From Lacinutrix sp. WUR7 (GTDB lineage: Bacteria; Bacteroidota; Bacteroidia; Flavobacteriales; Flavobacteriaceae): 64,000 bases of DNA. Position numbers and translations under genes: made by a program. Shown piece by piece: positions 1 through 64,000 of this stretch. The stretch's first letter is position 1; each line of letters begins with the position of its first letter. Location: the NCBI RefSeq assembly GCF_016864015.1, contig NZ_CP045067.1:1399001-1463000 (forward strand). The letters run 5' to 3'. The notes under the pieces were generated by a model. It had not been told where the DNA came from. It was given only the letters and a program-made list of their open reading frames with translations, and did not search any database.

Positions 1-93
1 CACTTTTTGGTGTAAACCAGTAAGTGCGTTAAATACAGAAGTTTTCCCTGTATTTGGGTTTCCAATAAGTGCAACATTTATTTGTTTACTCAT
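1..93 (-). CDS. feoB: Ferrous iron transporter B, N-terminal fragment
   Basis: Only the first 31 codons lie in the window; the gene runs off the left edge. The product is the inner-membrane Fe(II) uptake GTPase. The visible residues open with MSKQINVALIGNPNTGKTSV, which contains the G1/P-loop GNPNTGKT typical of the FeoB G-domain, starting a few residues from the N-terminus as in the family. The start codon overlaps the end of the upstream feoA by 8 bp, the usual feoAB arrangement, so the two are probably translationally coupled. The identification rests on the P-loop plus the feoA neighbour. Confidence 0.9.
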   Translation of the reverse strand, partial: MSKQINVALIGNPNTGKTSVFNALTGLHQKV

Positions 94-322
94 GGATTAT
101 TTTTTCTATTAATATATGACTTGCCGTTTCTTTTCTAATTGCTAAATGCGTTCCATTAATGTTTAAGTACATTGGATCTTGAAAAGGAGCAACCTGTAAA
201 AGTTCAACAGTATTCCCAGGAAGACAACCCATTTCTAAGAGTTTCAATGGAATATGTGCAGAAGAAACATCTGTAATAATGCCTTGTTCTCCACGTTTAA
301 GATGTGCTATAGTTACTTGCAA
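86..322 (-). CDS. feoA: FeoA family ferrous iron transport protein
   Basis: This 78-aa SH3-like FeoA protein is the small cytoplasmic partner of the FeoB iron transporter. The N-terminal block (residues 1-20, LKRGEQGII) and the central LLEMGCLPGNTVEL segment are the recognisable FeoA signature. The start is a TTG at 320-322: an in-frame stop lies three codons upstream and the next in-frame Met is inside the conserved core. The gene overlaps feoB by 8 bp. A -7-like element lies 27 bp upstream. No Fur box was identified by eye. Confidence 0.9.
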   Translation of the reverse strand: MQVTIAHLKRGEQGIITDVSSAHIPLKLLEMGCLPGNTVELLQVAPFQDPMYLNINGTHLAIRKETASHILIEKIIHE

Positions 323-348
323 GCTTATTTAGATTGATTTTAAAGAAG

Positions 349-356
349 CAAATGTA
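349..356 (-). promoter_or_regulatory. Putative -7 element of feoAB promoter
   Basis: Read on the minus strand this is TACATTTG, a full match to the Bacteroidetes -7 consensus TAnnTTTG, placed to give a leader of about 20 nt before the feoA TTG start. No convincing -33 TTG was seen. Confidence 0.5.
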
Positions 357-395
357 ATATAAAAGTAGTAGCTAAAAAAATTGTTACTGAATAAA

Positions 396-1067
396 CTATT
401 TATATTCTTTTTTTAGGATTTTAATATCTTGAATAAGTTGTTCTATTTCTTCAAGGTTAGTACCATCATAAAAACCTCTAATTTGTCGCTTTTTATCTAC
501 AAGTATAAAGTTTTCTGTATGTATCATATCATACGCATCCCCATTTCCGAAGGTTTTTACCGCCAAGTAACTTTTTCTAGCAAGGGCATAGATTTGTTTT
601 TTGTCTCCAGTTACTAAATTCCATTTTGCATCATTTACTCCTTTTTTTAATGCATAACGTTTTAATTGTGCTACACTATCTATTTTAGGAGTTACAGAAT
701 GCGATAGTAGCATCACATCATCATCATTTAAAATTTCTTTTTGAATTTGATTCATGTTATCTGTCATTACAGGACAAATAGTTTGACAGGTTGTAAAAAA
801 GAAATCAGCTACATATATTTTATCTTTATAATCTTCTTGCGTAATTGTTTTTCCATTTTGATTAGTAAGGCTAAAGTCTGCTATTTTATGATATTTTTTC
901 ACGTATTGCATCGTACTATCTACTAGTTCTGGATTCACTAAAGCGGGTTGGTAAATAGGAAGTACTTTCTCTACTTTTAAAATATTATAGAAAATAGTAA
1001 TTATAATGATGGATAGTATTGCTAAAACAATAGCAAAATATTTGTAGTCCTTAAAAAACGAAAGCAT
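396..1067 (-). CDS. SCO1/SenC family copper chaperone
   Basis: This is a membrane-anchored thioredoxin-fold protein of the SCO1/SenC family, which delivers copper to or reduces the CuA site of cytochrome c oxidase. Residues 8-30 form an N-terminal transmembrane anchor with the rest facing the periplasm. The copper-binding CxxxC is visible as TTCQTICPV (Cys94, Cys98), and the conserved His is in MIHTENF (His183). The length of 223 aa is normal. I chose the ATG at 1065-1067 because the longer reading frame begins with a TTG that overlaps the promoter -7 element. A role in respiratory oxidase assembly is inferred from the family; no oxidase gene is adjacent. Confidence 0.9.
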   Translation of the reverse strand: MLSFFKDYKYFAIVLAILSIIIITIFYNILKVEKVLPIYQPALVNPELVDSTMQYVKKYHKIADFSLTNQNGKTITQEDYKDKIYVADFFFTTCQTICPVMTDNMNQIQKEILNDDDVMLLSHSVTPKIDSVAQLKRYALKKGVNDAKWNLVTGDKKQIYALARKSYLAVKTFGNGDAYDMIHTENFILVDKKRQIRGFYDGTNLEEIEQLIQDIKILKKEYK

Positions 1068-1085
1068 AAGAAGTATTTTGTGGTA

Positions 1086-1093
1086 CAAAATTA
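1086..1093 (-). promoter_or_regulatory. Putative -7 element for the SCO1 gene
   Basis: On the minus strand this reads TAATTTTG, matching TAnnTTTG, 18 bp upstream of the chosen ATG. It decides the start: the alternative TTG start at 1086-1088 would lie inside the promoter. Confidence 0.5.
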
Positions 1094-1180
1094 CAAATTA
1101 TTTTATGGGGTACAGGTAATAATGGTTACATAAGTTAAAACTAAATATTGTAACTTTAAATTCTTAAAAAAGCTATTGAA

Positions 1181-3121
1181 ATGAAATATTATTTTTTGTT
1201 GATCACCTTGTTATCTATCAGTTCTTCTTTTTCTCAAACCTTTGACGAAGATTTACATTCACTTGTTGAGGCCGAAGCTAAATCTGCTTCCAATAGAATT
1301 TATACGCAAAGAGTAAACTTGAACACCGGAAATTATGATGTTATTTATCATAAATTAGAATTTACTGTAGATCCAAGTGTGGCAAGTATTTTGGGTGTTG
1401 TAACCACGCATTTTGTTGCCAAGGAAAATATGACAGAAGTAACTTTTGACCTAGCAGATAATATGATTGTTTCTCAAGTTTTGCAAAACGGAAACGCTTT
1501 AACTTATGTGCAAAATACAGATGATGAATTGGTAATAACTTTGCAAACAACTGTTAATACAGGGCAAACAGGAATTGTAGAAATCACCTATTCTGGAAAT
1601 CCAATAAGTTCAGGTTTTGGTTCTTTTGCACAAACGACACATAATAGTGATCCTATTATTTGGACATTGTCTGAGCCTTATGGAGCAAAAGGTTGGTGGC
1701 CTTGTAAGCAAGATCTAAATGATAAAATTGAAAATATAGATGTATATATCACCACGCCGCAATTCAATGCACAAGGCGAAGAATATATTGCTGTTAGTAA
1801 TGGTGTAGAGCAAAGTCAAACCTTAAATGGGGCAAGTAAAACAACACATTATAAACACGAGTTTCCTATTCCTGCTTATTTAATAGCTATTGCTGCAACT
1901 AATTATGAAGTGTATTCACATACCGTTCCTAATAACGGAAACCCTTTTGAAATTGTAAACTATGTGTATCCCGAAGACTTCGATTCTGTGCAAGAAAGTA
2001 CAGCAGTTACAGTAGATATTATGGAGTTATTTTCCACTAAGTTTGAAGAATACCCATATGCTTCCGAAAAATATGGACATGCCCAATTTGGTTGGGGAGG
2101 AGGAATGGAGCATACCACGGTTTCTTTTATGGGAAGCTTTGGAAGAAGTTTAATAGCACACGAATTAGCACACCAATGGTTTGGCGATAAAATTACTTGT
2201 GGCAGTTGGAAAGATATTTGGTTAAACGAAGGTTTTGCTACTTATTTATCTGGACTAGTAATTGAAGATTTTGATGGTGAAGAAAGTTTTAAAAGCTGGA
2301 AACAAGGACGAGTAAATTCTATTACATCACAAACAGACGGAGCTGTGTATTTGGCAGATACAGACACTACAAGTGTTGGTAGAATTTTTAGCAGTAGATT
2401 AAGTTATAATAAAGGAGCAATGGTATTACACATGCTTAGGAAAAAAGTGGGTGATGCTGATTTTTATCAAGGTATGCAAGATTATTTAAGTGATTCGAAT
2501 TTGGCTTATAATTATGCGAAAACACCAGATTATATAGAAAAATTGGAAGCTGCTAGTGGTCAGGATTTAACCGAGTTTTTTAACGATTGGATTTACAATG
2601 AAGGATATCCAAGTTATACTATAAATGCGAATTGGATTAATACAAACCAACTTCAATTTCAAGTAAATCAAACCCAAAGTGATGGTTCTGTCAGTTATTT
2701 TGAAGTACCTATTCCAATACGCATTATGGGTACTAATGGAGAGGTGTTAGATATCGTTTTAGATAATACCTTTTCAGGGGAAACTTTTGTAGAAACCGTA
2801 AATTTTACCATAAGCGAAATACTTTTTGATCCAGATGTAGATTTAATTTCTAAAAATAACAACTTAACGCTAAACACGAATACATTTGAAATTGCAAGAA
2901 GTTTATTGATGTATCCTAACCCAACCACAAGCTATATTAAGTTAGAAAAACCAGATGCATTAACAATTAATACTATTCAAATATTCGATGTTTTAGGAAA
3001 GTTAGTGTTGGAAATGGATTATAGAGAAACGATTAATACCGAAAATTTGTCTTCTGGTGTTCACTTTGTGAAATTTTCTACAAATCAAGGGGTTTTTCAT
3101 AAAAGGCTGTTAAAGGATTAA
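1181..3121 (+). CDS. Secreted M1 family aminopeptidase with T9SS sorting domain
   Basis: This 646-aa zinc metallopeptidase of family M1 removes N-terminal residues from peptides. Residues 1-19 form a Sec signal peptide ending near SFSQ. The M1 beta-sandwich domain follows, then the catalytic domain with the exopeptidase motif GGGMEH (about 306-311) and the zinc site HELAH (His327, Glu328, His331) with the third ligand Glu350 in LNEGFATY. The last 75 residues or so (YPNPTTSYIKLE ... KRLLKD) are a type A Bacteroidetes C-terminal sorting domain, so the enzyme should be exported by the type IX secretion system and act at or outside the cell surface. It stands alone, followed by a hairpin and then rseP. 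Confidence 0.93.
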   Translation: MKYYFLLITLLSISSSFSQTFDEDLHSLVEAEAKSASNRIYTQRVNLNTGNYDVIYHKLEFTVDPSVASILGVVTTHFVAKENMTEVTFDLADNMIVSQVLQNGNALTYVQNTDDELVITLQTTVNTGQTGIVEITYSGNPISSGFGSFAQTTHNSDPIIWTLSEPYGAKGWWPCKQDLNDKIENIDVYITTPQFNAQGEEYIAVSNGVEQSQTLNGASKTTHYKHEFPIPAYLIAIAATNYEVYSHTVPNNGNPFEIVNYVYPEDFDSVQESTAVTVDIMELFSTKFEEYPYASEKYGHAQFGWGGGMEHTTVSFMGSFGRSLIAHELAHQWFGDKITCGSWKDIWLNEGFATYLSGLVIEDFDGEESFKSWKQGRVNSITSQTDGAVYLADTDTTSVGRIFSSRLSYNKGAMVLHMLRKKVGDADFYQGMQDYLSDSNLAYNYAKTPDYIEKLEAASGQDLTEFFNDWIYNEGYPSYTINANWINTNQLQFQVNQTQSDGSVSYFEVPIPIRIMGTNGEVLDIVLDNTFSGETFVETVNFTISEILFDPDVDLISKNNNLTLNTNTFEIARSLLMYPNPTTSYIKLEKPDALTINTIQIFDVLGKLVLEMDYRETINTENLSSGVHFVKFSTNQGVFHKRLLKD

Positions 3122-3145
3122 GCAATACATATTCATGTTTTTTTT

Positions 3146-3169
3146 AGTAAGCATAAAAGCTTACTTTTG
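3146..3169 (+). promoter_or_regulatory. Hairpin overlapping the rseP -7 element
   Basis: A perfect 7-bp inverted repeat, AGTAAGC (3146-3152) and GCTTACT (3159-3165), with a 6-nt loop, overlaps TACTTTTG (3162-3169), a full TAnnTTTG match. The hairpin with its T-rich tail could end transcription of the peptidase gene, while the -7 element starts rseP with a leader of about 18 nt. The overlap also rules out the TTG at 3167 as the rseP start. Confidence 0.5.
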
Positions 3170-3193
3170 CACGTTACAAATAAAACCCAATAC

Positions 3194-4534
3194 ATGACTG
3201 TATTTATAATAAAAGCCGCTCAGTTATTTTTGAGCCTTTCTATATTAGTTGTTTTGCATGAACTAGGACATTTTATTCCTGCAAAATTGTTTAAAACAAA
3301 AGTGGAGAAGTTCTACTTATTCTTCGATGTAAAATTCTCTTTATTCAAGAAAAAAATTGGCGAAACCGTTTATGGTATTGGTTGGTTACCCCTTGGAGGT
3401 TATGTAAAAATCGCTGGAATGATAGATGAGAGTATGGATAAAGAACAAATGGCTAAACCACCACAACCTTGGGAGTTTCGTTCTAAGCCAACTTGGCAGC
3501 GTTTAATCATCATGCTAGGTGGTGTTTTTATGAACTTTGTATTGGCATTCTTCCTTTACATGGTTATATTATTTGTTTGGGGAACTGTTTATATTCAAAA
3601 AGACGATGTAAAATATGGTTACGGCGTTAGTAAAACCATGGAGAATTATGGTTTTCAACAAGGAGATAAAATTGTTTCTGTAGATGGTGAACCAATTGAA
3701 AATTTATCTGAAGACGTTAGTAAATATTTAATGTTTAGAAATATTGAAACCATTCAAGTAGAACATACCAATGGCGCTATTGAAGATCTTGCAATTCCTG
3801 AAGATATAGGGAAACAACTTTTTGCAGCAGGAGACTTACCAGCTTTTGAACCACGTTCTCCTTTTCAAGTAGAAGAAGTAGAACCAGGTTTACCTGCAGA
3901 AAAAGCAGGGCTAATGGCGCAAGATAAAATTGTTGCTGTAAATGGAAATCCTATAACTTATTTTTCAGATTTCACGTATCAATTAAAAAACAGTGCCACT
4001 AAGGATATTGTTTTAGAAGTAGAGCGTAATAACGAAACAAAGAAATTCACTTTAACACCAACCGAAGACAATAAGGTTGGTATTGCGGTAAAAAGAACAG
4101 ATCCAGATTTTGTAAAAGTAAATCAGCGAGAATACTCTTTAGGTGAAAGTGTTTCAGGAGGTATTAGTAAAGGGTATTGGGAGATTAAAGATTATTTAGC
4201 ACAGTTTCAATATATATTTACTAAAAAGGGAGCTTCACAAATTGGAGGTTTTGCTGCTATCGGACAAATGTTTCCATCACAATGGAACTGGCAAGTGTTC
4301 TGGAAAATGACAGCTTTCTTATCTATTATGCTTGGTGTTTTAAATTTATTGCCAATTCCTGCACTAGATGGAGGTCATGTAATGTTTTTATTATATGAAA
4401 TTATTTCAGGTAGAAAACCAGGAGATAAATTTATGGAATATGCGCAATTGGTTGGTTTTGTTTTACTTATAGCTTTAGTTTTATTTGCAAATGGTAACGA
4501 TGCATTTAAGGCAATACAGGACTGGTTAAAATAA
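3194..4534 (+). CDS. rseP: RIP metalloprotease RseP (site-2 protease)
   Basis: This 446-aa inner-membrane zinc protease cleaves transmembrane segments, classically anti-sigma factors after a first periplasmic cut. The active site HELGH (His22, Glu23, His26) lies in the first transmembrane helix, two PDZ domains span roughly residues 120-300, and the second catalytic motif NLLPIPALDGGH lies in the C-terminal third, followed by the last membrane segments. The start is the ATG at 3194; a longer frame beginning with TTG at 3167 starts inside the promoter. In flavobacteria rseP is usually single copy and often followed by unrelated genes, as here (a tRNA). Substrates are unknown. Confidence 0.95.
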   Translation: MTVFIIKAAQLFLSLSILVVLHELGHFIPAKLFKTKVEKFYLFFDVKFSLFKKKIGETVYGIGWLPLGGYVKIAGMIDESMDKEQMAKPPQPWEFRSKPTWQRLIIMLGGVFMNFVLAFFLYMVILFVWGTVYIQKDDVKYGYGVSKTMENYGFQQGDKIVSVDGEPIENLSEDVSKYLMFRNIETIQVEHTNGAIEDLAIPEDIGKQLFAAGDLPAFEPRSPFQVEEVEPGLPAEKAGLMAQDKIVAVNGNPITYFSDFTYQLKNSATKDIVLEVERNNETKKFTLTPTEDNKVGIAVKRTDPDFVKVNQREYSLGESVSGGISKGYWEIKDYLAQFQYIFTKKGASQIGGFAAIGQMFPSQWNWQVFWKMTAFLSIMLGVLNLLPIPALDGGHVMFLLYEIISGRKPGDKFMEYAQLVGFVLLIALVLFANGNDAFKAIQDWLK

Positions 4535-4557
4535 TTTAAAATTTTTTCAAAAAAGAT

Positions 4558-4588
4558 TTGTGGTAATTAAAAAGTATACATATATTTG
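4558..4588 (+). promoter_or_regulatory. tRNA-Asn promoter (-33 TTG, -7 TATATTTG)
   Basis: TTG at 4558-4560 and TATATTTG at 4581-4588, separated by 20 bp, match the Bacteroidetes primary sigma factor consensus (TTG-N19-TAnnTTTG). It lies about 22 bp before the mature tRNA end. Confidence 0.7.
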
Positions 4589-4610
4589 CGCTCGCAAAAG
4601 CGAATAACAC

Positions 4611-4684
4611 TCCTCTTTAGCTCAGTTGGTTAGAGCATCTGACTGTTAATCAGAGGGTCCTAAGTTCGAGTCTTAGAAGAGGAG
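4611..4684 (+). tRNA. tRNA-Asn (anticodon GTT)
   Basis: This is a 74-nt cloverleaf. The acceptor stem is TCCTCTT (4611-4617) paired with AAGAGGA (4677-4683), the D-arm carries AGTTGGTTA, the anticodon stem is TCTGA/TCAGA around loop CTGTTAA with anticodon GTT, and the T-arm is CTAAG/CTTAG around TTCGAGT. The discriminator base is G (4684). CCA is not encoded and must be added after transcription. Confidence 0.97.
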
Positions 4685-4695
4685 CAAGTTAGAAT

Positions 4696-4723
4696 AAGCC
4701 ACTAGAAATAGTGGCTTTTTTTA
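4696..4723 (+). terminator. Rho-independent terminator after tRNA-Asn
   Basis: AAGCCACTA (4696-4704), a GAAA loop and TAGTGGCTT (4709-4717) form a perfect 9-bp stem that runs into a T tract, directly after the tRNA. Confidence 0.85.
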
Positions 4724-4848
4724 TGGAGTAAAGTCAAGGTTGTTTTTGTAATACTAATATGTAAATCAAGCGCTTAAAATAGTGTAGAATGATTCACTGA
4801 CACGCTATAAGAGTTGAAAATACACTTTGCAAAAGAAGGAAGTAGTGT

Positions 4849-5250
4849 TTAATTAGGTTCTAAATCTTTAGCAAGACTCATTAACGTTTCACTTGTTATT
4901 GGTTTTACTAAAAAATCTTTTATTAGTTCATATTCTTTAGCTTTCATAAAATCAACTGGATCTACCGAGGAGCTTACAATATATAATGTGATGTTTTCAG
5001 ACATTTTCAATTTAACAAATTCATCTAGAAATTGCCATCCATCCATTATTGGCATATTTAAATCTAATAAAATAAGATCGGGAATATCTTTTCCAGCCCC
5101 TATAGTTTGTAGTAATCCACTAATGGCATCTTCACCGTTATTATACACGGTAAAATTTTCACATACATTAGATGTCTTAAAAATCCTTTTAATAGCAAAA
5201 ATGAAAATAGGGTCATCATCAATTAAACAGACGGAATTAATTTGCTTCAT
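4849..5250 (-). CDS. Receiver-only response regulator
   Basis: This 133-aa protein is a single CheY-like receiver domain without an output domain. The acidic pocket is DDD (residues 11-13), the phosphoacceptor is Asp63 in LILLDLNMP, and the conserved Lys lies in FLVKPIT. Its first codons overlap the end of the upstream histidine kinase by 14 bp, so the two are co-translated and almost certainly form a phosphotransfer pair. Flavobacterial genomes carry many such Rcp1-like single-domain receivers; the downstream target cannot be told from sequence. Confidence 0.92.
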   Translation of the reverse strand: MKQINSVCLIDDDPIFIFAIKRIFKTSNVCENFTVYNNGEDAISGLLQTIGAGKDIPDLILLDLNMPIMDGWQFLDEFVKLKMSENITLYIVSSSVDPVDFMKAKEYELIKDFLVKPITSETLMSLAKDLEPN

Positions 5251-6751
5251 ATTTTAAATATATTGTGAAAGTTGTACCAATATTTACTTTACTAGTTACT
5301 TCAACTTTACCGTTCATGGCATCAATTTGATTTTTGGTAATGTAAAGTCCTAAGCCTCTAGCATCTTCATGATTGTGAAATGTTTTATACAAACCAAAAA
5401 TTTTATCTTTATGTAAATCTAGGTTTATGCCACGACCATTGTCTTCAATCTTTATTTTAATGTAATTTTTTACCTTCTCGGCATTAATGTTAATTACAGG
5501 GTCTAAGTCTTCTTTTTTATATTTAATAGCATTAGATACAAAATTTAATAAAATGCTCTCTAAATAAGCTGGAACGGCTAATACTTCTATTGTTTTATTA
5601 ATTTCTATATTAACTTTAGCTTTTGTTTCTATTATTTCAGCTCTAAAAGTTCCTAATGCATTATTGGTAAAGTCTAATAGATTATTACTTTCTAATACTT
5701 GCTTTTGTTTTGTATTTATATTCGCTACTTCATTTAAATTTTGAATGGTTTCGCTTAATTTATTTACCGCTTCGTTTATTAAAGGGAAGAACTCATTTTT
5801 AGTTGATTCTGGAATTTCTTCTTTCATTAATTCTAGTAACATTTCTAAATTACCAGAATGGGATCTTAAATTATGAGATACTATATGTGCGAAATTTTGA
5901 AGCCTTGTATTTTGACTTTTTGTAGTTTGTAGTAGGGATGCAATTTTTTTATTTACCTCTTTACTTTTCGTTATATCGATAATGTTAGATATAAAATGCA
6001 GTGGTTTATTTGCTTCATCTCTAAGTATAGAAACAGATAGTAAACAGTAAATGATGGATCCATCTTTTTTTAGATATCTTTTTTCACATTCAAAACTATC
6101 TTTTATACCATTAATCATTTCATTAGTGTGCATTGGTATAATGTTGATGTCATCTGGATAGGAGAGTTTGTTTACATTAGTATGTATTAACTCTACTTTG
6201 GAGTAACCTAAATAATCACAAAATTTTTTGTTTAGATGTAGAATTTCCCCTTTTAATCCTACTAATGCCATTCCGTTAGGTGCATTCTCTAAGGTAGTAC
6301 TAATTAATTTTTCCTTGTATTCAAGTTCTTTATAAGTATTTGTTTTTTCTGTAACATCTTGAAAAACACCAAGTATTTTAACTGTTTTATTATTTTCTAT
6401 AATAGGGTAGCCAATAGATCTCACCCATTTTAAATTATTTTTAGCTGTTCGCAATAAAAATTCTTGATCAAATTCTTCACCTTTATTTACAGCCTTATCA
6501 AATAATACAGCGATTAAATCTCTATGATGTCCTTCTTCATAAAAACTTAAGGCTTCTTCAACATTAGGTGCATAGTCCTGTGGCACTTCATGAATGAATT
6601 TAGTCATAGGACTCCAACTAATTTGCATCGTTTCAAGATTTACTTCCCATGACCCGATTGCAATAGATTTTTGGATGGAATCTAAAAAAGGATTTGATAT
6701 AGATGTTTGTTTATTCGAAATATGAAGTAATTTATTATAAACATCTTTCAT
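5237..6751 (-). CDS. PAS-domain sensor histidine kinase
   Basis: This 504-aa cytoplasmic kinase has no transmembrane segment. Two PAS domains span roughly residues 30-138 (ending in the PAC-like GVFQDVTEKT) and 145-265. A HisKA-type dimerisation region follows with phospho-acceptor His293 in HIVSHNLRSHSG, a variant with Asn after the His. The C-terminal HATPase_c domain has the N box (LNFVSNAIKY), G1 box (EDNGRGI) and G2 box (GLGLYITKN). It is paired with the receiver encoded immediately downstream. The PAS domains suggest a small-molecule, redox or light input, but the ligand is not evident. Confidence 0.93.
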   Translation of the reverse strand: MKDVYNKLLHISNKQTSISNPFLDSIQKSIAIGSWEVNLETMQISWSPMTKFIHEVPQDYAPNVEEALSFYEEGHHRDLIAVLFDKAVNKGEEFDQEFLLRTAKNNLKWVRSIGYPIIENNKTVKILGVFQDVTEKTNTYKELEYKEKLISTTLENAPNGMALVGLKGEILHLNKKFCDYLGYSKVELIHTNVNKLSYPDDINIIPMHTNEMINGIKDSFECEKRYLKKDGSIIYCLLSVSILRDEANKPLHFISNIIDITKSKEVNKKIASLLQTTKSQNTRLQNFAHIVSHNLRSHSGNLEMLLELMKEEIPESTKNEFFPLINEAVNKLSETIQNLNEVANINTKQKQVLESNNLLDFTNNALGTFRAEIIETKAKVNIEINKTIEVLAVPAYLESILLNFVSNAIKYKKEDLDPVININAEKVKNYIKIKIEDNGRGINLDLHKDKIFGLYKTFHNHEDARGLGLYITKNQIDAMNGKVEVTSKVNIGTTFTIYLKYEAN

Positions 6752-6813
6752 GGTTTGGGTAGGTTTGAATTTATAAGTTATCGCTTTCTTCTTATAAAAT
6801 AGTTTTAAAATTG

Positions 6814-6821
6814 CAAATATA
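6814..6821 (-). promoter_or_regulatory. Putative -7 element for the PAS kinase-receiver pair
   Basis: On the minus strand this reads TATATTTG, a full TAnnTTTG match, 63 bp upstream of the kinase ATG. No clear -33 element was seen. Confidence 0.45.
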
Positions 6822-7115
6822 AAGCAGAAAACACGATAAAGAGCGATTATTTACGTTAAAAAGTAATTTTTTCATTATTTATTTTTAGGTTGTGGGAATA
6901 AACTTATAGAGTATTGAGTGGTAAAAACACTGTTTTATTGCTGTTGTGAGTGTGTATAATTAGTAGTAATTATAAAAAGAGCATTAACTTAACAATAGTC
7001 CGTGGATTCTTTGAAAATGAAGCTGTTTATTAATTTATATGTTGCTTTTTTGCTGCATCTGTAAAAGTGTAAATGCAATATCATGTTTAATAACAGGGAT
7101 TTATGGGTTTAAAAC
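6822..7115. other. Intergenic region, AT-rich, no gene seen
   Basis: This non-coding stretch lies between the divergently oriented PAS kinase and the first gene of the box regulon. I see no ORF, RNA fold or repeat that I can support before the regulatory box at 7116. Confidence 0.5.
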
Positions 7116-7206
7116 ACCATTCGTCTACACTTCTTTTCTTTTTAACTATAGACATGGTTTGTTAAAAGAATATTTTAAAAATCAGGATAGTCTTCGGTTA
7201 GTTTTG
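7116..7206 (+). promoter_or_regulatory. Box-type regulated promoter A (upstream of the 105-aa gene)
   Basis: The upstream box is ACCATTCGTCTACAC at 7116-7130 (core CGTC at 7122). The -7 element is TAGTTTTG at 7199-7206, 77 bp from the core. A weak half-site AAAAGAA at 7164-7170 sits where the other promoters have AATCGAA. No -33 TTG is present at the usual place, as expected for an activator-dependent promoter. Leader to the ATG at 7230 is about 17 nt. Confidence 0.7.
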
Positions 7207-7229
7207 TGATAGTTAATCCAAACAAAACC

Positions 7230-7547
7230 ATGTTAAAAATAAAAATTTCCCCTCGATTATTTTTGAATATACAAAGTAAAAATAAAAAAAGATCTAAAAG
7301 CCATGCTTCGGTTTATAAAGATCAATTAAAAGAAGAGGATAAAGAATTTAACTTAAAAACTATAGAAAGGTATTCTTTAAATAAAAATATAAGAAATTTA
7401 GAGTTTATTAATTATCTGGAAATGAACTTACAAGACAAGCAATTAAAAAATTTTCCTCTAGAGTTTTTTACAGATTTAAAAACATTAAAACAGCATTCTC
7501 AAAGTAATCTGCTAACAACGCTGCATTCTATTAGCCTTTTCGAATAA
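7230..7547 (+). CDS. Small basic protein of unknown function
   Basis: I do not recognise this 105-aa protein. It has no signal peptide or membrane segment and is very rich in Lys, Asn and Leu, with a basic N-terminal third (MLKIKISPRLFLN, then KNKKRSKSH) and a Leu-rich helical C-terminal half. The start is the ATG at 7230; the longer frame begins with a GTG at 7206 that overlaps the promoter -7 element. It has its own copy of the box-type promoter and lies directly before the H-NOX/LytTR operon, whose box begins 2 bp after its stop codon. That placement makes it a candidate accessory or output component of the signalling system, which is inference only. Confidence 0.65.
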   Translation: MLKIKISPRLFLNIQSKNKKRSKSHASVYKDQLKEEDKEFNLKTIERYSLNKNIRNLEFINYLEMNLQDKQLKNFPLEFFTDLKTLKQHSQSNLLTTLHSISLFE

Positions 7548-7548
7548 A

Positions 7549-7639
7549 ACCATTCGTCGACACTAAAGGGTTATCCGTCGACATTAAAATCACTCTAATC
7601 GAATTAAAAAGTGTTAATCCTGCAATAAAGTTAATTTTG
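7549..7639 (+). promoter_or_regulatory. Box-type regulated promoter B (signalling operon), double box
   Basis: Two boxes are present: ACCATTCGTCGACAC at 7549-7563 (core CGTC 7555) and a second, weaker one with core CGTCGACAT at 7576, exactly 21 bp downstream. The half-site CTAATCGAA is at 7595-7603 and the -7 element TAATTTTG at 7632-7639. Core-to-(-7) distances are 77 and 56 bp; the CGAA to -7 distance is 32 bp. It precedes the operon that encodes the LytTR regulator, suggesting autoregulation. Confidence 0.8.
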
Positions 7640-7664
7640 TAAAGATTAAACAAATCCCTTCGTA

Positions 7665-8078
7665 ATGGTGAAAAAACTTAAAATACTTCTTATTGAAGAT
7701 GATATGATTGAAGTAATGAAATTGAACAGAACAATTTCAACATTAAAATTAGATCATAAAATTATTGAAGCAAATAATGGTGAAGAAGCTCTAGAAATCT
7801 TAGAGCAAAAAGATAACTTACCTGATATTATTTTGTTAGATTTAAATATGCCTAAAATTAATGGAATCGAGTTTTTAAGTATTTTGAAAAGTGACGATGT
7901 TTTAAAATACATCCCTACTATTATTTTAACGACTTCTAATAATCAAAAAGATTTGTTGGAATGTTATAAAATTGGAGTTGCAGGATATGTTTTAAAACCA
8001 TTAAAGTATGAGGATTATGTTAGTAAAATTGAAAAATTATTAGCATATTGGAGTATAAATGAATTAATAGTAGTATAA
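7665..8078 (+). CDS. Receiver-only response regulator (first gene of the H-NOX operon)
   Basis: This 137-aa protein is a single receiver domain of the Rcp1/CheY type. The acidic pair is EDD (11-13), the phosphoacceptor is Asp59 in IILLDLNMP, a Thr pair follows beta-4 (ILTTSN) and the Lys is in VLKPLKY. There is no output domain. It is the first gene of a seven-gene operon whose genes nearly abut (1 bp to the H-NOX gene), so it probably receives phosphate from one of the two kinases encoded downstream, acting as a phosphate sink or as a relay intermediate to the Hpt protein. Confidence 0.92.
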   Translation: MVKKLKILLIEDDMIEVMKLNRTISTLKLDHKIIEANNGEEALEILEQKDNLPDIILLDLNMPKINGIEFLSILKSDDVLKYIPTIILTTSNNQKDLLECYKIGVAGYVLKPLKYEDYVSKIEKLLAYWSINELIVV

Positions 8079-8079
8079 G

Positions 8080-8619
8080 ATGAAAGGGATTGTTTTTACG
8101 GAGTTTTTAGAGTTAGTAGAAGATAAATTTGGACTAGAAATGGTAGATAACATTATCTCTAATTCTAAATTAGAATCTGAAGGTATTTATACAGCAGTAG
8201 GAACGTATAGTTTTTCTGAAATGCTTCAACTATTACAACACTTAAGTGAAAACACAGGCATATCTATTGATAATTTACTTTTAGTATATGCAGAGCACTT
8301 TTTTAGTGTGATTGAAAAAAGTTATCCAGGCCTTTTAGCTACTTATAAAGATCCAATAGAAATGATTTCTTCTATAGAGAACCATATTCATGTTGAGGTA
8401 AGAAAAATATATCCAGATGCAGAATTGCCGACTTTTGAAGTCGTAGAAAAAACAGAGAATTCCTTAATAATGATCTACACATCCAGTAGAGCAATGCATC
8501 ACTTTGGTTTAGGCTTAATGAACAAAACGTTTGAGCATTTTAATGCAACAGCGAAAATAGAATTAGAAAAAATTAAAGAAGACGGAACGGAAGTTAGATT
8601 TATTATTCATAAAAATTAA
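8080..8619 (+). CDS. H-NOX (heme NO-binding) domain protein
   Basis: This 179-aa stand-alone HNOB domain is a gas sensor that binds heme b. The proximal heme-ligand His is His104 in HIHVEVRKIYP, and the propionate-binding YxSxR motif is Y133-TSS-R137. Aligned by eye to the thermophilic O2-binding H-NOX, the distal-pocket Tyr (Tyr140 there) corresponds to Phe142, which suggests an NO-selective site that does not hold O2. The start ATG follows the receiver gene by 1 bp and the stop overlaps the kinase ATG (TAATG). In characterised bacteria such proteins modulate an adjacent histidine kinase, and the next gene is one. NO as ligand is inferred from the family. Confidence 0.95.
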   Translation: MKGIVFTEFLELVEDKFGLEMVDNIISNSKLESEGIYTAVGTYSFSEMLQLLQHLSENTGISIDNLLLVYAEHFFSVIEKSYPGLLATYKDPIEMISSIENHIHVEVRKIYPDAELPTFEVVEKTENSLIMIYTSSRAMHHFGLGLMNKTFEHFNATAKIELEKIKEDGTEVRFIIHKN

Positions 8620-10577
8620 TGAGTCAAAATCAATCAGAAATATTACAACGTGCTTTAAAAAGAGAAAAAGCGGCAAGAAAAGAAGCCGAAAAAATTCTTG
8701 AAGAAAGATCAAGAGATTTATATTTAACATCCCAAAAACTAGAAGAACTTCTAGACGAAAAATCTTCACAACTTCAAGGGGTATTCGAAAATATTGTAGA
8801 TGCATACGTAGTTATGGATATACAAGGAAATTTTATAAAATTTAATGAAGCGGCAACCAAGTTATTTGGTTACGATATTAGTAGAGATGAAGTGAACGTT
8901 GTAGATCTTGTTTATAAAGAAGACTATGTATACGCCGTCTCTTCCTTTATGGAACTACAAACAAAAGGATATTTTAAAAACTACGAAGCAAGAGTGTACA
9001 CCAAATCTAAAGAGGTTAAATGGGTGCACATAAATGCAAGTATGATTTTTGATAAAGATAAAAAACCAGTTGCAGCACAAGGCATTGTTAGAGATATAAC
9101 CCACCAAAAAGCATCCGAAGAAAAATTAATAGAATCTGAAAATAGATTAGCATCGCTTGTTGTAAATCTAGATAGTGGTATTGTATTAGAAGATGAAAAT
9201 AGAAATATAGTACTTACCAATAATAAGTTTTGTGAGCTTTTTAATATTAATGCAGCGCCTAAAGATTTAGTTGGTTTAGATTGTAAAGCTGCATCCGAAC
9301 AAAACAAAGTCTTATTTAAAAATTCGGACGCTTTTTTAGAAAGGATGCAAACTATTGATGCCGAGAAAAAAGTAGTACTTGGTGATGAGTTAGAGATGCT
9401 AGATGGCAAAATATTAGAACGTAATTATACACCAATAAAAATAGGAGAAAAGTCTAAAGGGTATTTATGGACCTTTACAGATGTTACCCTAAAAAGAACG
9501 TATAGAAAAAGCCTAGAAGCACAAAAGCAAAAGTATTACAATATTATAGCAAATATGAATTTAGGAATGATGGAGTTGGATAACAACGACCAAATCCTAA
9601 TGGTAAATCATAGTTTTGAAAAAATGTCTGGCTATACCGAAGCGGAAGTTAAAGGGAAAAATGCAAGAGAGCTTTTTGCTGCCAAAGAGGACGCTGAAAT
9701 ACTAAAAGCAGAACGACAAAAACGAAAGGAAGGAGCGTCAAGTTCTTATGAGTTTAAAGCAATATGTAAAAAAGGAAAAACTAGACATTGGCTAGTTAGT
9801 GGTGCACCAAACTATAATATAGATGGCGAAATAATTGGGTCTATTGGTATTCATTTAGATGTTACTGAAACAAAGAACCTAGAACTTCAAAAAGAAAAAC
9901 TATTAGAAAAACTAGAAAAAAGTAATGATGAGCTTCAAGAATATGCACACATTGTCTCGCATGATTTAAAATCTCCTTTACGAAGTATACACGCATTGGT
10001 TAGCTGGTTAAAAGAAGATAATCAAGGTAAATTAGATGCGGTAAGTCTACAAAACTTCGGACTTATAGAAACTACCTTAGAGAAAATGGAACAACTGATT
10101 ACAGATGTTTTAAATTATTCTAGCCTAGGAGCAGATACCTCTTTAAAAACAGACGTAGATCTAAATAGCTTAGTAAATGAGCTGGTATCTATTTTATATA
10201 TTCCGGATCATATAGAAATTAAAAGTCTTCATGTTTTACCAAACATCAATGGGGATAAAACGAAATTACAGCAGGTATTTCAAAACCTAATTAGTAATTC
10301 TGTTAAGTTTATAGATAAAAAATGTGGTAGCATTATTATTGATGTAGAAGATTTAAAAAGTCATTATAAATTTTCTATTAAGGATAATGGAATTGGTATT
10401 GAAAAAAAGTATCACGATAAAATATTTAAAATATTTCATTCCTTAAAGAAAAGTAAAGATTCCTCGGGAATAGGTTTATCTATCGTTAAAAAAATCATCA
10501 ATTTACATGAAGGTGAAATCTGGTTAGATAGCGAGCCAAAGGTAGGAACCACTTTTTATTTCACATTAAAAAAATAA
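8619..10577 (+). CDS. Multi-PAS histidine kinase coupled to H-NOX
   Basis: This 652-aa cytoplasmic kinase starts with a charged coiled coil (about 8-52), followed by three PAS domains (about 53-165, 175-290 and 303-422). The HisKA domain has His448 in HIVSHDLKSPLRS, and the HATPase_c domain has the N box (NLISNSVKF), DNGIGI and SSGIGLSIVKK. There are no membrane segments. It is translationally coupled to the H-NOX gene, the usual arrangement for an H-NOX-associated kinase. The C-terminal catalytic part closely resembles that of the second kinase in the operon (shared blocks HDLKSPLRSI, SSGIGLSIVKKI, GTTFYFTLKK), suggesting duplication. The expected phospho-targets are the receiver at 7665 and the Hpt/LytTR pair. 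Confidence 0.94.
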   Translation: MSQNQSEILQRALKREKAARKEAEKILEERSRDLYLTSQKLEELLDEKSSQLQGVFENIVDAYVVMDIQGNFIKFNEAATKLFGYDISRDEVNVVDLVYKEDYVYAVSSFMELQTKGYFKNYEARVYTKSKEVKWVHINASMIFDKDKKPVAAQGIVRDITHQKASEEKLIESENRLASLVVNLDSGIVLEDENRNIVLTNNKFCELFNINAAPKDLVGLDCKAASEQNKVLFKNSDAFLERMQTIDAEKKVVLGDELEMLDGKILERNYTPIKIGEKSKGYLWTFTDVTLKRTYRKSLEAQKQKYYNIIANMNLGMMELDNNDQILMVNHSFEKMSGYTEAEVKGKNARELFAAKEDAEILKAERQKRKEGASSSYEFKAICKKGKTRHWLVSGAPNYNIDGEIIGSIGIHLDVTETKNLELQKEKLLEKLEKSNDELQEYAHIVSHDLKSPLRSIHALVSWLKEDNQGKLDAVSLQNFGLIETTLEKMEQLITDVLNYSSLGADTSLKTDVDLNSLVNELVSILYIPDHIEIKSLHVLPNINGDKTKLQQVFQNLISNSVKFIDKKCGSIIIDVEDLKSHYKFSIKDNGIGIEKKYHDKIFKIFHSLKKSKDSSGIGLSIVKKIINLHEGEIWLDSEPKVGTTFYFTLKK

Positions 10578-10579
10578 TA

Positions 10580-11713
10580 ATGAAAACAGTACAACTAGTA
10601 AAACATAAAAATAAAGATTGGGAATATGTTAATGAAAAACAGGACTTAAAAGAACCTTTAGTCTTGGTTTTTGGTAATAGATATATGTTAGAAGATCAAG
10701 TTGTTTACAGTGATATTAGACAGTTATTCCCAGATGGACATATTGTTTTTGCATCTTCTTGTGCAGAAATTTCATCGAATACTGTAAATCAAGATAGCGT
10801 TACTATAACTGCTATCGAGTTTGAAAAAAGTACGTTTATAATTAAAACAAGTAATGTTTTAAACGCAGATTTAGATAGCTATAAAACAGGAAACGAACTT
10901 ATTCAGCAATTGCCTCAAGAAGGTTTAAAATATGTATTTGTAGTATCTGAAGGTAGCTTTATTAATGGTAGTCAACTTACCAAAGGGATGAGTGCTTCTA
11001 CAGACGATAATATAATTATAACTGGAGGTTTATGTGGCGATGATGCACGTTTCGAAAAAACATTAGCTTCTTATAATGAAAGTCCGAAAGAAGGAGAATT
11101 AGTTGCTGTTGGTTTTTATGGCGATACCTTAGAAATATCTTTTTCCATTCATGGAGGATGGACACCATTTGGTCCAGAACGTATTGTGACTAAATCTAAA
11201 GGCAATATTTTATATGAGTTAGATGGGCTGCCAGCACTAGATTTGTACAAAAAATATTTAGGAGATAAAGCAAAAGACTTACCAGGAGCTGCTTTGTTGT
11301 ATCCTTTAAATGTAACCTCTACAGACGAAAAACAATCTATTGTTAGGTCTATTTTAAATATAAATGAAGAAGACAACGCTGTAATCTTAGCAGGAGATAT
11401 TAAAGAAAACTCTAAAGTGCAGTTAATGATGACCAATGTAGATAATATTGCAAACGCATCAGAACGCGCAGCAAGACAAGCATTAGAATACAGAAAAAAC
11501 AAACCAGAACTAGCAATATTAGTTAGCTGTATTGGTAGAAAGTTAGTATTAGATCAACGTGTGGAAGAAGAAATTGAAGAAGTCATTGAAGTTATAGGTA
11601 AAGACACCATAACTAGTGGTTTTTATTCTTACGGAGAAATTGCTCCTTTTCATGGCGAAATGGCTTGCCAATTACACAATCAAACCATGACCATAACGTT
11701 AATAAGTGAATAA
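10580..11713 (+). CDS. FIST domain protein (NosP-like candidate)
   Basis: This 377-aa soluble protein has FIST_N (about 25-215) and FIST_C (about 220-370) sensory domains. Recognisable blocks are LVLVFGNRY, GGLCGDDARF, HGGWTPFGP and DGLPALDLYKKYLG. Some FIST proteins, named NosP, bind heme and NO and regulate an adjacent kinase; His191 in IHGGW is a candidate heme ligand, but I cannot confirm heme binding from sequence. The gene lies 2 bp after the H-NOX kinase and overlaps the next kinase gene by 1 bp, the classic FIST-kinase pairing. Its presence in the same operon as H-NOX is unusual. Other FIST ligands (amino acids or other small molecules) remain possible. Confidence 0.9.
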   Translation: MKTVQLVKHKNKDWEYVNEKQDLKEPLVLVFGNRYMLEDQVVYSDIRQLFPDGHIVFASSCAEISSNTVNQDSVTITAIEFEKSTFIIKTSNVLNADLDSYKTGNELIQQLPQEGLKYVFVVSEGSFINGSQLTKGMSASTDDNIIITGGLCGDDARFEKTLASYNESPKEGELVAVGFYGDTLEISFSIHGGWTPFGPERIVTKSKGNILYELDGLPALDLYKKYLGDKAKDLPGAALLYPLNVTSTDEKQSIVRSILNINEEDNAVILAGDIKENSKVQLMMTNVDNIANASERAARQALEYRKNKPELAILVSCIGRKLVLDQRVEEEIEEVIEVIGKDTITSGFYSYGEIAPFHGEMACQLHNQTMTITLISE

Positions 11714-12777
11714 TGAATTCATTATTAAAAAGACAAATTCGTAAGTTTTTAAGCGACGACTTAAAAAACAATGAGGGTATAACAGCGTTTATTAATGCTG
11801 TAGATTTGTCTTATAATAATTTTGATGAACAGTCTGTCATGATTCAAAGAGCAATGGCTATTAGCTCTGATGAGTTATATGTTGCTAATAGAAAATTACA
11901 AAAGGAAGCAGACGAGCAAAAGGAAGTTATTGATAAACTTAAAAGTGTTATTGATACTCTAAAATTTTATAATTTAAAAGAAGACGAAAAAGAAGAAGAA
12001 GTAGAATTAACAGGTTCTAATTTGGTAGATTTTATTGATAATCAAACTAAAGAAATTGTAAAGATGAACAAGCAAAAGCAATCCATGCTAAACGAACTTG
12101 CGCATCAAAATCAAGAACTTAGCGATTATGCGCACATGGTATCTCACGATTTAAAATCACCATTACGTAGTATAGATACATTAACCGCTTGGTTGTTGCA
12201 AGATTATGAAGAAGAATTAGATGATAACGGAAAAAACACATTAAAACTGATACGAACCAATGTGGAAAAAATGGATACCTTAATTAGTGGTATTTTAGAA
12301 TATTCAACCATTGGAAAAAATCGAATTAAAGTTTATGAAGTAGATGTAAATAATCTCATTGAAGAAATAATAAATAGTATTCATACTCCAGATCATATTC
12401 GTATTACAAAAACCAATTTACCAATAATTAAAGGCGATAAATACAGACTACAACAACTGTTTCAAAACTTAATTGGTAATGCTATAAAGTATAATGATAA
12501 AGCTCAAGGAACTATTGATATTGGAGTAGAAGATCAAGATAAATATTGGCAATTTTATATAAAAGATAACGGAAAAGGTATTGAAGAAACCTACTTTAAT
12601 AAAATTTTTAAAACCTTTGAAAAGTTAGAAAACAATCCAGAATCCTCAGGAATAGGATTATCTATAGTAAAGAAAATTGTCGAATTATATGGTGGCAAAA
12701 TATGGCTAGAATCACAAGTCAATTTAGGAACCACTTTTTATTTCACCTTAAAAAAATCCCCAAATGGAACAACCTAA
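11713..12777 (+). CDS. FIST-associated histidine kinase
   Basis: This 354-aa cytoplasmic kinase lacks PAS domains. The N-terminal segment (residues 1-60, NSLLKRQIRKFLSDDL ... AMAISSDELY) is the helical region typical of kinases encoded next to FIST proteins. A coiled coil with an acidic stretch follows (about 60-130), then HisKA with His145 in HMVSHDLKSPLRS, and HATPase_c with NLIGNAIKY, DNGKGI and SSGIGLSIVKK. Its catalytic half is closely similar to that of the H-NOX kinase, so both probably phosphorylate a common set of receivers. The start overlaps the FIST gene by 1 bp; the end overlaps the Hpt gene by 14 bp. Confidence 0.93.
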   Translation: MNSLLKRQIRKFLSDDLKNNEGITAFINAVDLSYNNFDEQSVMIQRAMAISSDELYVANRKLQKEADEQKEVIDKLKSVIDTLKFYNLKEDEKEEEVELTGSNLVDFIDNQTKEIVKMNKQKQSMLNELAHQNQELSDYAHMVSHDLKSPLRSIDTLTAWLLQDYEEELDDNGKNTLKLIRTNVEKMDTLISGILEYSTIGKNRIKVYEVDVNNLIEEIINSIHTPDHIRITKTNLPIIKGDKYRLQQLFQNLIGNAIKYNDKAQGTIDIGVEDQDKYWQFYIKDNGKGIEETYFNKIFKTFEKLENNPESSGIGLSIVKKIVELYGGKIWLESQVNLGTTFYFTLKKSPNGTT

Positions 12778-13081
12778 TCAATCTTACATTAACAGCCTGT
12801 CTGGAGGTGATGAAGCCTTTAAACAAAAACTAATAGATGTTATTAAAAAAGAGTTTCCAGAAGAGAAACAGGTGTATCTTAATAACTACAATGCTAAAAA
12901 TTATAAGTTAGCAGCAGATAATGTGCATAAACTTAAACATAAAATTAGTATTTTAGGGCTCGAAAAAGGTTATGAAGTTGCGGTAGTGTACGAAAATAAT
13001 TTACTGGAAGGTACTACAAACCAGAAAGAAGCATTTGAAACTATCTTAAACAGCATAACAGAATATCTAGAAGAAATTTAA
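12764..13081 (+). CDS. Histidine phosphotransfer (Hpt) protein
   Basis: This 105-aa all-helical Hpt domain has the phospho-accepting His55 in DNVHKLKHKISILG, matching the HxLK core of the family. It shuttles phosphate between receivers. It overlaps the upstream kinase by 14 bp and is followed 9 bp later by the LytTR regulator. A phosphorelay from the two kinases through the receiver at 7665 and this protein to the LytTR receiver is the simplest wiring. That order is inferred from gene content, not shown. Confidence 0.9.
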   Translation: MEQPNQSYINSLSGGDEAFKQKLIDVIKKEFPEEKQVYLNNYNAKNYKLAADNVHKLKHKISILGLEKGYEVAVVYENNLLEGTTNQKEAFETILNSITEYLEEI

Positions 13082-13090
13082 ATATACCAT

Positions 13091-13804
13091 ATGAATTGTA
13101 TTGTAATTGACGACGAAGCTACTGCAAGAATGATTATTTCTCAATTATGCTCAAACGTACCAAGTCTTAATGTTTTAGAAGAGTTTCCTAATGCAATGCA
13201 AGCCATTAAATACTTAAATCAAAACGAAGTTGATTTAATTTTCTTAGATATACATATGCCAGATTTTACAGGTTTCGATTTTATTGAAACACTAAAAAAT
13301 CCGCCAAAAATAATACTTACCACATCCGATCCTAACTTTGCAATCCAAGCTTTTGAGTACGATTGTATTGTCGATTATTTGGTAAAACCAATAACACAAG
13401 AACGTTTTAATAAGGCTATAGGTAAAGCCGAAGCGAAACAAAGCAAACCGGTTGCAATACAATCAAAAACGGAAAAAGTAGAAGCTACTTCTGGTAACGA
13501 TTTGTATGTAAATATAGACAGACGCTTAATTAAAATAGACATACCAAGTATTTATTTAGTGGAAGCAAAAGGAGATTATATTCAAGTTAAAACCGAAGAT
13601 AAAAACTATACCGTACATTCTACTTTAAAGAAAATAGAAGACAAACTACCAGACGATTTGTTCTTAAAAGTGCACCGATCTTATATAATAAATATTCAAA
13701 AAATTATAGATATTGAAGATAACAGTGTGCTTATTAAAAAGGATGTTATTCCTGTAAGCAGATCGAATAGACCAGAGTTAATGAAGCGTTTAAATCTGTT
13801 ATAG
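13091..13804 (+). CDS. LytTR family response regulator
   Basis: This 237-aa protein has a receiver domain (1-118; DDE at 7-9, phosphoacceptor Asp53 in FLDIHMP, Lys in YLVKPIT) and a LytTR DNA-binding domain (about 140-237; IYLVEAKGDYIQV, STLKKIEDKLP, FLKVHRSYIIN). It is the last gene of the seven-gene operon and the only one with a DNA-binding domain, so it is the natural output. LytTR proteins bind repeated half-sites about two helical turns apart. Seven promoters in this window, including this operon's own, share a two-part box at fixed distances from the -7 element and are the best candidate targets. The pairing is inference. Confidence 0.95.
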   Translation: MNCIVIDDEATARMIISQLCSNVPSLNVLEEFPNAMQAIKYLNQNEVDLIFLDIHMPDFTGFDFIETLKNPPKIILTTSDPNFAIQAFEYDCIVDYLVKPITQERFNKAIGKAEAKQSKPVAIQSKTEKVEATSGNDLYVNIDRRLIKIDIPSIYLVEAKGDYIQVKTEDKNYTVHSTLKKIEDKLPDDLFLKVHRSYIINIQKIIDIEDNSVLIKKDVIPVSRSNRPELMKRLNLL

Positions 13805-13939
13805 GTATTACAACGATTTTATTAGCACTTTTGTCTTAAACTTTTTTTCAAGCATTTTTAAAAACAACAAATACTTTTAATCCTTCTACTTTCGAAGTGT
13901 AATCTTTTAAGGGATTGAATGATTAATTAGGGTAAAAAA

Positions 13940-13969
13940 GGCAAAAGGAAACTTTTGTCTTTTTTTTTT
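13940..13969 (+). terminator. Terminator of the H-NOX/FIST/LytTR operon
   Basis: GGCAAAAG (13940-13947), a GAAA loop and CTTTTGTC (13952-13959, one G-U pair) are followed by ten T residues. It lies 136 bp after the LytTR stop; the DNA between holds no ORF or repeat I can support. Confidence 0.8.
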
Positions 13970-14020
13970 GCTTCTAATTATCGGTAAATGAATGTTCTAA
14001 TCCTTTATCTAAAAAAAAAC

Positions 14021-14091
14021 ACCACTCGTCTACACTTTAAATTGCGCTAATCGAAAAACATAAAACGGAACTCGCTTTCCTAATAGTTTTG
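14021..14091 (+). promoter_or_regulatory. Box-type regulated promoter C (CAP lipoprotein)
   Basis: Box ACCACTCGTCTACAC is at 14021-14035 (core CGTC 14027), half-site CTAATCGAA at 14047-14055, and the -7 element TAGTTTTG at 14084-14091. Core to -7 is 57 bp and CGAA to -7 is 32 bp. The ATG is at 14114. Confidence 0.8.
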
Positions 14092-14113
14092 TCATCAAAT
14101 TAAACCAATCACG

Positions 14114-14608
14114 ATGAAAAAATTAGTAGTTATTACAGCCGTTTTATTAAATACATTTTTAATGTCTTGCTCTGTTGAAGAGGAAGTTAGTGCTTCAGGA
14201 AATTCTACAACAGAAGTTGTAAATGTAACATACACAACATTAGATTATGAAATTGCAGAGCTTATTAATGCGCACAGAATTTCACAAGGACTTAATACTT
14301 TAAATATTCTTAATGCAGCATCCAAAGAAGCAATTGTACATAATCAATATATGGCTACTCAAGGTGTTATTAGTCATGATCATTTTAGTGCGCGTTCTCA
14401 AAATTTAAGAGATGCCGTAAATGCCAAAAAGGTTTCAGAAAATGTAGGCTATGGGTATAGTAGTGCTGCATCTATAGTAAACGCGTGGTTAAATAGTGAA
14501 GGACATAAAGAAGCTATAGAGAATCCAAGCTATACCGACTTTGGTATTTCTTCAAAAGAAGATGAAACAGGTAGTAATTACGTAACAAACATCTTTGTAA
14601 AGCTATAA
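14114..14608 (+). CDS. CAP/SCP-domain lipoprotein (YkwD-like)
   Basis: This 164-aa lipoprotein has a signal peptide ending in the lipobox LMSC (Cys19), followed by a short linker and a CAP domain (about 40-164). Family blocks are visible: IAELINAHR, HNQYMATQ, SHDHFSAR, SENVGYGY and WLNSEGHKEAI, including the conserved His and Glu residues of the CAP cavity. Bacterial CAP proteins are extracytoplasmic and of mostly unknown biochemical function. The gene is monocistronic with its own box-type promoter, which ties it to the same regulon as the signalling operon and the polysaccharide genes. Confidence 0.9.
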   Translation: MKKLVVITAVLLNTFLMSCSVEEEVSASGNSTTEVVNVTYTTLDYEIAELINAHRISQGLNTLNILNAASKEAIVHNQYMATQGVISHDHFSARSQNLRDAVNAKKVSENVGYGYSSAASIVNAWLNSEGHKEAIENPSYTDFGISSKEDETGSNYVTNIFVKL

Positions 14609-14635
14609 TTTAAAATAGCTTATCTATATATACTT

Positions 14636-14705
14636 ACCATTCGTCTACACTAAAGCTTCACGAAACGAAAAATACATTTTAAAGCAGGTTATACTAGTAG
14701 ATTTG
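14636..14705 (+). promoter_or_regulatory. Box-type regulated promoter D (T9SS surface protein)
   Basis: Box ACCATTCGTCTACAC is at 14636-14650 (core CGTC 14642), half-site CGAAACGAA at 14661-14669, and the -7 element TAGATTTG at 14698-14705. Core to -7 is 56 bp and CGAA to -7 is 32 bp. The ATG is at 14732. Confidence 0.8.
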
Positions 14706-14731
14706 TACTGTAAATAAGAAATAAAGAAACC

Positions 14732-17338
14732 ATGATAACAAAATTACACATCTTAAAAAATCAAATAGTAATCTTAGCAGTAGTGTTGTTTAGCATAACA
14801 ATACAAGCACAGAATACCCCTTTTAATTGCGATTTTAGTGCTTACTTGTTTCAACGTAATGATGTGTACGCAATAGACTTGGCATCTGGTAATTCTTTCT
14901 TAGCTGCAACAGATATTACACCTGGGAATATTAATGCTACAGCTTATAATCCTGCAGATGGTTTTATTTGGGGATATTTAAGTACACCTTCTAAAACAAT
15001 TGTTAGAATTGGTAAAGATTTTCAAACAACTTCTTTTACAATACCAGAATTAACAACAGGAAATAAGTATGTTGGAGATATTAGTCCGGACGGTATTTAT
15101 TATTTTAAAGCTGGCGGAAAAAGCTATTTTAAAATTGATTTAAATCCAGACTCAGCAACCTATGCACAATACCTATCTACAGAAAATTTAACGCAAAATA
15201 TTAGCATTCATGATTGGGCTTTTAATGCAGTAGATGGTAATATATATGCAGTAGAAAAAACTTCAAATATTTTATATAGAATAGATCCTACAACAAGTGT
15301 GGTACAAGCTTTAGGTGAAGTGCCAATTTTATCTGGATTAAACTATACGTACGGAGCCGTTTATTTTGATGCAGATGGTCGTTTTTACGTATCGGCAAAT
15401 CAAACAGGAACTGTTTACGTGATACAAAGCGTTCAAGATTTAAACACGACATCTACTATGGACTCTAATTTATTTGCATTCGGACCATCAAGTTCTAGTA
15501 ACGATGGTGCACGTTGTCCTACAGCTCCTGTAGCACAAGAGATTTGCGATAACGGTATTGATGATGATGGCGATGGTTTAATAGATTGTGAAGATCCTTC
15601 TTGTTCTGGTTTTGGTAGCTGCGAAGTGATTGCGCCTCCAACAACAGCTAACGATGGTGGTTTAGAAAGTAACGGAAGATTATCGGAAGCGATCAGCAAA
15701 CGTAATTTTAATCGTGCTAAAAAGAGCTATGCGTTTGACCAAAAGTCGGCAAAACGTGTTACTCCAAATCCTGTAAATTATACGAGCAGAACAACCAATG
15801 ATTTTCAATTACAGGACTTTGTACCATTAACAACTATTAACGAAGATTATGCAGTAGAATCTACACCTACAGACTTATTAAACATTACCAATGCAACAGA
15901 AGTATACGCTGTAGATTATATGCAAAACGATGCATCTGTAGCTTCTATATTAGCTTTAAAAACAGAAAACGGAGTTTATGAACACACAAAATATATTTGC
16001 GATAGGTTATTAGGAGCAGAATTAATTTCGGTTTCTACCATAGATATCAATGAACAAGCGTTTATTAAATCCATTATAAAAAATGCAGATGGTTCTTTTG
16101 AATATGTTTTAAGCTTATCTGCTAAAGTAGCTAACAACGATAATAATTTTGCAATAGAAAGTCACTGGAATTTAGATGTATATGAAGAAAATGTAACCTT
16201 TTATAACTTTCAAATTTGGTCAAATTCTATAGATGATTTATATGGCTTGTCTCAAGAAGTCTTAAACTTATTAGAAGTAGTAAAACCAATTTCTGGTTAC
16301 GAGTTATCTACGCCTCCAACCGTTTTTGTAAGAAAAGGAAAGTATAACAATGGCGCTTTAGATCTTCAAATAATAAATACCAATGCAACCGAAAATGTAA
16401 CTTTCGATTCTGGTTTTAGAGAAACAGAAACTAGCGACTTTAACTATACATCTTCAAACCTGAATTTAAACGAAAATTACATTACAGAAATTCAAGTACC
16501 AACAGGAAATTTATTTGATGTCGGATTTAGAATTGGAGATGGCATAAACACACCAGATGATTTATTTATGTCGGATGGCCCTTGGGGAATTGACGATTCG
16601 CAATCCAGTACAGAAGTTACTAACTACGCTATTTCGCCAAATACAAATAATTTTGATACAGCAGATTTCCCAATAGAAAGAAACCTAACATTAAGTGCAT
16701 ATACAAGTACTTATTTTGCAGCTTACAGAGCATTAACACCACGTTTTAAAGCAGTAGATGTAACTAGTTACGATAACTTTAAACTTAAAGCAAAAGGGAC
16801 AGGAAACTTAGAAATTACTTTAGTAAAACAAAGCATCACGAATTGGGAAGAGCAATACAAAACAACTATTGCTTTAACAGAGAATTACCAAAGTTTTGCA
16901 ATACCTTTTTCAGCATTTGCATCTGTATTAAATACCGAATTACAAGCAAATGATGTGGTTACCATAGTATTTACCATGGTAAGCGAAGACGGAACAAGAA
17001 CAGCAAAAGAAATGCATGTACAAGATGTACGTTTCTCTACAGGAAATACCTTATCTGTAAATGATTTTGAAACAGAAACAACAACCACTTCTGTAAAAGC
17101 GTATCCAAATCCAATGCAAAATGCATCTAACATTCACTTTAGTACCAATCAAAATGAAACAGTACAACTAGTTATCTATAACCAATTAGGTAAAGTAGTA
17201 TTTCATAATACAGTAAAAGCACAAGCAGGAAAAAACCAAATAGCAATAGAAAGAAATAATCTAAGTTCTGGTTTATACATCTGTAAAATAATAAGTTCAC
17301 AAACCCAATATAGTCCCTTGAAGTTACTCGTGAAGTAA
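14732..17338 (+). CDS. T9SS-exported surface protein with beta-propeller-like N-terminus
   Basis: This is an 868-aa secreted protein. Residues 1-27 form a signal peptide ending near IQAQ. Residues 30-260 read like a DUF6923/beta-propeller domain with repeats of the type NPADGFIWGY, SPDGIYYF and NAVDGNIYAVEK. A Cys/Asp-rich putative Ca-binding motif follows (about 270-298, DNGIDDDGDGLIDCEDPSC), then a long central region with no family I recognise. A type A T9SS sorting domain (about 795-868, YPNPMQNASNIHFS ... LKLLVK) ends the protein. It is monocistronic with its own box-type promoter and a terminator. An adhesin or matrix-protein role fits the regulon but is inference. Confidence 0.85.
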   Translation: MITKLHILKNQIVILAVVLFSITIQAQNTPFNCDFSAYLFQRNDVYAIDLASGNSFLAATDITPGNINATAYNPADGFIWGYLSTPSKTIVRIGKDFQTTSFTIPELTTGNKYVGDISPDGIYYFKAGGKSYFKIDLNPDSATYAQYLSTENLTQNISIHDWAFNAVDGNIYAVEKTSNILYRIDPTTSVVQALGEVPILSGLNYTYGAVYFDADGRFYVSANQTGTVYVIQSVQDLNTTSTMDSNLFAFGPSSSSNDGARCPTAPVAQEICDNGIDDDGDGLIDCEDPSCSGFGSCEVIAPPTTANDGGLESNGRLSEAISKRNFNRAKKSYAFDQKSAKRVTPNPVNYTSRTTNDFQLQDFVPLTTINEDYAVESTPTDLLNITNATEVYAVDYMQNDASVASILALKTENGVYEHTKYICDRLLGAELISVSTIDINEQAFIKSIIKNADGSFEYVLSLSAKVANNDNNFAIESHWNLDVYEENVTFYNFQIWSNSIDDLYGLSQEVLNLLEVVKPISGYELSTPPTVFVRKGKYNNGALDLQIINTNATENVTFDSGFRETETSDFNYTSSNLNLNENYITEIQVPTGNLFDVGFRIGDGINTPDDLFMSDGPWGIDDSQSSTEVTNYAISPNTNNFDTADFPIERNLTLSAYTSTYFAAYRALTPRFKAVDVTSYDNFKLKAKGTGNLEITLVKQSITNWEEQYKTTIALTENYQSFAIPFSAFASVLNTELQANDVVTIVFTMVSEDGTRTAKEMHVQDVRFSTGNTLSVNDFETETTTTSVKAYPNPMQNASNIHFSTNQNETVQLVIYNQLGKVVFHNTVKAQAGKNQIAIERNNLSSGLYICKIISSQTQYSPLKLLVK

Positions 17339-17407
17339 CACTAATTATTTATTGATAGCGTAGGAACCTAAAAACTAATAATAGCTTATAAGTTGGTTTC
17401 TACTAAA

Positions 17408-17437
17408 GGCAAGAGCGAGGGTTCTTGCCTTTTTTTT
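17408..17437 (+). terminator. Terminator after the T9SS surface protein gene
   Basis: GGCAAGA (17408-17414) and TCTTGCC (17423-17429) form a 7-bp stem with an 8-nt loop, followed by eight T residues. Confidence 0.85.
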
Positions 17438-17467
17438 GGTCTTATTTTAAAGGAAAAATGTACTAGT

Positions 17468-17540
17468 TTGAATTGTCATTGATAAGGAGTTTCGATGGAA
17501 ATCGAATAACGGAAGCATCTCATTTTCATGAAATTTCAAT
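17468..17540. repeat. Interspersed repeat copy (GTCATT ... GAAGCATCT type)
   Basis: The segment contains TTGTCATTGATAAGGAGTTT and, 31 bp on, GGAAGCATCT. The same blocks recur at 18371-18503, and fragments at 22431-22478 and 24131-24160. The family resembles small intergenic repeats widespread in Flavobacteriaceae genomes. It lies just upstream of the decayed gene. Confidence 0.5.
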
Positions 17541-17597
17541 TCGTAAATACAAGAAATATATTTAAAACAGATTATAATTTTTTAAACCAAAAATCAT

Positions 17598-18344
17598 ACG
17601 ACCAACAATTCCTTCCTCAAAAAACTAGAAAGAAAAATTAACTTCCTTATTGCTTATGCTATTTTAAGTGCATGCGTTATTTCCTTTTTTGCTATAAGTA
17701 GTGTTAGTAATAAAGATATAACGGAATAGTTTGATGAGCTCATCGTGAAAAAAATCACTGTTATTGGTGAAGATAATTTACCTAGAATGGTGCTTAGTAA
17801 TGAAAGTAGACAGCATCCAGGAAGAATGAATGGGAAAGAATGGGAAAAAAGAGAACGTCTTTCTGGACTTATTTTCTTTAATAACGAAGGAGATGAATGT
17901 GGAGGTTTAGTATTTCAAACGGAAGAAAAAGATGGGAAAATTATCTCTGGGATGTCTTTCACAATGGACAATTACAAAGACGATCAAGTAGTACAAATAC
18001 TAAACGATGAGTATTATTCTAATGGTATAGCATATATTAAAAGAGGGCTTTCTATCAATCAATATCCCGTAGGTTCTAATGTAGACGAAAGAAATGAAAA
18101 GCTTAAACAATTAAGAACGATTGAAGATAAAGAAGAACGCAAAGAAAAAATAAATGCGTTAATGGAAAAAGAAGGTGCTGTAAACCGTTTGTTTATTGGT
18201 AAAACAAAAGGAAACAGTTCTGGATTATTTTTAGCAGGACCTGATGGTGCACCAAAAATGATGATTTATGTTGATGAAAATGGAGAACCTAAAATTCAGA
18301 CGTTTACTGAAAATGGTGAAATAAAGGACTTCCTAGAAAATTAA
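17598..18344 (+). pseudogene. Decaying gene for a membrane-anchored conserved protein (start loss and nonsense)
   Basis: The intact part is an open frame from 17745 encoding KKITVIGEDNLPRMVLSNES and 180 further residues of a conserved flavobacterial-type protein of unknown function (blocks RQHPGRMNGK, GDECGGLVF, LFLAGPDGAPKMMIYVDENG). The same frame continues upstream through a TAG at 17727-17729 into a segment reading KKLERKINFLIAYAIL, then CVISFFAISS: a basic stretch and one transmembrane helix, as expected for the N-terminus. That segment has no ATG; ACG at 17598-17600, just before NNSFLKKLERK after a Thr, is where an ATG would be expected. So the gene appears to have lost its start and gained a stop. 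A shortened soluble product from the GTG at 17745 cannot be excluded. Confidence 0.65.
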
Positions 18345-18370
18345 TAAATAGGAGAGCTGGAGTTATACTA

Positions 18371-18503
18371 AAGGAGTTTCGATTAGATTATAATGGAATA
18401 ACAGAAGCATCTCATGTAATGGAAATTTTCATTACATGAGATGCTTTTCTGTACTCTATATGACAGAATTTGAGTTGTCATTCAGAAGGAGTTACGACTG
18501 AAT
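18371..18503. repeat. Interspersed repeat copies flanking a long hairpin
   Basis: AAGGAGTTTCGATTAGATT at 18371 with AGAAGCATCT further on, then GAGTTGTCATTCAGAAGGAG near 18471-18491, repeat the blocks seen at 17468-17540. Together the copies bracket the pseudogene on both sides. Confidence 0.5.
18405..18448. terminator. Long perfect hairpin, likely bidirectional terminator
   Basis: A perfect 17-bp stem pairs 18405-18421 (AAGCATCTCATGTAATG) with 18430-18446, with an 8-nt loop and T runs on the plus side and A residues on the other. It lies between the converging pseudogene and TPR/porin gene and is embedded in the repeat family. Confidence 0.75.
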
Positions 18504-18546
18504 TACCTCTTTTTATTTGAGCTAGTAAAAGCTTGAAGAATATATC

Positions 18547-20607
18547 CTACTCCCTAAAAACAGGCTTTTCAAACAACAACCATTTAAAACGTAATCCAAT
18601 CTCATTAAAAGTAAAACCGGCAGCAGTTGCAGAAGCAATATTACTTCGTGTACCAAATAGGTTTGCCATACAACGGTCGGAGAATTTATAACCTAGCTTC
18701 CCTTGTATTCTGTAGGTACTTTGACTTTTATCGTCTTCAATATATTGTAATCCTGTTGCTGCAGTCAATTCGTAAAACCATTCTTTAGGTTTTGCTATGT
18801 TTTCGTCTTTAATAAGATTTGCAAAAACCTCTACAGCATTAAAAGTTTCTGGTGAGAAATACACCGTTGGTACTTGGTTTTTAAAGGTGATGTATTGGTA
18901 GTTTACACCAGCTTTAAGCGATGGTTTTGGTAAAATGTTATAGTATAAAGAAGTAAACAATAGGTTTCTGGCATTGCTATCACTTTGGCTGGTATAAAAG
19001 TATTGTGTAAACCAACCTAAGTTAAAGTTTGTGTTTAAACTATAGTTTGCATAATAGTTGTTTTGCACGATTTCACGATCTAATAATTCGGCATTAAAAC
19101 TTTGTAATTCACGTTTGTAACCAACCGTTAAATCTTGTAATTTAAAAGGTTTAATATTAAAGGATACATCGGTTAATAGTTGGGTATAATCATTTGTAGT
19201 TGCTTTTGCAGAGGTAAATCCTGCGGTACCTTTAAAGGTTACATTTGGTAATAATTGATAAGATAAACCTAAACTAAAGTCGTTAGAAGTTGCATCGTTA
19301 TTAGTAACAGCATTGGTGGTGTTTCTGTAATTATAGCTTGCTAATACTTTAAATTTTGTAGAAAACGGAAATTCTAAATTGTTGTTAAACGCAAATGCTT
19401 CGTTATCGCCATTATCAAAGGTATAGGATGTTTTTCCTTCGTAAAAAGGGGTAAATGTAGTGTTGAGGTTTTTAATAAAGTTGGTCGCATCTTTTTGATT
19501 GTCGTAAAACTTTAAGGTGTTTTCTGCAGAGGTATAAGCAGCTTCATATTTACCTAAAGCTTTTAAAGCATTTGCGTTTCCTAAGTTCCCATCAAAAGAA
19601 GTACTATCATTCACTAAAATTTGGTCGTAATCTTTGACACTCTTTTTAAAATCACTTTTATAAATATTAAGGGTAGCACGTAAAGCTAATAACCAGTTTT
19701 CGTTAGGTTTGGTTTCTATTAAATTATTAATAAGTGTATCTGCTGTTTTGTATTTCTTGTTCCAAATTAAAGCTTGAATTTGTCTTTCGGTAGTTGGTTG
19801 TATTAATTTTGGATTGGTATCACTTCCTAAACTTTCAAAAGCTTGATTACTTAATTGTAAGGCCTCTTTTTCTTTTCCGTTTAAATGCGAAACTAATGCT
19901 AAACCGTTTAATGCTGTGATTTTATTTTCAGGATTTTCAGCTAAAATGTCATAGGTTGCTTTGGCATCCTCTAAACGATTGGCAATTAAATATAAATTGG
20001 CTAAGTTTAATAAGGTGTCTTTATCATTATCAAATAGTGTAAGGTTTTCTTTTAGTAATTCTTCTGCTTCATCGTATTTTTGCGATTGCTGTTTTTGATA
20101 CGCATAGCCTAAATACATATATTTTTTAGAGGTTAATGCATTTGGATTTCCTGGTAAAACCTCTAAAGCTTTATCTACATATTTTAAAGCATCTTCATAT
20201 TCTTTTAAATTAGAAAGTGTATTGGCATAACTTAATAATGCAGGAAAGCTTTTAGGATCTTCATCGATTAAACCTTTAAAATAGGTTTTGGCTTTTGGGA
20301 AATTGCTATTCCATAATAAAGACTCTCCATAATTTAGTTTCACCTCAAAATCGGTTGGGTAATCTGCTAATAGGTTTGTAAAAAGGGTATTCGCTGCTTC
20401 TGGTTTTCCGTTTAATCCAATAGCACGACCATAACATAGTCTTGCCGTTTTATTGTCTGGATGTTCTTTTAATATATTTTGAAAAAACGTTTCCGCTTTA
20501 GCGTACTTGCCAGTTTCTAAATAGGTAAAGCCTTCTTGCATGTCTTGCGCATGGCTAAAAAAGGCAGTTAATAATAAGGTGAGTAGGGCAAAAAATTTAA
20601 GTTTCAT
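18547..20607 (-). CDS. TPR and outer-membrane beta-barrel protein, polysaccharide export type
   Basis: This 686-aa protein has a signal peptide (MKLKFFALLTLLLTAFFSHA), a long TPR superhelix (about residues 20-390; repeats such as AETFFQNILKEHPDN and ALKYVDKALEVLPGN) and a C-terminal beta-barrel of about 300 residues rich in alternating aromatic/polar strands, ending in FRE after several barrel strands. The TPR-plus-barrel plan is that of exopolysaccharide export porins such as PgaA and BcsC, and the gene heads the minus side of an exopolysaccharide-type locus. I chose the Met directly before the signal peptide; Mets at 20625 and 20640 are alternatives. It is divergent from the STAS gene. The polymer is unknown. 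Confidence 0.8.
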   Translation of the reverse strand: MKLKFFALLTLLLTAFFSHAQDMQEGFTYLETGKYAKAETFFQNILKEHPDNKTARLCYGRAIGLNGKPEAANTLFTNLLADYPTDFEVKLNYGESLLWNSNFPKAKTYFKGLIDEDPKSFPALLSYANTLSNLKEYEDALKYVDKALEVLPGNPNALTSKKYMYLGYAYQKQQSQKYDEAEELLKENLTLFDNDKDTLLNLANLYLIANRLEDAKATYDILAENPENKITALNGLALVSHLNGKEKEALQLSNQAFESLGSDTNPKLIQPTTERQIQALIWNKKYKTADTLINNLIETKPNENWLLALRATLNIYKSDFKKSVKDYDQILVNDSTSFDGNLGNANALKALGKYEAAYTSAENTLKFYDNQKDATNFIKNLNTTFTPFYEGKTSYTFDNGDNEAFAFNNNLEFPFSTKFKVLASYNYRNTTNAVTNNDATSNDFSLGLSYQLLPNVTFKGTAGFTSAKATTNDYTQLLTDVSFNIKPFKLQDLTVGYKRELQSFNAELLDREIVQNNYYANYSLNTNFNLGWFTQYFYTSQSDSNARNLLFTSLYYNILPKPSLKAGVNYQYITFKNQVPTVYFSPETFNAVEVFANLIKDENIAKPKEWFYELTAATGLQYIEDDKSQSTYRIQGKLGYKFSDRCMANLFGTRSNIASATAAGFTFNEIGLRFKWLLFEKPVFRE

Positions 20608-20649
20608 GTTCTGGTTTTTAATCATTTGCAAGTTAGGCATTCCTTTTCA

Positions 20650-20720
20650 TTCATTCATCTACAGCAATGGTCCACTCGTCGAAATTCAATGGAATCTCAT
20701 AGCTTTCCATTGCATCTTTG
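20650..20720 (+). promoter_or_regulatory. Box-type regulated promoter E (STAS-flippase)
   Basis: A diverged box CATTCATCTACAGC (core CATC 20656) is followed 21 bp later by a second box-like copy TCCACTCGTCGAAAT (20671-20685), whose CGAA at 20680 occupies the half-site position. The -7-like element is CATCTTTG (20713-20720). Core to -7 is 57 bp; CGAA to -7 is 33 bp. The ATG is at 20760. The weaker -7 and box make this the least certain of the seven. Confidence 0.6.
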
Positions 20721-20759
20721 CATCAGAAATCAGACACAAACAAAACAAAAATAACAATT

Positions 20760-21038
20760 ATGGCACTAACAATTACACAACAAGACAACACCATTATATT
20801 AGAAGGAGTATTAAATATAAACACATTAAGTAGTTTTAAAAATCACTTCCGTGTTTTTTTAAATACGAATAAAGAAGTGACTTTAGATATTGATAAGGTT
20901 ACCGAAATTGATGCATCTGGAATGAACACATTAAAAGAAATGTATACCAATGCAATACAAAGTAACAATATGTTTTTTGTAGTTGGTTATGGTTGTAAAG
21001 ATGTTTACGAAGATTTTAAATACCCAAACGTAGCCTAA
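20760..21038 (+). CDS. STAS domain protein (anti-sigma antagonist-like)
   Basis: This 92-aa stand-alone STAS domain carries the phospho-acceptor motif TEIDASGMN with Ser53, equivalent to the regulated Ser of SpoIIAA-type proteins. The start is the ATG at 20760; an upstream TTG at 20718 overlaps the promoter -7 element. No anti-sigma kinase or phosphatase is encoded nearby. It is the first gene of a two-gene unit with the flippase (28 bp apart) under box promoter E, so it may control polysaccharide export by partner binding rather than a sigma factor. That role is inference. Confidence 0.88.
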   Translation: MALTITQQDNTIILEGVLNINTLSSFKNHFRVFLNTNKEVTLDIDKVTEIDASGMNTLKEMYTNAIQSNNMFFVVGYGCKDVYEDFKYPNVA

Positions 21039-21066
21039 TTAATTCTAACAAAAACAGCAGAAAAAG

Positions 21067-22311
21067 ATGCAAGCTTTATCTATACTAAAATCGAAAAAAA
21101 TAACTCCAGAACAAGTGTTTATGCTAAGTGTATTAGCTGTAAATGGAGGAAATTATTTGTACAATCTTATTTTAGGTCGTGTATTAGGTCCAGCACAATT
21201 TGCAGATGCAGCAGTGTTAATTACCTTTTTATTAGTATTATCTTTTGTAGCGATGACCTTTCAATTAGTAACTGCAAAATTTTCAGTGGTTTTTGAAAAC
21301 GATACGTTTAAAAATTTCGTCTCCAAGATTTATAAAAATGCAACGATAGTTGGATTAGGATTAGGAGCGTTAATCATTGTATTTGCAAACCAACTACAAG
21401 GCCTTTTTAATACATCGTCTTCTAGCATGTTTACTATTTTTGGAATTGGAGTGCCTTTATACTTTTTAATGAGTGTGAATCGAGGTGTGTTTCAAGGAAA
21501 AAAAGAATTTAAATCTTTATCGATTACCTATCAAGCCGAAATGTTAAGCAGATTAATAATCACTTTAGCCTTAATCTTCTTGTTTGATATACAATCTTCG
21601 GTGGTGATTGCAATTGGTATTTTAATCTCTTTCGGATTTGGATTAGTGCCTTTTAAATTTAAAAATTTAAACTTTAAAAAGACGATTGCTATAGAAGCAA
21701 GCCAGTCGAAACAAGTAAGAAGCTTTTTTATCATTACAGCGTTTTACGAGTTCACACAGATTATAATTAACAATAGTGACATCTTATTAGTGAAACATTA
21801 CTTTGATGCGTACGACGCAGGATTATATGCTTCATTAGCCTTAATAGGTCGTATTGTTTACTTCGTAGCTTGGATGTTTGTCATGTTGTTATTACCAACA
21901 GTCGTTCAGCTTAAAAAAGAAGGAAAAGAAACCGCGCCAATTTTATTTAAATATGTTGGTTACATCGCAGCAATTGCAACAGCAATCGTAATTGGTTGTG
22001 CATTGTTTCCAGAAACTGCAATTACCATATTATTTGGAGATAGCTATTTAGCCATGGCTCCATTGTTATGGAAATACGCTTTAGCAACTGGCTTGTTTGC
22101 CATATCCAACATCTTTGCGTATTACTATTTATCCTTAGACCAGTTTGTTCCTGTAGTAATTTCTGGAGTCTTCGGAATGCTTCAAATGGGATTAGTTATC
22201 TTTTTTCACGATAGTTTAGAACAAGTAGTACACATGCAAATTGTAGCAATGATCTTCTTGTTAGTGGTGCAGATTTTATTCTTCATTTTGAATACGAAAC
22301 GTAAGAAATAA
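21067..22311 (+). CDS. Wzx-like polysaccharide flippase (MOP superfamily)
   Basis: This 414-aa integral membrane protein has about 12 predicted helices. The N-terminal block NYLYNLILGRVLGPAQFADA is typical of the polysaccharide transport (PST/Wzx) branch of the MOP superfamily, which flips lipid-linked saccharides across the inner membrane. Charged loops separate hydrophobic segments through to the C-terminal KRKK. The gene lies 28 bp after the STAS gene, probably in one transcript, and is followed by a terminator. Within the locus it is the likely transport step for repeat units made by the GT4 and GT2 enzymes. Confidence 0.88.
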   Translation: MQALSILKSKKITPEQVFMLSVLAVNGGNYLYNLILGRVLGPAQFADAAVLITFLLVLSFVAMTFQLVTAKFSVVFENDTFKNFVSKIYKNATIVGLGLGALIIVFANQLQGLFNTSSSSMFTIFGIGVPLYFLMSVNRGVFQGKKEFKSLSITYQAEMLSRLIITLALIFLFDIQSSVVIAIGILISFGFGLVPFKFKNLNFKKTIAIEASQSKQVRSFFIITAFYEFTQIIINNSDILLVKHYFDAYDAGLYASLALIGRIVYFVAWMFVMLLLPTVVQLKKEGKETAPILFKYVGYIAAIATAIVIGCALFPETAITILFGDSYLAMAPLLWKYALATGLFAISNIFAYYYLSLDQFVPVVISGVFGMLQMGLVIFFHDSLEQVVHMQIVAMIFLLVVQILFFILNTKRKK

Positions 22312-22355
22312 GAAAGAAAAAGAATTTTATATTATTAGTCGATATAAAGGAAAGG

Positions 22356-22382
22356 GCTGTGGTTTTATACTACAGCTTTTTC
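22356..22382 (+). terminator. Terminator after the flippase gene
   Basis: GCTGTGG (22356-22362), a 7-nt loop and CTACAGC (22370-22376, one G-U pair) are followed by a T-rich tract. Confidence 0.7.
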
Positions 22383-22430
22383 TGTTTTATAATATGTATC
22401 TGTTTCGAGGCATTCTTTCGTTTAGAGGGG

Positions 22431-22478
22431 GTTTATCATTCAGAGCATTCGCATTAGAATAGACACCGAAGAATCTTA
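22431..22478. repeat. Fragment of the interspersed repeat
   Basis: TTATCATTCAGAGCATTCGC followed by CCGAAGAATCTTA is a diverged copy of the GTCATTCAGA ... GAAGnATCT repeat seen at 17468 and 18371. The remaining intergenic DNA from 22479 to 22695 shows nothing I can name. Confidence 0.4.
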
Positions 22479-22695
22479 CATAAATCAAATAACATTTTTG
22501 AGTTTTGATTATTTAGTCATGCTTCCTTCTAAAGGACAGCATCAGTTTATTTATATTTTTAGAGTTGTTTTATTCCTAAGAGTACAGTTAAGAATCTTAA
22601 TAATAGAAGATAATTAATACACAGAAATTTTTAATTCGTTCTTGTTTTTATTCTTCTAAATGAGAGTATTAAAAATGGCAAAACGACACCTTCTT

Positions 22696-22766
22696 TCCAT
22701 TCGTCTATAGCAACATGTAACCCATCTAAAACCCCCTATTTTACTGATTTTTATAACGCAAATTTG
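22696..22766 (+). promoter_or_regulatory. Box-type regulated promoter F (GT4 gene)
   Basis: Box TCCATTCGTCTATAGC starts at 22696 (core CGTC 22702), half-site CATCTAAAA is at 22723-22731, and the -7-like element CAAATTTG at 22759-22766. Core to -7 is 57 bp; half-site C to -7 is 33 bp. The ATG is at 22804. Confidence 0.7.
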
Positions 22767-22803
22767 TAGTGTAATTAAGAAAAAACACATTAAAATTTAT
22801 ATT

Positions 22804-24024
22804 ATGAAACTAGCAATCGTAACAGCATATCCTCCAAGTAAAGTAACATTAAATGAGTATGCTTACCATTTAGTAAAGCACTTTAGACAAAAAGATAATG
22901 TTACTGAAATTGTTTTATTAACAGATAAAACCGAAGGAGCAAAAGACATCGATTTTACAGAAGATGGTTGCAAGGTTACAGTAAAAGAATGTTGGGAGTT
23001 TAATAGCTATGCAAACATTATAAATGTTACTAAAGCCATTAATAATACACAACCAGATGCAGTATTATTCAACTTACAATTTATGAAGTTTGGGGATAAA
23101 AAAGTAGCAGCAGCTTTAGGGTTAATGTTACCATTGGTTTGTAAACTAAAAAAGATTCCTAATATTGTTTTATTGCATAACATATTAGAAGAAGTAGATT
23201 TAGGATCAGCGGGATTTACAAGTAATAAAATCATGCAAAAAGCATACGGCTTTATAGGAACTAGTTTAACAAAGTTAATTTTACAAGCAGATACGGTTGC
23301 AGTAACCATGCAAAAATATGTTGACATTTTAGAGACAAAATATAATGCTAAAAATGTGACTTTAATACCTCACGGAACTTTCGAAATTTCTGAAGAAAAA
23401 CCAGAATACAGCTTGCCACAAGGACCTTTACAAATAATGACTTTTGGTAAATTTGGTACATACAAAAAAGTAGAAGGTATGATTGAAGCAGTTGAGAAAG
23501 TAAGAGCGTCTACGGGATTAGATCTTGAAGTTGTAATTGCAGGAACCGACAACCCAAATGTGCCAGGTTATTTAGCAAAAGTGCAAGAAGATTATAAGCA
23601 TGTGCCACAAGTGCGTTTTACTGGATATGTAGAAGAATATGAAGTGCCAACCTTATTTAAAGAAAGTGCAGTAGTTGTATTTCCATATACATCAACAACA
23701 GGAAGTTCAGGAGTTTTACACCAAGCGGGAAGTTACGGTAATGCCGTAGTGATGCCAGATTTAGGAGATCTTGCTTTATTAGTAAAAGATGAAGGTTATA
23801 AAGGAGAGTTTTTTGATCCAACATCTGTAGATAGTTTAGCAACTTCAATTGAAGCTATTGTAACTAACGAAGCACACAGAATTACTTTAGGAAAAGCTAA
23901 TTATCAAGCTGCAACTGCATATCCAATGGGGAAAATCGCAAATATGTATTTAAATAATTTTGATAGAATTATATCTCAGAAAACACTACAAAGACCAACA
24001 GTATTACAACCTGCTACGGCATAG
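22804..24024 (+). CDS. GT4-type glycosyltransferase
   Basis: This 406-aa GT-B fold enzyme has an N-terminal Rossmann domain opening with AIVTAYPPSKVTLNEYA, typical of GT4 acceptor domains. The C-terminal donor-binding domain has a phosphate-binding loop near MTFGKFGTYKKVEGM and the donor-site segment TSTTGSSGVLHQAGSYGNA, in the place of the usual Glu-rich motif. There is no membrane segment; it acts at the cytoplasmic membrane face. It is a single gene under box promoter F. Together with the GT2 enzymes and the flippase it suggests synthesis of a lipid-linked saccharide repeat. The sugar donor cannot be told. Confidence 0.88.
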   Translation: MKLAIVTAYPPSKVTLNEYAYHLVKHFRQKDNVTEIVLLTDKTEGAKDIDFTEDGCKVTVKECWEFNSYANIINVTKAINNTQPDAVLFNLQFMKFGDKKVAAALGLMLPLVCKLKKIPNIVLLHNILEEVDLGSAGFTSNKIMQKAYGFIGTSLTKLILQADTVAVTMQKYVDILETKYNAKNVTLIPHGTFEISEEKPEYSLPQGPLQIMTFGKFGTYKKVEGMIEAVEKVRASTGLDLEVVIAGTDNPNVPGYLAKVQEDYKHVPQVRFTGYVEEYEVPTLFKESAVVVFPYTSTTGSSGVLHQAGSYGNAVVMPDLGDLALLVKDEGYKGEFFDPTSVDSLATSIEAIVTNEAHRITLGKANYQAATAYPMGKIANMYLNNFDRIISQKTLQRPTVLQPATA

Positions 24025-24130
24025 AATTATTAGTAAACGATACCTTTTTTTGTCCCAAACAATGAATATATCAAATGTTATTTAGAAGAAAGTGTTACTG
24101 AAGTATTTAAGCTAAAACTACCTATTTTAA

Positions 24131-24160
24131 CTTAGATGCTTCGCTTTCGTTCTGAATAAC
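24131..24160. repeat. Fragment of the interspersed repeat (inverted)
   Basis: On the minus strand it reads GTTATTCAGAACGAAAGCGA and then AGCATCTAAG, matching the GTCATTCAGA ... GCATCT repeat family. It lies between the converging GT4 and GH5-like genes. Confidence 0.45.
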
Positions 24161-24180
24161 AAAACACAAAGACAAATACA

Positions 24181-25695
24181 TTAATTGGTAATGTATTTAA
24201 ACGATGCCTTTTTTGCCCCATTTTTATCGATAAATCCAAAATGTTTTTGGGTATTTCGACGCCAAGGTCTGCTACCTACAACAGCTTTTGGCACATCTAC
24301 AAAATCATATAAAGTCCAAGACATAAATTGCAAGCTATTCGCAGCAATAATCTCTTGGATTTTTTTGTGGTAATTTGCTTGATCCTCAGTGGAAGAACCA
24401 AGAGGTTTCCAGAAACCGCTATAAGAAGAGATTCCAAATTCTTGTAATACCAATGGTTTGTTAGGAATGTCTTTACGCATCGTTTTTATAGCAGCATCCA
24501 ACTCGCTTAAACCTTCATAATAATGAAACGAAACAATATCCACTTTGTCTTTTAAAATGGGAGCGCTTTGTGTGTTAGACCAACCAATAGTTACGGGATG
24601 TTCTGCATCTACAGATTTTACTAAATCGATCATGTTATCCAACCAAGCGATAACCATATCTTTTCCTCTAGATTCAAAATCAAGGTTTGGTTCGTTTTTA
24701 ATATCCCAAGCAATAATAGCGTTGTGGTCTTTAAAAGTGGAGACTATGGTTGCTGCGTGACGCTGATTTAAGGTCCAACTCATCACAGAATAATCGCCAT
24801 AGAAATCAAATAAAGTCAACACGACTTTTAGGTTGTTCTCTTCTGCAGCATCTAAAGTTTGTTTTAGTTTTTCTAGCTTTTTAGGATTTACATCTGCTTT
24901 TCCAAAATCGTCATATTGCACAAAAATTCGAACCGAATTCAAACCGGCATCTTTTATAATTTTAAAGTCGTTAGCAATAATGTCTTTCGCAAAAGCGTCT
25001 CCAAACATATTCCAAGGCGTTGCTTTCGGATAATAATTAATACCTTTAATAATTAAACTATCGGTGTCTATTTTTGCTGTTTTTGCTTCAAAAGGATTAC
25101 TGCTTTCTTTTACCAAATGTCTAATTCGCCAAAAGCCATCTTCTAACAAAAACACCATTTTGTAAGTGGATGTTTCGGTTGTTTCTAGTACTAATTTTTC
25201 TGCTTTAAAAACCCGTTTATATTCTACAACATCTCTATCTGTAATCACAGCAAGTTGCCCGTCTTCACTAAAAAATTCTAAAGTTGGATTGTGGTTTAAT
25301 GTGGTAGCTTCAATAGTGGTATTTTCGGCTTTGTTTAAGTCAATAAAAGCATATAAATTTTCTCTGGCACTATCGGTGTAATAATCTTTTATACCCGCAG
25401 TTTTATTTGTTCTATAAGCCACTTGTTTTACATACCAAGCATCTAAATAATCATTTTGTAAGGCATTTAGATTTTCGGTATCCATTAGTCTACCTTCATT
25501 AGTTAAAGGTTCCCAAATTAATTTCGGAGCGTATTGTTCTACTTTTTGTATTTCGGTATGCAGCATGGTACTTCTATCTGCTCCAGTATTTAGGTAGCTA
25601 AAAAGCGCACTAATACCAGAAATAATCAAGGCTACAATCATAATATATGAGATTATTAATATGGTACGTAGTATGTTTTTATTAAGACCTACCAT
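24181..25695 (-). CDS. Membrane-anchored GH5-like glycoside hydrolase
   Basis: This 504-aa protein has an N-terminal transmembrane anchor (about 10-32), a 170-residue extracytoplasmic domain (about 40-200) with an NTF2-like look (FLLEDGFWRIRHL), and a clan A TIM-barrel domain (about 215-500). The barrel shows both catalytic glutamates: acid/base Glu335 in DIKNEPN and nucleophile Glu419 in LVLQEFG. It is the last gene of a three-gene overlapping unit and overlaps its upstream neighbour by 7 bp. Hydrolases of this type in polysaccharide loci trim or release the polymer, as BcsZ does for cellulose. The substrate here is unknown. Confidence 0.85.
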   Translation of the reverse strand: MVGLNKNILRTILIISYIMIVALIISGISALFSYLNTGADRSTMLHTEIQKVEQYAPKLIWEPLTNEGRLMDTENLNALQNDYLDAWYVKQVAYRTNKTAGIKDYYTDSARENLYAFIDLNKAENTTIEATTLNHNPTLEFFSEDGQLAVITDRDVVEYKRVFKAEKLVLETTETSTYKMVFLLEDGFWRIRHLVKESSNPFEAKTAKIDTDSLIIKGINYYPKATPWNMFGDAFAKDIIANDFKIIKDAGLNSVRIFVQYDDFGKADVNPKKLEKLKQTLDAAEENNLKVVLTLFDFYGDYSVMSWTLNQRHAATIVSTFKDHNAIIAWDIKNEPNLDFESRGKDMVIAWLDNMIDLVKSVDAEHPVTIGWSNTQSAPILKDKVDIVSFHYYEGLSELDAAIKTMRKDIPNKPLVLQEFGISSYSGFWKPLGSSTEDQANYHKKIQEIIAANSLQFMSWTLYDFVDVPKAVVGSRPWRRNTQKHFGFIDKNGAKKASFKYITN

Positions 25696-26906
25696 AGTTT
25701 TTTGTTATTAAATGTTTTGTCTATTCCTGCAGTTTCTACACGGAAATTATACGTGTCATTTTCGTAAACAGCTGGCTTCAAATAAAAGGTAACATAGCCA
25801 TTAAAAGATGTTTTTGTAATGGTGTCCACAAGCGTGTTGTCTTTGTAAATTAAAAGTTTGACGTGTAAACCATCCGGAATCATTTGCTCCATAAAACTTT
25901 GTAAAGGACCAACTAATATTTCACGGTTTTTGTTAGTAAAGGCAACGTCAAAATCGTCGATAACACTTTGATAGTCTAAGGTAATCGTATTGCTTTCTGC
26001 CATACCATCTATATAGGCTTTAATGCTCCAACTATCTTTAAAATCGGGATGAATAATTTTAGAGTGTGCAACACCATCAATAGTCGTTCCTGTAGTTTTT
26101 AAAATGTTTCCACTTGCATTCGTAATAAAAAAGGTGACAAATGTACCATCACTAACCACATTATCTTGCTTGTCTTTTAGTACAGAAGTATTAAACGTAG
26201 TCACCTGATTGCCGTCGGCATAATTATGTGGTCGTTTTGCTGCAATAGTAAAATCTGTAGGAATTGCAGCCCATACATTAATAGTGAATTCTTTAGAATT
26301 GATACCTAAACTTTCCGAAGATACTAACATGCGTCCGCTTTCTCTTTTCGAATTAATATTTCGATAAGCAATTAAGTTCTTGGTGAAAACAGCATCATTT
26401 TCTTCGGAAGTTAAAAACTGAAACTTCGCATTTACCTTCGTATTTGTTGGTACAGGATTATCTAAAGAATCGGTTGGAATAACAACCAACATGGTATAAT
26501 CTGTTCCTCCGGCTTCTATACTTGGCGGACCAATATAGGTTTCCATGGTTGCCACTTCTGCTTTTGGATGCATATAGAATTGACCAGAAATAGATGTGTT
26601 TTCATCTAATAACTTCCAGTTAATAACACCAATTTTTCTGGTGATGTTTTTCGGAATTATATATTGAAGTGCATTGTCTTTTAAGGTTGCAGAAACTAGA
26701 GTAGAACCATAACTATTCGAACAATAGAGTAGAGGTTTTTCGCCTTCGGAAGCCGTAAATTTTAAAACCACAGCATTTCCAACTTCATAATCTGTTTGTG
26801 TGGTTAGTAATTGGATAGGATTAGTCGCTTCGTTGTTTTGCACAACAGCAAACGATGATAATAAAATCAAGCCTAAAAGAAATATGTATGTACGTTTAAG
26901 TTGCAT
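25689..26906 (-). CDS. Periplasmic protein with Ig-like domains, unknown function
   Basis: This 405-aa secreted protein has a signal peptide (MQLKRTYIFLLGLILLSSFA). The rest reads as consecutive beta-sandwich modules: about 30-110, 115-215 (PSIEAGGTDYTMLVV), a bacterial Ig/big-1-like module about 215-310 (LKDKQDNVVSDGTFVTFFI) and a C-terminal module about 315-405. I recognise no enzyme motif. It overlaps the upstream membrane protein by 1 bp (TAATG) and the hydrolase downstream by 7 bp, so the three are one translationally coupled unit, probably a polymerisation or export complex. That role is inferred from position. Confidence 0.75.
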   Translation of the reverse strand: MQLKRTYIFLLGLILLSSFAVVQNNEATNPIQLLTTQTDYEVGNAVVLKFTASEGEKPLLYCSNSYGSTLVSATLKDNALQYIIPKNITRKIGVINWKLLDENTSISGQFYMHPKAEVATMETYIGPPSIEAGGTDYTMLVVIPTDSLDNPVPTNTKVNAKFQFLTSEENDAVFTKNLIAYRNINSKRESGRMLVSSESLGINSKEFTINVWAAIPTDFTIAAKRPHNYADGNQVTTFNTSVLKDKQDNVVSDGTFVTFFITNASGNILKTTGTTIDGVAHSKIIHPDFKDSWSIKAYIDGMAESNTITLDYQSVIDDFDVAFTNKNREILVGPLQSFMEQMIPDGLHVKLLIYKDNTLVDTITKTSFNGYVTFYLKPAVYENDTYNFRVETAGIDKTFNNKKLW

Positions 26907-29900
26907 TAATTCGGACTTCCTATATATGTATTAATTTCTATTTTAATATAACTAAAATCGGGATGGTCAATTTTTTGTAATTGTGCATCACTATGATTTT
27001 CTATTCTGTTTGGCACTATTTTTCCAGCAATAGCATCGTTTGGTAAACCATTTACAAAAATGTTTTGCATGTCTGTATTTATGATTTTCACTGCACCATC
27101 TTTCAGTATTTCGTATTCAAAATCTTGCTTGCGTTGTTGTCGCACGCCTTCTTTTACAAATAGATGATCTACCCAAACCATCTCTTTATTTTGGTCATAA
27201 TAAGTCACTAAAAGCTGAGGTATGGTAATTTCTTGGATGCCACTATTAAATAAGTTTCCGTTGATGGTGCCTTCTTGAATAGTAATGGCGCTTAGCACGA
27301 CGTTTTTATACAAGTCAGATCCAGATACATTTCCTGCAATTTGTAAGTTGAATTTAGTGGGTTGTTCTTCAAATTCGATAGGCGTAAATTCGTCTGGATT
27401 AAACGTATCTGGAATAGAATCTTGCGTTCTAGACCAGGCAATACCTTCAAAATTAATACGGAAACTACTTGATTCTTTCGGCATTAATTTATGCTTCACA
27501 TGATACTTCGCATTATATGTTGCTAATTGTTTGTTGGCATCGTTGTACAAGGTTCCTTTTAAAATAACATCTGCAGGCACATTGTCTATATTTTGTACTT
27601 CCCCAATAATAGCATAACTGCCATCATACTGTACCAATTTAGCAGAGACTACTTCTAAAACAGGTTGTTTTAAAATGTCTTCATGATGGGTTTGTTGGGT
27701 GGTAATACGTCGTCTACCTTGGTTGAAATACTTGGTTGCATTAGCAGAATAGAGTTGGTCTGGCGGTAAATCGTTGTTTAAATCGTCTGGTTGTAAATAC
27801 CATTTTCCTTTTCGTTTGGATAGCGATTTATAATCCACTTTTTCAATTTTCTCTAAAGGCGTAATCCATTGGCTAGTCACTTTTGCCGAAACGGTACTGT
27901 CGTTATGTTTGGTGATTTCGGTTGCAATAGCATCCATTTTTGCATAGCTACTTAGTAAACCATCGGTTACCGAAATCTCTAACATGTATTGTGCAATTGG
28001 TAACTGATTTTCAGGATCGATTAAACTATGTGCTTTTTCAAATTCTTTAAAATCTAAAGCGTCATAATAGGCAATAATGGCATTTTCCGGACTGCGTTGC
28101 GAATCGTTTTTTAGGTAGAATAAATAAATACCATAAAATACGGCAACGGCTAATATTAAAGACCAAATGTGCGTAATACGTAAAACAGTTCGCGGGAATT
28201 TATTGTAAGTCGTTGGAAACTTTAAATAGTCAGGAATGGGTTTAATTCGCGTTTTTAAAGCATTAACCCAAAGCATTTGTATGTTTAAAACAAAGGCAAT
28301 TAAAACGGTTAAAAACGGAATAATTCCCCACATTAATTTTACCCATTTAGCAACATCTTCTTTTGGTAAAATAGATGAAACTGGCGGAATGTTTAGTCGT
28401 TCCCAAACCATGATGCCATTTTCTAATTGTCGTAATCGTTGCCAACCACAGAAGTAGAGAATGGGATCGTAAAATTTATCGTTAGAAAATATATATTTAA
28501 GATTGTATTTTTCTGGAGTAGTTAAAAACTGCTGAAGCGAACCAATTCCGGCAACCCCTTTAAATTTGGAGTTTTCTAAACGCTCGATAGGCCTAGTGGT
28601 TAACTCTGGTAATCGTCTTGCAGAATGGTAGTTACCATCCACTGTCATCGCATTCGTTTGTGCACTTAACCAAGCCATTTGATCGCCAAAACCAAGAGTT
28701 AAAAATCGCCATTTATCGTGGTCATCTTGATTTAAGAAATTCACTATAGGTAACATCTTAATTTTCTGTGGTTGCGATGGTCTAAAATAGTTTAAACTCA
28801 TAGTAAACACAACCATAAATACCATGAGTCCTGCTAGTATGCCGCCAATAATACGATGGTAAATAGCACCAAATTTGTTCTGAATTAATTCTTTTAAATC
28901 GCCTTCCACAAAACGATAGGTGAATTCACCTAACATAGGTATGGACAATATAGAAGCCCAAAGTGTAAATCGGTCAAGCGTTAAAATATTAAATGCCGTT
29001 TCCCCTAACATTTTTAAAGGTACAGGAGTGGTTCCTCCAGTTCCTAAAATGGTACAAATGGTTATGGATAGTCCGAAAAACAAGTATCGTTTGCTATAAT
29101 ATCTGTAGAATATATACGGTAATAATACGAGTAATATTCCCCAAGGAATTAAAAAGAATACCAATCCGGAGGAGGTGATTTCCAAAAAATTATCTCGAGA
29201 ACCATGCGGAATGGGAACTTGGGTAATTGGGTTGGCTTTCGAGTTGAGCCAATACGGAAAAATGCATCCTATAATTAAAACTAAGGATAACATTCCGAAG
29301 CTTACAATACGTTTAAACAACTTAAAAAAGCTATTCAAAAATATTTTGAAGGTGACTTCTTTCATGGTGTTTACTTGCTCTCTAGAAACATCCATAATAA
29401 CCATTCCTATTAAAGGAAAGATAAAAAAGATCATCCCGAAAATGGGAGTTACATGATGTGAAGTCACGGTAACAGCAATTAAAGATAAGGAGGTTGCTAA
29501 GTACCATTTCTTACCTGTTTTTAGCCACAAATAGATTTCTGGTAAGGCATGCATTAAAACAGATACACCTATTATACTTGGTAATTGTCCGAAAATATGA
29601 AGTGTTTCTACAAAAGAAGAACTAAACACTGCTAAAATAGCAGCATAACCAGCAACTGTTTTGTTACCCGTCATCATTAAAGAAAAACGATAAGCTCCTG
29701 TGATAAATAGAACAATTGCAATTAGGGCAACACTAAACATTCCAAATTTTAAACCGCCAATCATAGACAAGAGTCCAATAGATTGGTGTACTAACGGCGG
29801 ATAACTCTGTACTGTAAAACCAGTGTACCATTCATAATTCCAAGGTTCAAACCAGCTATTTGCATAATGATCTGCGAAAAACAGGTGTATTAACGCATCA

Positions 29901-29995
29901 TAAGTAGTTTCCAAAGTGAAAAATATGGCACTACCATGAAATGCTAATCCTAAAAGGATGGCAACGATTAAGTATTTATTTGAGGTTTCTTTCAA
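26906..29995 (-). CDS. Large GT-C-like membrane protein with periplasmic C-terminus
   Basis: This 1029-aa protein has a membrane half (about 1-410, 10 or more helices) resembling the GT-C/PTPS-related membrane family: an acidic residue in the first periplasmic loop (Asp33 in ETTYDALIHLFFADHY) follows the first helix. Further membrane segments lie near 560-580 and 620-640. The C-terminal 380 residues are extracytoplasmic, beginning with an NTF2-like stretch (ENAIIAYYDALDFKEFEKA) and followed by beta-rich modules. The start is a TTG; an in-frame stop lies two codons upstream and the first helix begins at once. It could be the polymerase or a lipid-sugar-dependent transferase of the locus; this is a structural guess. 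Confidence 0.7.
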   Translation of the reverse strand: MKETSNKYLIVAILLGLAFHGSAIFFTLETTYDALIHLFFADHYANSWFEPWNYEWYTGFTVQSYPPLVHQSIGLLSMIGGLKFGMFSVALIAIVLFITGAYRFSLMMTGNKTVAGYAAILAVFSSSFVETLHIFGQLPSIIGVSVLMHALPEIYLWLKTGKKWYLATSLSLIAVTVTSHHVTPIFGMIFFIFPLIGMVIMDVSREQVNTMKEVTFKIFLNSFFKLFKRIVSFGMLSLVLIIGCIFPYWLNSKANPITQVPIPHGSRDNFLEITSSGLVFFLIPWGILLVLLPYIFYRYYSKRYLFFGLSITICTILGTGGTTPVPLKMLGETAFNILTLDRFTLWASILSIPMLGEFTYRFVEGDLKELIQNKFGAIYHRIIGGILAGLMVFMVVFTMSLNYFRPSQPQKIKMLPIVNFLNQDDHDKWRFLTLGFGDQMAWLSAQTNAMTVDGNYHSARRLPELTTRPIERLENSKFKGVAGIGSLQQFLTTPEKYNLKYIFSNDKFYDPILYFCGWQRLRQLENGIMVWERLNIPPVSSILPKEDVAKWVKLMWGIIPFLTVLIAFVLNIQMLWVNALKTRIKPIPDYLKFPTTYNKFPRTVLRITHIWSLILAVAVFYGIYLFYLKNDSQRSPENAIIAYYDALDFKEFEKAHSLIDPENQLPIAQYMLEISVTDGLLSSYAKMDAIATEITKHNDSTVSAKVTSQWITPLEKIEKVDYKSLSKRKGKWYLQPDDLNNDLPPDQLYSANATKYFNQGRRRITTQQTHHEDILKQPVLEVVSAKLVQYDGSYAIIGEVQNIDNVPADVILKGTLYNDANKQLATYNAKYHVKHKLMPKESSSFRINFEGIAWSRTQDSIPDTFNPDEFTPIEFEEQPTKFNLQIAGNVSGSDLYKNVVLSAITIQEGTINGNLFNSGIQEITIPQLLVTYYDQNKEMVWVDHLFVKEGVRQQRKQDFEYEILKDGAVKIINTDMQNIFVNGLPNDAIAGKIVPNRIENHSDAQLQKIDHPDFSYIKIEINTYIGSPN

Positions 29996-30163
29996 CGGTT
30001 AATTTTTATTATTCATTTATAGGTCAGTTGTAATATCCATAACCATGTGTTTACTAGTCCTATTAATATATAGGGATATTTCATTTAAAGCCTAAGTTCT
30101 AATAATATGGTAAAGATAAATAAATATAATAGTGCTTTCATTTTTAATTATCTATAGCAATCT
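29996..30163. other. Divergent intergenic region
   Basis: AT-rich DNA lies between the divergent membrane-protein gene and box promoter G. I see no convincing -7 element for the minus-strand unit and no box in the minus orientation. Confidence 0.4.
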
Positions 30164-30234
30164 ACCATTCGTCGACACTTAGCTATAGGTTAAACTAAAT
30201 AACAATTTTAGGGCTGTCTTCTCCTGTACATTTG
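30164..30234 (+). promoter_or_regulatory. Box-type regulated promoter G (receiver-GT2 operon)
   Basis: Box ACCATTCGTCGACACTT starts at 30164 (core CGTC 30170), half-site AAACTAAAT is at 30192-30200, and the -7 element TACATTTG at 30227-30234. Core to -7 is 57 bp; half-site C to -7 is 32 bp. The ATG is at 30266. Confidence 0.8.
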
Positions 30235-30265
30235 TACCATCAACAACAAATAAAATCAACTTATT

Positions 30266-31450
30266 ATGAAAGTTTTAGCCATAGATGACCAACAATTAGT
30301 ATTACTTCCTTTACAAAAGAGATTAGTAGAATTAGGTTATGAAGTGAAAATTGAAACCGATGCAACTAAAGGATTAAAATTATATGAATCTTTTAATCCA
30401 GATTTAGTAATTGTAGATATTAATATGCCTTTCGTTTCTGGTTTAGATGTTGTAAAACATATTCGTGTTACTAAAAATTCGCAAACACCAATCATGGTTT
30501 TATCTGGAGATACAAAAGATGAAACGATTACAGAAGGTTTCGATTTAGGGATTAACGATTATATGAAAAAACCATTAAGCTTAAACGAGATTAGTGCTCG
30601 TGTAAAAAGGTTAATTGGAGCTCCTGAAGTACAAAATGCAGTTACTAAAAGTGATGTAATGATTCAAGAGCGTTGTGTTGGTGTTGTTATTCCTTGTTAT
30701 AATGAAGAAGAACGTTTATTAAGTGATGAATTTATTAACTATATCGATAAAAATTCTGGCTACCATTTATGTTTTGTAAACGATGGTAGTAAGGATAAAA
30801 CTCTAGAAGTTTTAAAAAATTTACAAAAAGGAAGAGAAGATTTTATTACAGTATACGACTGTGAGAAAAACGGAGGAAAAGCAGAAGCTGTTCGTTTGGG
30901 AATGTTACACATGGCTAAAAAAGAAGATTTAGATTATATCGGTTTTTTAGATGCCGATTTATCTACAGACTTAGCAGATTTTGATGATTTGGTGAAGACG
31001 ATTGAAACTTCCGATTTTAAAATTGTAAGTGGTTCTAGAATAGCAAGAATGGGAGCGGATATTACTAAAGAATCTGCAAGAAAAATAATTAGTTTAACCA
31101 TCAATTTTATTATTAGAAAGATCTTAAAAATGGATTTTAAAGACACACAATGTGGTGCTAAAATCTTTCGTAAAGATGTAATTCAAATCGCTTTTGGTGA
31201 AAAGTTTGTTACCCAATGGATTTTTGATGTAGAAATATTTAAAAGAATGCGTATTCATTTCGGATTAAAAGAAGCGAAAGCAATGCTTTGTGAGCAACCA
31301 TTAAAAAGATGGATTCATGCTGATGGTTCTAAATTATCGATGAAAGATTCTATAAAAATTGTTGGACAATTAGGACAAATAGCGTGGGTGTATAGAAACA
31401 AAAAACAAAACGTGAAAACAGCAGTTTCCACTAATCTACACGTAGCCTAA
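30266..31450 (+). CDS. Receiver domain fused to GT2 glycosyltransferase
   Basis: This 394-aa protein joins a response-regulator receiver (1-118; DD at 7-8, phosphoacceptor Asp51 in VIVDINMP, Ser80, Lys101/102 in YMKKPLS) to a family 2 glycosyltransferase of the dolichyl-phosphate sugar synthase type (about 135-375; VVIPCYNEEER, VNDGSKDKT, KNGGKAEAVR, DADLSTD with DAD at 229-231, DTQCGAKIF). No membrane helices are evident. Such a fusion implies that sugar transfer, probably onto a polyprenyl phosphate, is switched by phosphorylation, presumably by one of the kinases of the nearby operon. It starts a three-gene unit under box promoter G. Both domains look intact. Confidence 0.9.
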   Translation: MKVLAIDDQQLVLLPLQKRLVELGYEVKIETDATKGLKLYESFNPDLVIVDINMPFVSGLDVVKHIRVTKNSQTPIMVLSGDTKDETITEGFDLGINDYMKKPLSLNEISARVKRLIGAPEVQNAVTKSDVMIQERCVGVVIPCYNEEERLLSDEFINYIDKNSGYHLCFVNDGSKDKTLEVLKNLQKGREDFITVYDCEKNGGKAEAVRLGMLHMAKKEDLDYIGFLDADLSTDLADFDDLVKTIETSDFKIVSGSRIARMGADITKESARKIISLTINFIIRKILKMDFKDTQCGAKIFRKDVIQIAFGEKFVTQWIFDVEIFKRMRIHFGLKEAKAMLCEQPLKRWIHADGSKLSMKDSIKIVGQLGQIAWVYRNKKQNVKTAVSTNLHVA

Positions 31451-31477
31451 TTACTAATCGTTAAAACGTCCCAAATC

Positions 31478-31963
31478 ATGAAAACAGGAATCATCATCGT
31501 CTTTCATAATAATGAGAATGCAATGGACCCTTCTTTTTTTATAGAACAAATAAAGCAAACGTCCAATTTAGAATTGTGTTTAGTAAACAATGATAGTAAA
31601 GACAGTACATGCGATTTGTTACATGAAATAAAAGACGCTTGTGATAATGTATCTGTATTAAATGTTCGAAAGTTTAAATCGGATGTTGCAGCAGTAAAAG
31701 CGGGAGCGAGATTCATGCAAAGTGCGTTTCAACTAAAAAATATAGGTTACGTTTCTATAAATATGTTAAACACTAAATACTATGGGATAAATAGTTTAAT
31801 TAAAATAATCGCCGAAAATCAAGACGTTATTATTAATTATAATGGCAATCCTTTAAAAAAGAAACAAACCTTATTTCAGAGTTTATTCTCTGTTATCGAT
31901 TACTTAAAAAACATTGAAATAGAGAATCCCTTTATCCAACTTCAGTATCAAAGAAACCTTTAA
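31478..31963 (+). CDS. Short GT2-like protein lacking the DxD motif
   Basis: This 161-aa protein matches only the N-terminal nucleotide-binding part of a GT-A glycosyltransferase (IIIVFHNNENAM, CLVNNDSKDSTCDLL, FKSDVAAVKAGARFM). Where the DxD metal site should be it reads YVSINMLNTKY, without paired acids, so it is unlikely to be catalytic. It sits between the receiver-GT2 gene (27 bp) and manA (12 bp) in one unit and may be a regulatory or docking partner of the GT2 enzyme, or a degenerate duplicate kept in frame. The frame is open and normal in codon use. Confidence 0.7.
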   Translation: MKTGIIIVFHNNENAMDPSFFIEQIKQTSNLELCLVNNDSKDSTCDLLHEIKDACDNVSVLNVRKFKSDVAAVKAGARFMQSAFQLKNIGYVSINMLNTKYYGINSLIKIIAENQDVIINYNGNPLKKKQTLFQSLFSVIDYLKNIEIENPFIQLQYQRNL

Positions 31964-31975
31964 AAAATAACAGTT

Positions 31976-32977
31976 ATGAAAGTATATCCAATAAAATTCA
32001 ATCCAATATTAAAAGAGAAAATCTGGGGAGGAAACAAACTAGGAAACCTTTTAGGAAAAGATACAGATAAAGAAAATGTAGGGGAAAGCTGGGAGATTTC
32101 GGATGTAAACGGAAACATTTCAGAAGTTAGTAATGGTGCATATAAAGGAGCAAATTTAAAAGAGCTTATTGAAGTACATGAAGCCACTCTTTTAGGAGCA
32201 GAGAACTTTGCAAATTTTGGTTATAACTTTCCTTTATTAATTAAATTTTTAGATGCAAAAACAGACTTATCTGTTCAAGTACATCCAGATAATGTAATGG
32301 CTAAAAAGCACCATAATTCTTTTGGAAAAACAGAAATGTGGTACATTATGGATAGTGATGCTAATGCAGATATTGTTTTAGGTTTAAAGGATAAAACAAC
32401 AAATCCAGAATTATTAAATCACATTAACGCAAATAATGTAGATGCTGTTTTTAATAGAGAAGAAGTAAAGAAGGGAGATAGTTTTTTTATTCCAGCGGGA
32501 AAAATTCATGCTATTGGAGCAGGAGTTTTAGCTGCTGAAATTCAACAAACATCAGATATTACGTATCGTGTTTACGATTGGGATAGAACCGATGATTCAG
32601 GACAAAAAAGAGAATTGCATACCCAATTAGCAGAACAAGCTACGAAGCAGTTTGATTCTAACGGAAAAGCAGTATATGATTTACAACCAAACGCTAGTGC
32701 AAGCTTAGTAGATTGTGAATATTTTACAACCAACATTTTAGACATAACCAATCATCAAGTGAAAGATTATAACAACTTAGATTCGTTTGTGATCTATATG
32801 TGTGTGGAGGGGGAAGCAGAAATAACTGCAGGTTTGCATACCGAAACTGTAAAAATGGGAGAAACTATTTTAATTCCTGCCAATACAGAAGAAGTGGTGT
32901 TTAGTGCTACTAATGCAAAATTATTAGAAGTTTATGTCGATAAAGGAATCGTGCAAAACATGCAACAAGCTTCTTAA
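31976..32977 (+). CDS. manA: Mannose-6-phosphate isomerase, class I
   Basis: This 333-aa cupin-type zinc enzyme interconverts mannose-6-phosphate and fructose-6-phosphate, feeding GDP-mannose synthesis. Zinc-site motifs are visible: VQVHPDN, KTEMWYI and FIPAGKIHAIGAG. The length agrees with the short Bacteroidetes/Firmicutes type. It is the third gene of the box G unit, which suggests that the polymer contains mannose or a mannose-derived sugar. It converges with the flexirubin-side ligase gene, with only 12 bp between the stops. Confidence 0.93.
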   Translation: MKVYPIKFNPILKEKIWGGNKLGNLLGKDTDKENVGESWEISDVNGNISEVSNGAYKGANLKELIEVHEATLLGAENFANFGYNFPLLIKFLDAKTDLSVQVHPDNVMAKKHHNSFGKTEMWYIMDSDANADIVLGLKDKTTNPELLNHINANNVDAVFNREEVKKGDSFFIPAGKIHAIGAGVLAAEIQQTSDITYRVYDWDRTDDSGQKRELHTQLAEQATKQFDSNGKAVYDLQPNASASLVDCEYFTTNILDITNHQVKDYNNLDSFVIYMCVEGEAEITAGLHTETVKMGETILIPANTEEVVFSATNAKLLEVYVDKGIVQNMQQAS

Positions 32978-32989
32978 GAAGCAAAACAT

Positions 32990-34279
32990 TTACACCCGCT
33001 TATCAATCACCATAATAGGCTTTCTACTCATCGCAGGAAATTGTAATTTAATAATTTCCTTTTTATCATGAAAAGCAATTCTTGGTGCCACACGAAGTTT
33101 GGCTCTAAAGTGATCTTTTATATGAAGCAATAATTTTTCGGAAGGATTTGTTGCAGCGATCTTAATTAAGATTTCATCGGTACCAATTTCATTATGCGAA
33201 AGTTCAATAACATAGGCTTCTACGTCATTAAAATCGTTTAAAATATTATCCATTGCTGGCGGATACAAAGTGGTTCCTTTATATTTTATCATTTGTTTTC
33301 TTCGACCAACAACTGGTCCTAAACGCATCGTATTTCTACCACAAGCACAAGCTTCTTTATTTGCTTTTACCATGTCACCGGTTTTAAAACGTAACAAAGG
33401 CATGCCTTCTATACCAAGCGTTGTAATGGTTAGTTCACCAACTTCTCCTTCGGCTACTATATTATCTTTATCGTCTAAAATTTCAACAATGATTAATTCC
33501 GGATGTTGATGTCCGCCTTGTTGGTGTTCACACTCGGTAAAAGCAGTGTTCATTTCGGTAGAAGCATAGGTAGAAAACAATTCAATATCCCATTTTTCTG
33601 TAATTTTTTGCGATAAGGTATTCAAACTAAAATCTTGTTCGCGTAATGGCTCACCAATACAAATAGCACCTTTTACTCCAGATGCATTTACATCAATATT
33701 ATGCTGTTCTGCGTATTCTATTAGTTTTAATAAAAAGGAAGGAACTGCAATTAGATACGTTGGATGAAACTTTAAAATAGAATCCCATTGTAATTCCGGA
33801 ATTCCAGCGCCTACACGAATGATTCCTGCACCAAGTTTACGAACACCAAGAAAGTACGCCAACCCAGCCATAAAACGTCTGTCTATGGTGGTCATCAATT
33901 GTACAACATCTTCCTTACCAACTCCTGCACAAGCAAAAGAAATGGCTTCGTTGTATGCTAAACGCTCTAAGTCATTATCGGTTAAAGCAAAAGTTACAGG
34001 ATCTCCTAAAGTCCCAGAAGTAGTGACGTAATCAATGATTTTACTTTTAGGTACACATAAAAAATCATCATTATGTTGTTGTAGTTGATCTTTTGTTGTC
34101 ACCGGAATTTTAGATAAATCTTCAATAGATTGTATCGCATCTAAAGCAATATTGTTTTCTGAAAACACACGTTTGTAATACGTAGAGTTTTCATTTAAAT
34201 ACGCTAATAATTCGGCTAACTTTTCTTCTTGAAAAGCTTTTATTTCTTGTGTAGATGCTTGTTCTATTTTAGGAATCAT
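32990..34279 (-). CDS. Phenylacetate-CoA ligase-like adenylating enzyme
   Basis: This 429-aa protein belongs to the PaaK branch of the ANL superfamily and should activate a carboxylic acid as acyl-AMP and then thioester. The P-loop is TTSGTLGDPVTF, the A5 region YASTEMNTAFTE, and the hinge/C-terminal domain begins near GRRKQMIKYKG. Flexirubin and aryl-polyene loci carry such ligases to load the aromatic (coumarate-type) starter, and the gene ends the long minus-strand array here. Its ATG overlaps the stop of the toxin gene (ATGA), so its translation appears coupled to the inserted toxin-antitoxin pair. Substrate assignment is inference. Confidence 0.85.
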   Translation of the reverse strand: MIPKIEQASTQEIKAFQEEKLAELLAYLNENSTYYKRVFSENNIALDAIQSIEDLSKIPVTTKDQLQQHNDDFLCVPKSKIIDYVTTSGTLGDPVTFALTDNDLERLAYNEAISFACAGVGKEDVVQLMTTIDRRFMAGLAYFLGVRKLGAGIIRVGAGIPELQWDSILKFHPTYLIAVPSFLLKLIEYAEQHNIDVNASGVKGAICIGEPLREQDFSLNTLSQKITEKWDIELFSTYASTEMNTAFTECEHQQGGHQHPELIIVEILDDKDNIVAEGEVGELTITTLGIEGMPLLRFKTGDMVKANKEACACGRNTMRLGPVVGRRKQMIKYKGTTLYPPAMDNILNDFNDVEAYVIELSHNEIGTDEILIKIAATNPSEKLLLHIKDHFRAKLRVAPRIAFHDKKEIIKLQFPAMSRKPIMVIDKRV

Positions 34280-34581
34280 GTTAAGTCCTTCTTTAATTTT
34301 TTTGGATCTTGTCTTGTGTCAAAAAGCGTAACGACAAATACATCATTACTTGTAAATGTGTAATATAATGTAGTATGTTTAGTTATTACACATTTATGAA
34401 GAGATTTTTTATTTTTAGATAAAGGAAATATTTCTGGATTATCCTGTAAAATGGGTATTGATTTGTCTAGTTTTTTTATGAAATTAGATTTTACTTTTAA
34501 AGACCAGTTTTCGGTTAGGTATTCAAATAATTCTTGAAGTTTTTCATTTGCGATGTCCGAAAACTTAACAACTCTTGACAT
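34276..34581 (-). CDS. RelE/ParE family toxin
   Basis: This 101-aa protein has the ParE/RelE plasmid-stabilisation fold: FSDIANEKLQELFEYLTENWS, SIPILQDNPEIFPLS and the C-terminal TLYYTFTSNDVFVVTLFDTRQDP. It lies 1 bp after the small acidic antitoxin gene and overlaps the ligase ATG by 4 bp. Whether it cleaves mRNA (RelE-like) or targets gyrase (ParE-like) is not clear; the DTRQDP end resembles ParE-type members of Bacteroidota. Confidence 0.85.
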   Translation of the reverse strand: MSRVVKFSDIANEKLQELFEYLTENWSLKVKSNFIKKLDKSIPILQDNPEIFPLSKNKKSLHKCVITKHTTLYYTFTSNDVFVVTLFDTRQDPKKLKKDLT

Positions 34582-34582
34582 A

Positions 34583-34801
34583 CTATCTATGTTTTTTCAT
34601 GATAGTTTCATAGTCAGTAACTTTGCCTTCATTTATTTGATGTAACCCTAATTCAATTTCAGATTGTTGTTCTGCTGAAAGATCATCCCAAAAGTCATTT
34701 TTTTCTTTTTTGAAAATTTGCTTTATGGATTCAATAATTTTAGGGTTATCAGTATTTAATAACAATTTTACTAATTCTATTTTTTCAGCTTGAATGTCCA
34801 T
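34583..34801 (-). CDS. Antitoxin of the RelE/ParE pair
   Basis: This 72-aa helical, acidic protein (DIQAEKIELVKLLLNTDNPK ... KVTDYETIMKKHR) is of the type found directly upstream of ParE/RelE toxins in Bacteroidota (often annotated as addiction-module components). The start is the ATG at 34801; an upstream TTG-type start at 34822 overlaps a -7 element. It is separated by 1 bp from the toxin gene. Confidence 0.78.
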   Translation of the reverse strand: MDIQAEKIELVKLLLNTDNPKIIESIKQIFKKEKNDFWDDLSAEQQSEIELGLHQINEGKVTDYETIMKKHR

Positions 34802-34819
34802 CTTATAGCGTATTATAAA

Positions 34820-34827
34820 CAAAAATA
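34820..34827 (-). promoter_or_regulatory. Putative -7 element of the toxin-antitoxin unit
   Basis: On the minus strand this reads TATTTTTG, a TAnnTTTG match, 19 bp upstream of the antitoxin ATG. It suggests that the pair, and possibly the ligase behind it, has its own promoter within the array. Confidence 0.5.
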
Positions 34828-34863
34828 AGAATTCTTTTTCTTAATTAGTTTGCTTCGTATTTT

Positions 34864-36540
34864 CTATTTAAGTTTTCTCTTTATTTTCTTAATATATTTT
34901 TCTAATTCCTCTTGATCTGGAACCGTTGTAATCTCTTTAGTTTGTGCAGTTTCAAAAGCGTGTAAAGCTGCTGTATAAAACCCTTTTTCGTAATAGTATT
35001 TACCGACAAGATAATATACTTCCCAATATTCTGGGTTTAGTTGGATGGTTTCGGTAAGTTTTTCTATAGGAATATGTGCATCGTCACCAATAGCATGTTG
35101 TAATTCTTTACTAGAAATACGATATGCTTCATAATTTCTATATGCTTCGGTAAACTGAAAAGCATCTGCTTCTATTGTTAATTCGGGTTTCGAAAGATTT
35201 AACTTGGCTGCAGAATCCGTACTGAAAACTTCATCTAAATCGTAAGCTACAAATGCGCCTAATTGATACGGATTGGAAGAAACCCAAACTTGATGTTCTT
35301 CAGGTTTAAAAACAATACCATGATGTGCTAATAACTGATTTAAGGCTTTTTCATTACCATAACCAATAGCTTTGTCGTGCAAACCTTCTTTGTTTCTTAA
35401 AATGTCTACAGCATCTTGAACGTTTAATTTTTCGGTAGCACCTAAAAGTTCTTCCAAACGCTCGTAACGATATTGCGAATGGCTTTCTGCAATCGCTTTT
35501 AAGTTATTCTTGTCTTCCGCGTAAGCGTCACTTTGAAAATGGTTGGTACAAATAAGTTGGTTGGTATTTGCTACTTCGTAAACCCCAAAATTCTTTGGCG
35601 AAACTTCTATAGTAACGGCTTTTTTGTCTTTTGCACTACCAACAAAAATAGATTCAGACACAAAAACTTGTCGTTTTTTAGCAATAGCTACCGCTTCTTC
35701 CAGATTGGTTGCATACTGTAAAATTTCACGATTTAAAATAGAAATCGGTGTTTTGGCAATCCACGGAATTTTAGATTTCCCAGCATTTATAGTAACTGTT
35801 AGTCCGTGTTCATTCATTCCCGAAACCACACCAATCATTCCTGGCCAAGTTACCGACATAAATTTGTAGCCTTCGGTAGGATTTACAAACGCTATGATTT
35901 TGTTTTTTGCGAAATCATCGCCAGCGTAGAAATCGAGATTTCTTCCAATTAATAATTGTCCGTCTTCGGTTTTATCTCCCCAAGCTGCAAAAGAGGAACA
36001 GCCAACCAGCATTAAGTCTTGCATGGCGTGACCAATATCGTGCGCACCATGCAGATACATGACTCTTAAATAGTTTTCGGCAATATGATTGTAATCGTTG
36101 GACGCGTATTTGGAGAGTCCGAGAATCTCCGACTTATATGCTTCCGGAATATGTAAATACATTTTTCGGTTATAGAATGCCAAAACCTTACGCAGTAAAT
36201 ATTGCTTGAATTTAGAAGGTACTAAATCGTCAATCTTACTTAAAAAAGCATTCTCTTGTATTTTGAATAAATCTTCGGTTAGCAAACCTGTATTTAAACC
36301 AATTTGATAGGCATTTCCTTCCACAAAAAGTTCATAAGAACCATATTCATTTTTTGCAAAACTGTTGTTTCCAGAAGTGAATGTAGAATCGTTAATCGTT
36401 ATTTTTTCAGAAATTGTAGCATCATAACCGCTAACATCTGGTACATCATGAATAGACTTGGAGATACCACAAGAAGTGAGTACAGCAAAAAGTACAACAA
36501 CTAAAAACGAAGGATAACTATTAAAATTTTTAATCTTCAT
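34864..36540 (-). CDS. C45-family (acyl-coenzyme A:6-APA acyltransferase-like) lipoprotein
   Basis: This 558-aa lipoprotein has a lipobox LTSC (Cys24). It is an Ntn-hydrolase-like protein of the C45/DUF3316-type acyltransferase-hydrolase group: candidate nucleophile Cys181 in LVGCSSFAAWG, followed by GRNLDFY, GMIGVVSGMNEHGL and a long alpha-beta-beta-alpha core to about residue 400. The C-terminal 70 residues look TPR-like (YEVYYLVGKYYYEKGFYTAALHAF in part). It overlaps the oxidoreductase gene by 11 bp. Members recur in flexirubin loci, where a role in ester bond formation between polyene and dialkylresorcinol is conceivable; this is inference. Confidence 0.75.
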   Translation of the reverse strand: MKIKNFNSYPSFLVVVLFAVLTSCGISKSIHDVPDVSGYDATISEKITINDSTFTSGNNSFAKNEYGSYELFVEGNAYQIGLNTGLLTEDLFKIQENAFLSKIDDLVPSKFKQYLLRKVLAFYNRKMYLHIPEAYKSEILGLSKYASNDYNHIAENYLRVMYLHGAHDIGHAMQDLMLVGCSSFAAWGDKTEDGQLLIGRNLDFYAGDDFAKNKIIAFVNPTEGYKFMSVTWPGMIGVVSGMNEHGLTVTINAGKSKIPWIAKTPISILNREILQYATNLEEAVAIAKKRQVFVSESIFVGSAKDKKAVTIEVSPKNFGVYEVANTNQLICTNHFQSDAYAEDKNNLKAIAESHSQYRYERLEELLGATEKLNVQDAVDILRNKEGLHDKAIGYGNEKALNQLLAHHGIVFKPEEHQVWVSSNPYQLGAFVAYDLDEVFSTDSAAKLNLSKPELTIEADAFQFTEAYRNYEAYRISSKELQHAIGDDAHIPIEKLTETIQLNPEYWEVYYLVGKYYYEKGFYTAALHAFETAQTKEITTVPDQEELEKYIKKIKRKLK

Positions 36541-38068
36541 GGCTGTTAGATTCTAAAATCTTATCTAATAAATAATCTTTACCAAGAATTTCGGAACAGG
36601 TAATAATAGCACTTATAGTTACTCCTAAAATACCATGCATGTTTAAACTTTGTCCTGTGAAAAATAGATTTTTTATTTTCGTTTTAGGCGATAAATGCGA
36701 GTGTAAAGGTTTGTTTACATCTTTTACATACGCATACATAGAACCACGATTACTACCAATATAATCTCTGTAGGATAATGGTGTTGAGGTGTAATATTCT
36801 TCAATACAATCTCTTAAATCAGGGAATTTCTTCACCAACTCATCAATCAATGTTTCTGCTTTTTGGGTTTTAAACTGCTCGTAGGTTTGCCCTCTTTCGT
36901 TTTTATTAGCAACGGTATTATGCGTGTCTTCCCAAGGTTTTACTTCGTCATAATTCATATAGGTCATTACCGCAATACTATCGCCATAACCATTAGAATT
37001 TTTCTTAATTCCCATGGACATCATATAACCTTCTGGCCAACTTTCTTGTGTGTAGTTGTGCGAATCCCAAACCTTGCTAGAATCTTTAAAATGGTAGAAA
37101 TTTTTGTTTTGGTACTTAAAACTATTCGGTTTTAAAACCAGATATAACGTGAAAGCAGCAATGGTGCTTTCAATTTTTTCAATTCTGTTGGTATACGATT
37201 TTCTAAACTTATTTTCACCTACCATTTTTACGGTAAGTTTCGGTTCTATATTTGAGATAAATAAATCGCCTTTAATTTCAATTCCTTTGGTGGTGGTTGC
37301 CGAAGTAATTAAACCGTCCTCAAAGCCAAATGTAGAAACTTCATGATGTTTGTATACTTCTCCACCTTCCGCTTTTAAGCGTTTAACAAGTACTTTGGTA
37401 ATCTGACTTCCACCATTTACACAACGATACGAACTCTGGATATACGAGTTTGTAGATAAGGCATGTACAAAAAATGGTGTCTTATTTTGGTCACCAGCAT
37501 ACAAATAATTAGAGCCAGCTAAAACGGCTTGAAGCTTTTTATTACTTGTAAAGGAATTAATATATTCTTTTGCTGGAAGCTGAAAAATCTCTGCATCATC
37601 ATAATAAGGTTTTCCTTTTTCAAGAGAATATAAAGGGAATTTCTGACACGTAGCTTGTAGTTTATCACAATACATTCTAATGCCTTTTTCCTCTTCAGGA
37701 AAATCTTCTAATAAGTTTTTTATGAAGTTATCATAGCCTTGCGCATGTTTATATTCTTTTGGATCACCATCAAAAGAGATAATATCAAAACCATCTTCAT
37801 CCATTTTATGAAGCTGTATGCCGTCTAAGATATCAATATATTTAAAGTATTGGTGTAGGTTTTGCCCTTTGCTTAAACCACCAATATAATGCACTCCTGT
37901 ATCAAAAATGGTTTTGTTACGTACAAAGGTTTGTAGGTTTCCACCGTATTGATTGTTCTTTTCTAAAACACAAACACTCTTTCCTTCTTTAGCAAGAATG
38001 ATTGCAGAAACCATTCCTGCAAGACCACTTCCAACTATTACAACATCATAATGTTCTTTGTACTTCAA
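36530..38068 (-). CDS. FAD-dependent oxidoreductase, phytoene desaturase/CrtI-like
   Basis: This 512-aa flavoprotein has an N-terminal dinucleotide-binding fold (VVIVGSGLAGMVSAIILAKE ... LEKNNQYGGNL) and the C-terminal FAD block of the phytoene desaturase/carotene isomerase family (NLFFTGQSLNMHGILG). It probably acts on the polyene or aryl part of the pigment; related genes are regular members of flexirubin loci. It lies 4 bp after the MMPL-acyltransferase gene and overlaps the C45 gene, so it is part of one operon. The exact redox step is unknown. Confidence 0.85.
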   Translation of the reverse strand: MKYKEHYDVVIVGSGLAGMVSAIILAKEGKSVCVLEKNNQYGGNLQTFVRNKTIFDTGVHYIGGLSKGQNLHQYFKYIDILDGIQLHKMDEDGFDIISFDGDPKEYKHAQGYDNFIKNLLEDFPEEEKGIRMYCDKLQATCQKFPLYSLEKGKPYYDDAEIFQLPAKEYINSFTSNKKLQAVLAGSNYLYAGDQNKTPFFVHALSTNSYIQSSYRCVNGGSQITKVLVKRLKAEGGEVYKHHEVSTFGFEDGLITSATTTKGIEIKGDLFISNIEPKLTVKMVGENKFRKSYTNRIEKIESTIAAFTLYLVLKPNSFKYQNKNFYHFKDSSKVWDSHNYTQESWPEGYMMSMGIKKNSNGYGDSIAVMTYMNYDEVKPWEDTHNTVANKNERGQTYEQFKTQKAETLIDELVKKFPDLRDCIEEYYTSTPLSYRDYIGSNRGSMYAYVKDVNKPLHSHLSPKTKIKNLFFTGQSLNMHGILGVTISAIITCSEILGKDYLLDKILESNSHED

Positions 38069-38072
38069 TATT

Positions 38073-41000
38073 TTATTTTTTTAAGATACTAAGAGTATCG
38101 TTTTCTATTTCTACTTTAAAACCTAAGGATTTTAAAGTTTCAAGATATAAATTTCGGCTGTCTTTTAATAATACAAAAAGATTTACAGTATTTGCTATGT
38201 TTTTTATTTCATTTTCTGAAATACCTTCTAGATTAAGTATAGCAACATTAGCCTTGTTTTGTAATGTTTCTTCTATAGAATTACAAACCGAAATTTTATA
38301 ATGTGTATTTGGTATATAGCTGTTTTTAACGATTGCTCTTTCATTTTCATCTTGAATAAAAGTGAAAATTTTCCTGTCTGGATGATCTAAAGCCAATAAG
38401 AAATCTAGTTGTCCGGAATCTTTAGAGAAATGAATAATACTAGCTTTTTCGTCTAAAGTATTTAAAACCGCTCTGTAATTTTTTGCGTTGGTCTTTAAGT
38501 CGGCTTTTACTTTATGATAAAGCGCATCCCCTTTATATCTAAAATCTTCTAAAACAATGCGATGGAAATAGGTTTCGTGTTCTAGTTCTTCACGAAGCAG
38601 GTTAAATTCCTTCTTAAAATACGCACTAATGCTTTTTGTTTTTTCTCTAGAGGTTGTACCGAAACTTAAGTCTTCCGCAGGAATTCTATCTAATATTTTT
38701 ATAGTAAGGTGCTCTCTTTTTATGATGAAACTTCCTTTTGGTAGGACTTCTGAATTCCCATGAATAAGTATAGGAAGAATATCTAGATTTAATTCTTCGG
38801 CTAAGAAAAAAGCACCTTTATGAAAGCGTTTTATCTTGTTGGTATAGGAACGTGTTCCTTCTGGAAAAGCCATTAAAGAATAGCCTTGTTCTAATTTGGT
38901 TTTTAAATGGGAAACACCGCCATCAATACCGTTAGAAACTGGATAGAAACCAGCCATTTTTACAGTTCTACCAAAAACAGGCGAGTTGTATACCCAATCG
39001 TTTACCAAGAAAATAATTTTTGGAGACTGCATACCAATTGCTAGAATATCTAGAAAAGAAGTATGGTTAGCGATGATTATTGCCTGCTTTTTAAAGGTTT
39101 CGTTATTTAGATTTAGTGTTTTTACTTTAACAAATGGATTGGTAAAAAATACAGATCGCATAAACTTAGAAAGCACTTGATGAAACCATGGCATTTTAAT
39201 TTTTTTGGAAAGCGGAATAAGTGGAAATACTATTGCAGCTATTATTCCTAAAACAAATCCACCAATACCATAATACCCAAAAGAAAAAAGTGCATGTAAT
39301 AATAAATGAAAGGTAATTGGTCTTTTGGTTTTGCTACCAATAAATAATTTAAAAAGTAATGGTTGTACACTAAACGAAATGAGCAACGCAGACAAAATAC
39401 CAATGATAGAAACCAAAGAGATAGAATGTAAGGCTGGATGCTTTGCGAAAATTAAAACGCCGACTCCTAAAATAGTAGTTATAACCGACAGGATAATAGA
39501 GGTTTTATGTGTTGGTAAAGCTGCTTCTCCAGTCTTATATTCGTGCAATAAACCGTTGGTGATAAAGATGCAATAGTCAATTCCTAAACCAAAAATAAAG
39601 GTAGAAATAATGATATTGAAAATATTAAATTGAATACCAAATAATCCCATCACACCAAGCGTTGCCAACCAAGTAAGCGCAATTGGTATTGCTGTCACTA
39701 ATGTTAAAGAAATGCTTCGATAAAAGAGTAACAACAATAGTAAAACTACAATAGAAGAATATAAAACCAAACGATTAAAGTCCGTTTTAAGATTCCCTAA
39801 AAAGGTTTCATTCATGTGTTTTCTATCTACAACAATGGTTTGTTTAAAATCTTTAAAAGTATCTACTAAGTTTTGCGTGTTTTCATCTTGTACTTTGACT
39901 AAGGTGGTAACGGTAGAGAAATCGTCTTTGGTTGTAATATAATCTTCCGTAGAAATGGTTTTTAAAGCTTTAAAATCTGCAACAGAAAGTGGTTTAAATC
40001 TATTTTCTAAATGTGCATAAAAAGCTTTAAAAGTAGTTGGCTTAAACCCTAGAGTTTTTCCGCTTTCAATTAAGTTTTCTTTTGTGTTTTGTATGTTTTG
40101 GGTAGTCCAAAAATGATTCCATGCGTTAATTTTTTCATTTTGGATGACTTCCGATTGCACCAAAGAACCAATAGAGCTAAACTGGATAATATTATTCTTT
40201 TGTTGCAATCCTTTTAATATTGGAAAAATAGCATCATTCACTTGTAATGCTTCTTGTTCTGTTTTTCCGTAAGCAGCCAAATACACCGATTTGGAAGAGA
40301 TATTAGTCAGCGCATCCAGTCTTTTTTGCGCATCTATTAAGGCTTGAGGCTCAAAATTAAGGGTATTTAAATCTTTATTAAAAGTCACTTTATTATAGGT
40401 AAAAGCACTAATACTTATCAGAATGGCCAAAGCAATTAAAACCCATTTGTTTTTATGTAAAGGATACGATGCAACCCGATCTATAATGTTTTTTTTGTCC
40501 GTTGTTTCAGCTTTTGTACGATACACTTGCGGAATAAAAAGCAGCGCAAATACCGAAGCACCTAAAACGCTAATTGCAGCAAAAATCCCCAAATCTTGTA
40601 ATGCTTGCGACTCTATAAAAAGCAGACATAAAAAGGCTAGAGCAGTCGTTAAGCTACTCATTAAAATAGGTTTTGTGATTTCTGTATATAACTGTTTTAC
40701 ATTGTTATTACTGCGAATATGTGTAAGAATATGCAATGCGTAATCTAAAGTAACCCCAAGAAGTACAGAACCAATTCCTAAGGAAATAGCAGAGATTTTA
40801 CCACGAATTAAATATAGTAAACTAACTGCTAAAAGGGCACCTAAAACGGTTGGTGTAAATAGGATTATAGGCACACTAAGTTTTTTATAAAACAGAATTA
40901 GAATCAGCAATAATACCGTAATTGCAATACCAACGGTAAGCTGAATATCTCTTTTTATTTGCTTGGCGTTTGCGACAGCAATTAGTGCTCCACCAAAATA

Positions 41001-41750
41001 TTCTCCAGTTACTTTGTCTTGAAAAGTAGTGTTAAGCTGTTCTTGTAAAGCATATAAGTTATCTGCAAAAGTTGCATTTTCTGCAGTTTCACTAGAGGCG
41101 AAAGTTGGCGTAATAAAAAGCAGTACGTTGTTTTTGTCTTTGCTAATTATAAATCCGTTGTGTAAGGTGAAATCGTCCCCAAAACTGAGTTCTTGTAATT
41201 TCTTTAAAGCGATAAAAGATAAACCCAAAGGATCTTTTAATATGGTTTCTTTTGCTACAAAACCAGAAGGTGAAATCAGGGTTTTATAATTGGCATTTGT
41301 AGTCTTTTGGATGCTATCTTTTTCTAGCTTTTGCTGAATGGTTTGATAATCGTTTTTATCTAAAAATAGTGGTAGATTTTTGTAGACAAAATCTAAGGTG
41401 TTCATGACATCTTCATCTGCAACTTGTCCTTGAATGTCTTTTATATATGCTTCGGAAGTATTAGAAATACTATCAATAAATGCGGATGCATATTGCGTTA
41501 AATCGTCAGTGTTTCCGTTTTCTTTACGCTGAATATTGACAATTATCTTATCGGCAAAGTTAACCTGTTTTAATACTTTTTGTGCTTCGGAAGATTTTTC
41601 GCTTTGCGGAATAAGTTTGGTAATATCTTCTTCAAATTCAATATTAGAAGCTAGAAAAAACAAGCCAATAATTAACGCTAGCATAACACCAATGCTCAAT
41701 GGTTTTTGAGCGGCAATACGCTTGTATATATTGTAAAACAGCCTATCCAT
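38073..41750 (-). CDS. MMPL/RND exporter fused to a PlsC-type acyltransferase
   Basis: This 1225-aa inner-membrane protein has an MMPL-type RND transporter (about 1-860) with two repeated halves, each a periplasmic domain plus a six-helix bundle, ending in further helices near 800-860. A lysophospholipid acyltransferase domain follows (about 870-1060) with NHTSFLD (about 893-899) and FPEGTRS (about 961). The C-terminal 160 residues have a degenerate Rossmann, methyltransferase-like look. The array suggests transfer of a finished aryl-polyene lipid to the outer membrane, coupled to acylation. Similar MMPL proteins occur in aryl-polyene loci; the fused acyltransferase is notable. It overlaps the GT2/DUF2062 gene by 8 bp. 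Confidence 0.88.
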   Translation of the reverse strand: MDRLFYNIYKRIAAQKPLSIGVMLALIIGLFFLASNIEFEEDITKLIPQSEKSSEAQKVLKQVNFADKIIVNIQRKENGNTDDLTQYASAFIDSISNTSEAYIKDIQGQVADEDVMNTLDFVYKNLPLFLDKNDYQTIQQKLEKDSIQKTTNANYKTLISPSGFVAKETILKDPLGLSFIALKKLQELSFGDDFTLHNGFIISKDKNNVLLFITPTFASSETAENATFADNLYALQEQLNTTFQDKVTGEYFGGALIAVANAKQIKRDIQLTVGIAITVLLLILILFYKKLSVPIILFTPTVLGALLAVSLLYLIRGKISAISLGIGSVLLGVTLDYALHILTHIRSNNNVKQLYTEITKPILMSSLTTALAFLCLLFIESQALQDLGIFAAISVLGASVFALLFIPQVYRTKAETTDKKNIIDRVASYPLHKNKWVLIALAILISISAFTYNKVTFNKDLNTLNFEPQALIDAQKRLDALTNISSKSVYLAAYGKTEQEALQVNDAIFPILKGLQQKNNIIQFSSIGSLVQSEVIQNEKINAWNHFWTTQNIQNTKENLIESGKTLGFKPTTFKAFYAHLENRFKPLSVADFKALKTISTEDYITTKDDFSTVTTLVKVQDENTQNLVDTFKDFKQTIVVDRKHMNETFLGNLKTDFNRLVLYSSIVVLLLLLLFYRSISLTLVTAIPIALTWLATLGVMGLFGIQFNIFNIIISTFIFGLGIDYCIFITNGLLHEYKTGEAALPTHKTSIILSVITTILGVGVLIFAKHPALHSISLVSIIGILSALLISFSVQPLLFKLFIGSKTKRPITFHLLLHALFSFGYYGIGGFVLGIIAAIVFPLIPLSKKIKMPWFHQVLSKFMRSVFFTNPFVKVKTLNLNNETFKKQAIIIANHTSFLDILAIGMQSPKIIFLVNDWVYNSPVFGRTVKMAGFYPVSNGIDGGVSHLKTKLEQGYSLMAFPEGTRSYTNKIKRFHKGAFFLAEELNLDILPILIHGNSEVLPKGSFIIKREHLTIKILDRIPAEDLSFGTTSREKTKSISAYFKKEFNLLREELEHETYFHRIVLEDFRYKGDALYHKVKADLKTNAKNYRAVLNTLDEKASIIHFSKDSGQLDFLLALDHPDRKIFTFIQDENERAIVKNSYIPNTHYKISVCNSIEETLQNKANVAILNLEGISENEIKNIANTVNLFVLLKDSRNLYLETLKSLGFKVEIENDTLSILKK

Positions 41751-42939
41751 TTTGTAGTGTTATGTTCTTTTTGTTAAAAAAGGAAAAGAGTATAAAGCTA
41801 ATGATGCCAAATAAGATAGCAGTAATAGTAGCTAATGTAAAACTACCAATGATGTATGTTTTTAGATGTTCTGTAATATCGAAACTATTTTTAAACATAT
41901 CTAAAGTATAATTGTAATCTACACCTAAAATGGCTTGTCCTACTTTAACGCTTCCGTATAATATAAACGGAATAAAAGGAGGTAAGCTCACGTTAGAAAA
42001 ACCAAAAGCAATCACTTTATTTAGTTTAAATAGTATGGCTAGTGAAATTACAAGTAAGGTTTGAAATCCCCAAAGCGGAGATATGCCAATAAATACGCCT
42101 AGTGCAACAGAGGTCGATTTTTTTAAAGGCGAATCTTGATGTCCTAAAAAGTCTTCGACAAAGAATCGTTTAATTCCTTTTTTTTTTAAATTCCGAAATA
42201 AATTTCTTGGCTTTATATAAAATGCTAGAATGAAAATTAAGCAAGTATTTAAAATGCTAATTCTGGTAAAATCTTTAAAAGGCCTGAAGTGTGAAACACG
42301 TTCATTTTCATCATACAATACTTTTATAGGAATGTTTTTTACTTCTACATCATTCCATGCAGATTTAACGATGACTTCAATTTCAAATTCGAATTTCTTC
42401 GTGTAAAACTTTAATTTTTCTAAAGCTTTTAACGGATACATTCTAAAACCAGATTGGGTATCTGTGAGTTTTATTCCGGTTTCAAACCAAAACCAAAAAT
42501 TAGAAAATTTATTACCAAAGCTACTTTTTCCAGGAACGCCTTCTTGTTCCATGTTTCTTGCACCAATAAGTAATAGGTTTTTATTTTCGGCTTGTTCTAA
42601 AGCTTCCACAAAAATGGGTATGTCTTCCGGAAAATGTTGTCCGTCAGAATCTATAGTTATTGCATAATCGTAACCTAAAGTTGTAGCTTTTATAAAACCT
42701 TGTCGTAAAGCATTCCCTTTACCTTGGTTTTGTGGTACCAAAATATGTTGTAATTGGGTATAGTTTTCTAAGATTTGAGAAGTGCTATCTGTAGCCCCAT
42801 CATTAATAATAATAATGTTTTTTGTGTATTGCAAAACACCATCGATCACACGTCTTAAGGTGCGTTCGTTGTTGTATGTTGGAATTAACACACAGATTTT
42901 CAGATTGTTTATTTTATTAAATAATAGCTCGTTATTCAC
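41743..42939 (-). CDS. GT2 glycosyltransferase with DUF2062 membrane domain
   Basis: This 398-aa protein joins a family 2 glycosyltransferase domain (about 12-240; VLIPTYNNERTL, INDGATDSTS, TIDSDGQHFPED, DTQSGFRMYPL) to a C-terminal DUF2062 membrane domain (about 265-390; SVALGVFIGISPLWGFQTLL) with three helices. It is typical of flexirubin and aryl-polyene loci, where such proteins may glycosylate the lipid or an acceptor at the membrane. The stop overlaps the start of the MMPL fusion gene. Donor and acceptor are unknown. Confidence 0.88.
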   Translation of the reverse strand: MNNELLFNKINNLKICVLIPTYNNERTLRRVIDGVLQYTKNIIIINDGATDSTSQILENYTQLQHILVPQNQGKGNALRQGFIKATTLGYDYAITIDSDGQHFPEDIPIFVEALEQAENKNLLLIGARNMEQEGVPGKSSFGNKFSNFWFWFETGIKLTDTQSGFRMYPLKALEKLKFYTKKFEFEIEVIVKSAWNDVEVKNIPIKVLYDENERVSHFRPFKDFTRISILNTCLIFILAFYIKPRNLFRNLKKKGIKRFFVEDFLGHQDSPLKKSTSVALGVFIGISPLWGFQTLLVISLAILFKLNKVIAFGFSNVSLPPFIPFILYGSVKVGQAILGVDYNYTLDMFKNSFDITEHLKTYIIGSFTLATITAILFGIISFILFSFFNKKNITLQNG

Positions 42940-43031
42940 TTAAGAAAGTGTTTTCTTTTTACGAGTCTAAAATTAATGTTTTTTCTTCACCACTAAAAGC
43001 AATAAGTAGTAAAATGTAGTATTCTGATAAA

Positions 43032-43679
43032 TTAAAATAATTTCTTAAAAGATTCCTCTCCTTTATCCAGTAAGAGTTTGTTGTAATGTTTTAAGGCATT
43101 TAAAATGGTTTGACCATTTTGATAACTTTCCACACGCATAATTAATTTATGCTTGTCCCATTTTTTCTTTTTTTCATTCACCATTATAGAGGTCCATATA
43201 TTAATGTACGAAAGCTTATCGGATCTTTTAGATATTTTATCAAACCTATAAACGTTAGAGAAATCATATAAAAAACCATTGTTTGCAGGTTTTGTGCCTT
43301 TTCTGTTTGTGAAAATTAATCTTAAATAATCTCCTTCAAAAGTTGCTATGTAGCGTTGTTTAAAATTATCTTCTTCAAAACCATATTTGTTAATATACTC
43401 TAAGATAATTTCTTTGGTTTTTTCTAAGGAATATTCCGGTATTTCCAAATTACTAAACGTATCTACACTTCCATTATTAAATACAATTTTGCTTACTTTA
43501 TTTTTTTCAATAAAATAATCTGGACCATCTAAGTTTTCTTGCTTTTTATATTTAATTTTTTCAGTTCCTACTTCTTCTACTTTAGCTTCAATTTCTTCTC
43601 CATTATTTGTGGTAATAATATCTTGCGAAAATGCATTTAAGGCCATTAAAAAGATAAGTAAAGTAGAGATATGTTTCAT
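43032..43679 (-). CDS. Secreted hypothetical protein
   Basis: This 215-aa protein has a signal peptide (MKHISTLLIFLMALNAFSQ). A short beta-rich domain follows (ITTNNGEEIEAKVEEVGTEK ... NKVSKIVFNNG), of a type common in Bacteroidota exported proteins, then a charged C-terminal domain I do not recognise. I chose the ATG at 43679 because it directly precedes the signal peptide and clears the upstream gene by 1 bp. It lies inside the flexirubin array, but no role can be assigned. Confidence 0.7.
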   Translation of the reverse strand: MKHISTLLIFLMALNAFSQDIITTNNGEEIEAKVEEVGTEKIKYKKQENLDGPDYFIEKNKVSKIVFNNGSVDTFSNLEIPEYSLEKTKEIILEYINKYGFEEDNFKQRYIATFEGDYLRLIFTNRKGTKPANNGFLYDFSNVYRFDKISKRSDKLSYINIWTSIMVNEKKKKWDKHKLIMRVESYQNGQTILNALKHYNKLLLDKGEESFKKLF

Positions 43680-43680
43680 A

Positions 43681-44169
43681 TTATAAGTTGGATTTTTCTT
43701 CATCTGTAAAGGCTTTAGACTGTAAAATATAGTCTTTTATGTGTTTTTTTAGTGCAGAATATTTTATGTTACTAAATTGTTTTAAGATAAAGAGTTTGTC
43801 TTCTTCTATGTTGCCTTTGTATTTTAAAAGCTTTGGTGTGTTTTCTTGAATACCTAATCGTATAAAACGAACTTCTATATTGTTGGGTGCTTTGCTAATG
43901 GCATATTCTACTAAAGTAACACCTTCTATAAAATCTTCCTTTTTATCTTTTAATGTTTTAGCATGTTTGGCAACTAATGCCATTGCAGCTCCTTTGTATG
44001 CTACAAGTTCTATCTTATCTTTTTTAGTAACTGTTGCTAAAGAGGCATTAAAAGCTTCCGTTTTAGTCTTGTCTTGTGCTGCTAATTTGTAGGCATCTCT
44101 TACAGCTTCTAAATTTATAGACTGTAGATTTAAGCTTACTGCCGTTATTAGTAAAATTATTAGTTTCAT
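43681..44169 (-). CDS. Secreted helical hypothetical protein
   Basis: This 162-aa protein has a short signal peptide (MKLIILLITAVSLNLQS). The mature part is predicted helical and TPR-like (ALVAKHAKTLKDKKEDFIEG, VEYAISKAPNNIEVRFIRLG). It has no catalytic motif that I can see. The position between the hotdog dehydratase gene and another secreted protein gene, all on one strand, suggests co-transcription. Confidence 0.7.
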   Translation of the reverse strand: MKLIILLITAVSLNLQSINLEAVRDAYKLAAQDKTKTEAFNASLATVTKKDKIELVAYKGAAMALVAKHAKTLKDKKEDFIEGVTLVEYAISKAPNNIEVRFIRLGIQENTPKLLKYKGNIEEDKLFILKQFSNIKYSALKKHIKDYILQSKAFTDEEKSNL

Positions 44170-44212
44170 TTTTAGTTTTTAGAAACCTACAAGGCCCTTA
44201 AAAGCTTGCAAG

Positions 44213-44578
44213 TTATTTCTCTATAAAGTTACTAGTCAATTTTAATGCCACAGTTTCATCAAACTTGGTAGTGTTTTTTACTTTAAAACCATCTTCGGTT
44301 TCACTAATGTCTAGTGTAAGTACTAGATCTGGTGTTTTTTCCGGATTAATAATTGCCATAAACTTGATGTTGCTTGAGGATTGCATGATTAGTTTTTTAC
44401 CAACGACACCTTCTGTTAACTCTTTAATAATTTGCATCATGCAAACTCCTGGAGTTACTGGGTTTCCTGGAAAATGTCCTTTAAAGATCTCGTGATCTTT
44501 GTTAATGGTAATGTTTGCAGTTGCCAATTTATCGGCAACTGCTACATTATTTACGGTATAAAAATCTTTTAATTGCAT
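44213..44578 (-). CDS. 3-hydroxyacyl-ACP dehydratase (FabZ-like hotdog)
   Basis: This 121-aa single-hotdog protein has the FabZ-type active-site helix entry FKGHFPGNPVTPGV (catalytic His35). It would remove water from 3-hydroxyacyl-ACP to give the trans-2-enoyl intermediates of the polyene. Of the three hotdog dehydratase-like proteins in the array this is the only one with the full HFPGxPxxPG motif, so it is the most likely true dehydratase. It lies 5 bp after the beta-barrel protein gene. Confidence 0.88.
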   Translation of the reverse strand: MQLKDFYTVNNVAVADKLATANITINKDHEIFKGHFPGNPVTPGVCMMQIIKELTEGVVGKKLIMQSSSNIKFMAIINPEKTPDLVLTLDISETEDGFKVKNTTKFDETVALKLTSNFIEK

Positions 44579-44583
44579 ATTGT

Positions 44584-45210
44584 TTACATTTTACTAAAAT
44601 CAAACTTGTAAGTTACGCCAAACTGAATAACACCATTTAATGCATTATCTCCATTATAGAAATCGTCATCATCTTCATCATAATAATCGTAATAGTCTTC
44701 TCTAACATCGATTAAACCTTGTTTGTATCTTACTTCTAATCCTAAACCAAAAGGGAACTCATAACCAATACCTCCAAATAATGAAAAGTCTATAGGTGTA
44801 GCATCGTTATAATGATCAGAATTTACTAAAATATCTAAACTTGGTCCAACAATTAAATTAAGACCAATGTCTTTTATAGGAAAAAATTTGTTTGCAATAT
44901 TTAAACTGATGTAATCTAAATCTAAATCCTCTTTTACGGTACGATAATTATCAGTGAAAAAATCATATTCTTTATATTCAAAAGTTGCACCCTGACTAGA
45001 ATAAGCTGTTTCTATTTGTAATTCGTAAAAACTTGAAAGATGAAGGTTTACAAATAAACCTCCTTGAAGACCTAATTTAGTAGTTGATTCATCAACATTA
45101 GAAAGGTTTGCTAAGTTGAATCCTGCTTTTACACCAGGACTTACAGTTACTTGCGAAAACGCTGTTGTGCTAGCAATAATAAGTGCTAAGCTTAAAATAA
45201 TTTTTTTCAT
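44584..45210 (-). CDS. Outer-membrane beta-barrel (PorT-like) protein
   Basis: This 208-aa protein has a signal peptide (MKKIILSLALIIASTTAFSQ). The mature part has the eight-strand OmpW/PorT-like barrel pattern seen in Bacteroidota: VKAGFNLANLS, GLQGGLFVNLHLS, YELQIETAYSSQG, FPIKDIGLNLIVGPS, FGLGLEVRYKQG and FGVTYKFDF at the C-terminus. An acidic loop (DYYDYYDEDDDDFYNGD) is exposed. The function within the pigment locus is unknown. Confidence 0.82.
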   Translation of the reverse strand: MKKIILSLALIIASTTAFSQVTVSPGVKAGFNLANLSNVDESTTKLGLQGGLFVNLHLSSFYELQIETAYSSQGATFEYKEYDFFTDNYRTVKEDLDLDYISLNIANKFFPIKDIGLNLIVGPSLDILVNSDHYNDATPIDFSLFGGIGYEFPFGLGLEVRYKQGLIDVREDYYDYYDEDDDDFYNGDNALNGVIQFGVTYKFDFSKM

Positions 45211-45257
45211 TTATTTGTTGTTTTAGGTGTTAATTTGAGGTTTGTAAAGTATAACTT

Positions 45258-47426
45258 TTAGTTCTTTTTAAGAAGAATTTTATCATCATAGAATGAATAT
45301 GCTTCATCTAAAAAGGCAACCATGTCTGGCCAGTTGGCAGCTGGCTCAAAATAGTTTTTATAATACTTATTGGTTTTAATAGTTAAAACGTTATCGGTAA
45401 CAACAGCTTCACTACTAAATCCGCCCGTTTGATTTTCTACGTTTTTATTCAATTTTTCTAAGCCTTGCACCGAATATCCTTCCGGAATGATTAGCGATAT
45501 ATTATTGGTATAGGATCTTGGATAGGTCATATAGATATTGTTGTCACGTTGTTTGTGTTCTTCATCTATATGTGCTTGTCCGCCAATAAGTTTTCCAATT
45601 AATAAGATATAATTTTTACCAGCTTTTCTAATAAGATCCTCTTTTAAGGTGAATGCTTCTTCAAATTCTAAAGGATCTTCCACACCAAAACGACCATTGT
45701 TTAGTACGTTAAAAGTGTAATCCTCAATTTCTAGATCGTATTCGCTAGCCGTTTGTTTTTCTAATTCTTCTAGTTGTTTTTCCTTTTGTTTGTCTATTAA
45801 ACTCTTGTATTCTTTCTTGTAACGTAGTCTGTCTTTTTCCTTTTTAACTTTGTCTAAAACAGGTTTGGTTCCATATTTTTCATGGTCTTTATAGATATAA
45901 TCATAAAAATTTAATCGATCCTTTTGTGCATCTATTTTGTTATGTCCTGTTGTTGCAGATACTCTTTTTATTTGCATACCAGAAAAATCTTCTTGTAGTG
46001 TAATAGCAATAGATTCTGTAGTGTTATTTATTTTATGATTGGAAGCTGGTAAATCTGTTAATTGAATATCTTCAATATGTTTTCTGTCTACTACTTTTAG
46101 TGCATATGCTTTAGAGTTTTCAAGTAAAGGAGCTATTTGATTCACTGTTGAAAACTGATTAAAATGTTCTATATATAAAGGGTTTTCGGTTAGAATCTTT
46201 AGTACAAAATCTACGTTATCTTCTATTAATAAATCTTTAATTGGTCCGTTGTATCTTTTGGTACCAATTAAGATTTCGTAATCTATTTTATTGTCTTTTA
46301 AAAAGGCTGCAAAGAACTTGATGAACTGCTCGTCAGAATTAAAAATTATCGGGTTTTTGTAATATCCATAAGGATACATAATCTTGCTTTCGTCTACCAC
46401 AAAGGCTTCTACATAATTGGTGAAGTATTTATGACGAATAAAATAAAAGGCTTCTTTTACCTTTTCTTCTTCACTTGTAAAATCTTTGTCTTTTAAGAAT
46501 CTTTCTAGGTCTCCAAGATTTCCAAAAGGACGAAATTTGTCTTCGTATAGATTAAAAATTTCTTCTTTTTTAATATTCGTTTTTATGGTAGTAACTTCTT
46601 TAGGCATAAAAGCATCTGCTTTTTTTTCATGCTTTCTTGTTCGAGCAAATAAGACTTGAAATTTATAAGCAGGAAGTTCTACTAATGGATAAAACCATCT
46701 AGGAAAATCATTAGAAGCTACATTTTGCATGGTAAAACCATAAAGTCTGGTTTTGCTTTCTTTAGAAAGTGCTTTGTAGGTTTCTAATTCTGGTGCATTA
46801 TTATAAGTGTTTAAACTAACAAAGAAATCTTTTTCGGTTTCTAAAGAAAATTTAAAATCTAAAATAGGATAATGTTCTCCAACAATATCTTCTACATCAT
46901 CAAATTGATACAAATCGTTTTCACTTACAATAATATTGGAGTAGAAGTAATAATCTAAAACATCTCCTTTTTCCAGGTTCGGAATTGCTAGTTTGTTTTC
47001 GTCTTCTTCTTTGATTGCTTCGTTGTCTACATCAATTTCTATTTCTTCACCACTTGGTTTAATAATTTTAACACCTAGTATAAATGTGTTTAATAAACCT
47101 TCGATGTGCTTGGTTTTTTGAAATTTAAATTCGGAAAAATCCTTAACAGCAACTTGGTCTAACAACTTAATTTGCTCGTGTTCTATTTTTGTGTATTCTA
47201 TACTATTATGTGGTCTGTTGTAGATATATTTTACTTCTCTATATAATATAACTGCAGATTGATCTTCTAAATCACTTGGTATAGTAATGCTATTGAAATC
47301 TGTTTTCTCGCTCCAAATGTATGCTTTGACACTAGCTTCTTTTTTTAAATGCTCTTTCGATTTTTTTTGTGCGAAAGTAGGTGCGCTCATTAAAAATACT
47401 AGTATTATAAGTAATGCTTTATTCAT
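45258..47426 (-). CDS. DUF3857/transglutaminase-like secreted protein (1)
   Basis: This 722-aa secreted protein has a signal peptide (MNKALLIILVFLMSAPTFAQ). It has the DUF3857 N-terminal beta domain (about 60-230) and a transglutaminase-like core (about 270-480) without the clear Cys-His-Asp triad of its neighbour; the YPYGYYKNPIIFNSDEQF region replaces the usual RYGDCK. It is likely a non-catalytic paralogue. I chose the ATG at 47426 before the signal peptide; an ATG at 47432 overlapping the previous stop is an alternative. It is encoded next to the second DUF3857 protein. Confidence 0.78.
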   Translation of the reverse strand: MNKALLIILVFLMSAPTFAQKKSKEHLKKEASVKAYIWSEKTDFNSITIPSDLEDQSAVILYREVKYIYNRPHNSIEYTKIEHEQIKLLDQVAVKDFSEFKFQKTKHIEGLLNTFILGVKIIKPSGEEIEIDVDNEAIKEEDENKLAIPNLEKGDVLDYYFYSNIIVSENDLYQFDDVEDIVGEHYPILDFKFSLETEKDFFVSLNTYNNAPELETYKALSKESKTRLYGFTMQNVASNDFPRWFYPLVELPAYKFQVLFARTRKHEKKADAFMPKEVTTIKTNIKKEEIFNLYEDKFRPFGNLGDLERFLKDKDFTSEEEKVKEAFYFIRHKYFTNYVEAFVVDESKIMYPYGYYKNPIIFNSDEQFIKFFAAFLKDNKIDYEILIGTKRYNGPIKDLLIEDNVDFVLKILTENPLYIEHFNQFSTVNQIAPLLENSKAYALKVVDRKHIEDIQLTDLPASNHKINNTTESIAITLQEDFSGMQIKRVSATTGHNKIDAQKDRLNFYDYIYKDHEKYGTKPVLDKVKKEKDRLRYKKEYKSLIDKQKEKQLEELEKQTASEYDLEIEDYTFNVLNNGRFGVEDPLEFEEAFTLKEDLIRKAGKNYILLIGKLIGGQAHIDEEHKQRDNNIYMTYPRSYTNNISLIIPEGYSVQGLEKLNKNVENQTGGFSSEAVVTDNVLTIKTNKYYKNYFEPAANWPDMVAFLDEAYSFYDDKILLKKN

Positions 47427-47431
47427 ATTCA

Positions 47432-49333
47432 TTAAGACTTGGTTAATATTATTTGCTCGTTGTAAATAGCGTTTAATTTTGTTATAGCATCGTTCCATGC
47501 TTCAAAATCGCTAGTAGTAATCGTTGCGTTTTTTATTTCGAATTCCTTTTTATACACAATGTAATCTGCTTCTTTTTGTAAAGAAACAGCTATTTTAAAA
47601 TTAGCATTATCTATACTAAAAGATTCTGGTAATGTAGAAACGCTATACGATACTGGAATTTTTAAACGCATTTCTGTAATAACATCTTTCTTGTAGGCAA
47701 AGTTGTAATTGGTTTGTCTTTCTTCAAAAGCATAGTTGTCAAATTCTTTATAAAAATCTAAATCAATATACATTTCATTGTCGAATGACGAAACTGCTTT
47801 ATTGTGCTTTAAAGCGTATTTTACATCAATTTCTGCTTCTCTGTTCTCCAGATTAGAAGTTTCTATGTCACTAACCAAAACGTTTCTGTTGTAGCTAGCC
47901 AGGTAGTCTTTTAAGGCTTCTTGTTTTTTGTTACTTTCTAAATTATTGAAGTTGTATAAAAAATCTGCTCTACTTTCTCCTTGATACTTTCTGCTAGCTA
48001 GTCCTTCTATTTCTTCGTTTACAATACTTGCATTAAATAAAAAATACTCCTTGTTTTTTTTAGAGGTACTGGTTGGTACTTCTTCTAACAAAAAGGAATC
48101 GTTGTTTTCTATCATGCTCTGTTTTCCTTGAATTCTTTCGGCATATTCGCCAAAAGCACTAAATTTTTCGGTAGGATCTAAAAATATTTTTTTCCCATCT
48201 TTAAACAAGGTACAAATCATGTGATTATCTACAGCTAACGATGGCGTACTGTAATTGTATGCAATTCGTTTGGTACCAATCCACGTTAATCTCGCGTCAA
48301 AACCAGCAATAACCAGCATTTCTTTGGCTAAATTTGCCATTCCTTTACAGTCTCCATATCTTTTTGTTAATACATTTTCTGCAGTTTCTGGTTTAAAACC
48401 AGCAATGCCATCTTCAAAAGCAATGTATCTAATATTGTCTTGAATCCAATAGTAGATGTTTTTAATTTTCTCTTCGTCTGAAGTAGCATCTTTAGTTAAC
48501 TCGGTTACTTTTTCATTTAACACTTCACTTTCGTGACTTATATCTTTGGTTAAAGACTTATACCAAGTATATAAATCTTTAGTTTTGTTAAAAAGGATTT
48601 GTTTTTCGCCTTTCGATGTGAAATCTTTCGCTAGTAATAGTATATGCGGATAAATATAACTTGGTCCTGGAGAACCTTTTTCATCATAATAAGCTTCTAT
48701 ATTTGCTGTTGTATAGGTGATGATTTTTTTGTCACCGACTTGCTCTTCCGTTTTTTGAATGTCGAAATTCTCAAAATTCTTTTCAAATAATTCTATGTTT
48801 AACCAATCTGGAATTTCAACAACAATCTTTCTACTTACACTAGGATATTCGCTAGTGAAATAAACACTTGTAAAATATTTAATGTCTTTGGTGTGTTTTA
48901 TCGATTCGAAAAAATACGTGTAACCTTGTGTTGGGAAATCGACATTAGCAAATTTTACACGAGCATCATTATGGAATAAATCGTTATCTGTATAGGAAAT
49001 ATCCTTACTAAGAAGACGTGCTTCCTTTTTGTTTCTATAATAGAATTGAAATTTTTGAATTTCGGATTCGCCATCATAAAAAACAGGTTTTTGAATATCA
49101 GATCGAGAGTTGATATTCATTAAATGCTCTGTGGTGTAATTGTTTACAGCAACTTTATTGTCTTCTATAGAAAAAGTAATTAGGTTATCACTTTCTAACA
49201 AAACAATATCTTCTTCGTCATAAAGACTTCTTAGTTCTTTTGCTTTTGAAATATCTTCTGGCGTTGGGTCCATTTTTTTCTGACAGTAACCAATAAACGG
49301 AAGCAGCAAAATGATGAAAACTATTTTTTTCAT
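47432..49333 (-). CDS. DUF3857 and transglutaminase-domain secreted protein (2)
   Basis: This 633-aa protein has a signal peptide (MKKIVFIILLLPFIGYCQ), a DUF3857 domain (about 50-240) and a transglutaminase-like domain (about 270-400) with an apparently complete triad: Cys in KRYGDCKGM, His in AVDNHMIC and Asp in IFLDPTEK. A C-terminal beta domain (DUF2569-like or DUF3858-like) ends the protein. It would act in the periplasm as a protease or amidase/transglutaminase. It overlaps the upstream lipoprotein gene by 4 bp. The connection to pigment assembly is not established. Confidence 0.83.
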   Translation of the reverse strand: MKKIVFIILLLPFIGYCQKKMDPTPEDISKAKELRSLYDEEDIVLLESDNLITFSIEDNKVAVNNYTTEHLMNINSRSDIQKPVFYDGESEIQKFQFYYRNKKEARLLSKDISYTDNDLFHNDARVKFANVDFPTQGYTYFFESIKHTKDIKYFTSVYFTSEYPSVSRKIVVEIPDWLNIELFEKNFENFDIQKTEEQVGDKKIITYTTANIEAYYDEKGSPGPSYIYPHILLLAKDFTSKGEKQILFNKTKDLYTWYKSLTKDISHESEVLNEKVTELTKDATSDEEKIKNIYYWIQDNIRYIAFEDGIAGFKPETAENVLTKRYGDCKGMANLAKEMLVIAGFDARLTWIGTKRIAYNYSTPSLAVDNHMICTLFKDGKKIFLDPTEKFSAFGEYAERIQGKQSMIENNDSFLLEEVPTSTSKKNKEYFLFNASIVNEEIEGLASRKYQGESRADFLYNFNNLESNKKQEALKDYLASYNRNVLVSDIETSNLENREAEIDVKYALKHNKAVSSFDNEMYIDLDFYKEFDNYAFEERQTNYNFAYKKDVITEMRLKIPVSYSVSTLPESFSIDNANFKIAVSLQKEADYIVYKKEFEIKNATITTSDFEAWNDAITKLNAIYNEQIILTKS

Positions 49334-49935
49334 TTTGTAATAGATTTGAGGTTGATTTTCAACTTAATATTAGAGTGAATGATCTCTATATGTTGTGCAA
49401 TATTATCATTTAAATCGGTAAACAGAAATCTTACTTTTTCTTTATGGCTATTTGCTCTAATGATTTTGCGGATTTCTGGGGATTCAAAGTAATAGTATGT
49501 CTTATTGTCTAAGCGCGTTTTTTTTATGATTTCATCAGTAATAGTATAGGTCTCTTCAGCTATTAAATGCTCCGTAATTAAGACTTTAAAATCTTTTTTT
49601 AATACATTGATTAGTATCTTTTTATTGAGATCGTCTAGAATGTAATTTACGGTAAACGCGTCTTTATTGAAACTAAAATCGAAAAGCTTGTTACCCATTT
49701 CTGTGGTAAAAACAATTCTATGGTGTTGGTCTCCAATTTTTTTGACAATAAAAATACCACCAAAAGCATTATCATAGACTTCTATATTGGCTTTGTAAAT
49801 ATAATCTTGATTGGGGTTGGCAAAATACGGATTGCTAATATTGCTAGTTACAGTAGTTGCTACAAAGTTGTTTTTTTTAGGAAACGATGCACAGCCAAAA
49901 AAGATAAAGCATATACTAATTAGTAAATATCGCAT
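49330..49935 (-). CDS. Lipoprotein of unknown function
   Basis: This 201-aa protein has a lipobox FFGC (Cys15) after a short signal. The mature part is beta-rich (YIYKANIEVYDNAFGGIFIVKK, HRIVFTTEMGNKLFDFSF) and ends IKLKINLKSITK. The fold suggests a LolB-like half-barrel, which would pair well with the LolA-like gene just upstream (20-bp overlap), but I have no decisive motif. Confidence 0.65.
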   Translation of the reverse strand: MRYLLISICFIFFGCASFPKKNNFVATTVTSNISNPYFANPNQDYIYKANIEVYDNAFGGIFIVKKIGDQHHRIVFTTEMGNKLFDFSFNKDAFTVNYILDDLNKKILINVLKKDFKVLITEHLIAEETYTITDEIIKKTRLDNKTYYYFESPEIRKIIRANSHKEKVRFLFTDLNDNIAQHIEIIHSNIKLKINLKSITK

Positions 49936-50533
49936 TATCTAAAGTTTGGTTTAGTACTTTATTGCTGAATACTATTTTGGTATAATCTTGTGAAGGTTCT
50001 ATCATTTTTACTTCAATAACATCTCCTTTTGTGTTGAATGTAATATGGAATGCATTGATGTATTTGGCGAATTTTTTGTCTCTCGGGCTAAAATAAACCA
50101 AGCTATTTTGGTCTTTATGGAAGTATTCTATAGTAAATTCTGCTTCATCAAACATATCACCTTTTACACTGCTAATAATAAGTTTGTTTAGCTGTTTAAA
50201 CATTTTGTTGCTTCCAATATCCACATTGCTTTTGTTGCCTTCATCATTTATGAAAAGGGTTTCATCTTTAAATAAAACAGCATACTTAAAAGGATGGATA
50301 TATTCCCATTTAACAACATCTGGTGCTTTAAAAGCTAGTTTTCCAGAGGTTTCAATGTCATTATCTAAAAAGTCTAAATGTTTGTATTGTATAAAATCGC
50401 TAGAAATGGTTTGCGTAGTGCTTGCCAGTGCTTTTACTTTTGTTTTTAATGCCGTTGCTTCCTGCGTACTCATTTGGGTTTGTGCTTGTGTCGCAAAAAT
50501 GGTAAAAAAAAATATATATACTAGTTTACGCAT
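49916..50533 (-). CDS. LolA-like outer-membrane lipoprotein carrier
   Basis: This 205-aa periplasmic protein has a signal peptide (MRKLVYIFFFTIFATQAQ) and the LolA half-barrel pattern (KALASTTQTISSDFIQYKHL, SGKLAFKAPDVVKWEYIHP, FINDEGNKSNVDIGSNKMF). LolA-like proteins are standard members of aryl-polyene and flexirubin loci and are thought to carry the lipid product across the periplasm. It overlaps the deacetylase gene upstream by 8 bp and the lipoprotein gene downstream by 20 bp, so it is tightly coupled. Confidence 0.87.
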   Translation of the reverse strand: MRKLVYIFFFTIFATQAQTQMSTQEATALKTKVKALASTTQTISSDFIQYKHLDFLDNDIETSGKLAFKAPDVVKWEYIHPFKYAVLFKDETLFINDEGNKSNVDIGSNKMFKQLNKLIISSVKGDMFDEAEFTIEYFHKDQNSLVYFSPRDKKFAKYINAFHITFNTKGDVIEVKMIEPSQDYTKIVFSNKVLNQTLDNAIFTN

Positions 50534-51302
50534 ACGCTTTTATATGAAATAGGTTATCTATAGTAACAGACGTTATCTTTTGTTCTTGTAAAAATAACAA
50601 TAACTGTTCCAAAACAGCAATTGTTTTATCGCTAGTATCGTGTAATAGAATAACATCGCCTTTTTTTAGGTTTTTGGTTACTCTATTAAAAATTCTTTTT
50701 TCTGTGATATTTCTGGTGTCTAGTGAGCGTTTGTTCCAACCAACTGGCTGTAGCTTTGTTACTTTTAAAGCGCGTTTTATTCTTGGATTAGTAACTCCAA
50801 AAGTGGGTCTGTAAAGTTTCGGTTCTAAACCAATTTGCTGGGTAATTATGGAATTGGTTTGTTGTAATTCTTCAAGGACTTCTTCCGTAGAAAAGAACCC
50901 AAAACGAGTACTATGTGAATAGGTGTGATTTCCTATAGTATGGCCTTGTTCTATAATACTTTTGAAGATTTCCGGATGCATTTCTATGTTTTTTCCAATA
51001 CAGAAAAAGGTAGCTTTTGCATTATATTTTTTAAGAAGTGCTAAAACTTTTGGTGTGTATTCTGGGTTTGGACCATCATCAAAAGTAATAGAAACTTGAT
51101 TTTTATCGATGGATGGATTTGAGATTAAAGAGGTAAAATGATAATTCCAACCTATTAATGATGAACCTGCAATAGTAATTAGAAACCAAGTAAATAGGAA
51201 TAAAATAATAAACCAAAACGAAAAATTATAAAAGCTGTAAGCAATGAACAAACCAATAAGAATAAGGCTTGAAATTATATTTACAGATTTAAAATTTAGC
51301 AT
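50526..51302 (-). CDS. Polysaccharide deacetylase (NodB) family protein
   Basis: This 258-aa protein has two N-terminal membrane helices (about 8-48) and a NodB domain (about 65-250): metal and catalytic motifs TFDDGPNPEYT and GNHTYSHS are intact, and the third motif region is LYRPTFGV. It is a predicted carbohydrate-esterase-4 de-N-acetylase acting outside the membrane. It overlaps the KS-like gene by 7 bp. In this locus its substrate may be the glycosylated product or a cell-envelope sugar; this is unknown. Confidence 0.88.
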   Translation of the reverse strand: MLNFKSVNIISSLILIGLFIAYSFYNFSFWFIILFLFTWFLITIAGSSLIGWNYHFTSLISNPSIDKNQVSITFDDGPNPEYTPKVLALLKKYNAKATFFCIGKNIEMHPEIFKSIIEQGHTIGNHTYSHSTRFGFFSTEEVLEELQQTNSIITQQIGLEPKLYRPTFGVTNPRIKRALKVTKLQPVGWNKRSLDTRNITEKRIFNRVTKNLKKGDVILLHDTSDKTIAVLEQLLLFLQEQKITSVTIDNLFHIKAYA

Positions 51303-52357
51303 TGTTTTAATAGCGTGAAACTATGATTTTCTCCACGATACTGATTGTATAACAAGATGGTTTTAAAGGATGTTGTATTTGTATTATTGCCTTTAACAAC
51401 CTCAGGAAGTGTTTGTGTTTTTACTATTTTGGAAGCTAACCAAAACCCAAAAGAAGAGGCCGTATTAAACTCACCAGATACATGTTTGTAATTGGCTTGT
51501 TGTGTATTTTGAAAACCTTTAGAAAGAGTATGGTAATACGTATCAAAATCTACATCACCATTGTTTCCAAGAATTAAAACATCGACATCTTCGATATTTA
51601 GATTATTAGCATTTAAAAAGGCGATTGCTTCTTGTAAAACTTCTGTTTCGGCTAAAGTATTATAGGTTTTAATAGAAGCTATTTCGGCATAGGTAGAAGC
51701 TTGCTTTTCGTTAGAAAGCACAAAGAAATTAGCGCCTTCACCAAAAACTGCTCCTTGTGTTTTAGAATCTAAAACTTCGGAAGTTTTAACAGCTTCCGTT
51801 TTAATATGATTAACAATTTTGTGAATCTTTGTGGTATGGTCTCCTAATTCATCTACACCACCAATTAAAATGTTCTTTTCTTCGTCTAGTTCTAATTGTA
51901 ATTTGGCATCTAACAAAGCAGATTCAAAAGAATTACTAGCGTGTACATACGTAAAATTATAACCTTTACATTGCAGCTCTAAAGCTATTTGTCCGCCAAC
52001 CGTATTGTGTGTCGATTGAATAAAAGAAGTAGGAGTAAGGTATTGCTCATCATTATCTATAATTGCACTTACAAACTTTTCAGAATCGCGAACACAACCC
52101 ATTCCTGTTCCTGTAATAATGGCATCAACATTTTCTAAACCAGATTCTTGTACTGCGATTTTAGAAGCTACAACTCCCATTTTAATACCTTTTGCCATAC
52201 GTCTTGCGGCAGCAGGTGGAATGTATTCTTTATAATTAGGATTAATTACGTCGATTACATTGGCTTCATAATCTTCTATTTCATTCAAAAATGAAGTATT
52301 ATCAAATGTTTTTTGAGCAGATATGGAAGCGACGCTATTTATATAAACCTTCTTCAT
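51296..52357 (-). CDS. Ketosynthase-like protein without active-site Cys (chain-length-factor type)
   Basis: This 353-aa thiolase-fold protein is related to beta-ketoacyl-ACP synthases. At the position of the catalytic Cys it reads YVHASNSFESALL, with Ser141 where the Cys of the family ACSS motif would be, so it should not form the acyl-enzyme and may be the partner subunit of the KS encoded just upstream (2-bp gap). The start is the ATG at 52357 before KKVYINSVAS; a longer frame overlaps the KS gene. Aryl-polyene systems use such KS/CLF heterodimers, which supports the assignment. Confidence 0.8.
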   Translation of the reverse strand: MKKVYINSVASISAQKTFDNTSFLNEIEDYEANVIDVINPNYKEYIPPAAARRMAKGIKMGVVASKIAVQESGLENVDAIITGTGMGCVRDSEKFVSAIIDNDEQYLTPTSFIQSTHNTVGGQIALELQCKGYNFTYVHASNSFESALLDAKLQLELDEEKNILIGGVDELGDHTTKIHKIVNHIKTEAVKTSEVLDSKTQGAVFGEGANFFVLSNEKQASTYAEIASIKTYNTLAETEVLQEAIAFLNANNLNIEDVDVLILGNNGDVDFDTYYHTLSKGFQNTQQANYKHVSGEFNTASSFGFWLASKIVKTQTLPEVVKGNNTNTTSFKTILLYNQYRGENHSFTLLKQC

Positions 52358-52359
52358 AA

Positions 52360-53562
52360 TTATTGCTCTTTTGAAAATATTACGGTAGAACAATTTCCAC
52401 CAAAACCAAAGGAATTAGACATTACAGATTGTAATTGCTTTTCTTTTAATTCTAATTGAGGTGTTATATTAAATTCCTTCATCTGTGTTTTAAAATTCAG
52501 ATTTGGGTAAATGATATTGTTTTGTAATGCTAAAACCGAATATACGGCTTCAATGGCACCAGCAGCAGCCAAGGTATGCCCGGTGAAAGCCTTTGTAGAA
52601 CTAAAGTCGGGAACCTTTTCACCAAATATTCTTATAATAGCTCTTCCTTCTGATAAATCATTATTACCAGTGGCAGTTCCGTGTGCATTCACGTAATCGA
52701 TATCTTCGGCTTTGTAACCCGCAATATCTAAAGCTTTTTGCATAGCTAGGGTTGCTCCATCTCCGTTTTCGGAAGAAGCCGTTTGGTGGTATGCATCATT
52801 CGCATTACCATAACCTTTTACGTAAGCAAGTACTTTTTTGTTTTCTGCTTGTACTACTTTGTCGGATTCTAAGACTAAAAAAGCAGCAGCTTCACCAAGA
52901 TTTAAACCTTTTCGGTTTTCATCAAATGGCGTGTTGTATGTGTCTGATAAAATCATCAAGGTTTTAAAACCGTTGATAGTAAATTTAGATAAGCAGTCTG
53001 TTCCGCCAACAATAACCCGATCTAGTTGCCCAGATTTTATTAATCGAGCGCCAAGCATTATGGAGTTTGCCGCAGAAGAACACGCAGTACTGATTGTAGT
53101 AACTAAGCTTTTTTCTATGCCTAATTGTTCTGCAATTTTCTGTGTGGAATCTCCAGCATGATGTCCGTCTATATATTTTCGACTAGCCTTATTTTCGAGA
53201 TATTCGTAATAATAACGCTCTGTCATATCCATTCCACCAACACTTGTTGCCGAAATTAATCCTGTTTTGTATGCGTTTATATCTGTAATTCCAGCATCTT
53301 GGATAGCTTGTTTTGCAGCTACTGAACCAAGAAGTGCGGTTCTAGAATAATTATTATCTGAAGTTAAACCAAGTTGTTGCTCTAAATTTTCATTAGTGAA
53401 ATCAATCTCACCAACCATAATATCATTCACATGATTGGTTTTAATTTTAGAAACTCGAGAGATTCCTTTTTTACCATGAATAAGTGATTGGTAATTTTCT
53501 GCAACATTGTTTCCAATGGCAGATATAATTCCCATTCCTGTTATAGCAACTCCTTTACTCAT
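52360..53562 (-). CDS. Beta-ketoacyl-ACP synthase II (KS)
   Basis: This 400-aa FabF-type condensing enzyme has a complete triad: Cys161 in STACSSAANS, His294 in NAHGTATGN and His329 in FTGHTLAAAGA. It would extend the polyene chain with malonyl-ACP. The start is the ATG at 53562 before SKGVAITGMGI; the longer frame adds a non-homologous leader. It is followed by its Cys-less partner and preceded, after 191 bp, by the ACP gene. Confidence 0.92.
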   Translation of the reverse strand: MSKGVAITGMGIISAIGNNVAENYQSLIHGKKGISRVSKIKTNHVNDIMVGEIDFTNENLEQQLGLTSDNNYSRTALLGSVAAKQAIQDAGITDINAYKTGLISATSVGGMDMTERYYYEYLENKASRKYIDGHHAGDSTQKIAEQLGIEKSLVTTISTACSSAANSIMLGARLIKSGQLDRVIVGGTDCLSKFTINGFKTLMILSDTYNTPFDENRKGLNLGEAAAFLVLESDKVVQAENKKVLAYVKGYGNANDAYHQTASSENGDGATLAMQKALDIAGYKAEDIDYVNAHGTATGNNDLSEGRAIIRIFGEKVPDFSSTKAFTGHTLAAAGAIEAVYSVLALQNNIIYPNLNFKTQMKEFNITPQLELKEKQLQSVMSNSFGFGGNCSTVIFSKEQ

Positions 53563-53753
53563 ATTAATTTCCTGTAAAAGCAGGAATTGTTTTTTAAATA
53601 TTGTTATTTTTTTTGCCACGAACCTATTTACTTGTAGACAGATTTACGAATAATTTTCAATAAATTATACGCAAGTATTTGGCTTTGTTCTGTCACTAGA
53701 GTTTATAATTATTCGCTCTAGATAGAGATTCCTTCCTTCGCAGGAATGCTATG
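53563..53753. other. Intergenic region with small GCAGGAAT inverted motif
   Basis: This gap between the ACP and KS genes carries AATTCCTGC-like words in both orientations (CAGGAATTG near 53581, CGCAGGAATGC near 53739), reminiscent of short intergenic repeats of this family. No ORF or clear promoter was seen. Confidence 0.35.
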
Positions 53754-54011
53754 TTACTTAGATCTGTTTTCTGTGATGTATGCAGCCATTGTATTAATAG
53801 ACTCAAAAATAGAACGTCCTTCTTTTGGGTCTGTTAATTTAATACCATAACTTTTATCTAACATTACAATTAGCTCTAAAGCATCAATAGAGTCTAAACC
53901 TAAACCATCACCAAAAAGCATATCATCATCTGCAATATCTGCAATAGTCATATCTTCTAAGTTTAATTGCTCAATAAGGTTTTCTTTTAATTCTTTTTTT
54001 AATGCGTCCAT
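53754..54011 (-). CDS. Acyl carrier protein
   Basis: This 85-aa acidic four-helix ACP has the phosphopantetheine-binding Ser41 in GLGLDSIDALEL. It carries growing acyl chains for the ketosynthases and hotdog enzymes of the array. It lies 1 bp after the 206-aa KS-like gene. No phosphopantetheinyl transferase gene is in the window. Confidence 0.94.
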   Translation of the reverse strand: MDALKKELKENLIEQLNLEDMTIADIADDDMLFGDGLGLDSIDALELIVMLDKSYGIKLTDPKEGRSIFESINTMAAYITENRSK

Positions 54012-54012
54012 A

Positions 54013-54633
54013 CTATGTGTTATATAATTTTATTATGTCTTGTTTATTATGTTTGTTTGCGCCTTCTGTTGACACTAAATATAAAAATGCTTCGTAGTTG
54101 TCATCACCATTAAATTCTACCCAACCACAAAGTACTTGTTCTGCTTTGTTGCTTGATAATAAACTATTTGAGTAGGTTAACAAATGTTCCGCATTTAAGT
54201 TTTCAAAGATAAAAAAACTATTTTCAGAATACAGCTTATATTTTATACTTATCTCACCAATACAAATATTTGGTAATGTGTATACAAAAACGGCAGGACT
54301 AGGGAAGTAGCTTTCTTTATTTTGAATGGATTCTTGATGTTTTCGGTCCGTATCTAAACTAGAGGCTTTGTTAGAAAACACAATAGCTATATTATTTTCT
54401 TCTTCTGGGTTTAGGTTTTCGTTTTTCAATAAAACATCTGCAGCCAAAAAAGCAAGTTTACTTAAATTATCCATTTTAAAAAACTTTGGATATTTCGTGC
54501 TTTGGTCTTTGTATGCTGCTTTTATAAAGGTTACAAACGAATCTTCTTTGTCTTTATATACCACAGAGCCGTTTAAAGAAACTTGATTGTTCTTTATACT
54601 GCAATAGGATTTTATGTGGTAATTGGTATCCAT
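54013..54633 (-). CDS. Truncated ketosynthase-like protein
   Basis: This 206-aa protein resembles only part of a thiolase-fold ketosynthase (IAIVFSNKASSLDTDRKHQ, FPSPAVFVYTLPNICIGEIS). No Cys-His-His triad is visible. Small KS-like proteins at this place, next to the ACP, occur in flexirubin loci. It could be a structural partner of one of the full ketosynthases. The ORF is intact, and its stop is 1 bp from the ACP start. Confidence 0.65.
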   Translation of the reverse strand: MDTNYHIKSYCSIKNNQVSLNGSVVYKDKEDSFVTFIKAAYKDQSTKYPKFFKMDNLSKLAFLAADVLLKNENLNPEEENNIAIVFSNKASSLDTDRKHQESIQNKESYFPSPAVFVYTLPNICIGEISIKYKLYSENSFFIFENLNAEHLLTYSNSLLSSNKAEQVLCGWVEFNGDDNYEAFLYLVSTEGANKHNKQDIIKLYNT

Positions 54634-54636
54634 GTT

Positions 54637-55698
54637 TTACGCTTTACTAAAAGTGAACATGGTGTGGTATTCCCCAATTTCTATATCTTCATTAAGCTGT
54701 AATCCAGCTTCTTTTGCAATGTCTTTAAACTCTGTTGCTTTATACATTTTTGAATTACCATTGGCAATTACTGTAAAATAAAGCGATGTAGCTTCTAAAA
54801 TAAATTTAGCGTTATCAAATTTTTGTCTGTCGGTAAAAGTTTCAATGATGATTAATTCTGAATTTTCATTCATAGAATGTACACATGTCTTTAGCACTTT
54901 TAGAATTTCTTTTTTAGAAAAACAATCTAAAAATTGACTCATCCAAATGGTTTCCGCATCACTAGGTATTGTTGGGTTGTCAGAAAGCCAATCAATTTCA
55001 TGACCTTTTACTCTGTCTTGAAAACCTGCTTTTTCCACATTTGCTTTTGCTTTGTTTAATTGACCAGGAAGATCAATCATAGTGATATTAACATCGCTAT
55101 TATAAGTACAGCATTTTACCGTGAATTTCCCTGTGTTTGCACCAATGTCGAATATTTTTTTACGATCCTTTTTGAATAATAATTCTAAAGCTTCGGTAAA
55201 AATATCGTCGGAATAATGATGGTCAAAATCAAACCAAGATTTTTGTTGTAGCGGTGTAAGTTTTGATAGGCCTTCGTAAACAGTAGGCCAATCACCAAGT
55301 TCTTTTAAACCTGTAGGTTTCCCTGTTTTAATGGCTTCGTCTAAATGAAATAATCCTTTATAGCAAACCTCATTGGTAAAATTAAGATTTACGTTAACGG
55401 TTTCATTATATGCTAAAAAATAACCAATAGTAGTAAGTTCATATTGTTCGGAATCGTTTTTTGAAACAATATCCGAACTTTCAGCAATTTCTAATAATAC
55501 ACCAACACCATATGTGCTAAGTTTTAATTCTTCAGCAATAGCTTCTAAAGTAATTCCTCCTTTTTTTCTTTTCTCGAAAATAAGATCGAAAATACCAAGT
55601 TTTCTTAAAGATACTGTTGCTTGAAACACAAAAGGCGCCATAGCAATTTTTTGTGCTTCTTGAATTGCGTCTATAGCTTTTATAGATTGGTTTGACAT
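54637..55698 (-). CDS. SAM-dependent methyltransferase, O-methyltransferase type
   Basis: This 353-aa protein has a winged-helix dimerisation domain (about 15-110; FDLIFEKRKKGGITLEAIA) and a class I methyltransferase domain (about 165-350) with the SAM loop KIFDIGANTGKF and acidic motif ITMIDLPGQL. It probably methylates the aryl ring or a hydroxyl of the pigment head group. It lies 2 bp after the second KS gene. The exact target atom is unknown. Confidence 0.87.
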   Translation of the reverse strand: MSNQSIKAIDAIQEAQKIAMAPFVFQATVSLRKLGIFDLIFEKRKKGGITLEAIAEELKLSTYGVGVLLEIAESSDIVSKNDSEQYELTTIGYFLAYNETVNVNLNFTNEVCYKGLFHLDEAIKTGKPTGLKELGDWPTVYEGLSKLTPLQQKSWFDFDHHYSDDIFTEALELLFKKDRKKIFDIGANTGKFTVKCCTYNSDVNITMIDLPGQLNKAKANVEKAGFQDRVKGHEIDWLSDNPTIPSDAETIWMSQFLDCFSKKEILKVLKTCVHSMNENSELIIIETFTDRQKFDNAKFILEATSLYFTVIANGNSKMYKATEFKDIAKEAGLQLNEDIEIGEYHTMFTFSKA

Positions 55699-55700
55699 AT

Positions 55701-56846
55701 TTAATTATTTTTTTGAAATAAGATTGCTGTATTACAGCCTCCAAATCCAGAAGCAGTTTTTAAGAATCTATTTATTTTTTTTTCGGTTGTTTTTGTGATT
55801 ACGTTTATGGGTTGTGTTACTCCTAAAGTTTCAAAACCTAACGATCTATATAAGGTGTTGTTTTTTAAGGAATGCATACCAACAATGGTTTCTACTAAAC
55901 CAGAAGCGCCTAAACTATGACCAAAATAGCCTTTTAAACTATTTAAAGGAACAGTACTTAACTGCATTCTGTTAAAAGCAATAGCTTCCATTTCGTCATT
56001 AAACATGGTTGCAGTGCCGTGGGCAGAAATAAAATCTACTTCTGCTGCAGTAATATTTGCTTGGGTAAATGCAGATTGCATACTTCTATATAAACCTTCT
56101 CCAGTTCTGGAAGGACCAGAAATATGATTGGCATCATTACAAGAACCTTCTCCTAAAATGGTTACTGCTTCTTTTGCTAAAGCATCTGCATCATTGGTTA
56201 CTAAAACACTTGCAGCAACTTCGCCAATATTTATTCCTGTTCGGTTTGCATCATACGGTTTACAAGGTTCACTGCTTAAAGCTTGAAAAGAATTGAATCC
56301 AGATAAAATAAACTCTGTAATGACATCACCACTAGTAATAAATACGTGATCGTAAGTGCCTTGTTGTATATATCTTTTAGCTATTGCAACTGCTAGAATA
56401 CCAGAAACGCAAGCATTAGAAACTACAATAGCATCGTTTTTAAAATGGAAAAAATCTTTAATTTGATTACCAAGTTCACTTAAATATGCTCTGTCTTTAT
56501 GAAAAGGATTATTGGCATCTAACGCATCTACGTTTCCTTTTGTAGTAGAAATAATTAATCCTACACGATCATTAATTTCTATGTTTGAAGCATCTATAAC
56601 GTTACTTAAAGAAGTAATCATCATTTGCTCTAAACGCGTATAATCTCCTTTAGGATTTAAGGTGTTAAAGTTTTCTTGTAAGGTTTCCGTAGGAATTAAC
56701 GAAGTGTAAAAAGGTTCTGGTAAAACCGACTTGTCATCTATACGTTGTAAACCAGAAACTTCATTGCTTATTTTTTCAACAACAGCTTCACTAGAAAAAC
56801 CTAATGACGAAATAATATTATTATGTGAAACGTACACTTTACTCAT
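55701..56846 (-). CDS. Beta-ketoacyl-ACP synthase (second full KS)
   Basis: This 381-aa FabB/F-like condensing enzyme has Cys146 in VSNACVSGILA, His276 in SAHGTATMFND and His310 in YFGHSLGASG. It is intact but diverged from the KS at 52360 (Asn instead of Thr before the Ala-Cys). It may start or extend a different chain, for example the dialkylresorcinol part. It overlaps the thioesterase gene by 8 bp. Confidence 0.9.
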   Translation of the reverse strand: MSKVYVSHNNIISSLGFSSEAVVEKISNEVSGLQRIDDKSVLPEPFYTSLIPTETLQENFNTLNPKGDYTRLEQMMITSLSNVIDASNIEINDRVGLIISTTKGNVDALDANNPFHKDRAYLSELGNQIKDFFHFKNDAIVVSNACVSGILAVAIAKRYIQQGTYDHVFITSGDVITEFILSGFNSFQALSSEPCKPYDANRTGINIGEVAASVLVTNDADALAKEAVTILGEGSCNDANHISGPSRTGEGLYRSMQSAFTQANITAAEVDFISAHGTATMFNDEMEAIAFNRMQLSTVPLNSLKGYFGHSLGASGLVETIVGMHSLKNNTLYRSLGFETLGVTQPINVITKTTEKKINRFLKTASGFGGCNTAILFQKNN

Positions 56847-57279
56847 CTAATAAGCCTACATTTTTTTTCCATTCCATAAAAAACTCTGGAATTGTTAATG
56901 ATAAATCACCTTCACCAATTTTATCTACAAATACTTGAACGGTTTCCCCTTTGCATACTAATTGCTCTTTTTGGTTATAAATTTCGTAACGAAATATCAT
57001 TTTAGCAGCAGGATTATCTACATAAATTGTTTTTATGGTTGCAACATCACCATAACGTAAAGGGTGTTTATGGTCTGTACTAGATTTTACAATTGGTGTT
57101 GCGTAACCATGTTCTTTTTGATCTAAATAAGATATGCCATGTTTTCTACCAAAGGATTCGCGACCATCTTCAAAGTATTGAATATAATTGCCATGCCAAA
57201 CAATACCTAGAGGGTCTGTTTCCACAAAGCGCACACGTACTTGATTGGTATGTTCCACTAGTTTTGTTTTAGACTGCAT
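56839..57279 (-). CDS. Acyl-ACP/CoA thioesterase, 4HBT/YbgC-like hotdog
   Basis: This 146-aa hotdog protein has the 4-hydroxybenzoyl-CoA thioesterase-type active-site block VETDPLGIVWHGNYIQYFE (Asp and the helix start). It would release a chain from ACP or proofread. The ATG at 57279 (MQSKTKLVEH) gives the usual N-terminus and overlaps the ABC permease gene by 11 bp; ATGs at 57291 and 57306 are alternatives. Confidence 0.86.
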   Translation of the reverse strand: MQSKTKLVEHTNQVRVRFVETDPLGIVWHGNYIQYFEDGRESFGRKHGISYLDQKEHGYATPIVKSSTDHKHPLRYGDVATIKTIYVDNPAAKMIFRYEIYNQKEQLVCKGETVQVFVDKIGEGDLSLTIPEFFMEWKKNVGLLDE

Positions 57280-58534
57280 TTTTCTTTTCATTATAAACAA
57301 TAGCAATTAATGTAGTGACTATAAAAAATAAAAATAACAAACCTATCTCTGGTAGAATTTTCACAAGCCCTGTATTTCGTAAAAATACATCGTAAAATGC
57401 ATTTAATCCCCAATTCATTGGAGAAATATTAGATAAAGTTTGCATAAACTTAGGCATAATAAAAACAGGAACCCAAACACCACCAAGTGCTGCTAAAATA
57501 ACAACAAATGTAGCGCCAAAAGGAGCAGATTGTTCTTGCGTTTTTGCAATAGTACCTAGTAATAAGCCTAATCCAATTGCTGCCAATCCAGAGAATATAG
57601 CAACAACGAAAAGGAGTGGTAAACGTCCGGAAATATCTAACGTTGGTAAGCCCATTACTGGGAAAAGATATACACCAATAGCAAGCATTAACATAAACTG
57701 AATAATACAAACACAAAGATACACCAACGTTTTACCTCCTAAAACGGTGGCATAAGAAACCGGATTGGTACGTAAGCGCACAAAAGTACCTTGACTTTTT
57801 TCTTTAACAATATTGATGGATAAAGGTACAATGATGAAAAAAATGGCAAATAATGTCCAAGCTGGTACGTTATGCTGTACCGAGTTTGGTATGATTTCTT
57901 CATCGTTTTTTATTGGCAGAATTTCTTTAAAACTGATGAAATTATCGGTCTCAAAAATAGCCTCTGTTGGGTCGTCTGTTATTTGTTGCTGAAAGGCCTT
58001 ATAGATTGATTGTGTTTCAATTTTTGAAATCATTTTATCTATGCCGTTTTTCACCGAAGACTTAAAGGTAAGCTGTGTTGCCGGATCAAAATAGAGTTTT
58101 ACTTCTTTTTTCGGAATGACAATTGCTTCCGTTTCATCTTCTTCATCTAAACCAAATTTAGACAGAATACCATCAACGTTTTGGGTTACTTTTTTCTCTA
58201 AATCGGAAGAAAGATTTTCTGGAATAATGATCGCGAGTTGATACTTTCCAGAAAAAACTAAATCTCTAGCAACGTTTTCGTTTTCTTTTACAATTACTTG
58301 AAAAGTATTAGAAGTTGCTAATCCGTCTTGTATGGTTTGTGCAACGGTACCTTTGTCGTTATCTACAATTAAAACAGGGATTTTAGCATCGCTAATTGTT
58401 TTAAATGTGCTGTCTTGAATAATGGTGATGGTAATTATAAGTACCAATGGCATTACAAATAATACCACAAGACCTCCAAAATCTTTAATTAGAAGTAAAT
58501 ACTCTTTATATGCCGAAGCCCAAAGTTTACGCAT
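57269..58534 (-). CDS. ABC-2 type permease
   Basis: This 421-aa membrane protein has one N-terminal helix (about 20-42), a large extracytoplasmic domain (about 45-225) and five C-terminal helices, the plan of ABC-2 (YhhJ/YbhR-type) exporters. It pairs with the ATPase encoded immediately upstream (8-bp overlap). It likely exports a pathway lipid or remodels the envelope; such pairs recur in flexirubin loci. Confidence 0.9.
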   Translation of the reverse strand: MRKLWASAYKEYLLLIKDFGGLVVLFVMPLVLIITITIIQDSTFKTISDAKIPVLIVDNDKGTVAQTIQDGLATSNTFQVIVKENENVARDLVFSGKYQLAIIIPENLSSDLEKKVTQNVDGILSKFGLDEEDETEAIVIPKKEVKLYFDPATQLTFKSSVKNGIDKMISKIETQSIYKAFQQQITDDPTEAIFETDNFISFKEILPIKNDEEIIPNSVQHNVPAWTLFAIFFIIVPLSINIVKEKSQGTFVRLRTNPVSYATVLGGKTLVYLCVCIIQFMLMLAIGVYLFPVMGLPTLDISGRLPLLFVVAIFSGLAAIGLGLLLGTIAKTQEQSAPFGATFVVILAALGGVWVPVFIMPKFMQTLSNISPMNWGLNAFYDVFLRNTGLVKILPEIGLLFLFFIVTTLIAIVYNEKKNAV

Positions 58535-59270
58535 GATCTCTTAAGGCTTTTCCTGTTAAACTTAAAAATACATCTTCTAAATTATGAGCACCTTGATGGT
58601 TGCTTATTAGTGTTGCTGGTTTTCCTGTTATTATTAGTTTACCATGATCTATAATGGCAACTCTAGAACAAAAAGATTCCGCTTCATTTAAGTGATGCGA
58701 AGTATAAATGATAGTCGTTCCTTTTTTATTTAAATCTTGAAGAAATTCAATGATTACATTTTTAGATTGTACATCAACACCAACGGTTGGTTCATCTAAA
58801 AATAAAACCTTTGGTTCGTGTAAAATACTTGCTATAAGGTTTATACGACGTTTCATTCCTCCAGAAAAAGTATCTATTTTTTTATGAGCAAATTGCGATA
58901 ATCCTAATATTTTAAGATATTCCTCAATTTTATTTTTTAGATGTTTTCCATGTAAACCATACATACTTCCAAAGTATTTTAAGTTTTCGAAAGCGGTAAG
59001 TGTAGGGTAAAGGGCATACTCTTGTGGTACAATACCAATAAGTTGTTTTAGCTCATTTTTATTGGATTGATAGGTTAAACCATTAATGGTAAAAGAACCA
59101 GAAGTTGGTTTTATAAGGGAGCAAAGTATCGAAATTAGCGTGGTTTTTCCCGCACCATTCGGACCAAGAAGTCCGAAAATTTCTTTGTCTTCAATGAACA
59201 AATCAAAATCTACTACCGAAAAATCATCGGCAGTTTTATACTTTTTAGATATATGCTCAATGTTAATCAT
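58527..59270 (-). CDS. ABC transporter ATP-binding protein
   Basis: This 247-aa ATPase has Walker A GPNGAGKTT (about 37-45), signature FSGGMKRR, Walker B VLFLDEPT and the switch His in IIYTSHHLNEAE. It energises the ABC-2 permease encoded 3' to it. The gene follows the BtrH-like gene after 1 bp. Confidence 0.94.
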   Translation of the reverse strand: MINIEHISKKYKTADDFSVVDFDLFIEDKEIFGLLGPNGAGKTTLISILCSLIKPTSGSFTINGLTYQSNKNELKQLIGIVPQEYALYPTLTAFENLKYFGSMYGLHGKHLKNKIEEYLKILGLSQFAHKKIDTFSGGMKRRINLIASILHEPKVLFLDEPTVGVDVQSKNVIIEFLQDLNKKGTTIIYTSHHLNEAESFCSRVAIIDHGKLIITGKPATLISNHQGAHNLEDVFLSLTGKALRDHA

Positions 59271-59271
59271 A

Positions 59272-60267
59272 TTATATAGCTTTTTTTAAAGCTTTAAAAA
59301 ACACTTCTTCTTTGTCTGCAATAGCTTCTAATTGTGAAGCTACTTCATTATAACCATCTGCTTTTGCACCTCTATTTTTATAAATTCGAGAAGCATCTAC
59401 AGCAAAATCACGCCATAAATCGCCAATTTGTGTCATTTCTTTAGAAAGATTTGCAAGTTTGGGGTTGTTTAAAATCTTACTAGATTCTTGTAAAAATGCT
59501 GCAAAAATATAACGGAAGCCTCCGCCACCAGTTCCTATTTCTTCTTGCATTCTTACTATTTGTCCTAAGTAATGGTTCGCTTTTTTTACACCTAATTTCT
59601 TAGGCCATTTTCTTATTTGCTTTGCTGTAAAACGAATTCCTTTAACACCAAGAACAGGCATTGGAGCTAGCATATCTCTACAAGTATGTTTAATTCCTTT
59701 TCGTATTGCTTTCTCTAAATCCAGCTCTTTTGGGAAATTCGTTGGGTAATAAATATGTCCTTTTGGAGGTAAAGCTCCTTTAGCAAATCTAACTTTTTCA
59801 AGCTCTTTATCTGTTAAAGTGGTTACTGTTTCCATAACCGGATCACTTATCAAATAGGTGTCTTCTGTTTTTCCGTAAACGACTAAATTGTGTGCGTTAA
59901 AATGAAAACGATATTCATCTGGAAAATAAGTTAAATTATAAACACCAACTTGTAAGCCAACAGGATTATTGTTGTTTAAGTTCTCGTCTAAAACAGCTTT
60001 CGCTTTTTTAGGATCTTTAAATTTTTCGCGTTCTATTTTTATTCCAACACGTTTTGCAAAACGTTTAAATATAAAACCAGGCATTGCTCTGTACGTAATT
60101 GCTGGAGCATGATTCACCTTTAAAAACGGGATATAACAAAATAGTAATCCCGAACCAATACCAAAAACCATTGGCTCACTTACGTTAAAGCCATGATGTT
60201 TCATTAAATTAGAAACCACACCATTTTCGCAATGCGCAGATTGATGATGTGTAAAATTAATTTGCAT
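59272..60267 (-). CDS. BtrH N-terminal domain protein
   Basis: This 331-aa protein has a BtrH N-terminal domain (about 1-145), related to the acyl-transferring BtrH of butirosin synthesis: CENGVVSNLMKHHG with a candidate Cys13, and a His in HFNAHNLVVYG. A DUF4872-like helical C-terminal domain follows (about 170-331). It may transfer an acyl chain from ACP, for example forming the flexirubin ester. It overlaps the 135-aa gene by 11 bp. The function is inferred from the family. Confidence 0.83.
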   Translation of the reverse strand: MQINFTHHQSAHCENGVVSNLMKHHGFNVSEPMVFGIGSGLLFCYIPFLKVNHAPAITYRAMPGFIFKRFAKRVGIKIEREKFKDPKKAKAVLDENLNNNNPVGLQVGVYNLTYFPDEYRFHFNAHNLVVYGKTEDTYLISDPVMETVTTLTDKELEKVRFAKGALPPKGHIYYPTNFPKELDLEKAIRKGIKHTCRDMLAPMPVLGVKGIRFTAKQIRKWPKKLGVKKANHYLGQIVRMQEEIGTGGGGFRYIFAAFLQESSKILNNPKLANLSKEMTQIGDLWRDFAVDASRIYKNRGAKADGYNEVASQLEAIADKEEVFFKALKKAI

Positions 60268-60664
60268 GTTTTAGGTTTTTAAGTTGCTCTATGGTAATTT
60301 CAAAAACATCTGCATATTTTTGAAGGGTTTTATTAGATAATTTTTGAAATACTTTTGGTTTAAAATGACGTTTTACACGCCATTGCCAAATACCAACATA
60401 GCTGGCTAAAATTGGAAGATCCATTTTATGGAATTCCATATAATATTCTATCGGACTGGTTTGGTTATTTTTTACTCTGTCTTTCGCATCTTGAACACGT
60501 TGATTGATATCTTCAATAGCATTGTCTAAAGCGATGGTTTTTGGGTCCCAACCAGTAGTGTGTGCCGTTGTATATTCTCCATTCTCATCTACAGCATAGC
60601 AAAGTTCTCTAAAATTTGCAGACTCTAAATTACTTTTATCCTGAGGTACTTCGCTCTTTTTCAT
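60257..60664 (-). CDS. Conserved small protein of flexirubin loci
   Basis: This 135-aa soluble protein has no signal peptide. The N-terminal part is loop-rich (ELCYAVDENGEYTTAHTTGW) and the C-terminal part helical and basic (IWQWRVKRHFKPKVFQKL), ending in a helix-turn-helix-like stretch (LQKYADVFEITIEQLKNL). I recognise it as a companion of BtrH-like genes but cannot name a function. It overlaps the BtrH-like gene by 11 bp. Confidence 0.7.
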   Translation of the reverse strand: MKKSEVPQDKSNLESANFRELCYAVDENGEYTTAHTTGWDPKTIALDNAIEDINQRVQDAKDRVKNNQTSPIEYYMEFHKMDLPILASYVGIWQWRVKRHFKPKVFQKLSNKTLQKYADVFEITIEQLKNLKHAN

Positions 60665-60669
60665 AACCT

Positions 60670-61134
60670 TTAGTTTTTAGGTGTTTCCTGAATAAACAAA
60701 TTCAATTCACAAGATAATAATTCTTTGTTTGAAGTAGCAATAGTACAAGCTAAAGTGCAAATGCTATAATGATCTGTATCAAACCTAGATTTTAAATTTG
60801 CATTAGATATTATAATGTCTCCTATGCAAGGAGTAGCAAATATGGTTACTTTTTTTATTGCAGAAATAAAACCAATAAGTTTTGTTCCTTCTCCTTCAAG
60901 ATCGTCTTCTTCAAAGTAACTTTTACCAACAATAGAAGAGCAGGTCTGTGCTGCGTTTTCAATTAATCCTACTTCATTAAATTGCATGTCTTCATCTATA
61001 AAAATGCAATCTTCTTTTATTTCAAACGAAGTGGTTACGTGTTCATCATCAATAGATATAACATGATCAACCATTAAAAATGGTGCGCGATGTGGTAAAA
61101 ATTTTGTGATATCTAGTGACTGAAATTTATTCAT
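60670..61134 (-). CDS. Hotdog-fold dehydratase-like protein (ApeI/FabA-like)
   Basis: This 154-aa hotdog protein starts with the FLPHRAPFLMVDHVISID block of dehydratases and has EVGLIENAAQTCSSIVG in the central helix, but lacks the HFPGxPxxPG motif of FabZ. It could be a dehydratase of the aryl-polyene type or an ACP-binding partner. It overlaps the next hotdog gene upstream by 1 bp and resembles it, suggesting tandem duplication. Confidence 0.82.
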   Translation of the reverse strand: MNKFQSLDITKFLPHRAPFLMVDHVISIDDEHVTTSFEIKEDCIFIDEDMQFNEVGLIENAAQTCSSIVGKSYFEEDDLEGEGTKLIGFISAIKKVTIFATPCIGDIIISNANLKSRFDTDHYSICTLACTIATSNKELLSCELNLFIQETPKN

Positions 61135-61556
61135 TAGCTAGCAATAACGGTTTTCATTTGTGCAAAGGCAATTTCCTCTTTATCTTGATTAAAGGCTTTC
61201 ACTTCTACCATAGTAACTCCCATAAATTCATGAAGTATGGATGCTTCGGTGGTGATGGTTTCATTCAATTTTGGAAGCTTTTTAACCTCTACCTTTTTTA
61301 TAGAACCAATATAGCCTGTTGGCGCTTGTTCGCCTTTTAAAAAAAAGTCATAACCAGTATGTAAAGCAACGGTTTGTGCTAAGTTTTCTATGAGACCAGA
61401 TTCTAAAAAGTAATTATCTTTTACAAAAAGGTTGGTGTCTAGAATAGTGAAACTAGACACAATTTTATCTGCAGTGAAATCCAACAAAGTATCTACCATT
61501 ACAAATGGTGTTTTTTGAGGTATTAAATGCGATATGTCTGTTATTGGTAAACCCAT
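61134..61556 (-). CDS. Hotdog-fold dehydratase-like protein (ApeP-like)
   Basis: This 140-aa hotdog protein is similar in plan to its downstream neighbour (LIPQKTPFVMVDTLLDF, ESGLIENLAQTVALHTGYD) and to ApeP-type dehydratases of aryl-polyene clusters. It lacks a canonical FabZ His motif. The gene directly abuts darB. The pair may act as a heterodimer. Confidence 0.83.
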   Translation of the reverse strand: MGLPITDISHLIPQKTPFVMVDTLLDFTADKIVSSFTILDTNLFVKDNYFLESGLIENLAQTVALHTGYDFFLKGEQAPTGYIGSIKKVEVKKLPKLNETITTEASILHEFMGVTMVEVKAFNQDKEEIAFAQMKTVIAS

Positions 61557-62690
61557 TTAGCAAACGGTTAAAAGTGCATAAGCGTAAGCAAAACGAGCAC
61601 TTTCTGGAACAGAAAGTAATATTTTATCTCCTTTTTTAAGTTTTCCTGAGTTTGCTAATTCTTCTAACATGATGTAGATAGAACCTGCTCCTACATTACC
61701 AACTTTGCTTAGGTTCATAAACCAGTTTTCCCAAGGGATTTCAACACCTTGCGCTACCATTTCTTTATATAAACTGTCTTTAAAGTAATACGAAGAAACG
61801 TGCGGTAAATAATAATCTACATCTTCTGGTTTTAGGTCGTGTTTTGCCATAGCCATTTTTAGACTATCCACACCTTTTACTAGTATATTTTCACTTAGAA
61901 GTTTTACATCTTGCTTCATGGCAAACAATGATTTTTTGCTCCATTGGTCTGAAGGATATTCACTCCAAGGTTTTAAAAACCCATCTTCTAATTTGTCACT
62001 TCCTGCATACATACATGCTTCAATTTCATGAGCGTATGAGTAGCCTTCCATCCAGTCAATTTTTAATGGTTGGTTTCCTTTTGGTTCACTTTCTAGTAAA
62101 AATGCTCCAGCACCATCCGATAACATCCAACGTAAAAAATCTTTATTAAAGGCTAATATTGGGTTGTCTTCTAATGTTTCTAAATGTTTTACTTCTTCTT
62201 CAAAAGTATCCGACATCATCCAAGAAGATGTACGTTCTGAGCCAGTACAAACCGCATTTTTAGTTTCACCAGATTTTACAGACATGTAGCCATACTTAAG
62301 GGCATTCATCCCAGAAACACATGCGCCAGAAGGTGAATTGATTTCAAGGTTTCCGTTTTTTAGAAAACCATGAACCATGGCTGCGTGTGATGGTAAAATT
62401 TGATCTGGACTAGATGTACCACAAGAAAGCAATTCAATATCTTCTGCTTTAAAATCTGCATCACATAAGGCAACTATTGCTTCTTTTGTAAGTTGTGCAT
62501 TATTGTGTGTGATATTGCCATTATCATCAATAGCATAATATCTTGTTTTTATTTGATTGTTACGCAAAACAATACGTCTTCCTTTTGAAGTTTTACCGTT
62601 TATGGTACCTAATTTATCTTCCATTTCGTCATTTGAAATTGGACGATTTGGTAAAAATTTTGAAATTTTGTTGATGTAAACTTCCTTCAT
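61557..62690 (-). CDS. darB: DarB, beta-ketoacyl-ACP synthase III-like dialkylresorcinol synthase
   Basis: This 377-aa thiolase-fold enzyme of the KAS III branch condenses two fatty-acyl-derived chains to a cyclohexanedione in dialkylresorcinol synthesis. The catalytic Cys124 is in SPSGACVSGMNAL, the His in YYLPHVSSYYF and the Asn in KVGNVGAGSIY. Pairing with the DarA gene immediately upstream (9-bp gap) makes the assignment strong and marks the array as a flexirubin-type locus. Confidence 0.9.
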   Translation of the reverse strand: MKEVYINKISKFLPNRPISNDEMEDKLGTINGKTSKGRRIVLRNNQIKTRYYAIDDNGNITHNNAQLTKEAIVALCDADFKAEDIELLSCGTSSPDQILPSHAAMVHGFLKNGNLEINSPSGACVSGMNALKYGYMSVKSGETKNAVCTGSERTSSWMMSDTFEEEVKHLETLEDNPILAFNKDFLRWMLSDGAGAFLLESEPKGNQPLKIDWMEGYSYAHEIEACMYAGSDKLEDGFLKPWSEYPSDQWSKKSLFAMKQDVKLLSENILVKGVDSLKMAMAKHDLKPEDVDYYLPHVSSYYFKDSLYKEMVAQGVEIPWENWFMNLSKVGNVGAGSIYIMLEELANSGKLKKGDKILLSVPESARFAYAYALLTVC

Positions 62691-62699
62691 ATTAATGCC

Positions 62700-63623
62700 T
62701 TACTCTATATAATTTACAGACGAATAGTATAATTTGTCTTTTTTTATTTTATGTATTGAAAACACATAAGTCAACAAAAATAAGATAAAAACAATTGGTG
62801 CAAGAATCCAAATAGCAAATAATAAGTAATAACTAAAAAATTTCACCCAAAAACTACGTTTAGGACTGTTTTTATCGCCTTTAGATTGAATTAATTTAGA
62901 CCATTTAGAGAAAATAACGTTTGCACGTCTATCTGTAATTACTAAAAAGGGTTTAATTAGGATTGCACCTTCTTTTAAAAGGTTGTCTTGTAAATTGTTA
63001 AAATTGTTTTCTTTTAAATGTTTTAATATTATCGGACCAAACTTTACAGCCTCATCGATGTCTTTTTGAGAAACTCCTGGTTTTGGAAACACACCAAGAT
63101 ATTTTTCTTTTTTTCCAGACATTAACCATTTTTCAATAGTAATAACGCTTATGTGATTGATATGTCTATCTACTAAAACAATATTACCAACTAAATTGGC
63201 TTCTAATGCTTTAAGTTTTTTCTTCATTTTTTCCTGCGCCATTATCCACATGTTTCGGCAACCAATCACTGTAATTACTGGTGTGTTCTTTAGGAGTTGC
63301 TTCGCATCAGGTGTGCTTAAAAATGAATTTATAGGAATAGAAGGTGTTAAGTACCAAACTTGATATCCTAAAATGATGAGGTCGTATTTTTTGTTAAGAA
63401 TTTCTGGAGAAACAGGTTTTACTTTTTCAGGAACTTGTTGAAAGGTCTCTGGAAAAGCACCATAAAACGCATCTGCTTTCCATGGGAAAGGAAAAGGAGT
63501 TTCCATTTTTATATCATGATAATCTATTTGTATAGTATCATTGGCTAAAGGAGCAACTATATTCTTTACAATTTCTGTTAATTGTCCAGATTGAGAATAG
63601 TGTATGACTAAAACGTTTTTCAA
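62700..63623 (-). CDS. darA: DarA, flavodoxin-like aromatase of dialkylresorcinol synthesis
   Basis: This 307-aa protein has a flavodoxin-like N-terminal domain (about 1-200; VLVIHYSQSGQLTEIV binds the FMN phosphate, LIILGYQVWYLTPSIP) and two C-terminal membrane helices (about 260-300). DarA aromatises the DarB product to the dialkylresorcinol. It is the first gene of the darA-darB pair and is separated by 113 bp from the acyltransferase gene at the window end. Confidence 0.88.
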   Translation of the reverse strand: MKNVLVIHYSQSGQLTEIVKNIVAPLANDTIQIDYHDIKMETPFPFPWKADAFYGAFPETFQQVPEKVKPVSPEILNKKYDLIILGYQVWYLTPSIPINSFLSTPDAKQLLKNTPVITVIGCRNMWIMAQEKMKKKLKALEANLVGNIVLVDRHINHISVITIEKWLMSGKKEKYLGVFPKPGVSQKDIDEAVKFGPIILKHLKENNFNNLQDNLLKEGAILIKPFLVITDRRANVIFSKWSKLIQSKGDKNSPKRSFWVKFFSYYLLFAIWILAPIVFILFLLTYVFSIHKIKKDKLYYSSVNYIE

Positions 63624-63736
63624 AAGAAATATTTTTTGGTAATTTCCGAATAAAAGTCTAGATATAGAAGTTTCATTCTTTGTAAATAGTAGAACTTATT
63701 AACTTTTGCGAAAACGATAAAAAAAAAGGAGTGTTC

Positions 63737-64000
63737 TTAGTTTTTTTTATCAAAAGTTCCCCAAAAATCAAAATAGTTAAACCATTGTAAGGGATATTTA
63801 TTCAACATCCACGAGACACTTTCGGTATATTCTTTTAAAAGTGCTTGTGCATCTCTATGTTTTGCTTCTGCTTTTCTGGTATAAAGGTGGTAATGCTTGT
63901 TTGTTTCTTTCATTACATACACAAAAAGAACGGGGACTTTTAAACGAGATGCTAGCATAAATGGTCCTGCAGGGAATTTTGCTACTTGACCTAGTAAATC
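63737..64000 (-). CDS. LpxL/HtrB-like lipid acyltransferase, C-terminal part
   Basis: The last 87 codons of a gene that continues beyond the right edge. The visible start DLLGQVAKFPAGPFMLASRL and the end (ESVSWMLNKYPLQWFNYFDFW) match the C-terminal half of LpxL-type late acyltransferases; the FPAGPFMLA block is a family hallmark. Such acyltransferases are regular members of flexirubin and aryl-polyene loci. An ATG at 63958 is internal, not the start. Confidence 0.85.
   Translation of the reverse strand, partial: DLLGQVAKFPAGPFMLASRLKVPVLFVYVMKETNKHYHLYTRKAEAKHRDAQALLKEYTESVSWMLNKYPLQWFNYFDFWGTFDKKN

Follow-up and report, generated by a model that had tools for sequence, protein, structure and literature searches.

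The window analysed here is a stretch of 64,000 nt from the genome of the marine flavobacterium Lacinutrix sp. WUR7 (NZ_CP045067.1, positions 1,399,001-1,463,000, forward strand), and all coordinates are given as positions within it. It carries a sensory operon together with genes for surface and polysaccharide proteins:

7231..7547, + strand, small ORF between promoters P1 and P2 (ATG at 7231; a longer GTG ORF runs from 7206)
7665..8078, + strand, single-domain response-regulator receiver (Pfam PF00072, 1.2e-22)
8080..8619, + strand, H-NOX (haem-NO-binding) sensor protein (Pfam PF07700, 2e-39)
8619..10577, + strand, histidine kinase with PAS domains, apparently three (Pfam)
10580..11713, + strand, FIST-domain protein, NosP-like (Pfam PF08495/PF10442)
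11713..12777, + strand, second histidine kinase (Pfam HisKA/HATPase_c)
12764..13081, + strand, probable histidine phosphotransfer (Hpt) protein (conserved His and fold matches)
13091..13804, + strand, LytTR response regulator, proposed binder of the box (Pfam PF00072, 2.5e-18; PF04397, 1.1e-21)
14114..14608, + strand, CAP-domain protein, P3 target (Pfam PF00188)
14732..17338, + strand, DUF6923 protein with a T9SS C-terminal sorting domain, P4 target (Pfam)
20760..21038, + strand, STAS-domain protein, P5 target (ATG at 20760, ORF listed from TTG 20718; weak Pfam PF01740)
21067..22311, + strand, polysaccharide flippase, Wzx-like (Pfam PF13440)
22804..24024, + strand, glycosyltransferase group 1, P6 target (Pfam PF00534)
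30266..31450, + strand, receiver fused to glycosyltransferase family 2, P7 target (Pfam PF00072 and PF00535)

The lone receiver kept D59 in all 79 aligned rows. H-NOX proteins are marked by a proximal His and a YxSxR motif; H102, Y133 and S135 were found in 78/78 rows and R137 in 66/78, with K in its place in the remaining 12. The H-NOX gene lies directly 5′ of the kinase gene 8619-10577, and the FIST gene also stands beside a kinase gene, the context that defines NosP together with the FIST domain in PMC12570481. The product of 12764..13081 gave no match in the Pfam search. H55 was present in 81/81 aligned rows, the structure model consisted of five helices (pLDDT 94.4), and the best Foldseek matches were the Hpt domains of BarA and Shewanella (3iqt, 3myf; TM 0.63-0.77, probability 1.00), with E values of only 0.025-0.05 and none below 0.001; the conserved His and the fold matches suggest that this is probably an Hpt protein. 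LytTR was the sole DNA-binding domain that Pfam found in the operon, and its phosphorylatable D53 was kept in 81/81 rows. A phage or plasmid source of this regulator was rejected, the matches there being distant (all below 60% identity). The small ORF between P1 and P2 had no match in the Pfam search and showed tblastn relatives in 13 of 80 orthologous loci.

A preliminary description of this DNA had claimed a shared box at fixed distances from the -7 element of seven promoters. Re-checking the sequence returned the same seven cores (CGTC or CATC at 7122, 7555, 14027, 14642, 20656, 22702 and 30170) and exactly the same distances from core to -7 (77, 77, 57, 56, 57, 57 and 57 bp for P1 to P7). 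The promoters were scored with R1, a model trained on 54 promoters, all from other species, or with R2, a three-site promoter model:

7117..7206, + strand, P1: box 7117-7131, degenerate units at +21 and +42, -7 TAGTTTTG at 7199-7206, distance 77; R2 43.4 bits
7550..7639, + strand, P2, the sensory-operon promoter: units at 7550, 7571 and 7592, -7 TAATTTTG at 7632-7639; R2 59.7 bits
14022..14091, + strand, P3: two units 22 bp apart, -7 TAGTTTTG at 14084, distance 57; R1 54.7 bits
14637..14705, + strand, P4: two units 21 bp apart, -7 TAGATTTG at 14698, distance 56; R1 54.9 bits
20651..20720, + strand, P5: two units, -7-like CATCTTTG at 20713, distance 57; R1 23.6 bits, partial
22697..22766, + strand, P6: two units, -7-like CAAATTTG at 22759, distance 57; R1 26.8 bits
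30165..30234, + strand, P7: two units, the second degenerate, -7 TACATTTG at 30227, distance 57; R1 36.5 bits

With up to three mismatches, CCATTCGTCTACACT matched the window nine times, compared to 0.88 expected, and none of 100 shuffles reached nine. Six of these matches are promoter boxes (7117, 7550, 14022, 14637, 22697 and 30165), and three lie in other places (18078 on the minus strand, 25482 and 48337); the P5 box at 20651 has four mismatches and hence falls outside the list. The -7 element reads TAnnTTTG exactly in five promoters and is one-off in P5 and P6. The box proved to be a single unit in a direct repeat of two or three, spaced at a period of 21 bp (sometimes 22), with a distal core ATTCGTCKACA and a degenerate proximal unit (..YCGAA..) whose CGAA-like core starts 32-33 bp ahead of the -7. 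The second half-site of the preliminary description is the box unit again, 21-22 bp further down, and is degenerate in P1 and P7. The extra core at 7576 was likewise found where it had been reported; with 7555 and ~7600, however, it forms three units of a single array, which explains the distance of 77 as 56 + 21. The proximal unit occupies the usual position of the -33 element, and, as had been noted, none of the seven promoters has a TTG beginning at -29..-19 before the -7. Direct (or inverse) repeats with a period of ~21 bp are the layout of LytTR-type targets, and nearly all LytTR sites consist of repeats of 9-11 nt, 11-13 nt apart (PMC4847170), a spacing that corresponds to the 21-22 bp period seen here.

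Scanning the 3.99-Mb genome with R1 (150 of 9309 first-look candidates scored; matches kept at E ≤ 5) placed the seven window promoters as the best 8 of 33 matches, P2 counting twice; P2 was also the top R2 match. The next R1 match, an eighth promoter unlinked to the window (E 0.03; R2 6e-5), has the box, a second unit at +21 and TACCTTTG, an exact TAnnTTTG, at distance 56, and precedes a gene for a GEVED/Ig-domain protein. The regulon is thus mostly local, with seven promoters in 23 kb and one elsewhere. The genome-wide box scan called for earlier was informative only in this form. The word alone (up to two mismatches) gave an uninformative 137 matches against 127 for the reversed control, and the box with a fixed 57-bp gap (up to three mismatches) gave 5 against 4, so that the whole-promoter model alone parts signal from noise. 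At up to one mismatch, 5 of 10 word matches lay outside the window (1366540, 1627225, 1723247, 1754158 and 1785193); these were treated as chance, none being among the 33 R1 matches.

The control-level counts would fit a dispersed repeat or an AT-rich coincidence, but this reading is refuted by the R1 ranking and by the orthologous loci. The 80 loci and the window together held 140 box/-7 pairs (up to two mismatches) at distances 56, 57, 77 or 78, and at most two at any of 116 other distances tested; this identical phasing bears out the claim that it is not due to chance. All 557 profile matches in the 80 loci lay on the operon strand (training rows included). In 20 loci with a divergent LytTR protein (54-65% identity), a second unit stood at +21 in 17 (up to 4/12 mismatches), and no other downstream offset had more than one. 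Box promoters also co-occurred with the LytTR orthologue: in the family sample they were found in 56 of 199 genomes, namely in 56/83 with the orthologue and 0/116 without (Fisher 3.5e-29), and in the phylum sample in 10/19 with and 0/277 without (Fisher 7.6e-14), values that overstate independence because the genomes are phylogenetically related. In these samples 24 (family) or 16 (phylum) candidates were scored per genome under stricter filters, and absences are not exhaustive. Among the 27 of 83 orthologue-bearing genomes without an R1 match at E ≤ 1e-4, we inspected 17 by eye and script and found the box clearly present ahead of the operon in 16 and weak in L226; only part of them had a -7-like element at 56-57 bp. 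L244, one of three further divergent loci with R1 matches, had no box before the operon. Taken together, we regard coincidence as practically negligible.

This co-occurrence supports the earlier nomination of the protein at 13091-13804 as candidate regulator, and it is very probably the reader of the box. With 15 LytTR matches in the genome, the sites could be shared with a paralogue, and the box might be read by one of the 14 others or by a factor encoded elsewhere. An ORF adjoining the LytTR paralogue at 3768293 (L245 3055) has a single isolated exact 11-mer, ATTCGTCTACA, ~240 bp ahead of it, but this 11-mer was rejected as a promoter site, since it has neither a second unit at +21 nor a -7-like element within 130 bp. 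As, in both genome samples, the promoter was confined to genomes with the operon's own LytTR orthologue, and 77 of 78 loci had the box ahead of the LytTR-bearing sensory operon, a different reader seems very improbable. An alternative sigma factor was rejected as reader because the -7 is an ordinary TAnnTTTG and the units extend ~80 bp upstream of it.

The same genes were found behind the box in relatives. It lay 5′ of the CAP gene in 24 of the 25 loci having that gene, of the DUF6923 gene in 68 of the 71 loci that matched it, of the STAS gene in 32 of 39 (none detected in the other 7) and of the group 1 glycosyltransferase gene in 29 of 40 (none detected in the other 11). The STAS gene and the Wzx-like flippase gene after it probably share a transcript. 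Orthologues of the same targets are also preceded by box promoters when they lie on other contigs or at a great distance, as for a DUF6923 orthologue that sits away from the operon in L208 and L209; these remote sites bear out the view that signalling, surface and polysaccharide genes form a single regulon.

We consider it likely that the boxes are bound by the operon's LytTR protein, acting as an activator in a gas (NO) phosphorelay that controls itself and surface and polysaccharide genes. From the sequence we infer that this protein would read direct repeats two helical turns (21 bp, sometimes 22) apart, with the proximal unit covering the -33 place, so that it could dock RNA polymerase where a promoter has no -33 TTG. 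Since the unit covers this place and the TTG is missing, LytTR is most likely an activator. To our knowledge, activation at Bacteroidota promoters without a -33 element is little described. Repression is the opposite possibility: the proximal unit overlaps the -33 position, where bound LytTR could block RNA polymerase until the gas signal relieves it, and among LytTR regulators CoxC, whose three direct repeats overlap the -35, acts as a repressor (PMC11347149). However, a TTG at -29..-19 was depleted (7 of 130 promoters, compared to 18% expected), and its lack in the other 123 indicates apparently weak core promoters that need help. Moreover, the spacing to the -7 varies by no more than 1 bp among unrelated genes and across genera, a precision that simple obstruction of the polymerase would not need. 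We therefore regard repression as improbable.

In the activation scheme, haem in H-NOX, and in the FIST/NosP-like protein of those loci that have one, would be the binding site for NO, and these sensors would control how active the neighbouring kinases are; phosphate would then pass to the Hpt protein, perhaps also to the lone receiver, and on to D53 of LytTR. The third unit, 21 bp farther upstream at the sensory-operon promoter, may provide positive feedback. Outputs would be the sensory operon itself, the CAP and DUF6923 proteins, STAS-Wzx, the glycosyltransferases and the distant Ig/GEVED-domain protein, and the nature of these targets suggests that the cell surface or matrix changes under gas control. 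The same regulon might instead answer to a signal other than NO, with H-NOX reading oxygen or redox or with the PAS kinase dominating. The kinase at 8619 does carry PAS domains, a strict anaerobe's H-NOX is reported to be an O2 sensor (PMC9814294), and FIST at ≥50% identity was not found in 25 of the 80 loci, some of them cut short. On the other hand, two unrelated NO-receptor families stand side by side in most of these loci (H-NOX in 77, FIST at ≥50% identity in 55), and the H-NOX and NosP partners of other bacteria respond to NO (PMC8738867 and PMC12570481). We consider a different signal unlikely, though with an appreciable chance, and keep NO as the preferred one.

The component parts are of known kinds, but neither their combination nor the box turned up in the papers searched. 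YpdB of E. coli and AgrA of Staphylococcus aureus share the receiver-LytTR build, and an AgrA dimer occupies a pair of direct repeats (PMC4227749). The window regulon differs in its repeat word, in its Bacteroidota sigma-A type promoters (-7 TAnnTTTG instead of -35/-10) and in mixing two-unit with three-unit promoters. Bacteroidota sigma-A promoters also carry a -33 TTG. The -7 TAnnTTTG is that of flavobacterial sigma-A promoters (PMC9723704), but here the LytTR array takes the place of the -33 TTG. RcoM1 and CoxC, which act on CO oxidation genes, offer a gas-linked LytTR output like the one proposed here, and RcoM1 has a built-in sensor. According to PMC11347149, CoxC-type operators consist of three direct repeats that lie beside the promoter and are spaced by two helical turns; P2 clearly shows such a triplet and P1 a degenerate one, whereas P3 to P7 have two units. 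CoxC senses CO by its own membrane domain and represses (same source), in contrast to the separate haem-protein, kinase and Hpt genes and the putative activator of the window. The output regulators of the Vibrio H-NOX and NosP pathways are not known to be LytTR proteins. In Vibrio fischeri, control of syp exopolysaccharide by H-NOX, kinase and the SypF Hpt domain is given in a review as the likely route, and in other Vibrio species H-NOX or NosP kinases feed LuxU (PMC8738867 and PMC6769237). These systems resemble the window operon in haem NO sensor, kinase, histidine phosphotransfer and polysaccharide or biofilm output; unlike them, H-NOX, the FIST protein, two kinases, a receiver, Hpt and LytTR stand here in one putatively autoregulated Bacteroidota operon. 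Open-licence PMC literature yielded no such LytTR box or Bacteroidota H-NOX/LytTR pathway among the matches listed, and four box words occurred there only in three papers, which title and abstract mark as unrelated.

The arrays would constitute a sequence-readable cis-code for a Bacteroidota two-component regulon, common to many genera of one family, and the proposed output for co-encoded H-NOX and FIST proteins is transcription of surface and polysaccharide genes, not cyclic-di-GMP enzymes. Tentatively, as a serious possibility rather than an expectation, Flavobacteriaceae and some other Bacteroidota may channel two unrelated haem NO receptors (H-NOX and NosP-like FIST) through one Hpt protein to a LytTR activator that replaces the missing -33 contact of sigma-A. 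Promoters would differ in strength according to whether they have two or three units. As the sensor operon would have the strongest array, surface glycan and T9SS proteins would come under an NO switch that amplifies itself and is nearly closed. The sites, the spacing and the targets are all defined, which makes the regulon model testable step by step.

P7 was rejected as a universal target, as its box was absent in all seven testable relatives. No profile match was found within 700 bp in these seven, which have a complete 5′ gene end; the best lone unit within 300 bp had one mismatch in L082 and two to four elsewhere, with no -7-like element at 56-57. A P7-type promoter was present in L212.

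The preliminary description had proposed that seven promoters (P1 to P7) between 7116 and 30234 share a two-part box at fixed distance from a -7 element (TAnnTTTG or one-off). Re-checking agreed on the positions of all seven boxes and on their distances to the -7. When up to three mismatches were allowed, the word occurred nine times in the window versus 0.88 expected by chance, and six of these nine were the claimed boxes. Genome-wide, the word alone remained at control level, as did the word combined with a fixed 57-bp gap at three mismatches. Therefore, a test on the full promoter architecture was needed.

The footprint set comprised the best 80 of 376 loci with a relative of the response regulator LytTR (13091-13804), all named records with 82 to 99% identity; among these, the closest named orthologue is that of Lacinutrix himadriensis (99%). 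The exact 13-base word was found 109 times in the 80 loci, compared to 0 for the reversed word. Box/-7 pairs with up to two mismatches, counted in the 80 loci and the window, clustered at distances of 56 (30 pairs), 57 (43), 77 (56) and 78 bp (11), a total of 140, while every other distance within 20 to 139 bp yielded at most two. The 140 pairs represent 130 promoters, and all 130 lay on the operon strand, with both strands searched. Alignments were built from 54 of 63 two-unit promoters (A1) and 58 of 67 three-unit promoters (A2); those of the window (5), locus L031 (4) and nine other promoters were omitted. Both displayed the box and the -7, with a proximal ..CGAA.. unit in between. The units follow a 21-bp register of TCGTCKACA, a middle unit CTAACG.. 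and then CAATCGAAA, so that the distance of 77 equals 56 plus one extra unit; some two-unit promoters had a 22-bp step. In 20 loci with a divergent LytTR (54 to 65% identity), the second unit was often identical to the first, and an extra unit (at most 4/12 mismatches) was present at +21 in 17/20 and at -21 in 7, with other offsets seen at most once each. A TTG at -29 to -19 occurred in 7 of 130 promoters, against an expectation of 18% calculated over every TAnnTTTG site in the 80 loci. This scarcity argues that the proximal unit replaces the -33 element.

Profiles derived from A1 (R1) and A2 (R2) were used to scan the Lacinutrix sp. WUR7 genome (a single contig of 3,987,475 bases, of which the window covers 1399001-1463000). 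R1, scoring 150 of 9309 first-look candidates, gave 33 matches at E<=5 and ranked all seven promoters first (the top eight matches, two of them P2), which sustains the earlier proposal for the complete promoter where the word by itself had failed. R2, scoring 150 of 11275 candidates, gave 49 matches at E<=5, led by P2 and P1 and followed by P4, P3, one additional site and P7. This site lies in front of a gene encoding a GEVED and Ig-like domain protein:

1032018-1032068, minus strand: eighth promoter (R1 E 0.03, R2 E 6e-5), with a box followed at +21 by a second unit, and TACCTTTG as the -7 at distance 56

The detected regulon of this genome thus consists of seven promoters within 23 kb and an eighth that lies about 380 kb away from LytTR. 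An isolated exact ATTCGTCTACA (about 3766554; 3055-3065 of fetched stretch L245) lies roughly 240 bp upstream of an ORF adjoining a LytTR paralogue at 3768293; a second unit and a -7 were looked for there, and neither was present. On the minus strand of the window, 32990-53619 carries AMP-binding, acyltransferase, MMPL and ketosynthase domain genes, which we take to resemble a flexirubin/aryl-polyene pigment cluster. The profile scan revealed no convincing box promoter in this stretch.

P2 is the predicted promoter of the sensory operon, whose gene products were assigned by Pfam:

7665-13804: lone receiver, H-NOX, PAS kinase, FIST protein, second kinase, small protein and LytTR

The small protein (12764-13081) had no Pfam match. 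Its His55 is present in 81/81 aligned rows, and structure prediction returned five helices (pLDDT 94.4). In Foldseek, its top matches were Hpt domains, one from BarA and one from a Shewanella kinase (probability 1.00 and TM 0.63-0.77, with E values of 0.025-0.05 and no match below 0.001), and the protein is probably an Hpt protein. The order receiver, H-NOX, Hpt and LytTR was conserved in 77 of 80 loci, and FIST was found at >=50% identity in 55. One Tamlana nanhaiensis contig carries the whole cluster twice with all match positions identical (L092 and L093), reflecting either a recent duplication or assembly redundancy. In two sampled genomes the LytTR orthologue is present twice, the copies being separated by about 1.2 kb in G115 and by 16.6 kb in G406.

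LytTR is the sole DNA-binding domain that the operon encodes, according to Pfam. Co-occurrence of LytTR (orthologue cut-off E<=1e-60) and box promoters (R1 cut-off E<=1e-4) was followed in 199 genomes of the family, evenly drawn from a larger group, and in 296 of the phylum; the two samples share some genomes. In the family, 83 genomes had an orthologue and 56 an R1 promoter, all 56 within those 83, whereas none of the 116 genomes without an orthologue had one. In the phylum, the orthologue was present in 19 and the promoter in 10, again all within the 19. Fisher tests gave 3.5e-29 and 7.6e-14, respectively, values overstated by shared ancestry. An R1 match was absent in 27 of the 83 family genomes with an orthologue; single absences are weak, as stricter filters left 24 (family) or 16 (phylum) scored candidates per genome. 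The 20 divergent loci comprised 17 from these 27 genomes and three from genomes with R1 matches (G087, G102 and G062). Upstream of the receiver gene, 16 of the 17 had a clear box and L226 a weak one; among the other three, it was found in L234 and L243 and not in L244. A -7-like element at 56 to 57 bp was seen in only some of the 20 loci. These computational data strongly support the operon's LytTR as the predicted reader of the box. G348, from another family, holds an orthologue (80% identity) and three box promoters, possibly through horizontal transfer.

The missing -33 element and a phasing tight to 1 bp lead us to favor LytTR as an activator. Repression, in which LytTR overlapping the -33 region blocks transcription, is less favored for the same reasons, although CoxC is described as a LytTR protein that overlaps the -35 and represses (PMC11347149). 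Judging from gene content and from H-NOX and NosP signaling in other bacteria (PMC8738867, PMC6769237 and PMC12570481), the operon may form a phosphorelay that runs from the kinases through the Hpt protein to LytTR and responds to NO. In Vibrio fischeri, H-NOX is considered likely to act via an Hpt step on an exopolysaccharide regulon (PMC8738867). LytTR sites usually consist of 9- to 11-nt repeats 11 to 13 nt apart (PMC4847170), and triplet repeats have been described (PMC11347149). Among the matches listed from open-licence literature, we found neither this box, nor H-NOX or FIST sensors that signal to a LytTR regulator, nor such an autoregulated operon in Bacteroidota.

The regulon is real and conserved. 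The 80 loci contained 328 merged promoters, 63 of them without an assigned window gene.

Table. Loci with a box promoter <=400 bp upstream of the gene
Receiver operon: 77/78
DUF6923 (14732): 68/71
CAP (14114): 24/25
STAS (20760): 32/39
Glycosyltransferase (22804): 29/40

The window gene 30266-31450 encodes a fusion of a receiver domain with a glycosyltransferase of family 2 (receiver-GT2), an unusual pairing. Its box promoter was found in the window and in stretch L212; the phased box was not detected in any of the seven relatives with a complete 5′ end, and in two others the locus stops short of it. In seven relatives the gene is on the opposite strand, and most of these have upstream, in place of the phased box, a word resembling TATCGATAAAAA or ATCGGTAAAAA. 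Between P1 and P2 lies a small, fast-evolving ORF (7231-7547), for which tblastn finds relatives in 13/80 loci; box promoters recur near P1's relative place upstream of the operon in several loci without a recognizable copy.

Twenty stretches were fetched, including G174's own operon (L206) and the eighth site (L213). Eight sites preceded DUF6923 orthologues (L208, L209), STAS-Wzx (L211, L214), receiver-GT2 (L212) and related GT2 genes (L210, L221, L222). L209 (G107) alone shares a contig with its LytTR, 0.93 Mb apart; the other seven are on separate contigs of draft genomes and may be neighbors. About 2 Mb from its LytTR operon, G174 has three box promoters (L205) before receiver, outer-membrane efflux protein (OEP) and phosphoribosyltransferase genes, and its regulon appears rewired. 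The L223 site, 0.5 Mb from LytTR, precedes a lectin-domain gene. Some further sites precede genes without a Pfam match, and a simple ORF caller found no ORF or a short one at L215, L216, L217 and L218. In G062, a 238-bp tandem array (L247, 3406-4062; 2.8 copies, 96% match) bears box-like promoters in three copies (profile E 3e-6 to 1e-4), and the -7 of the first copy ends in TTTA instead of TTTG.
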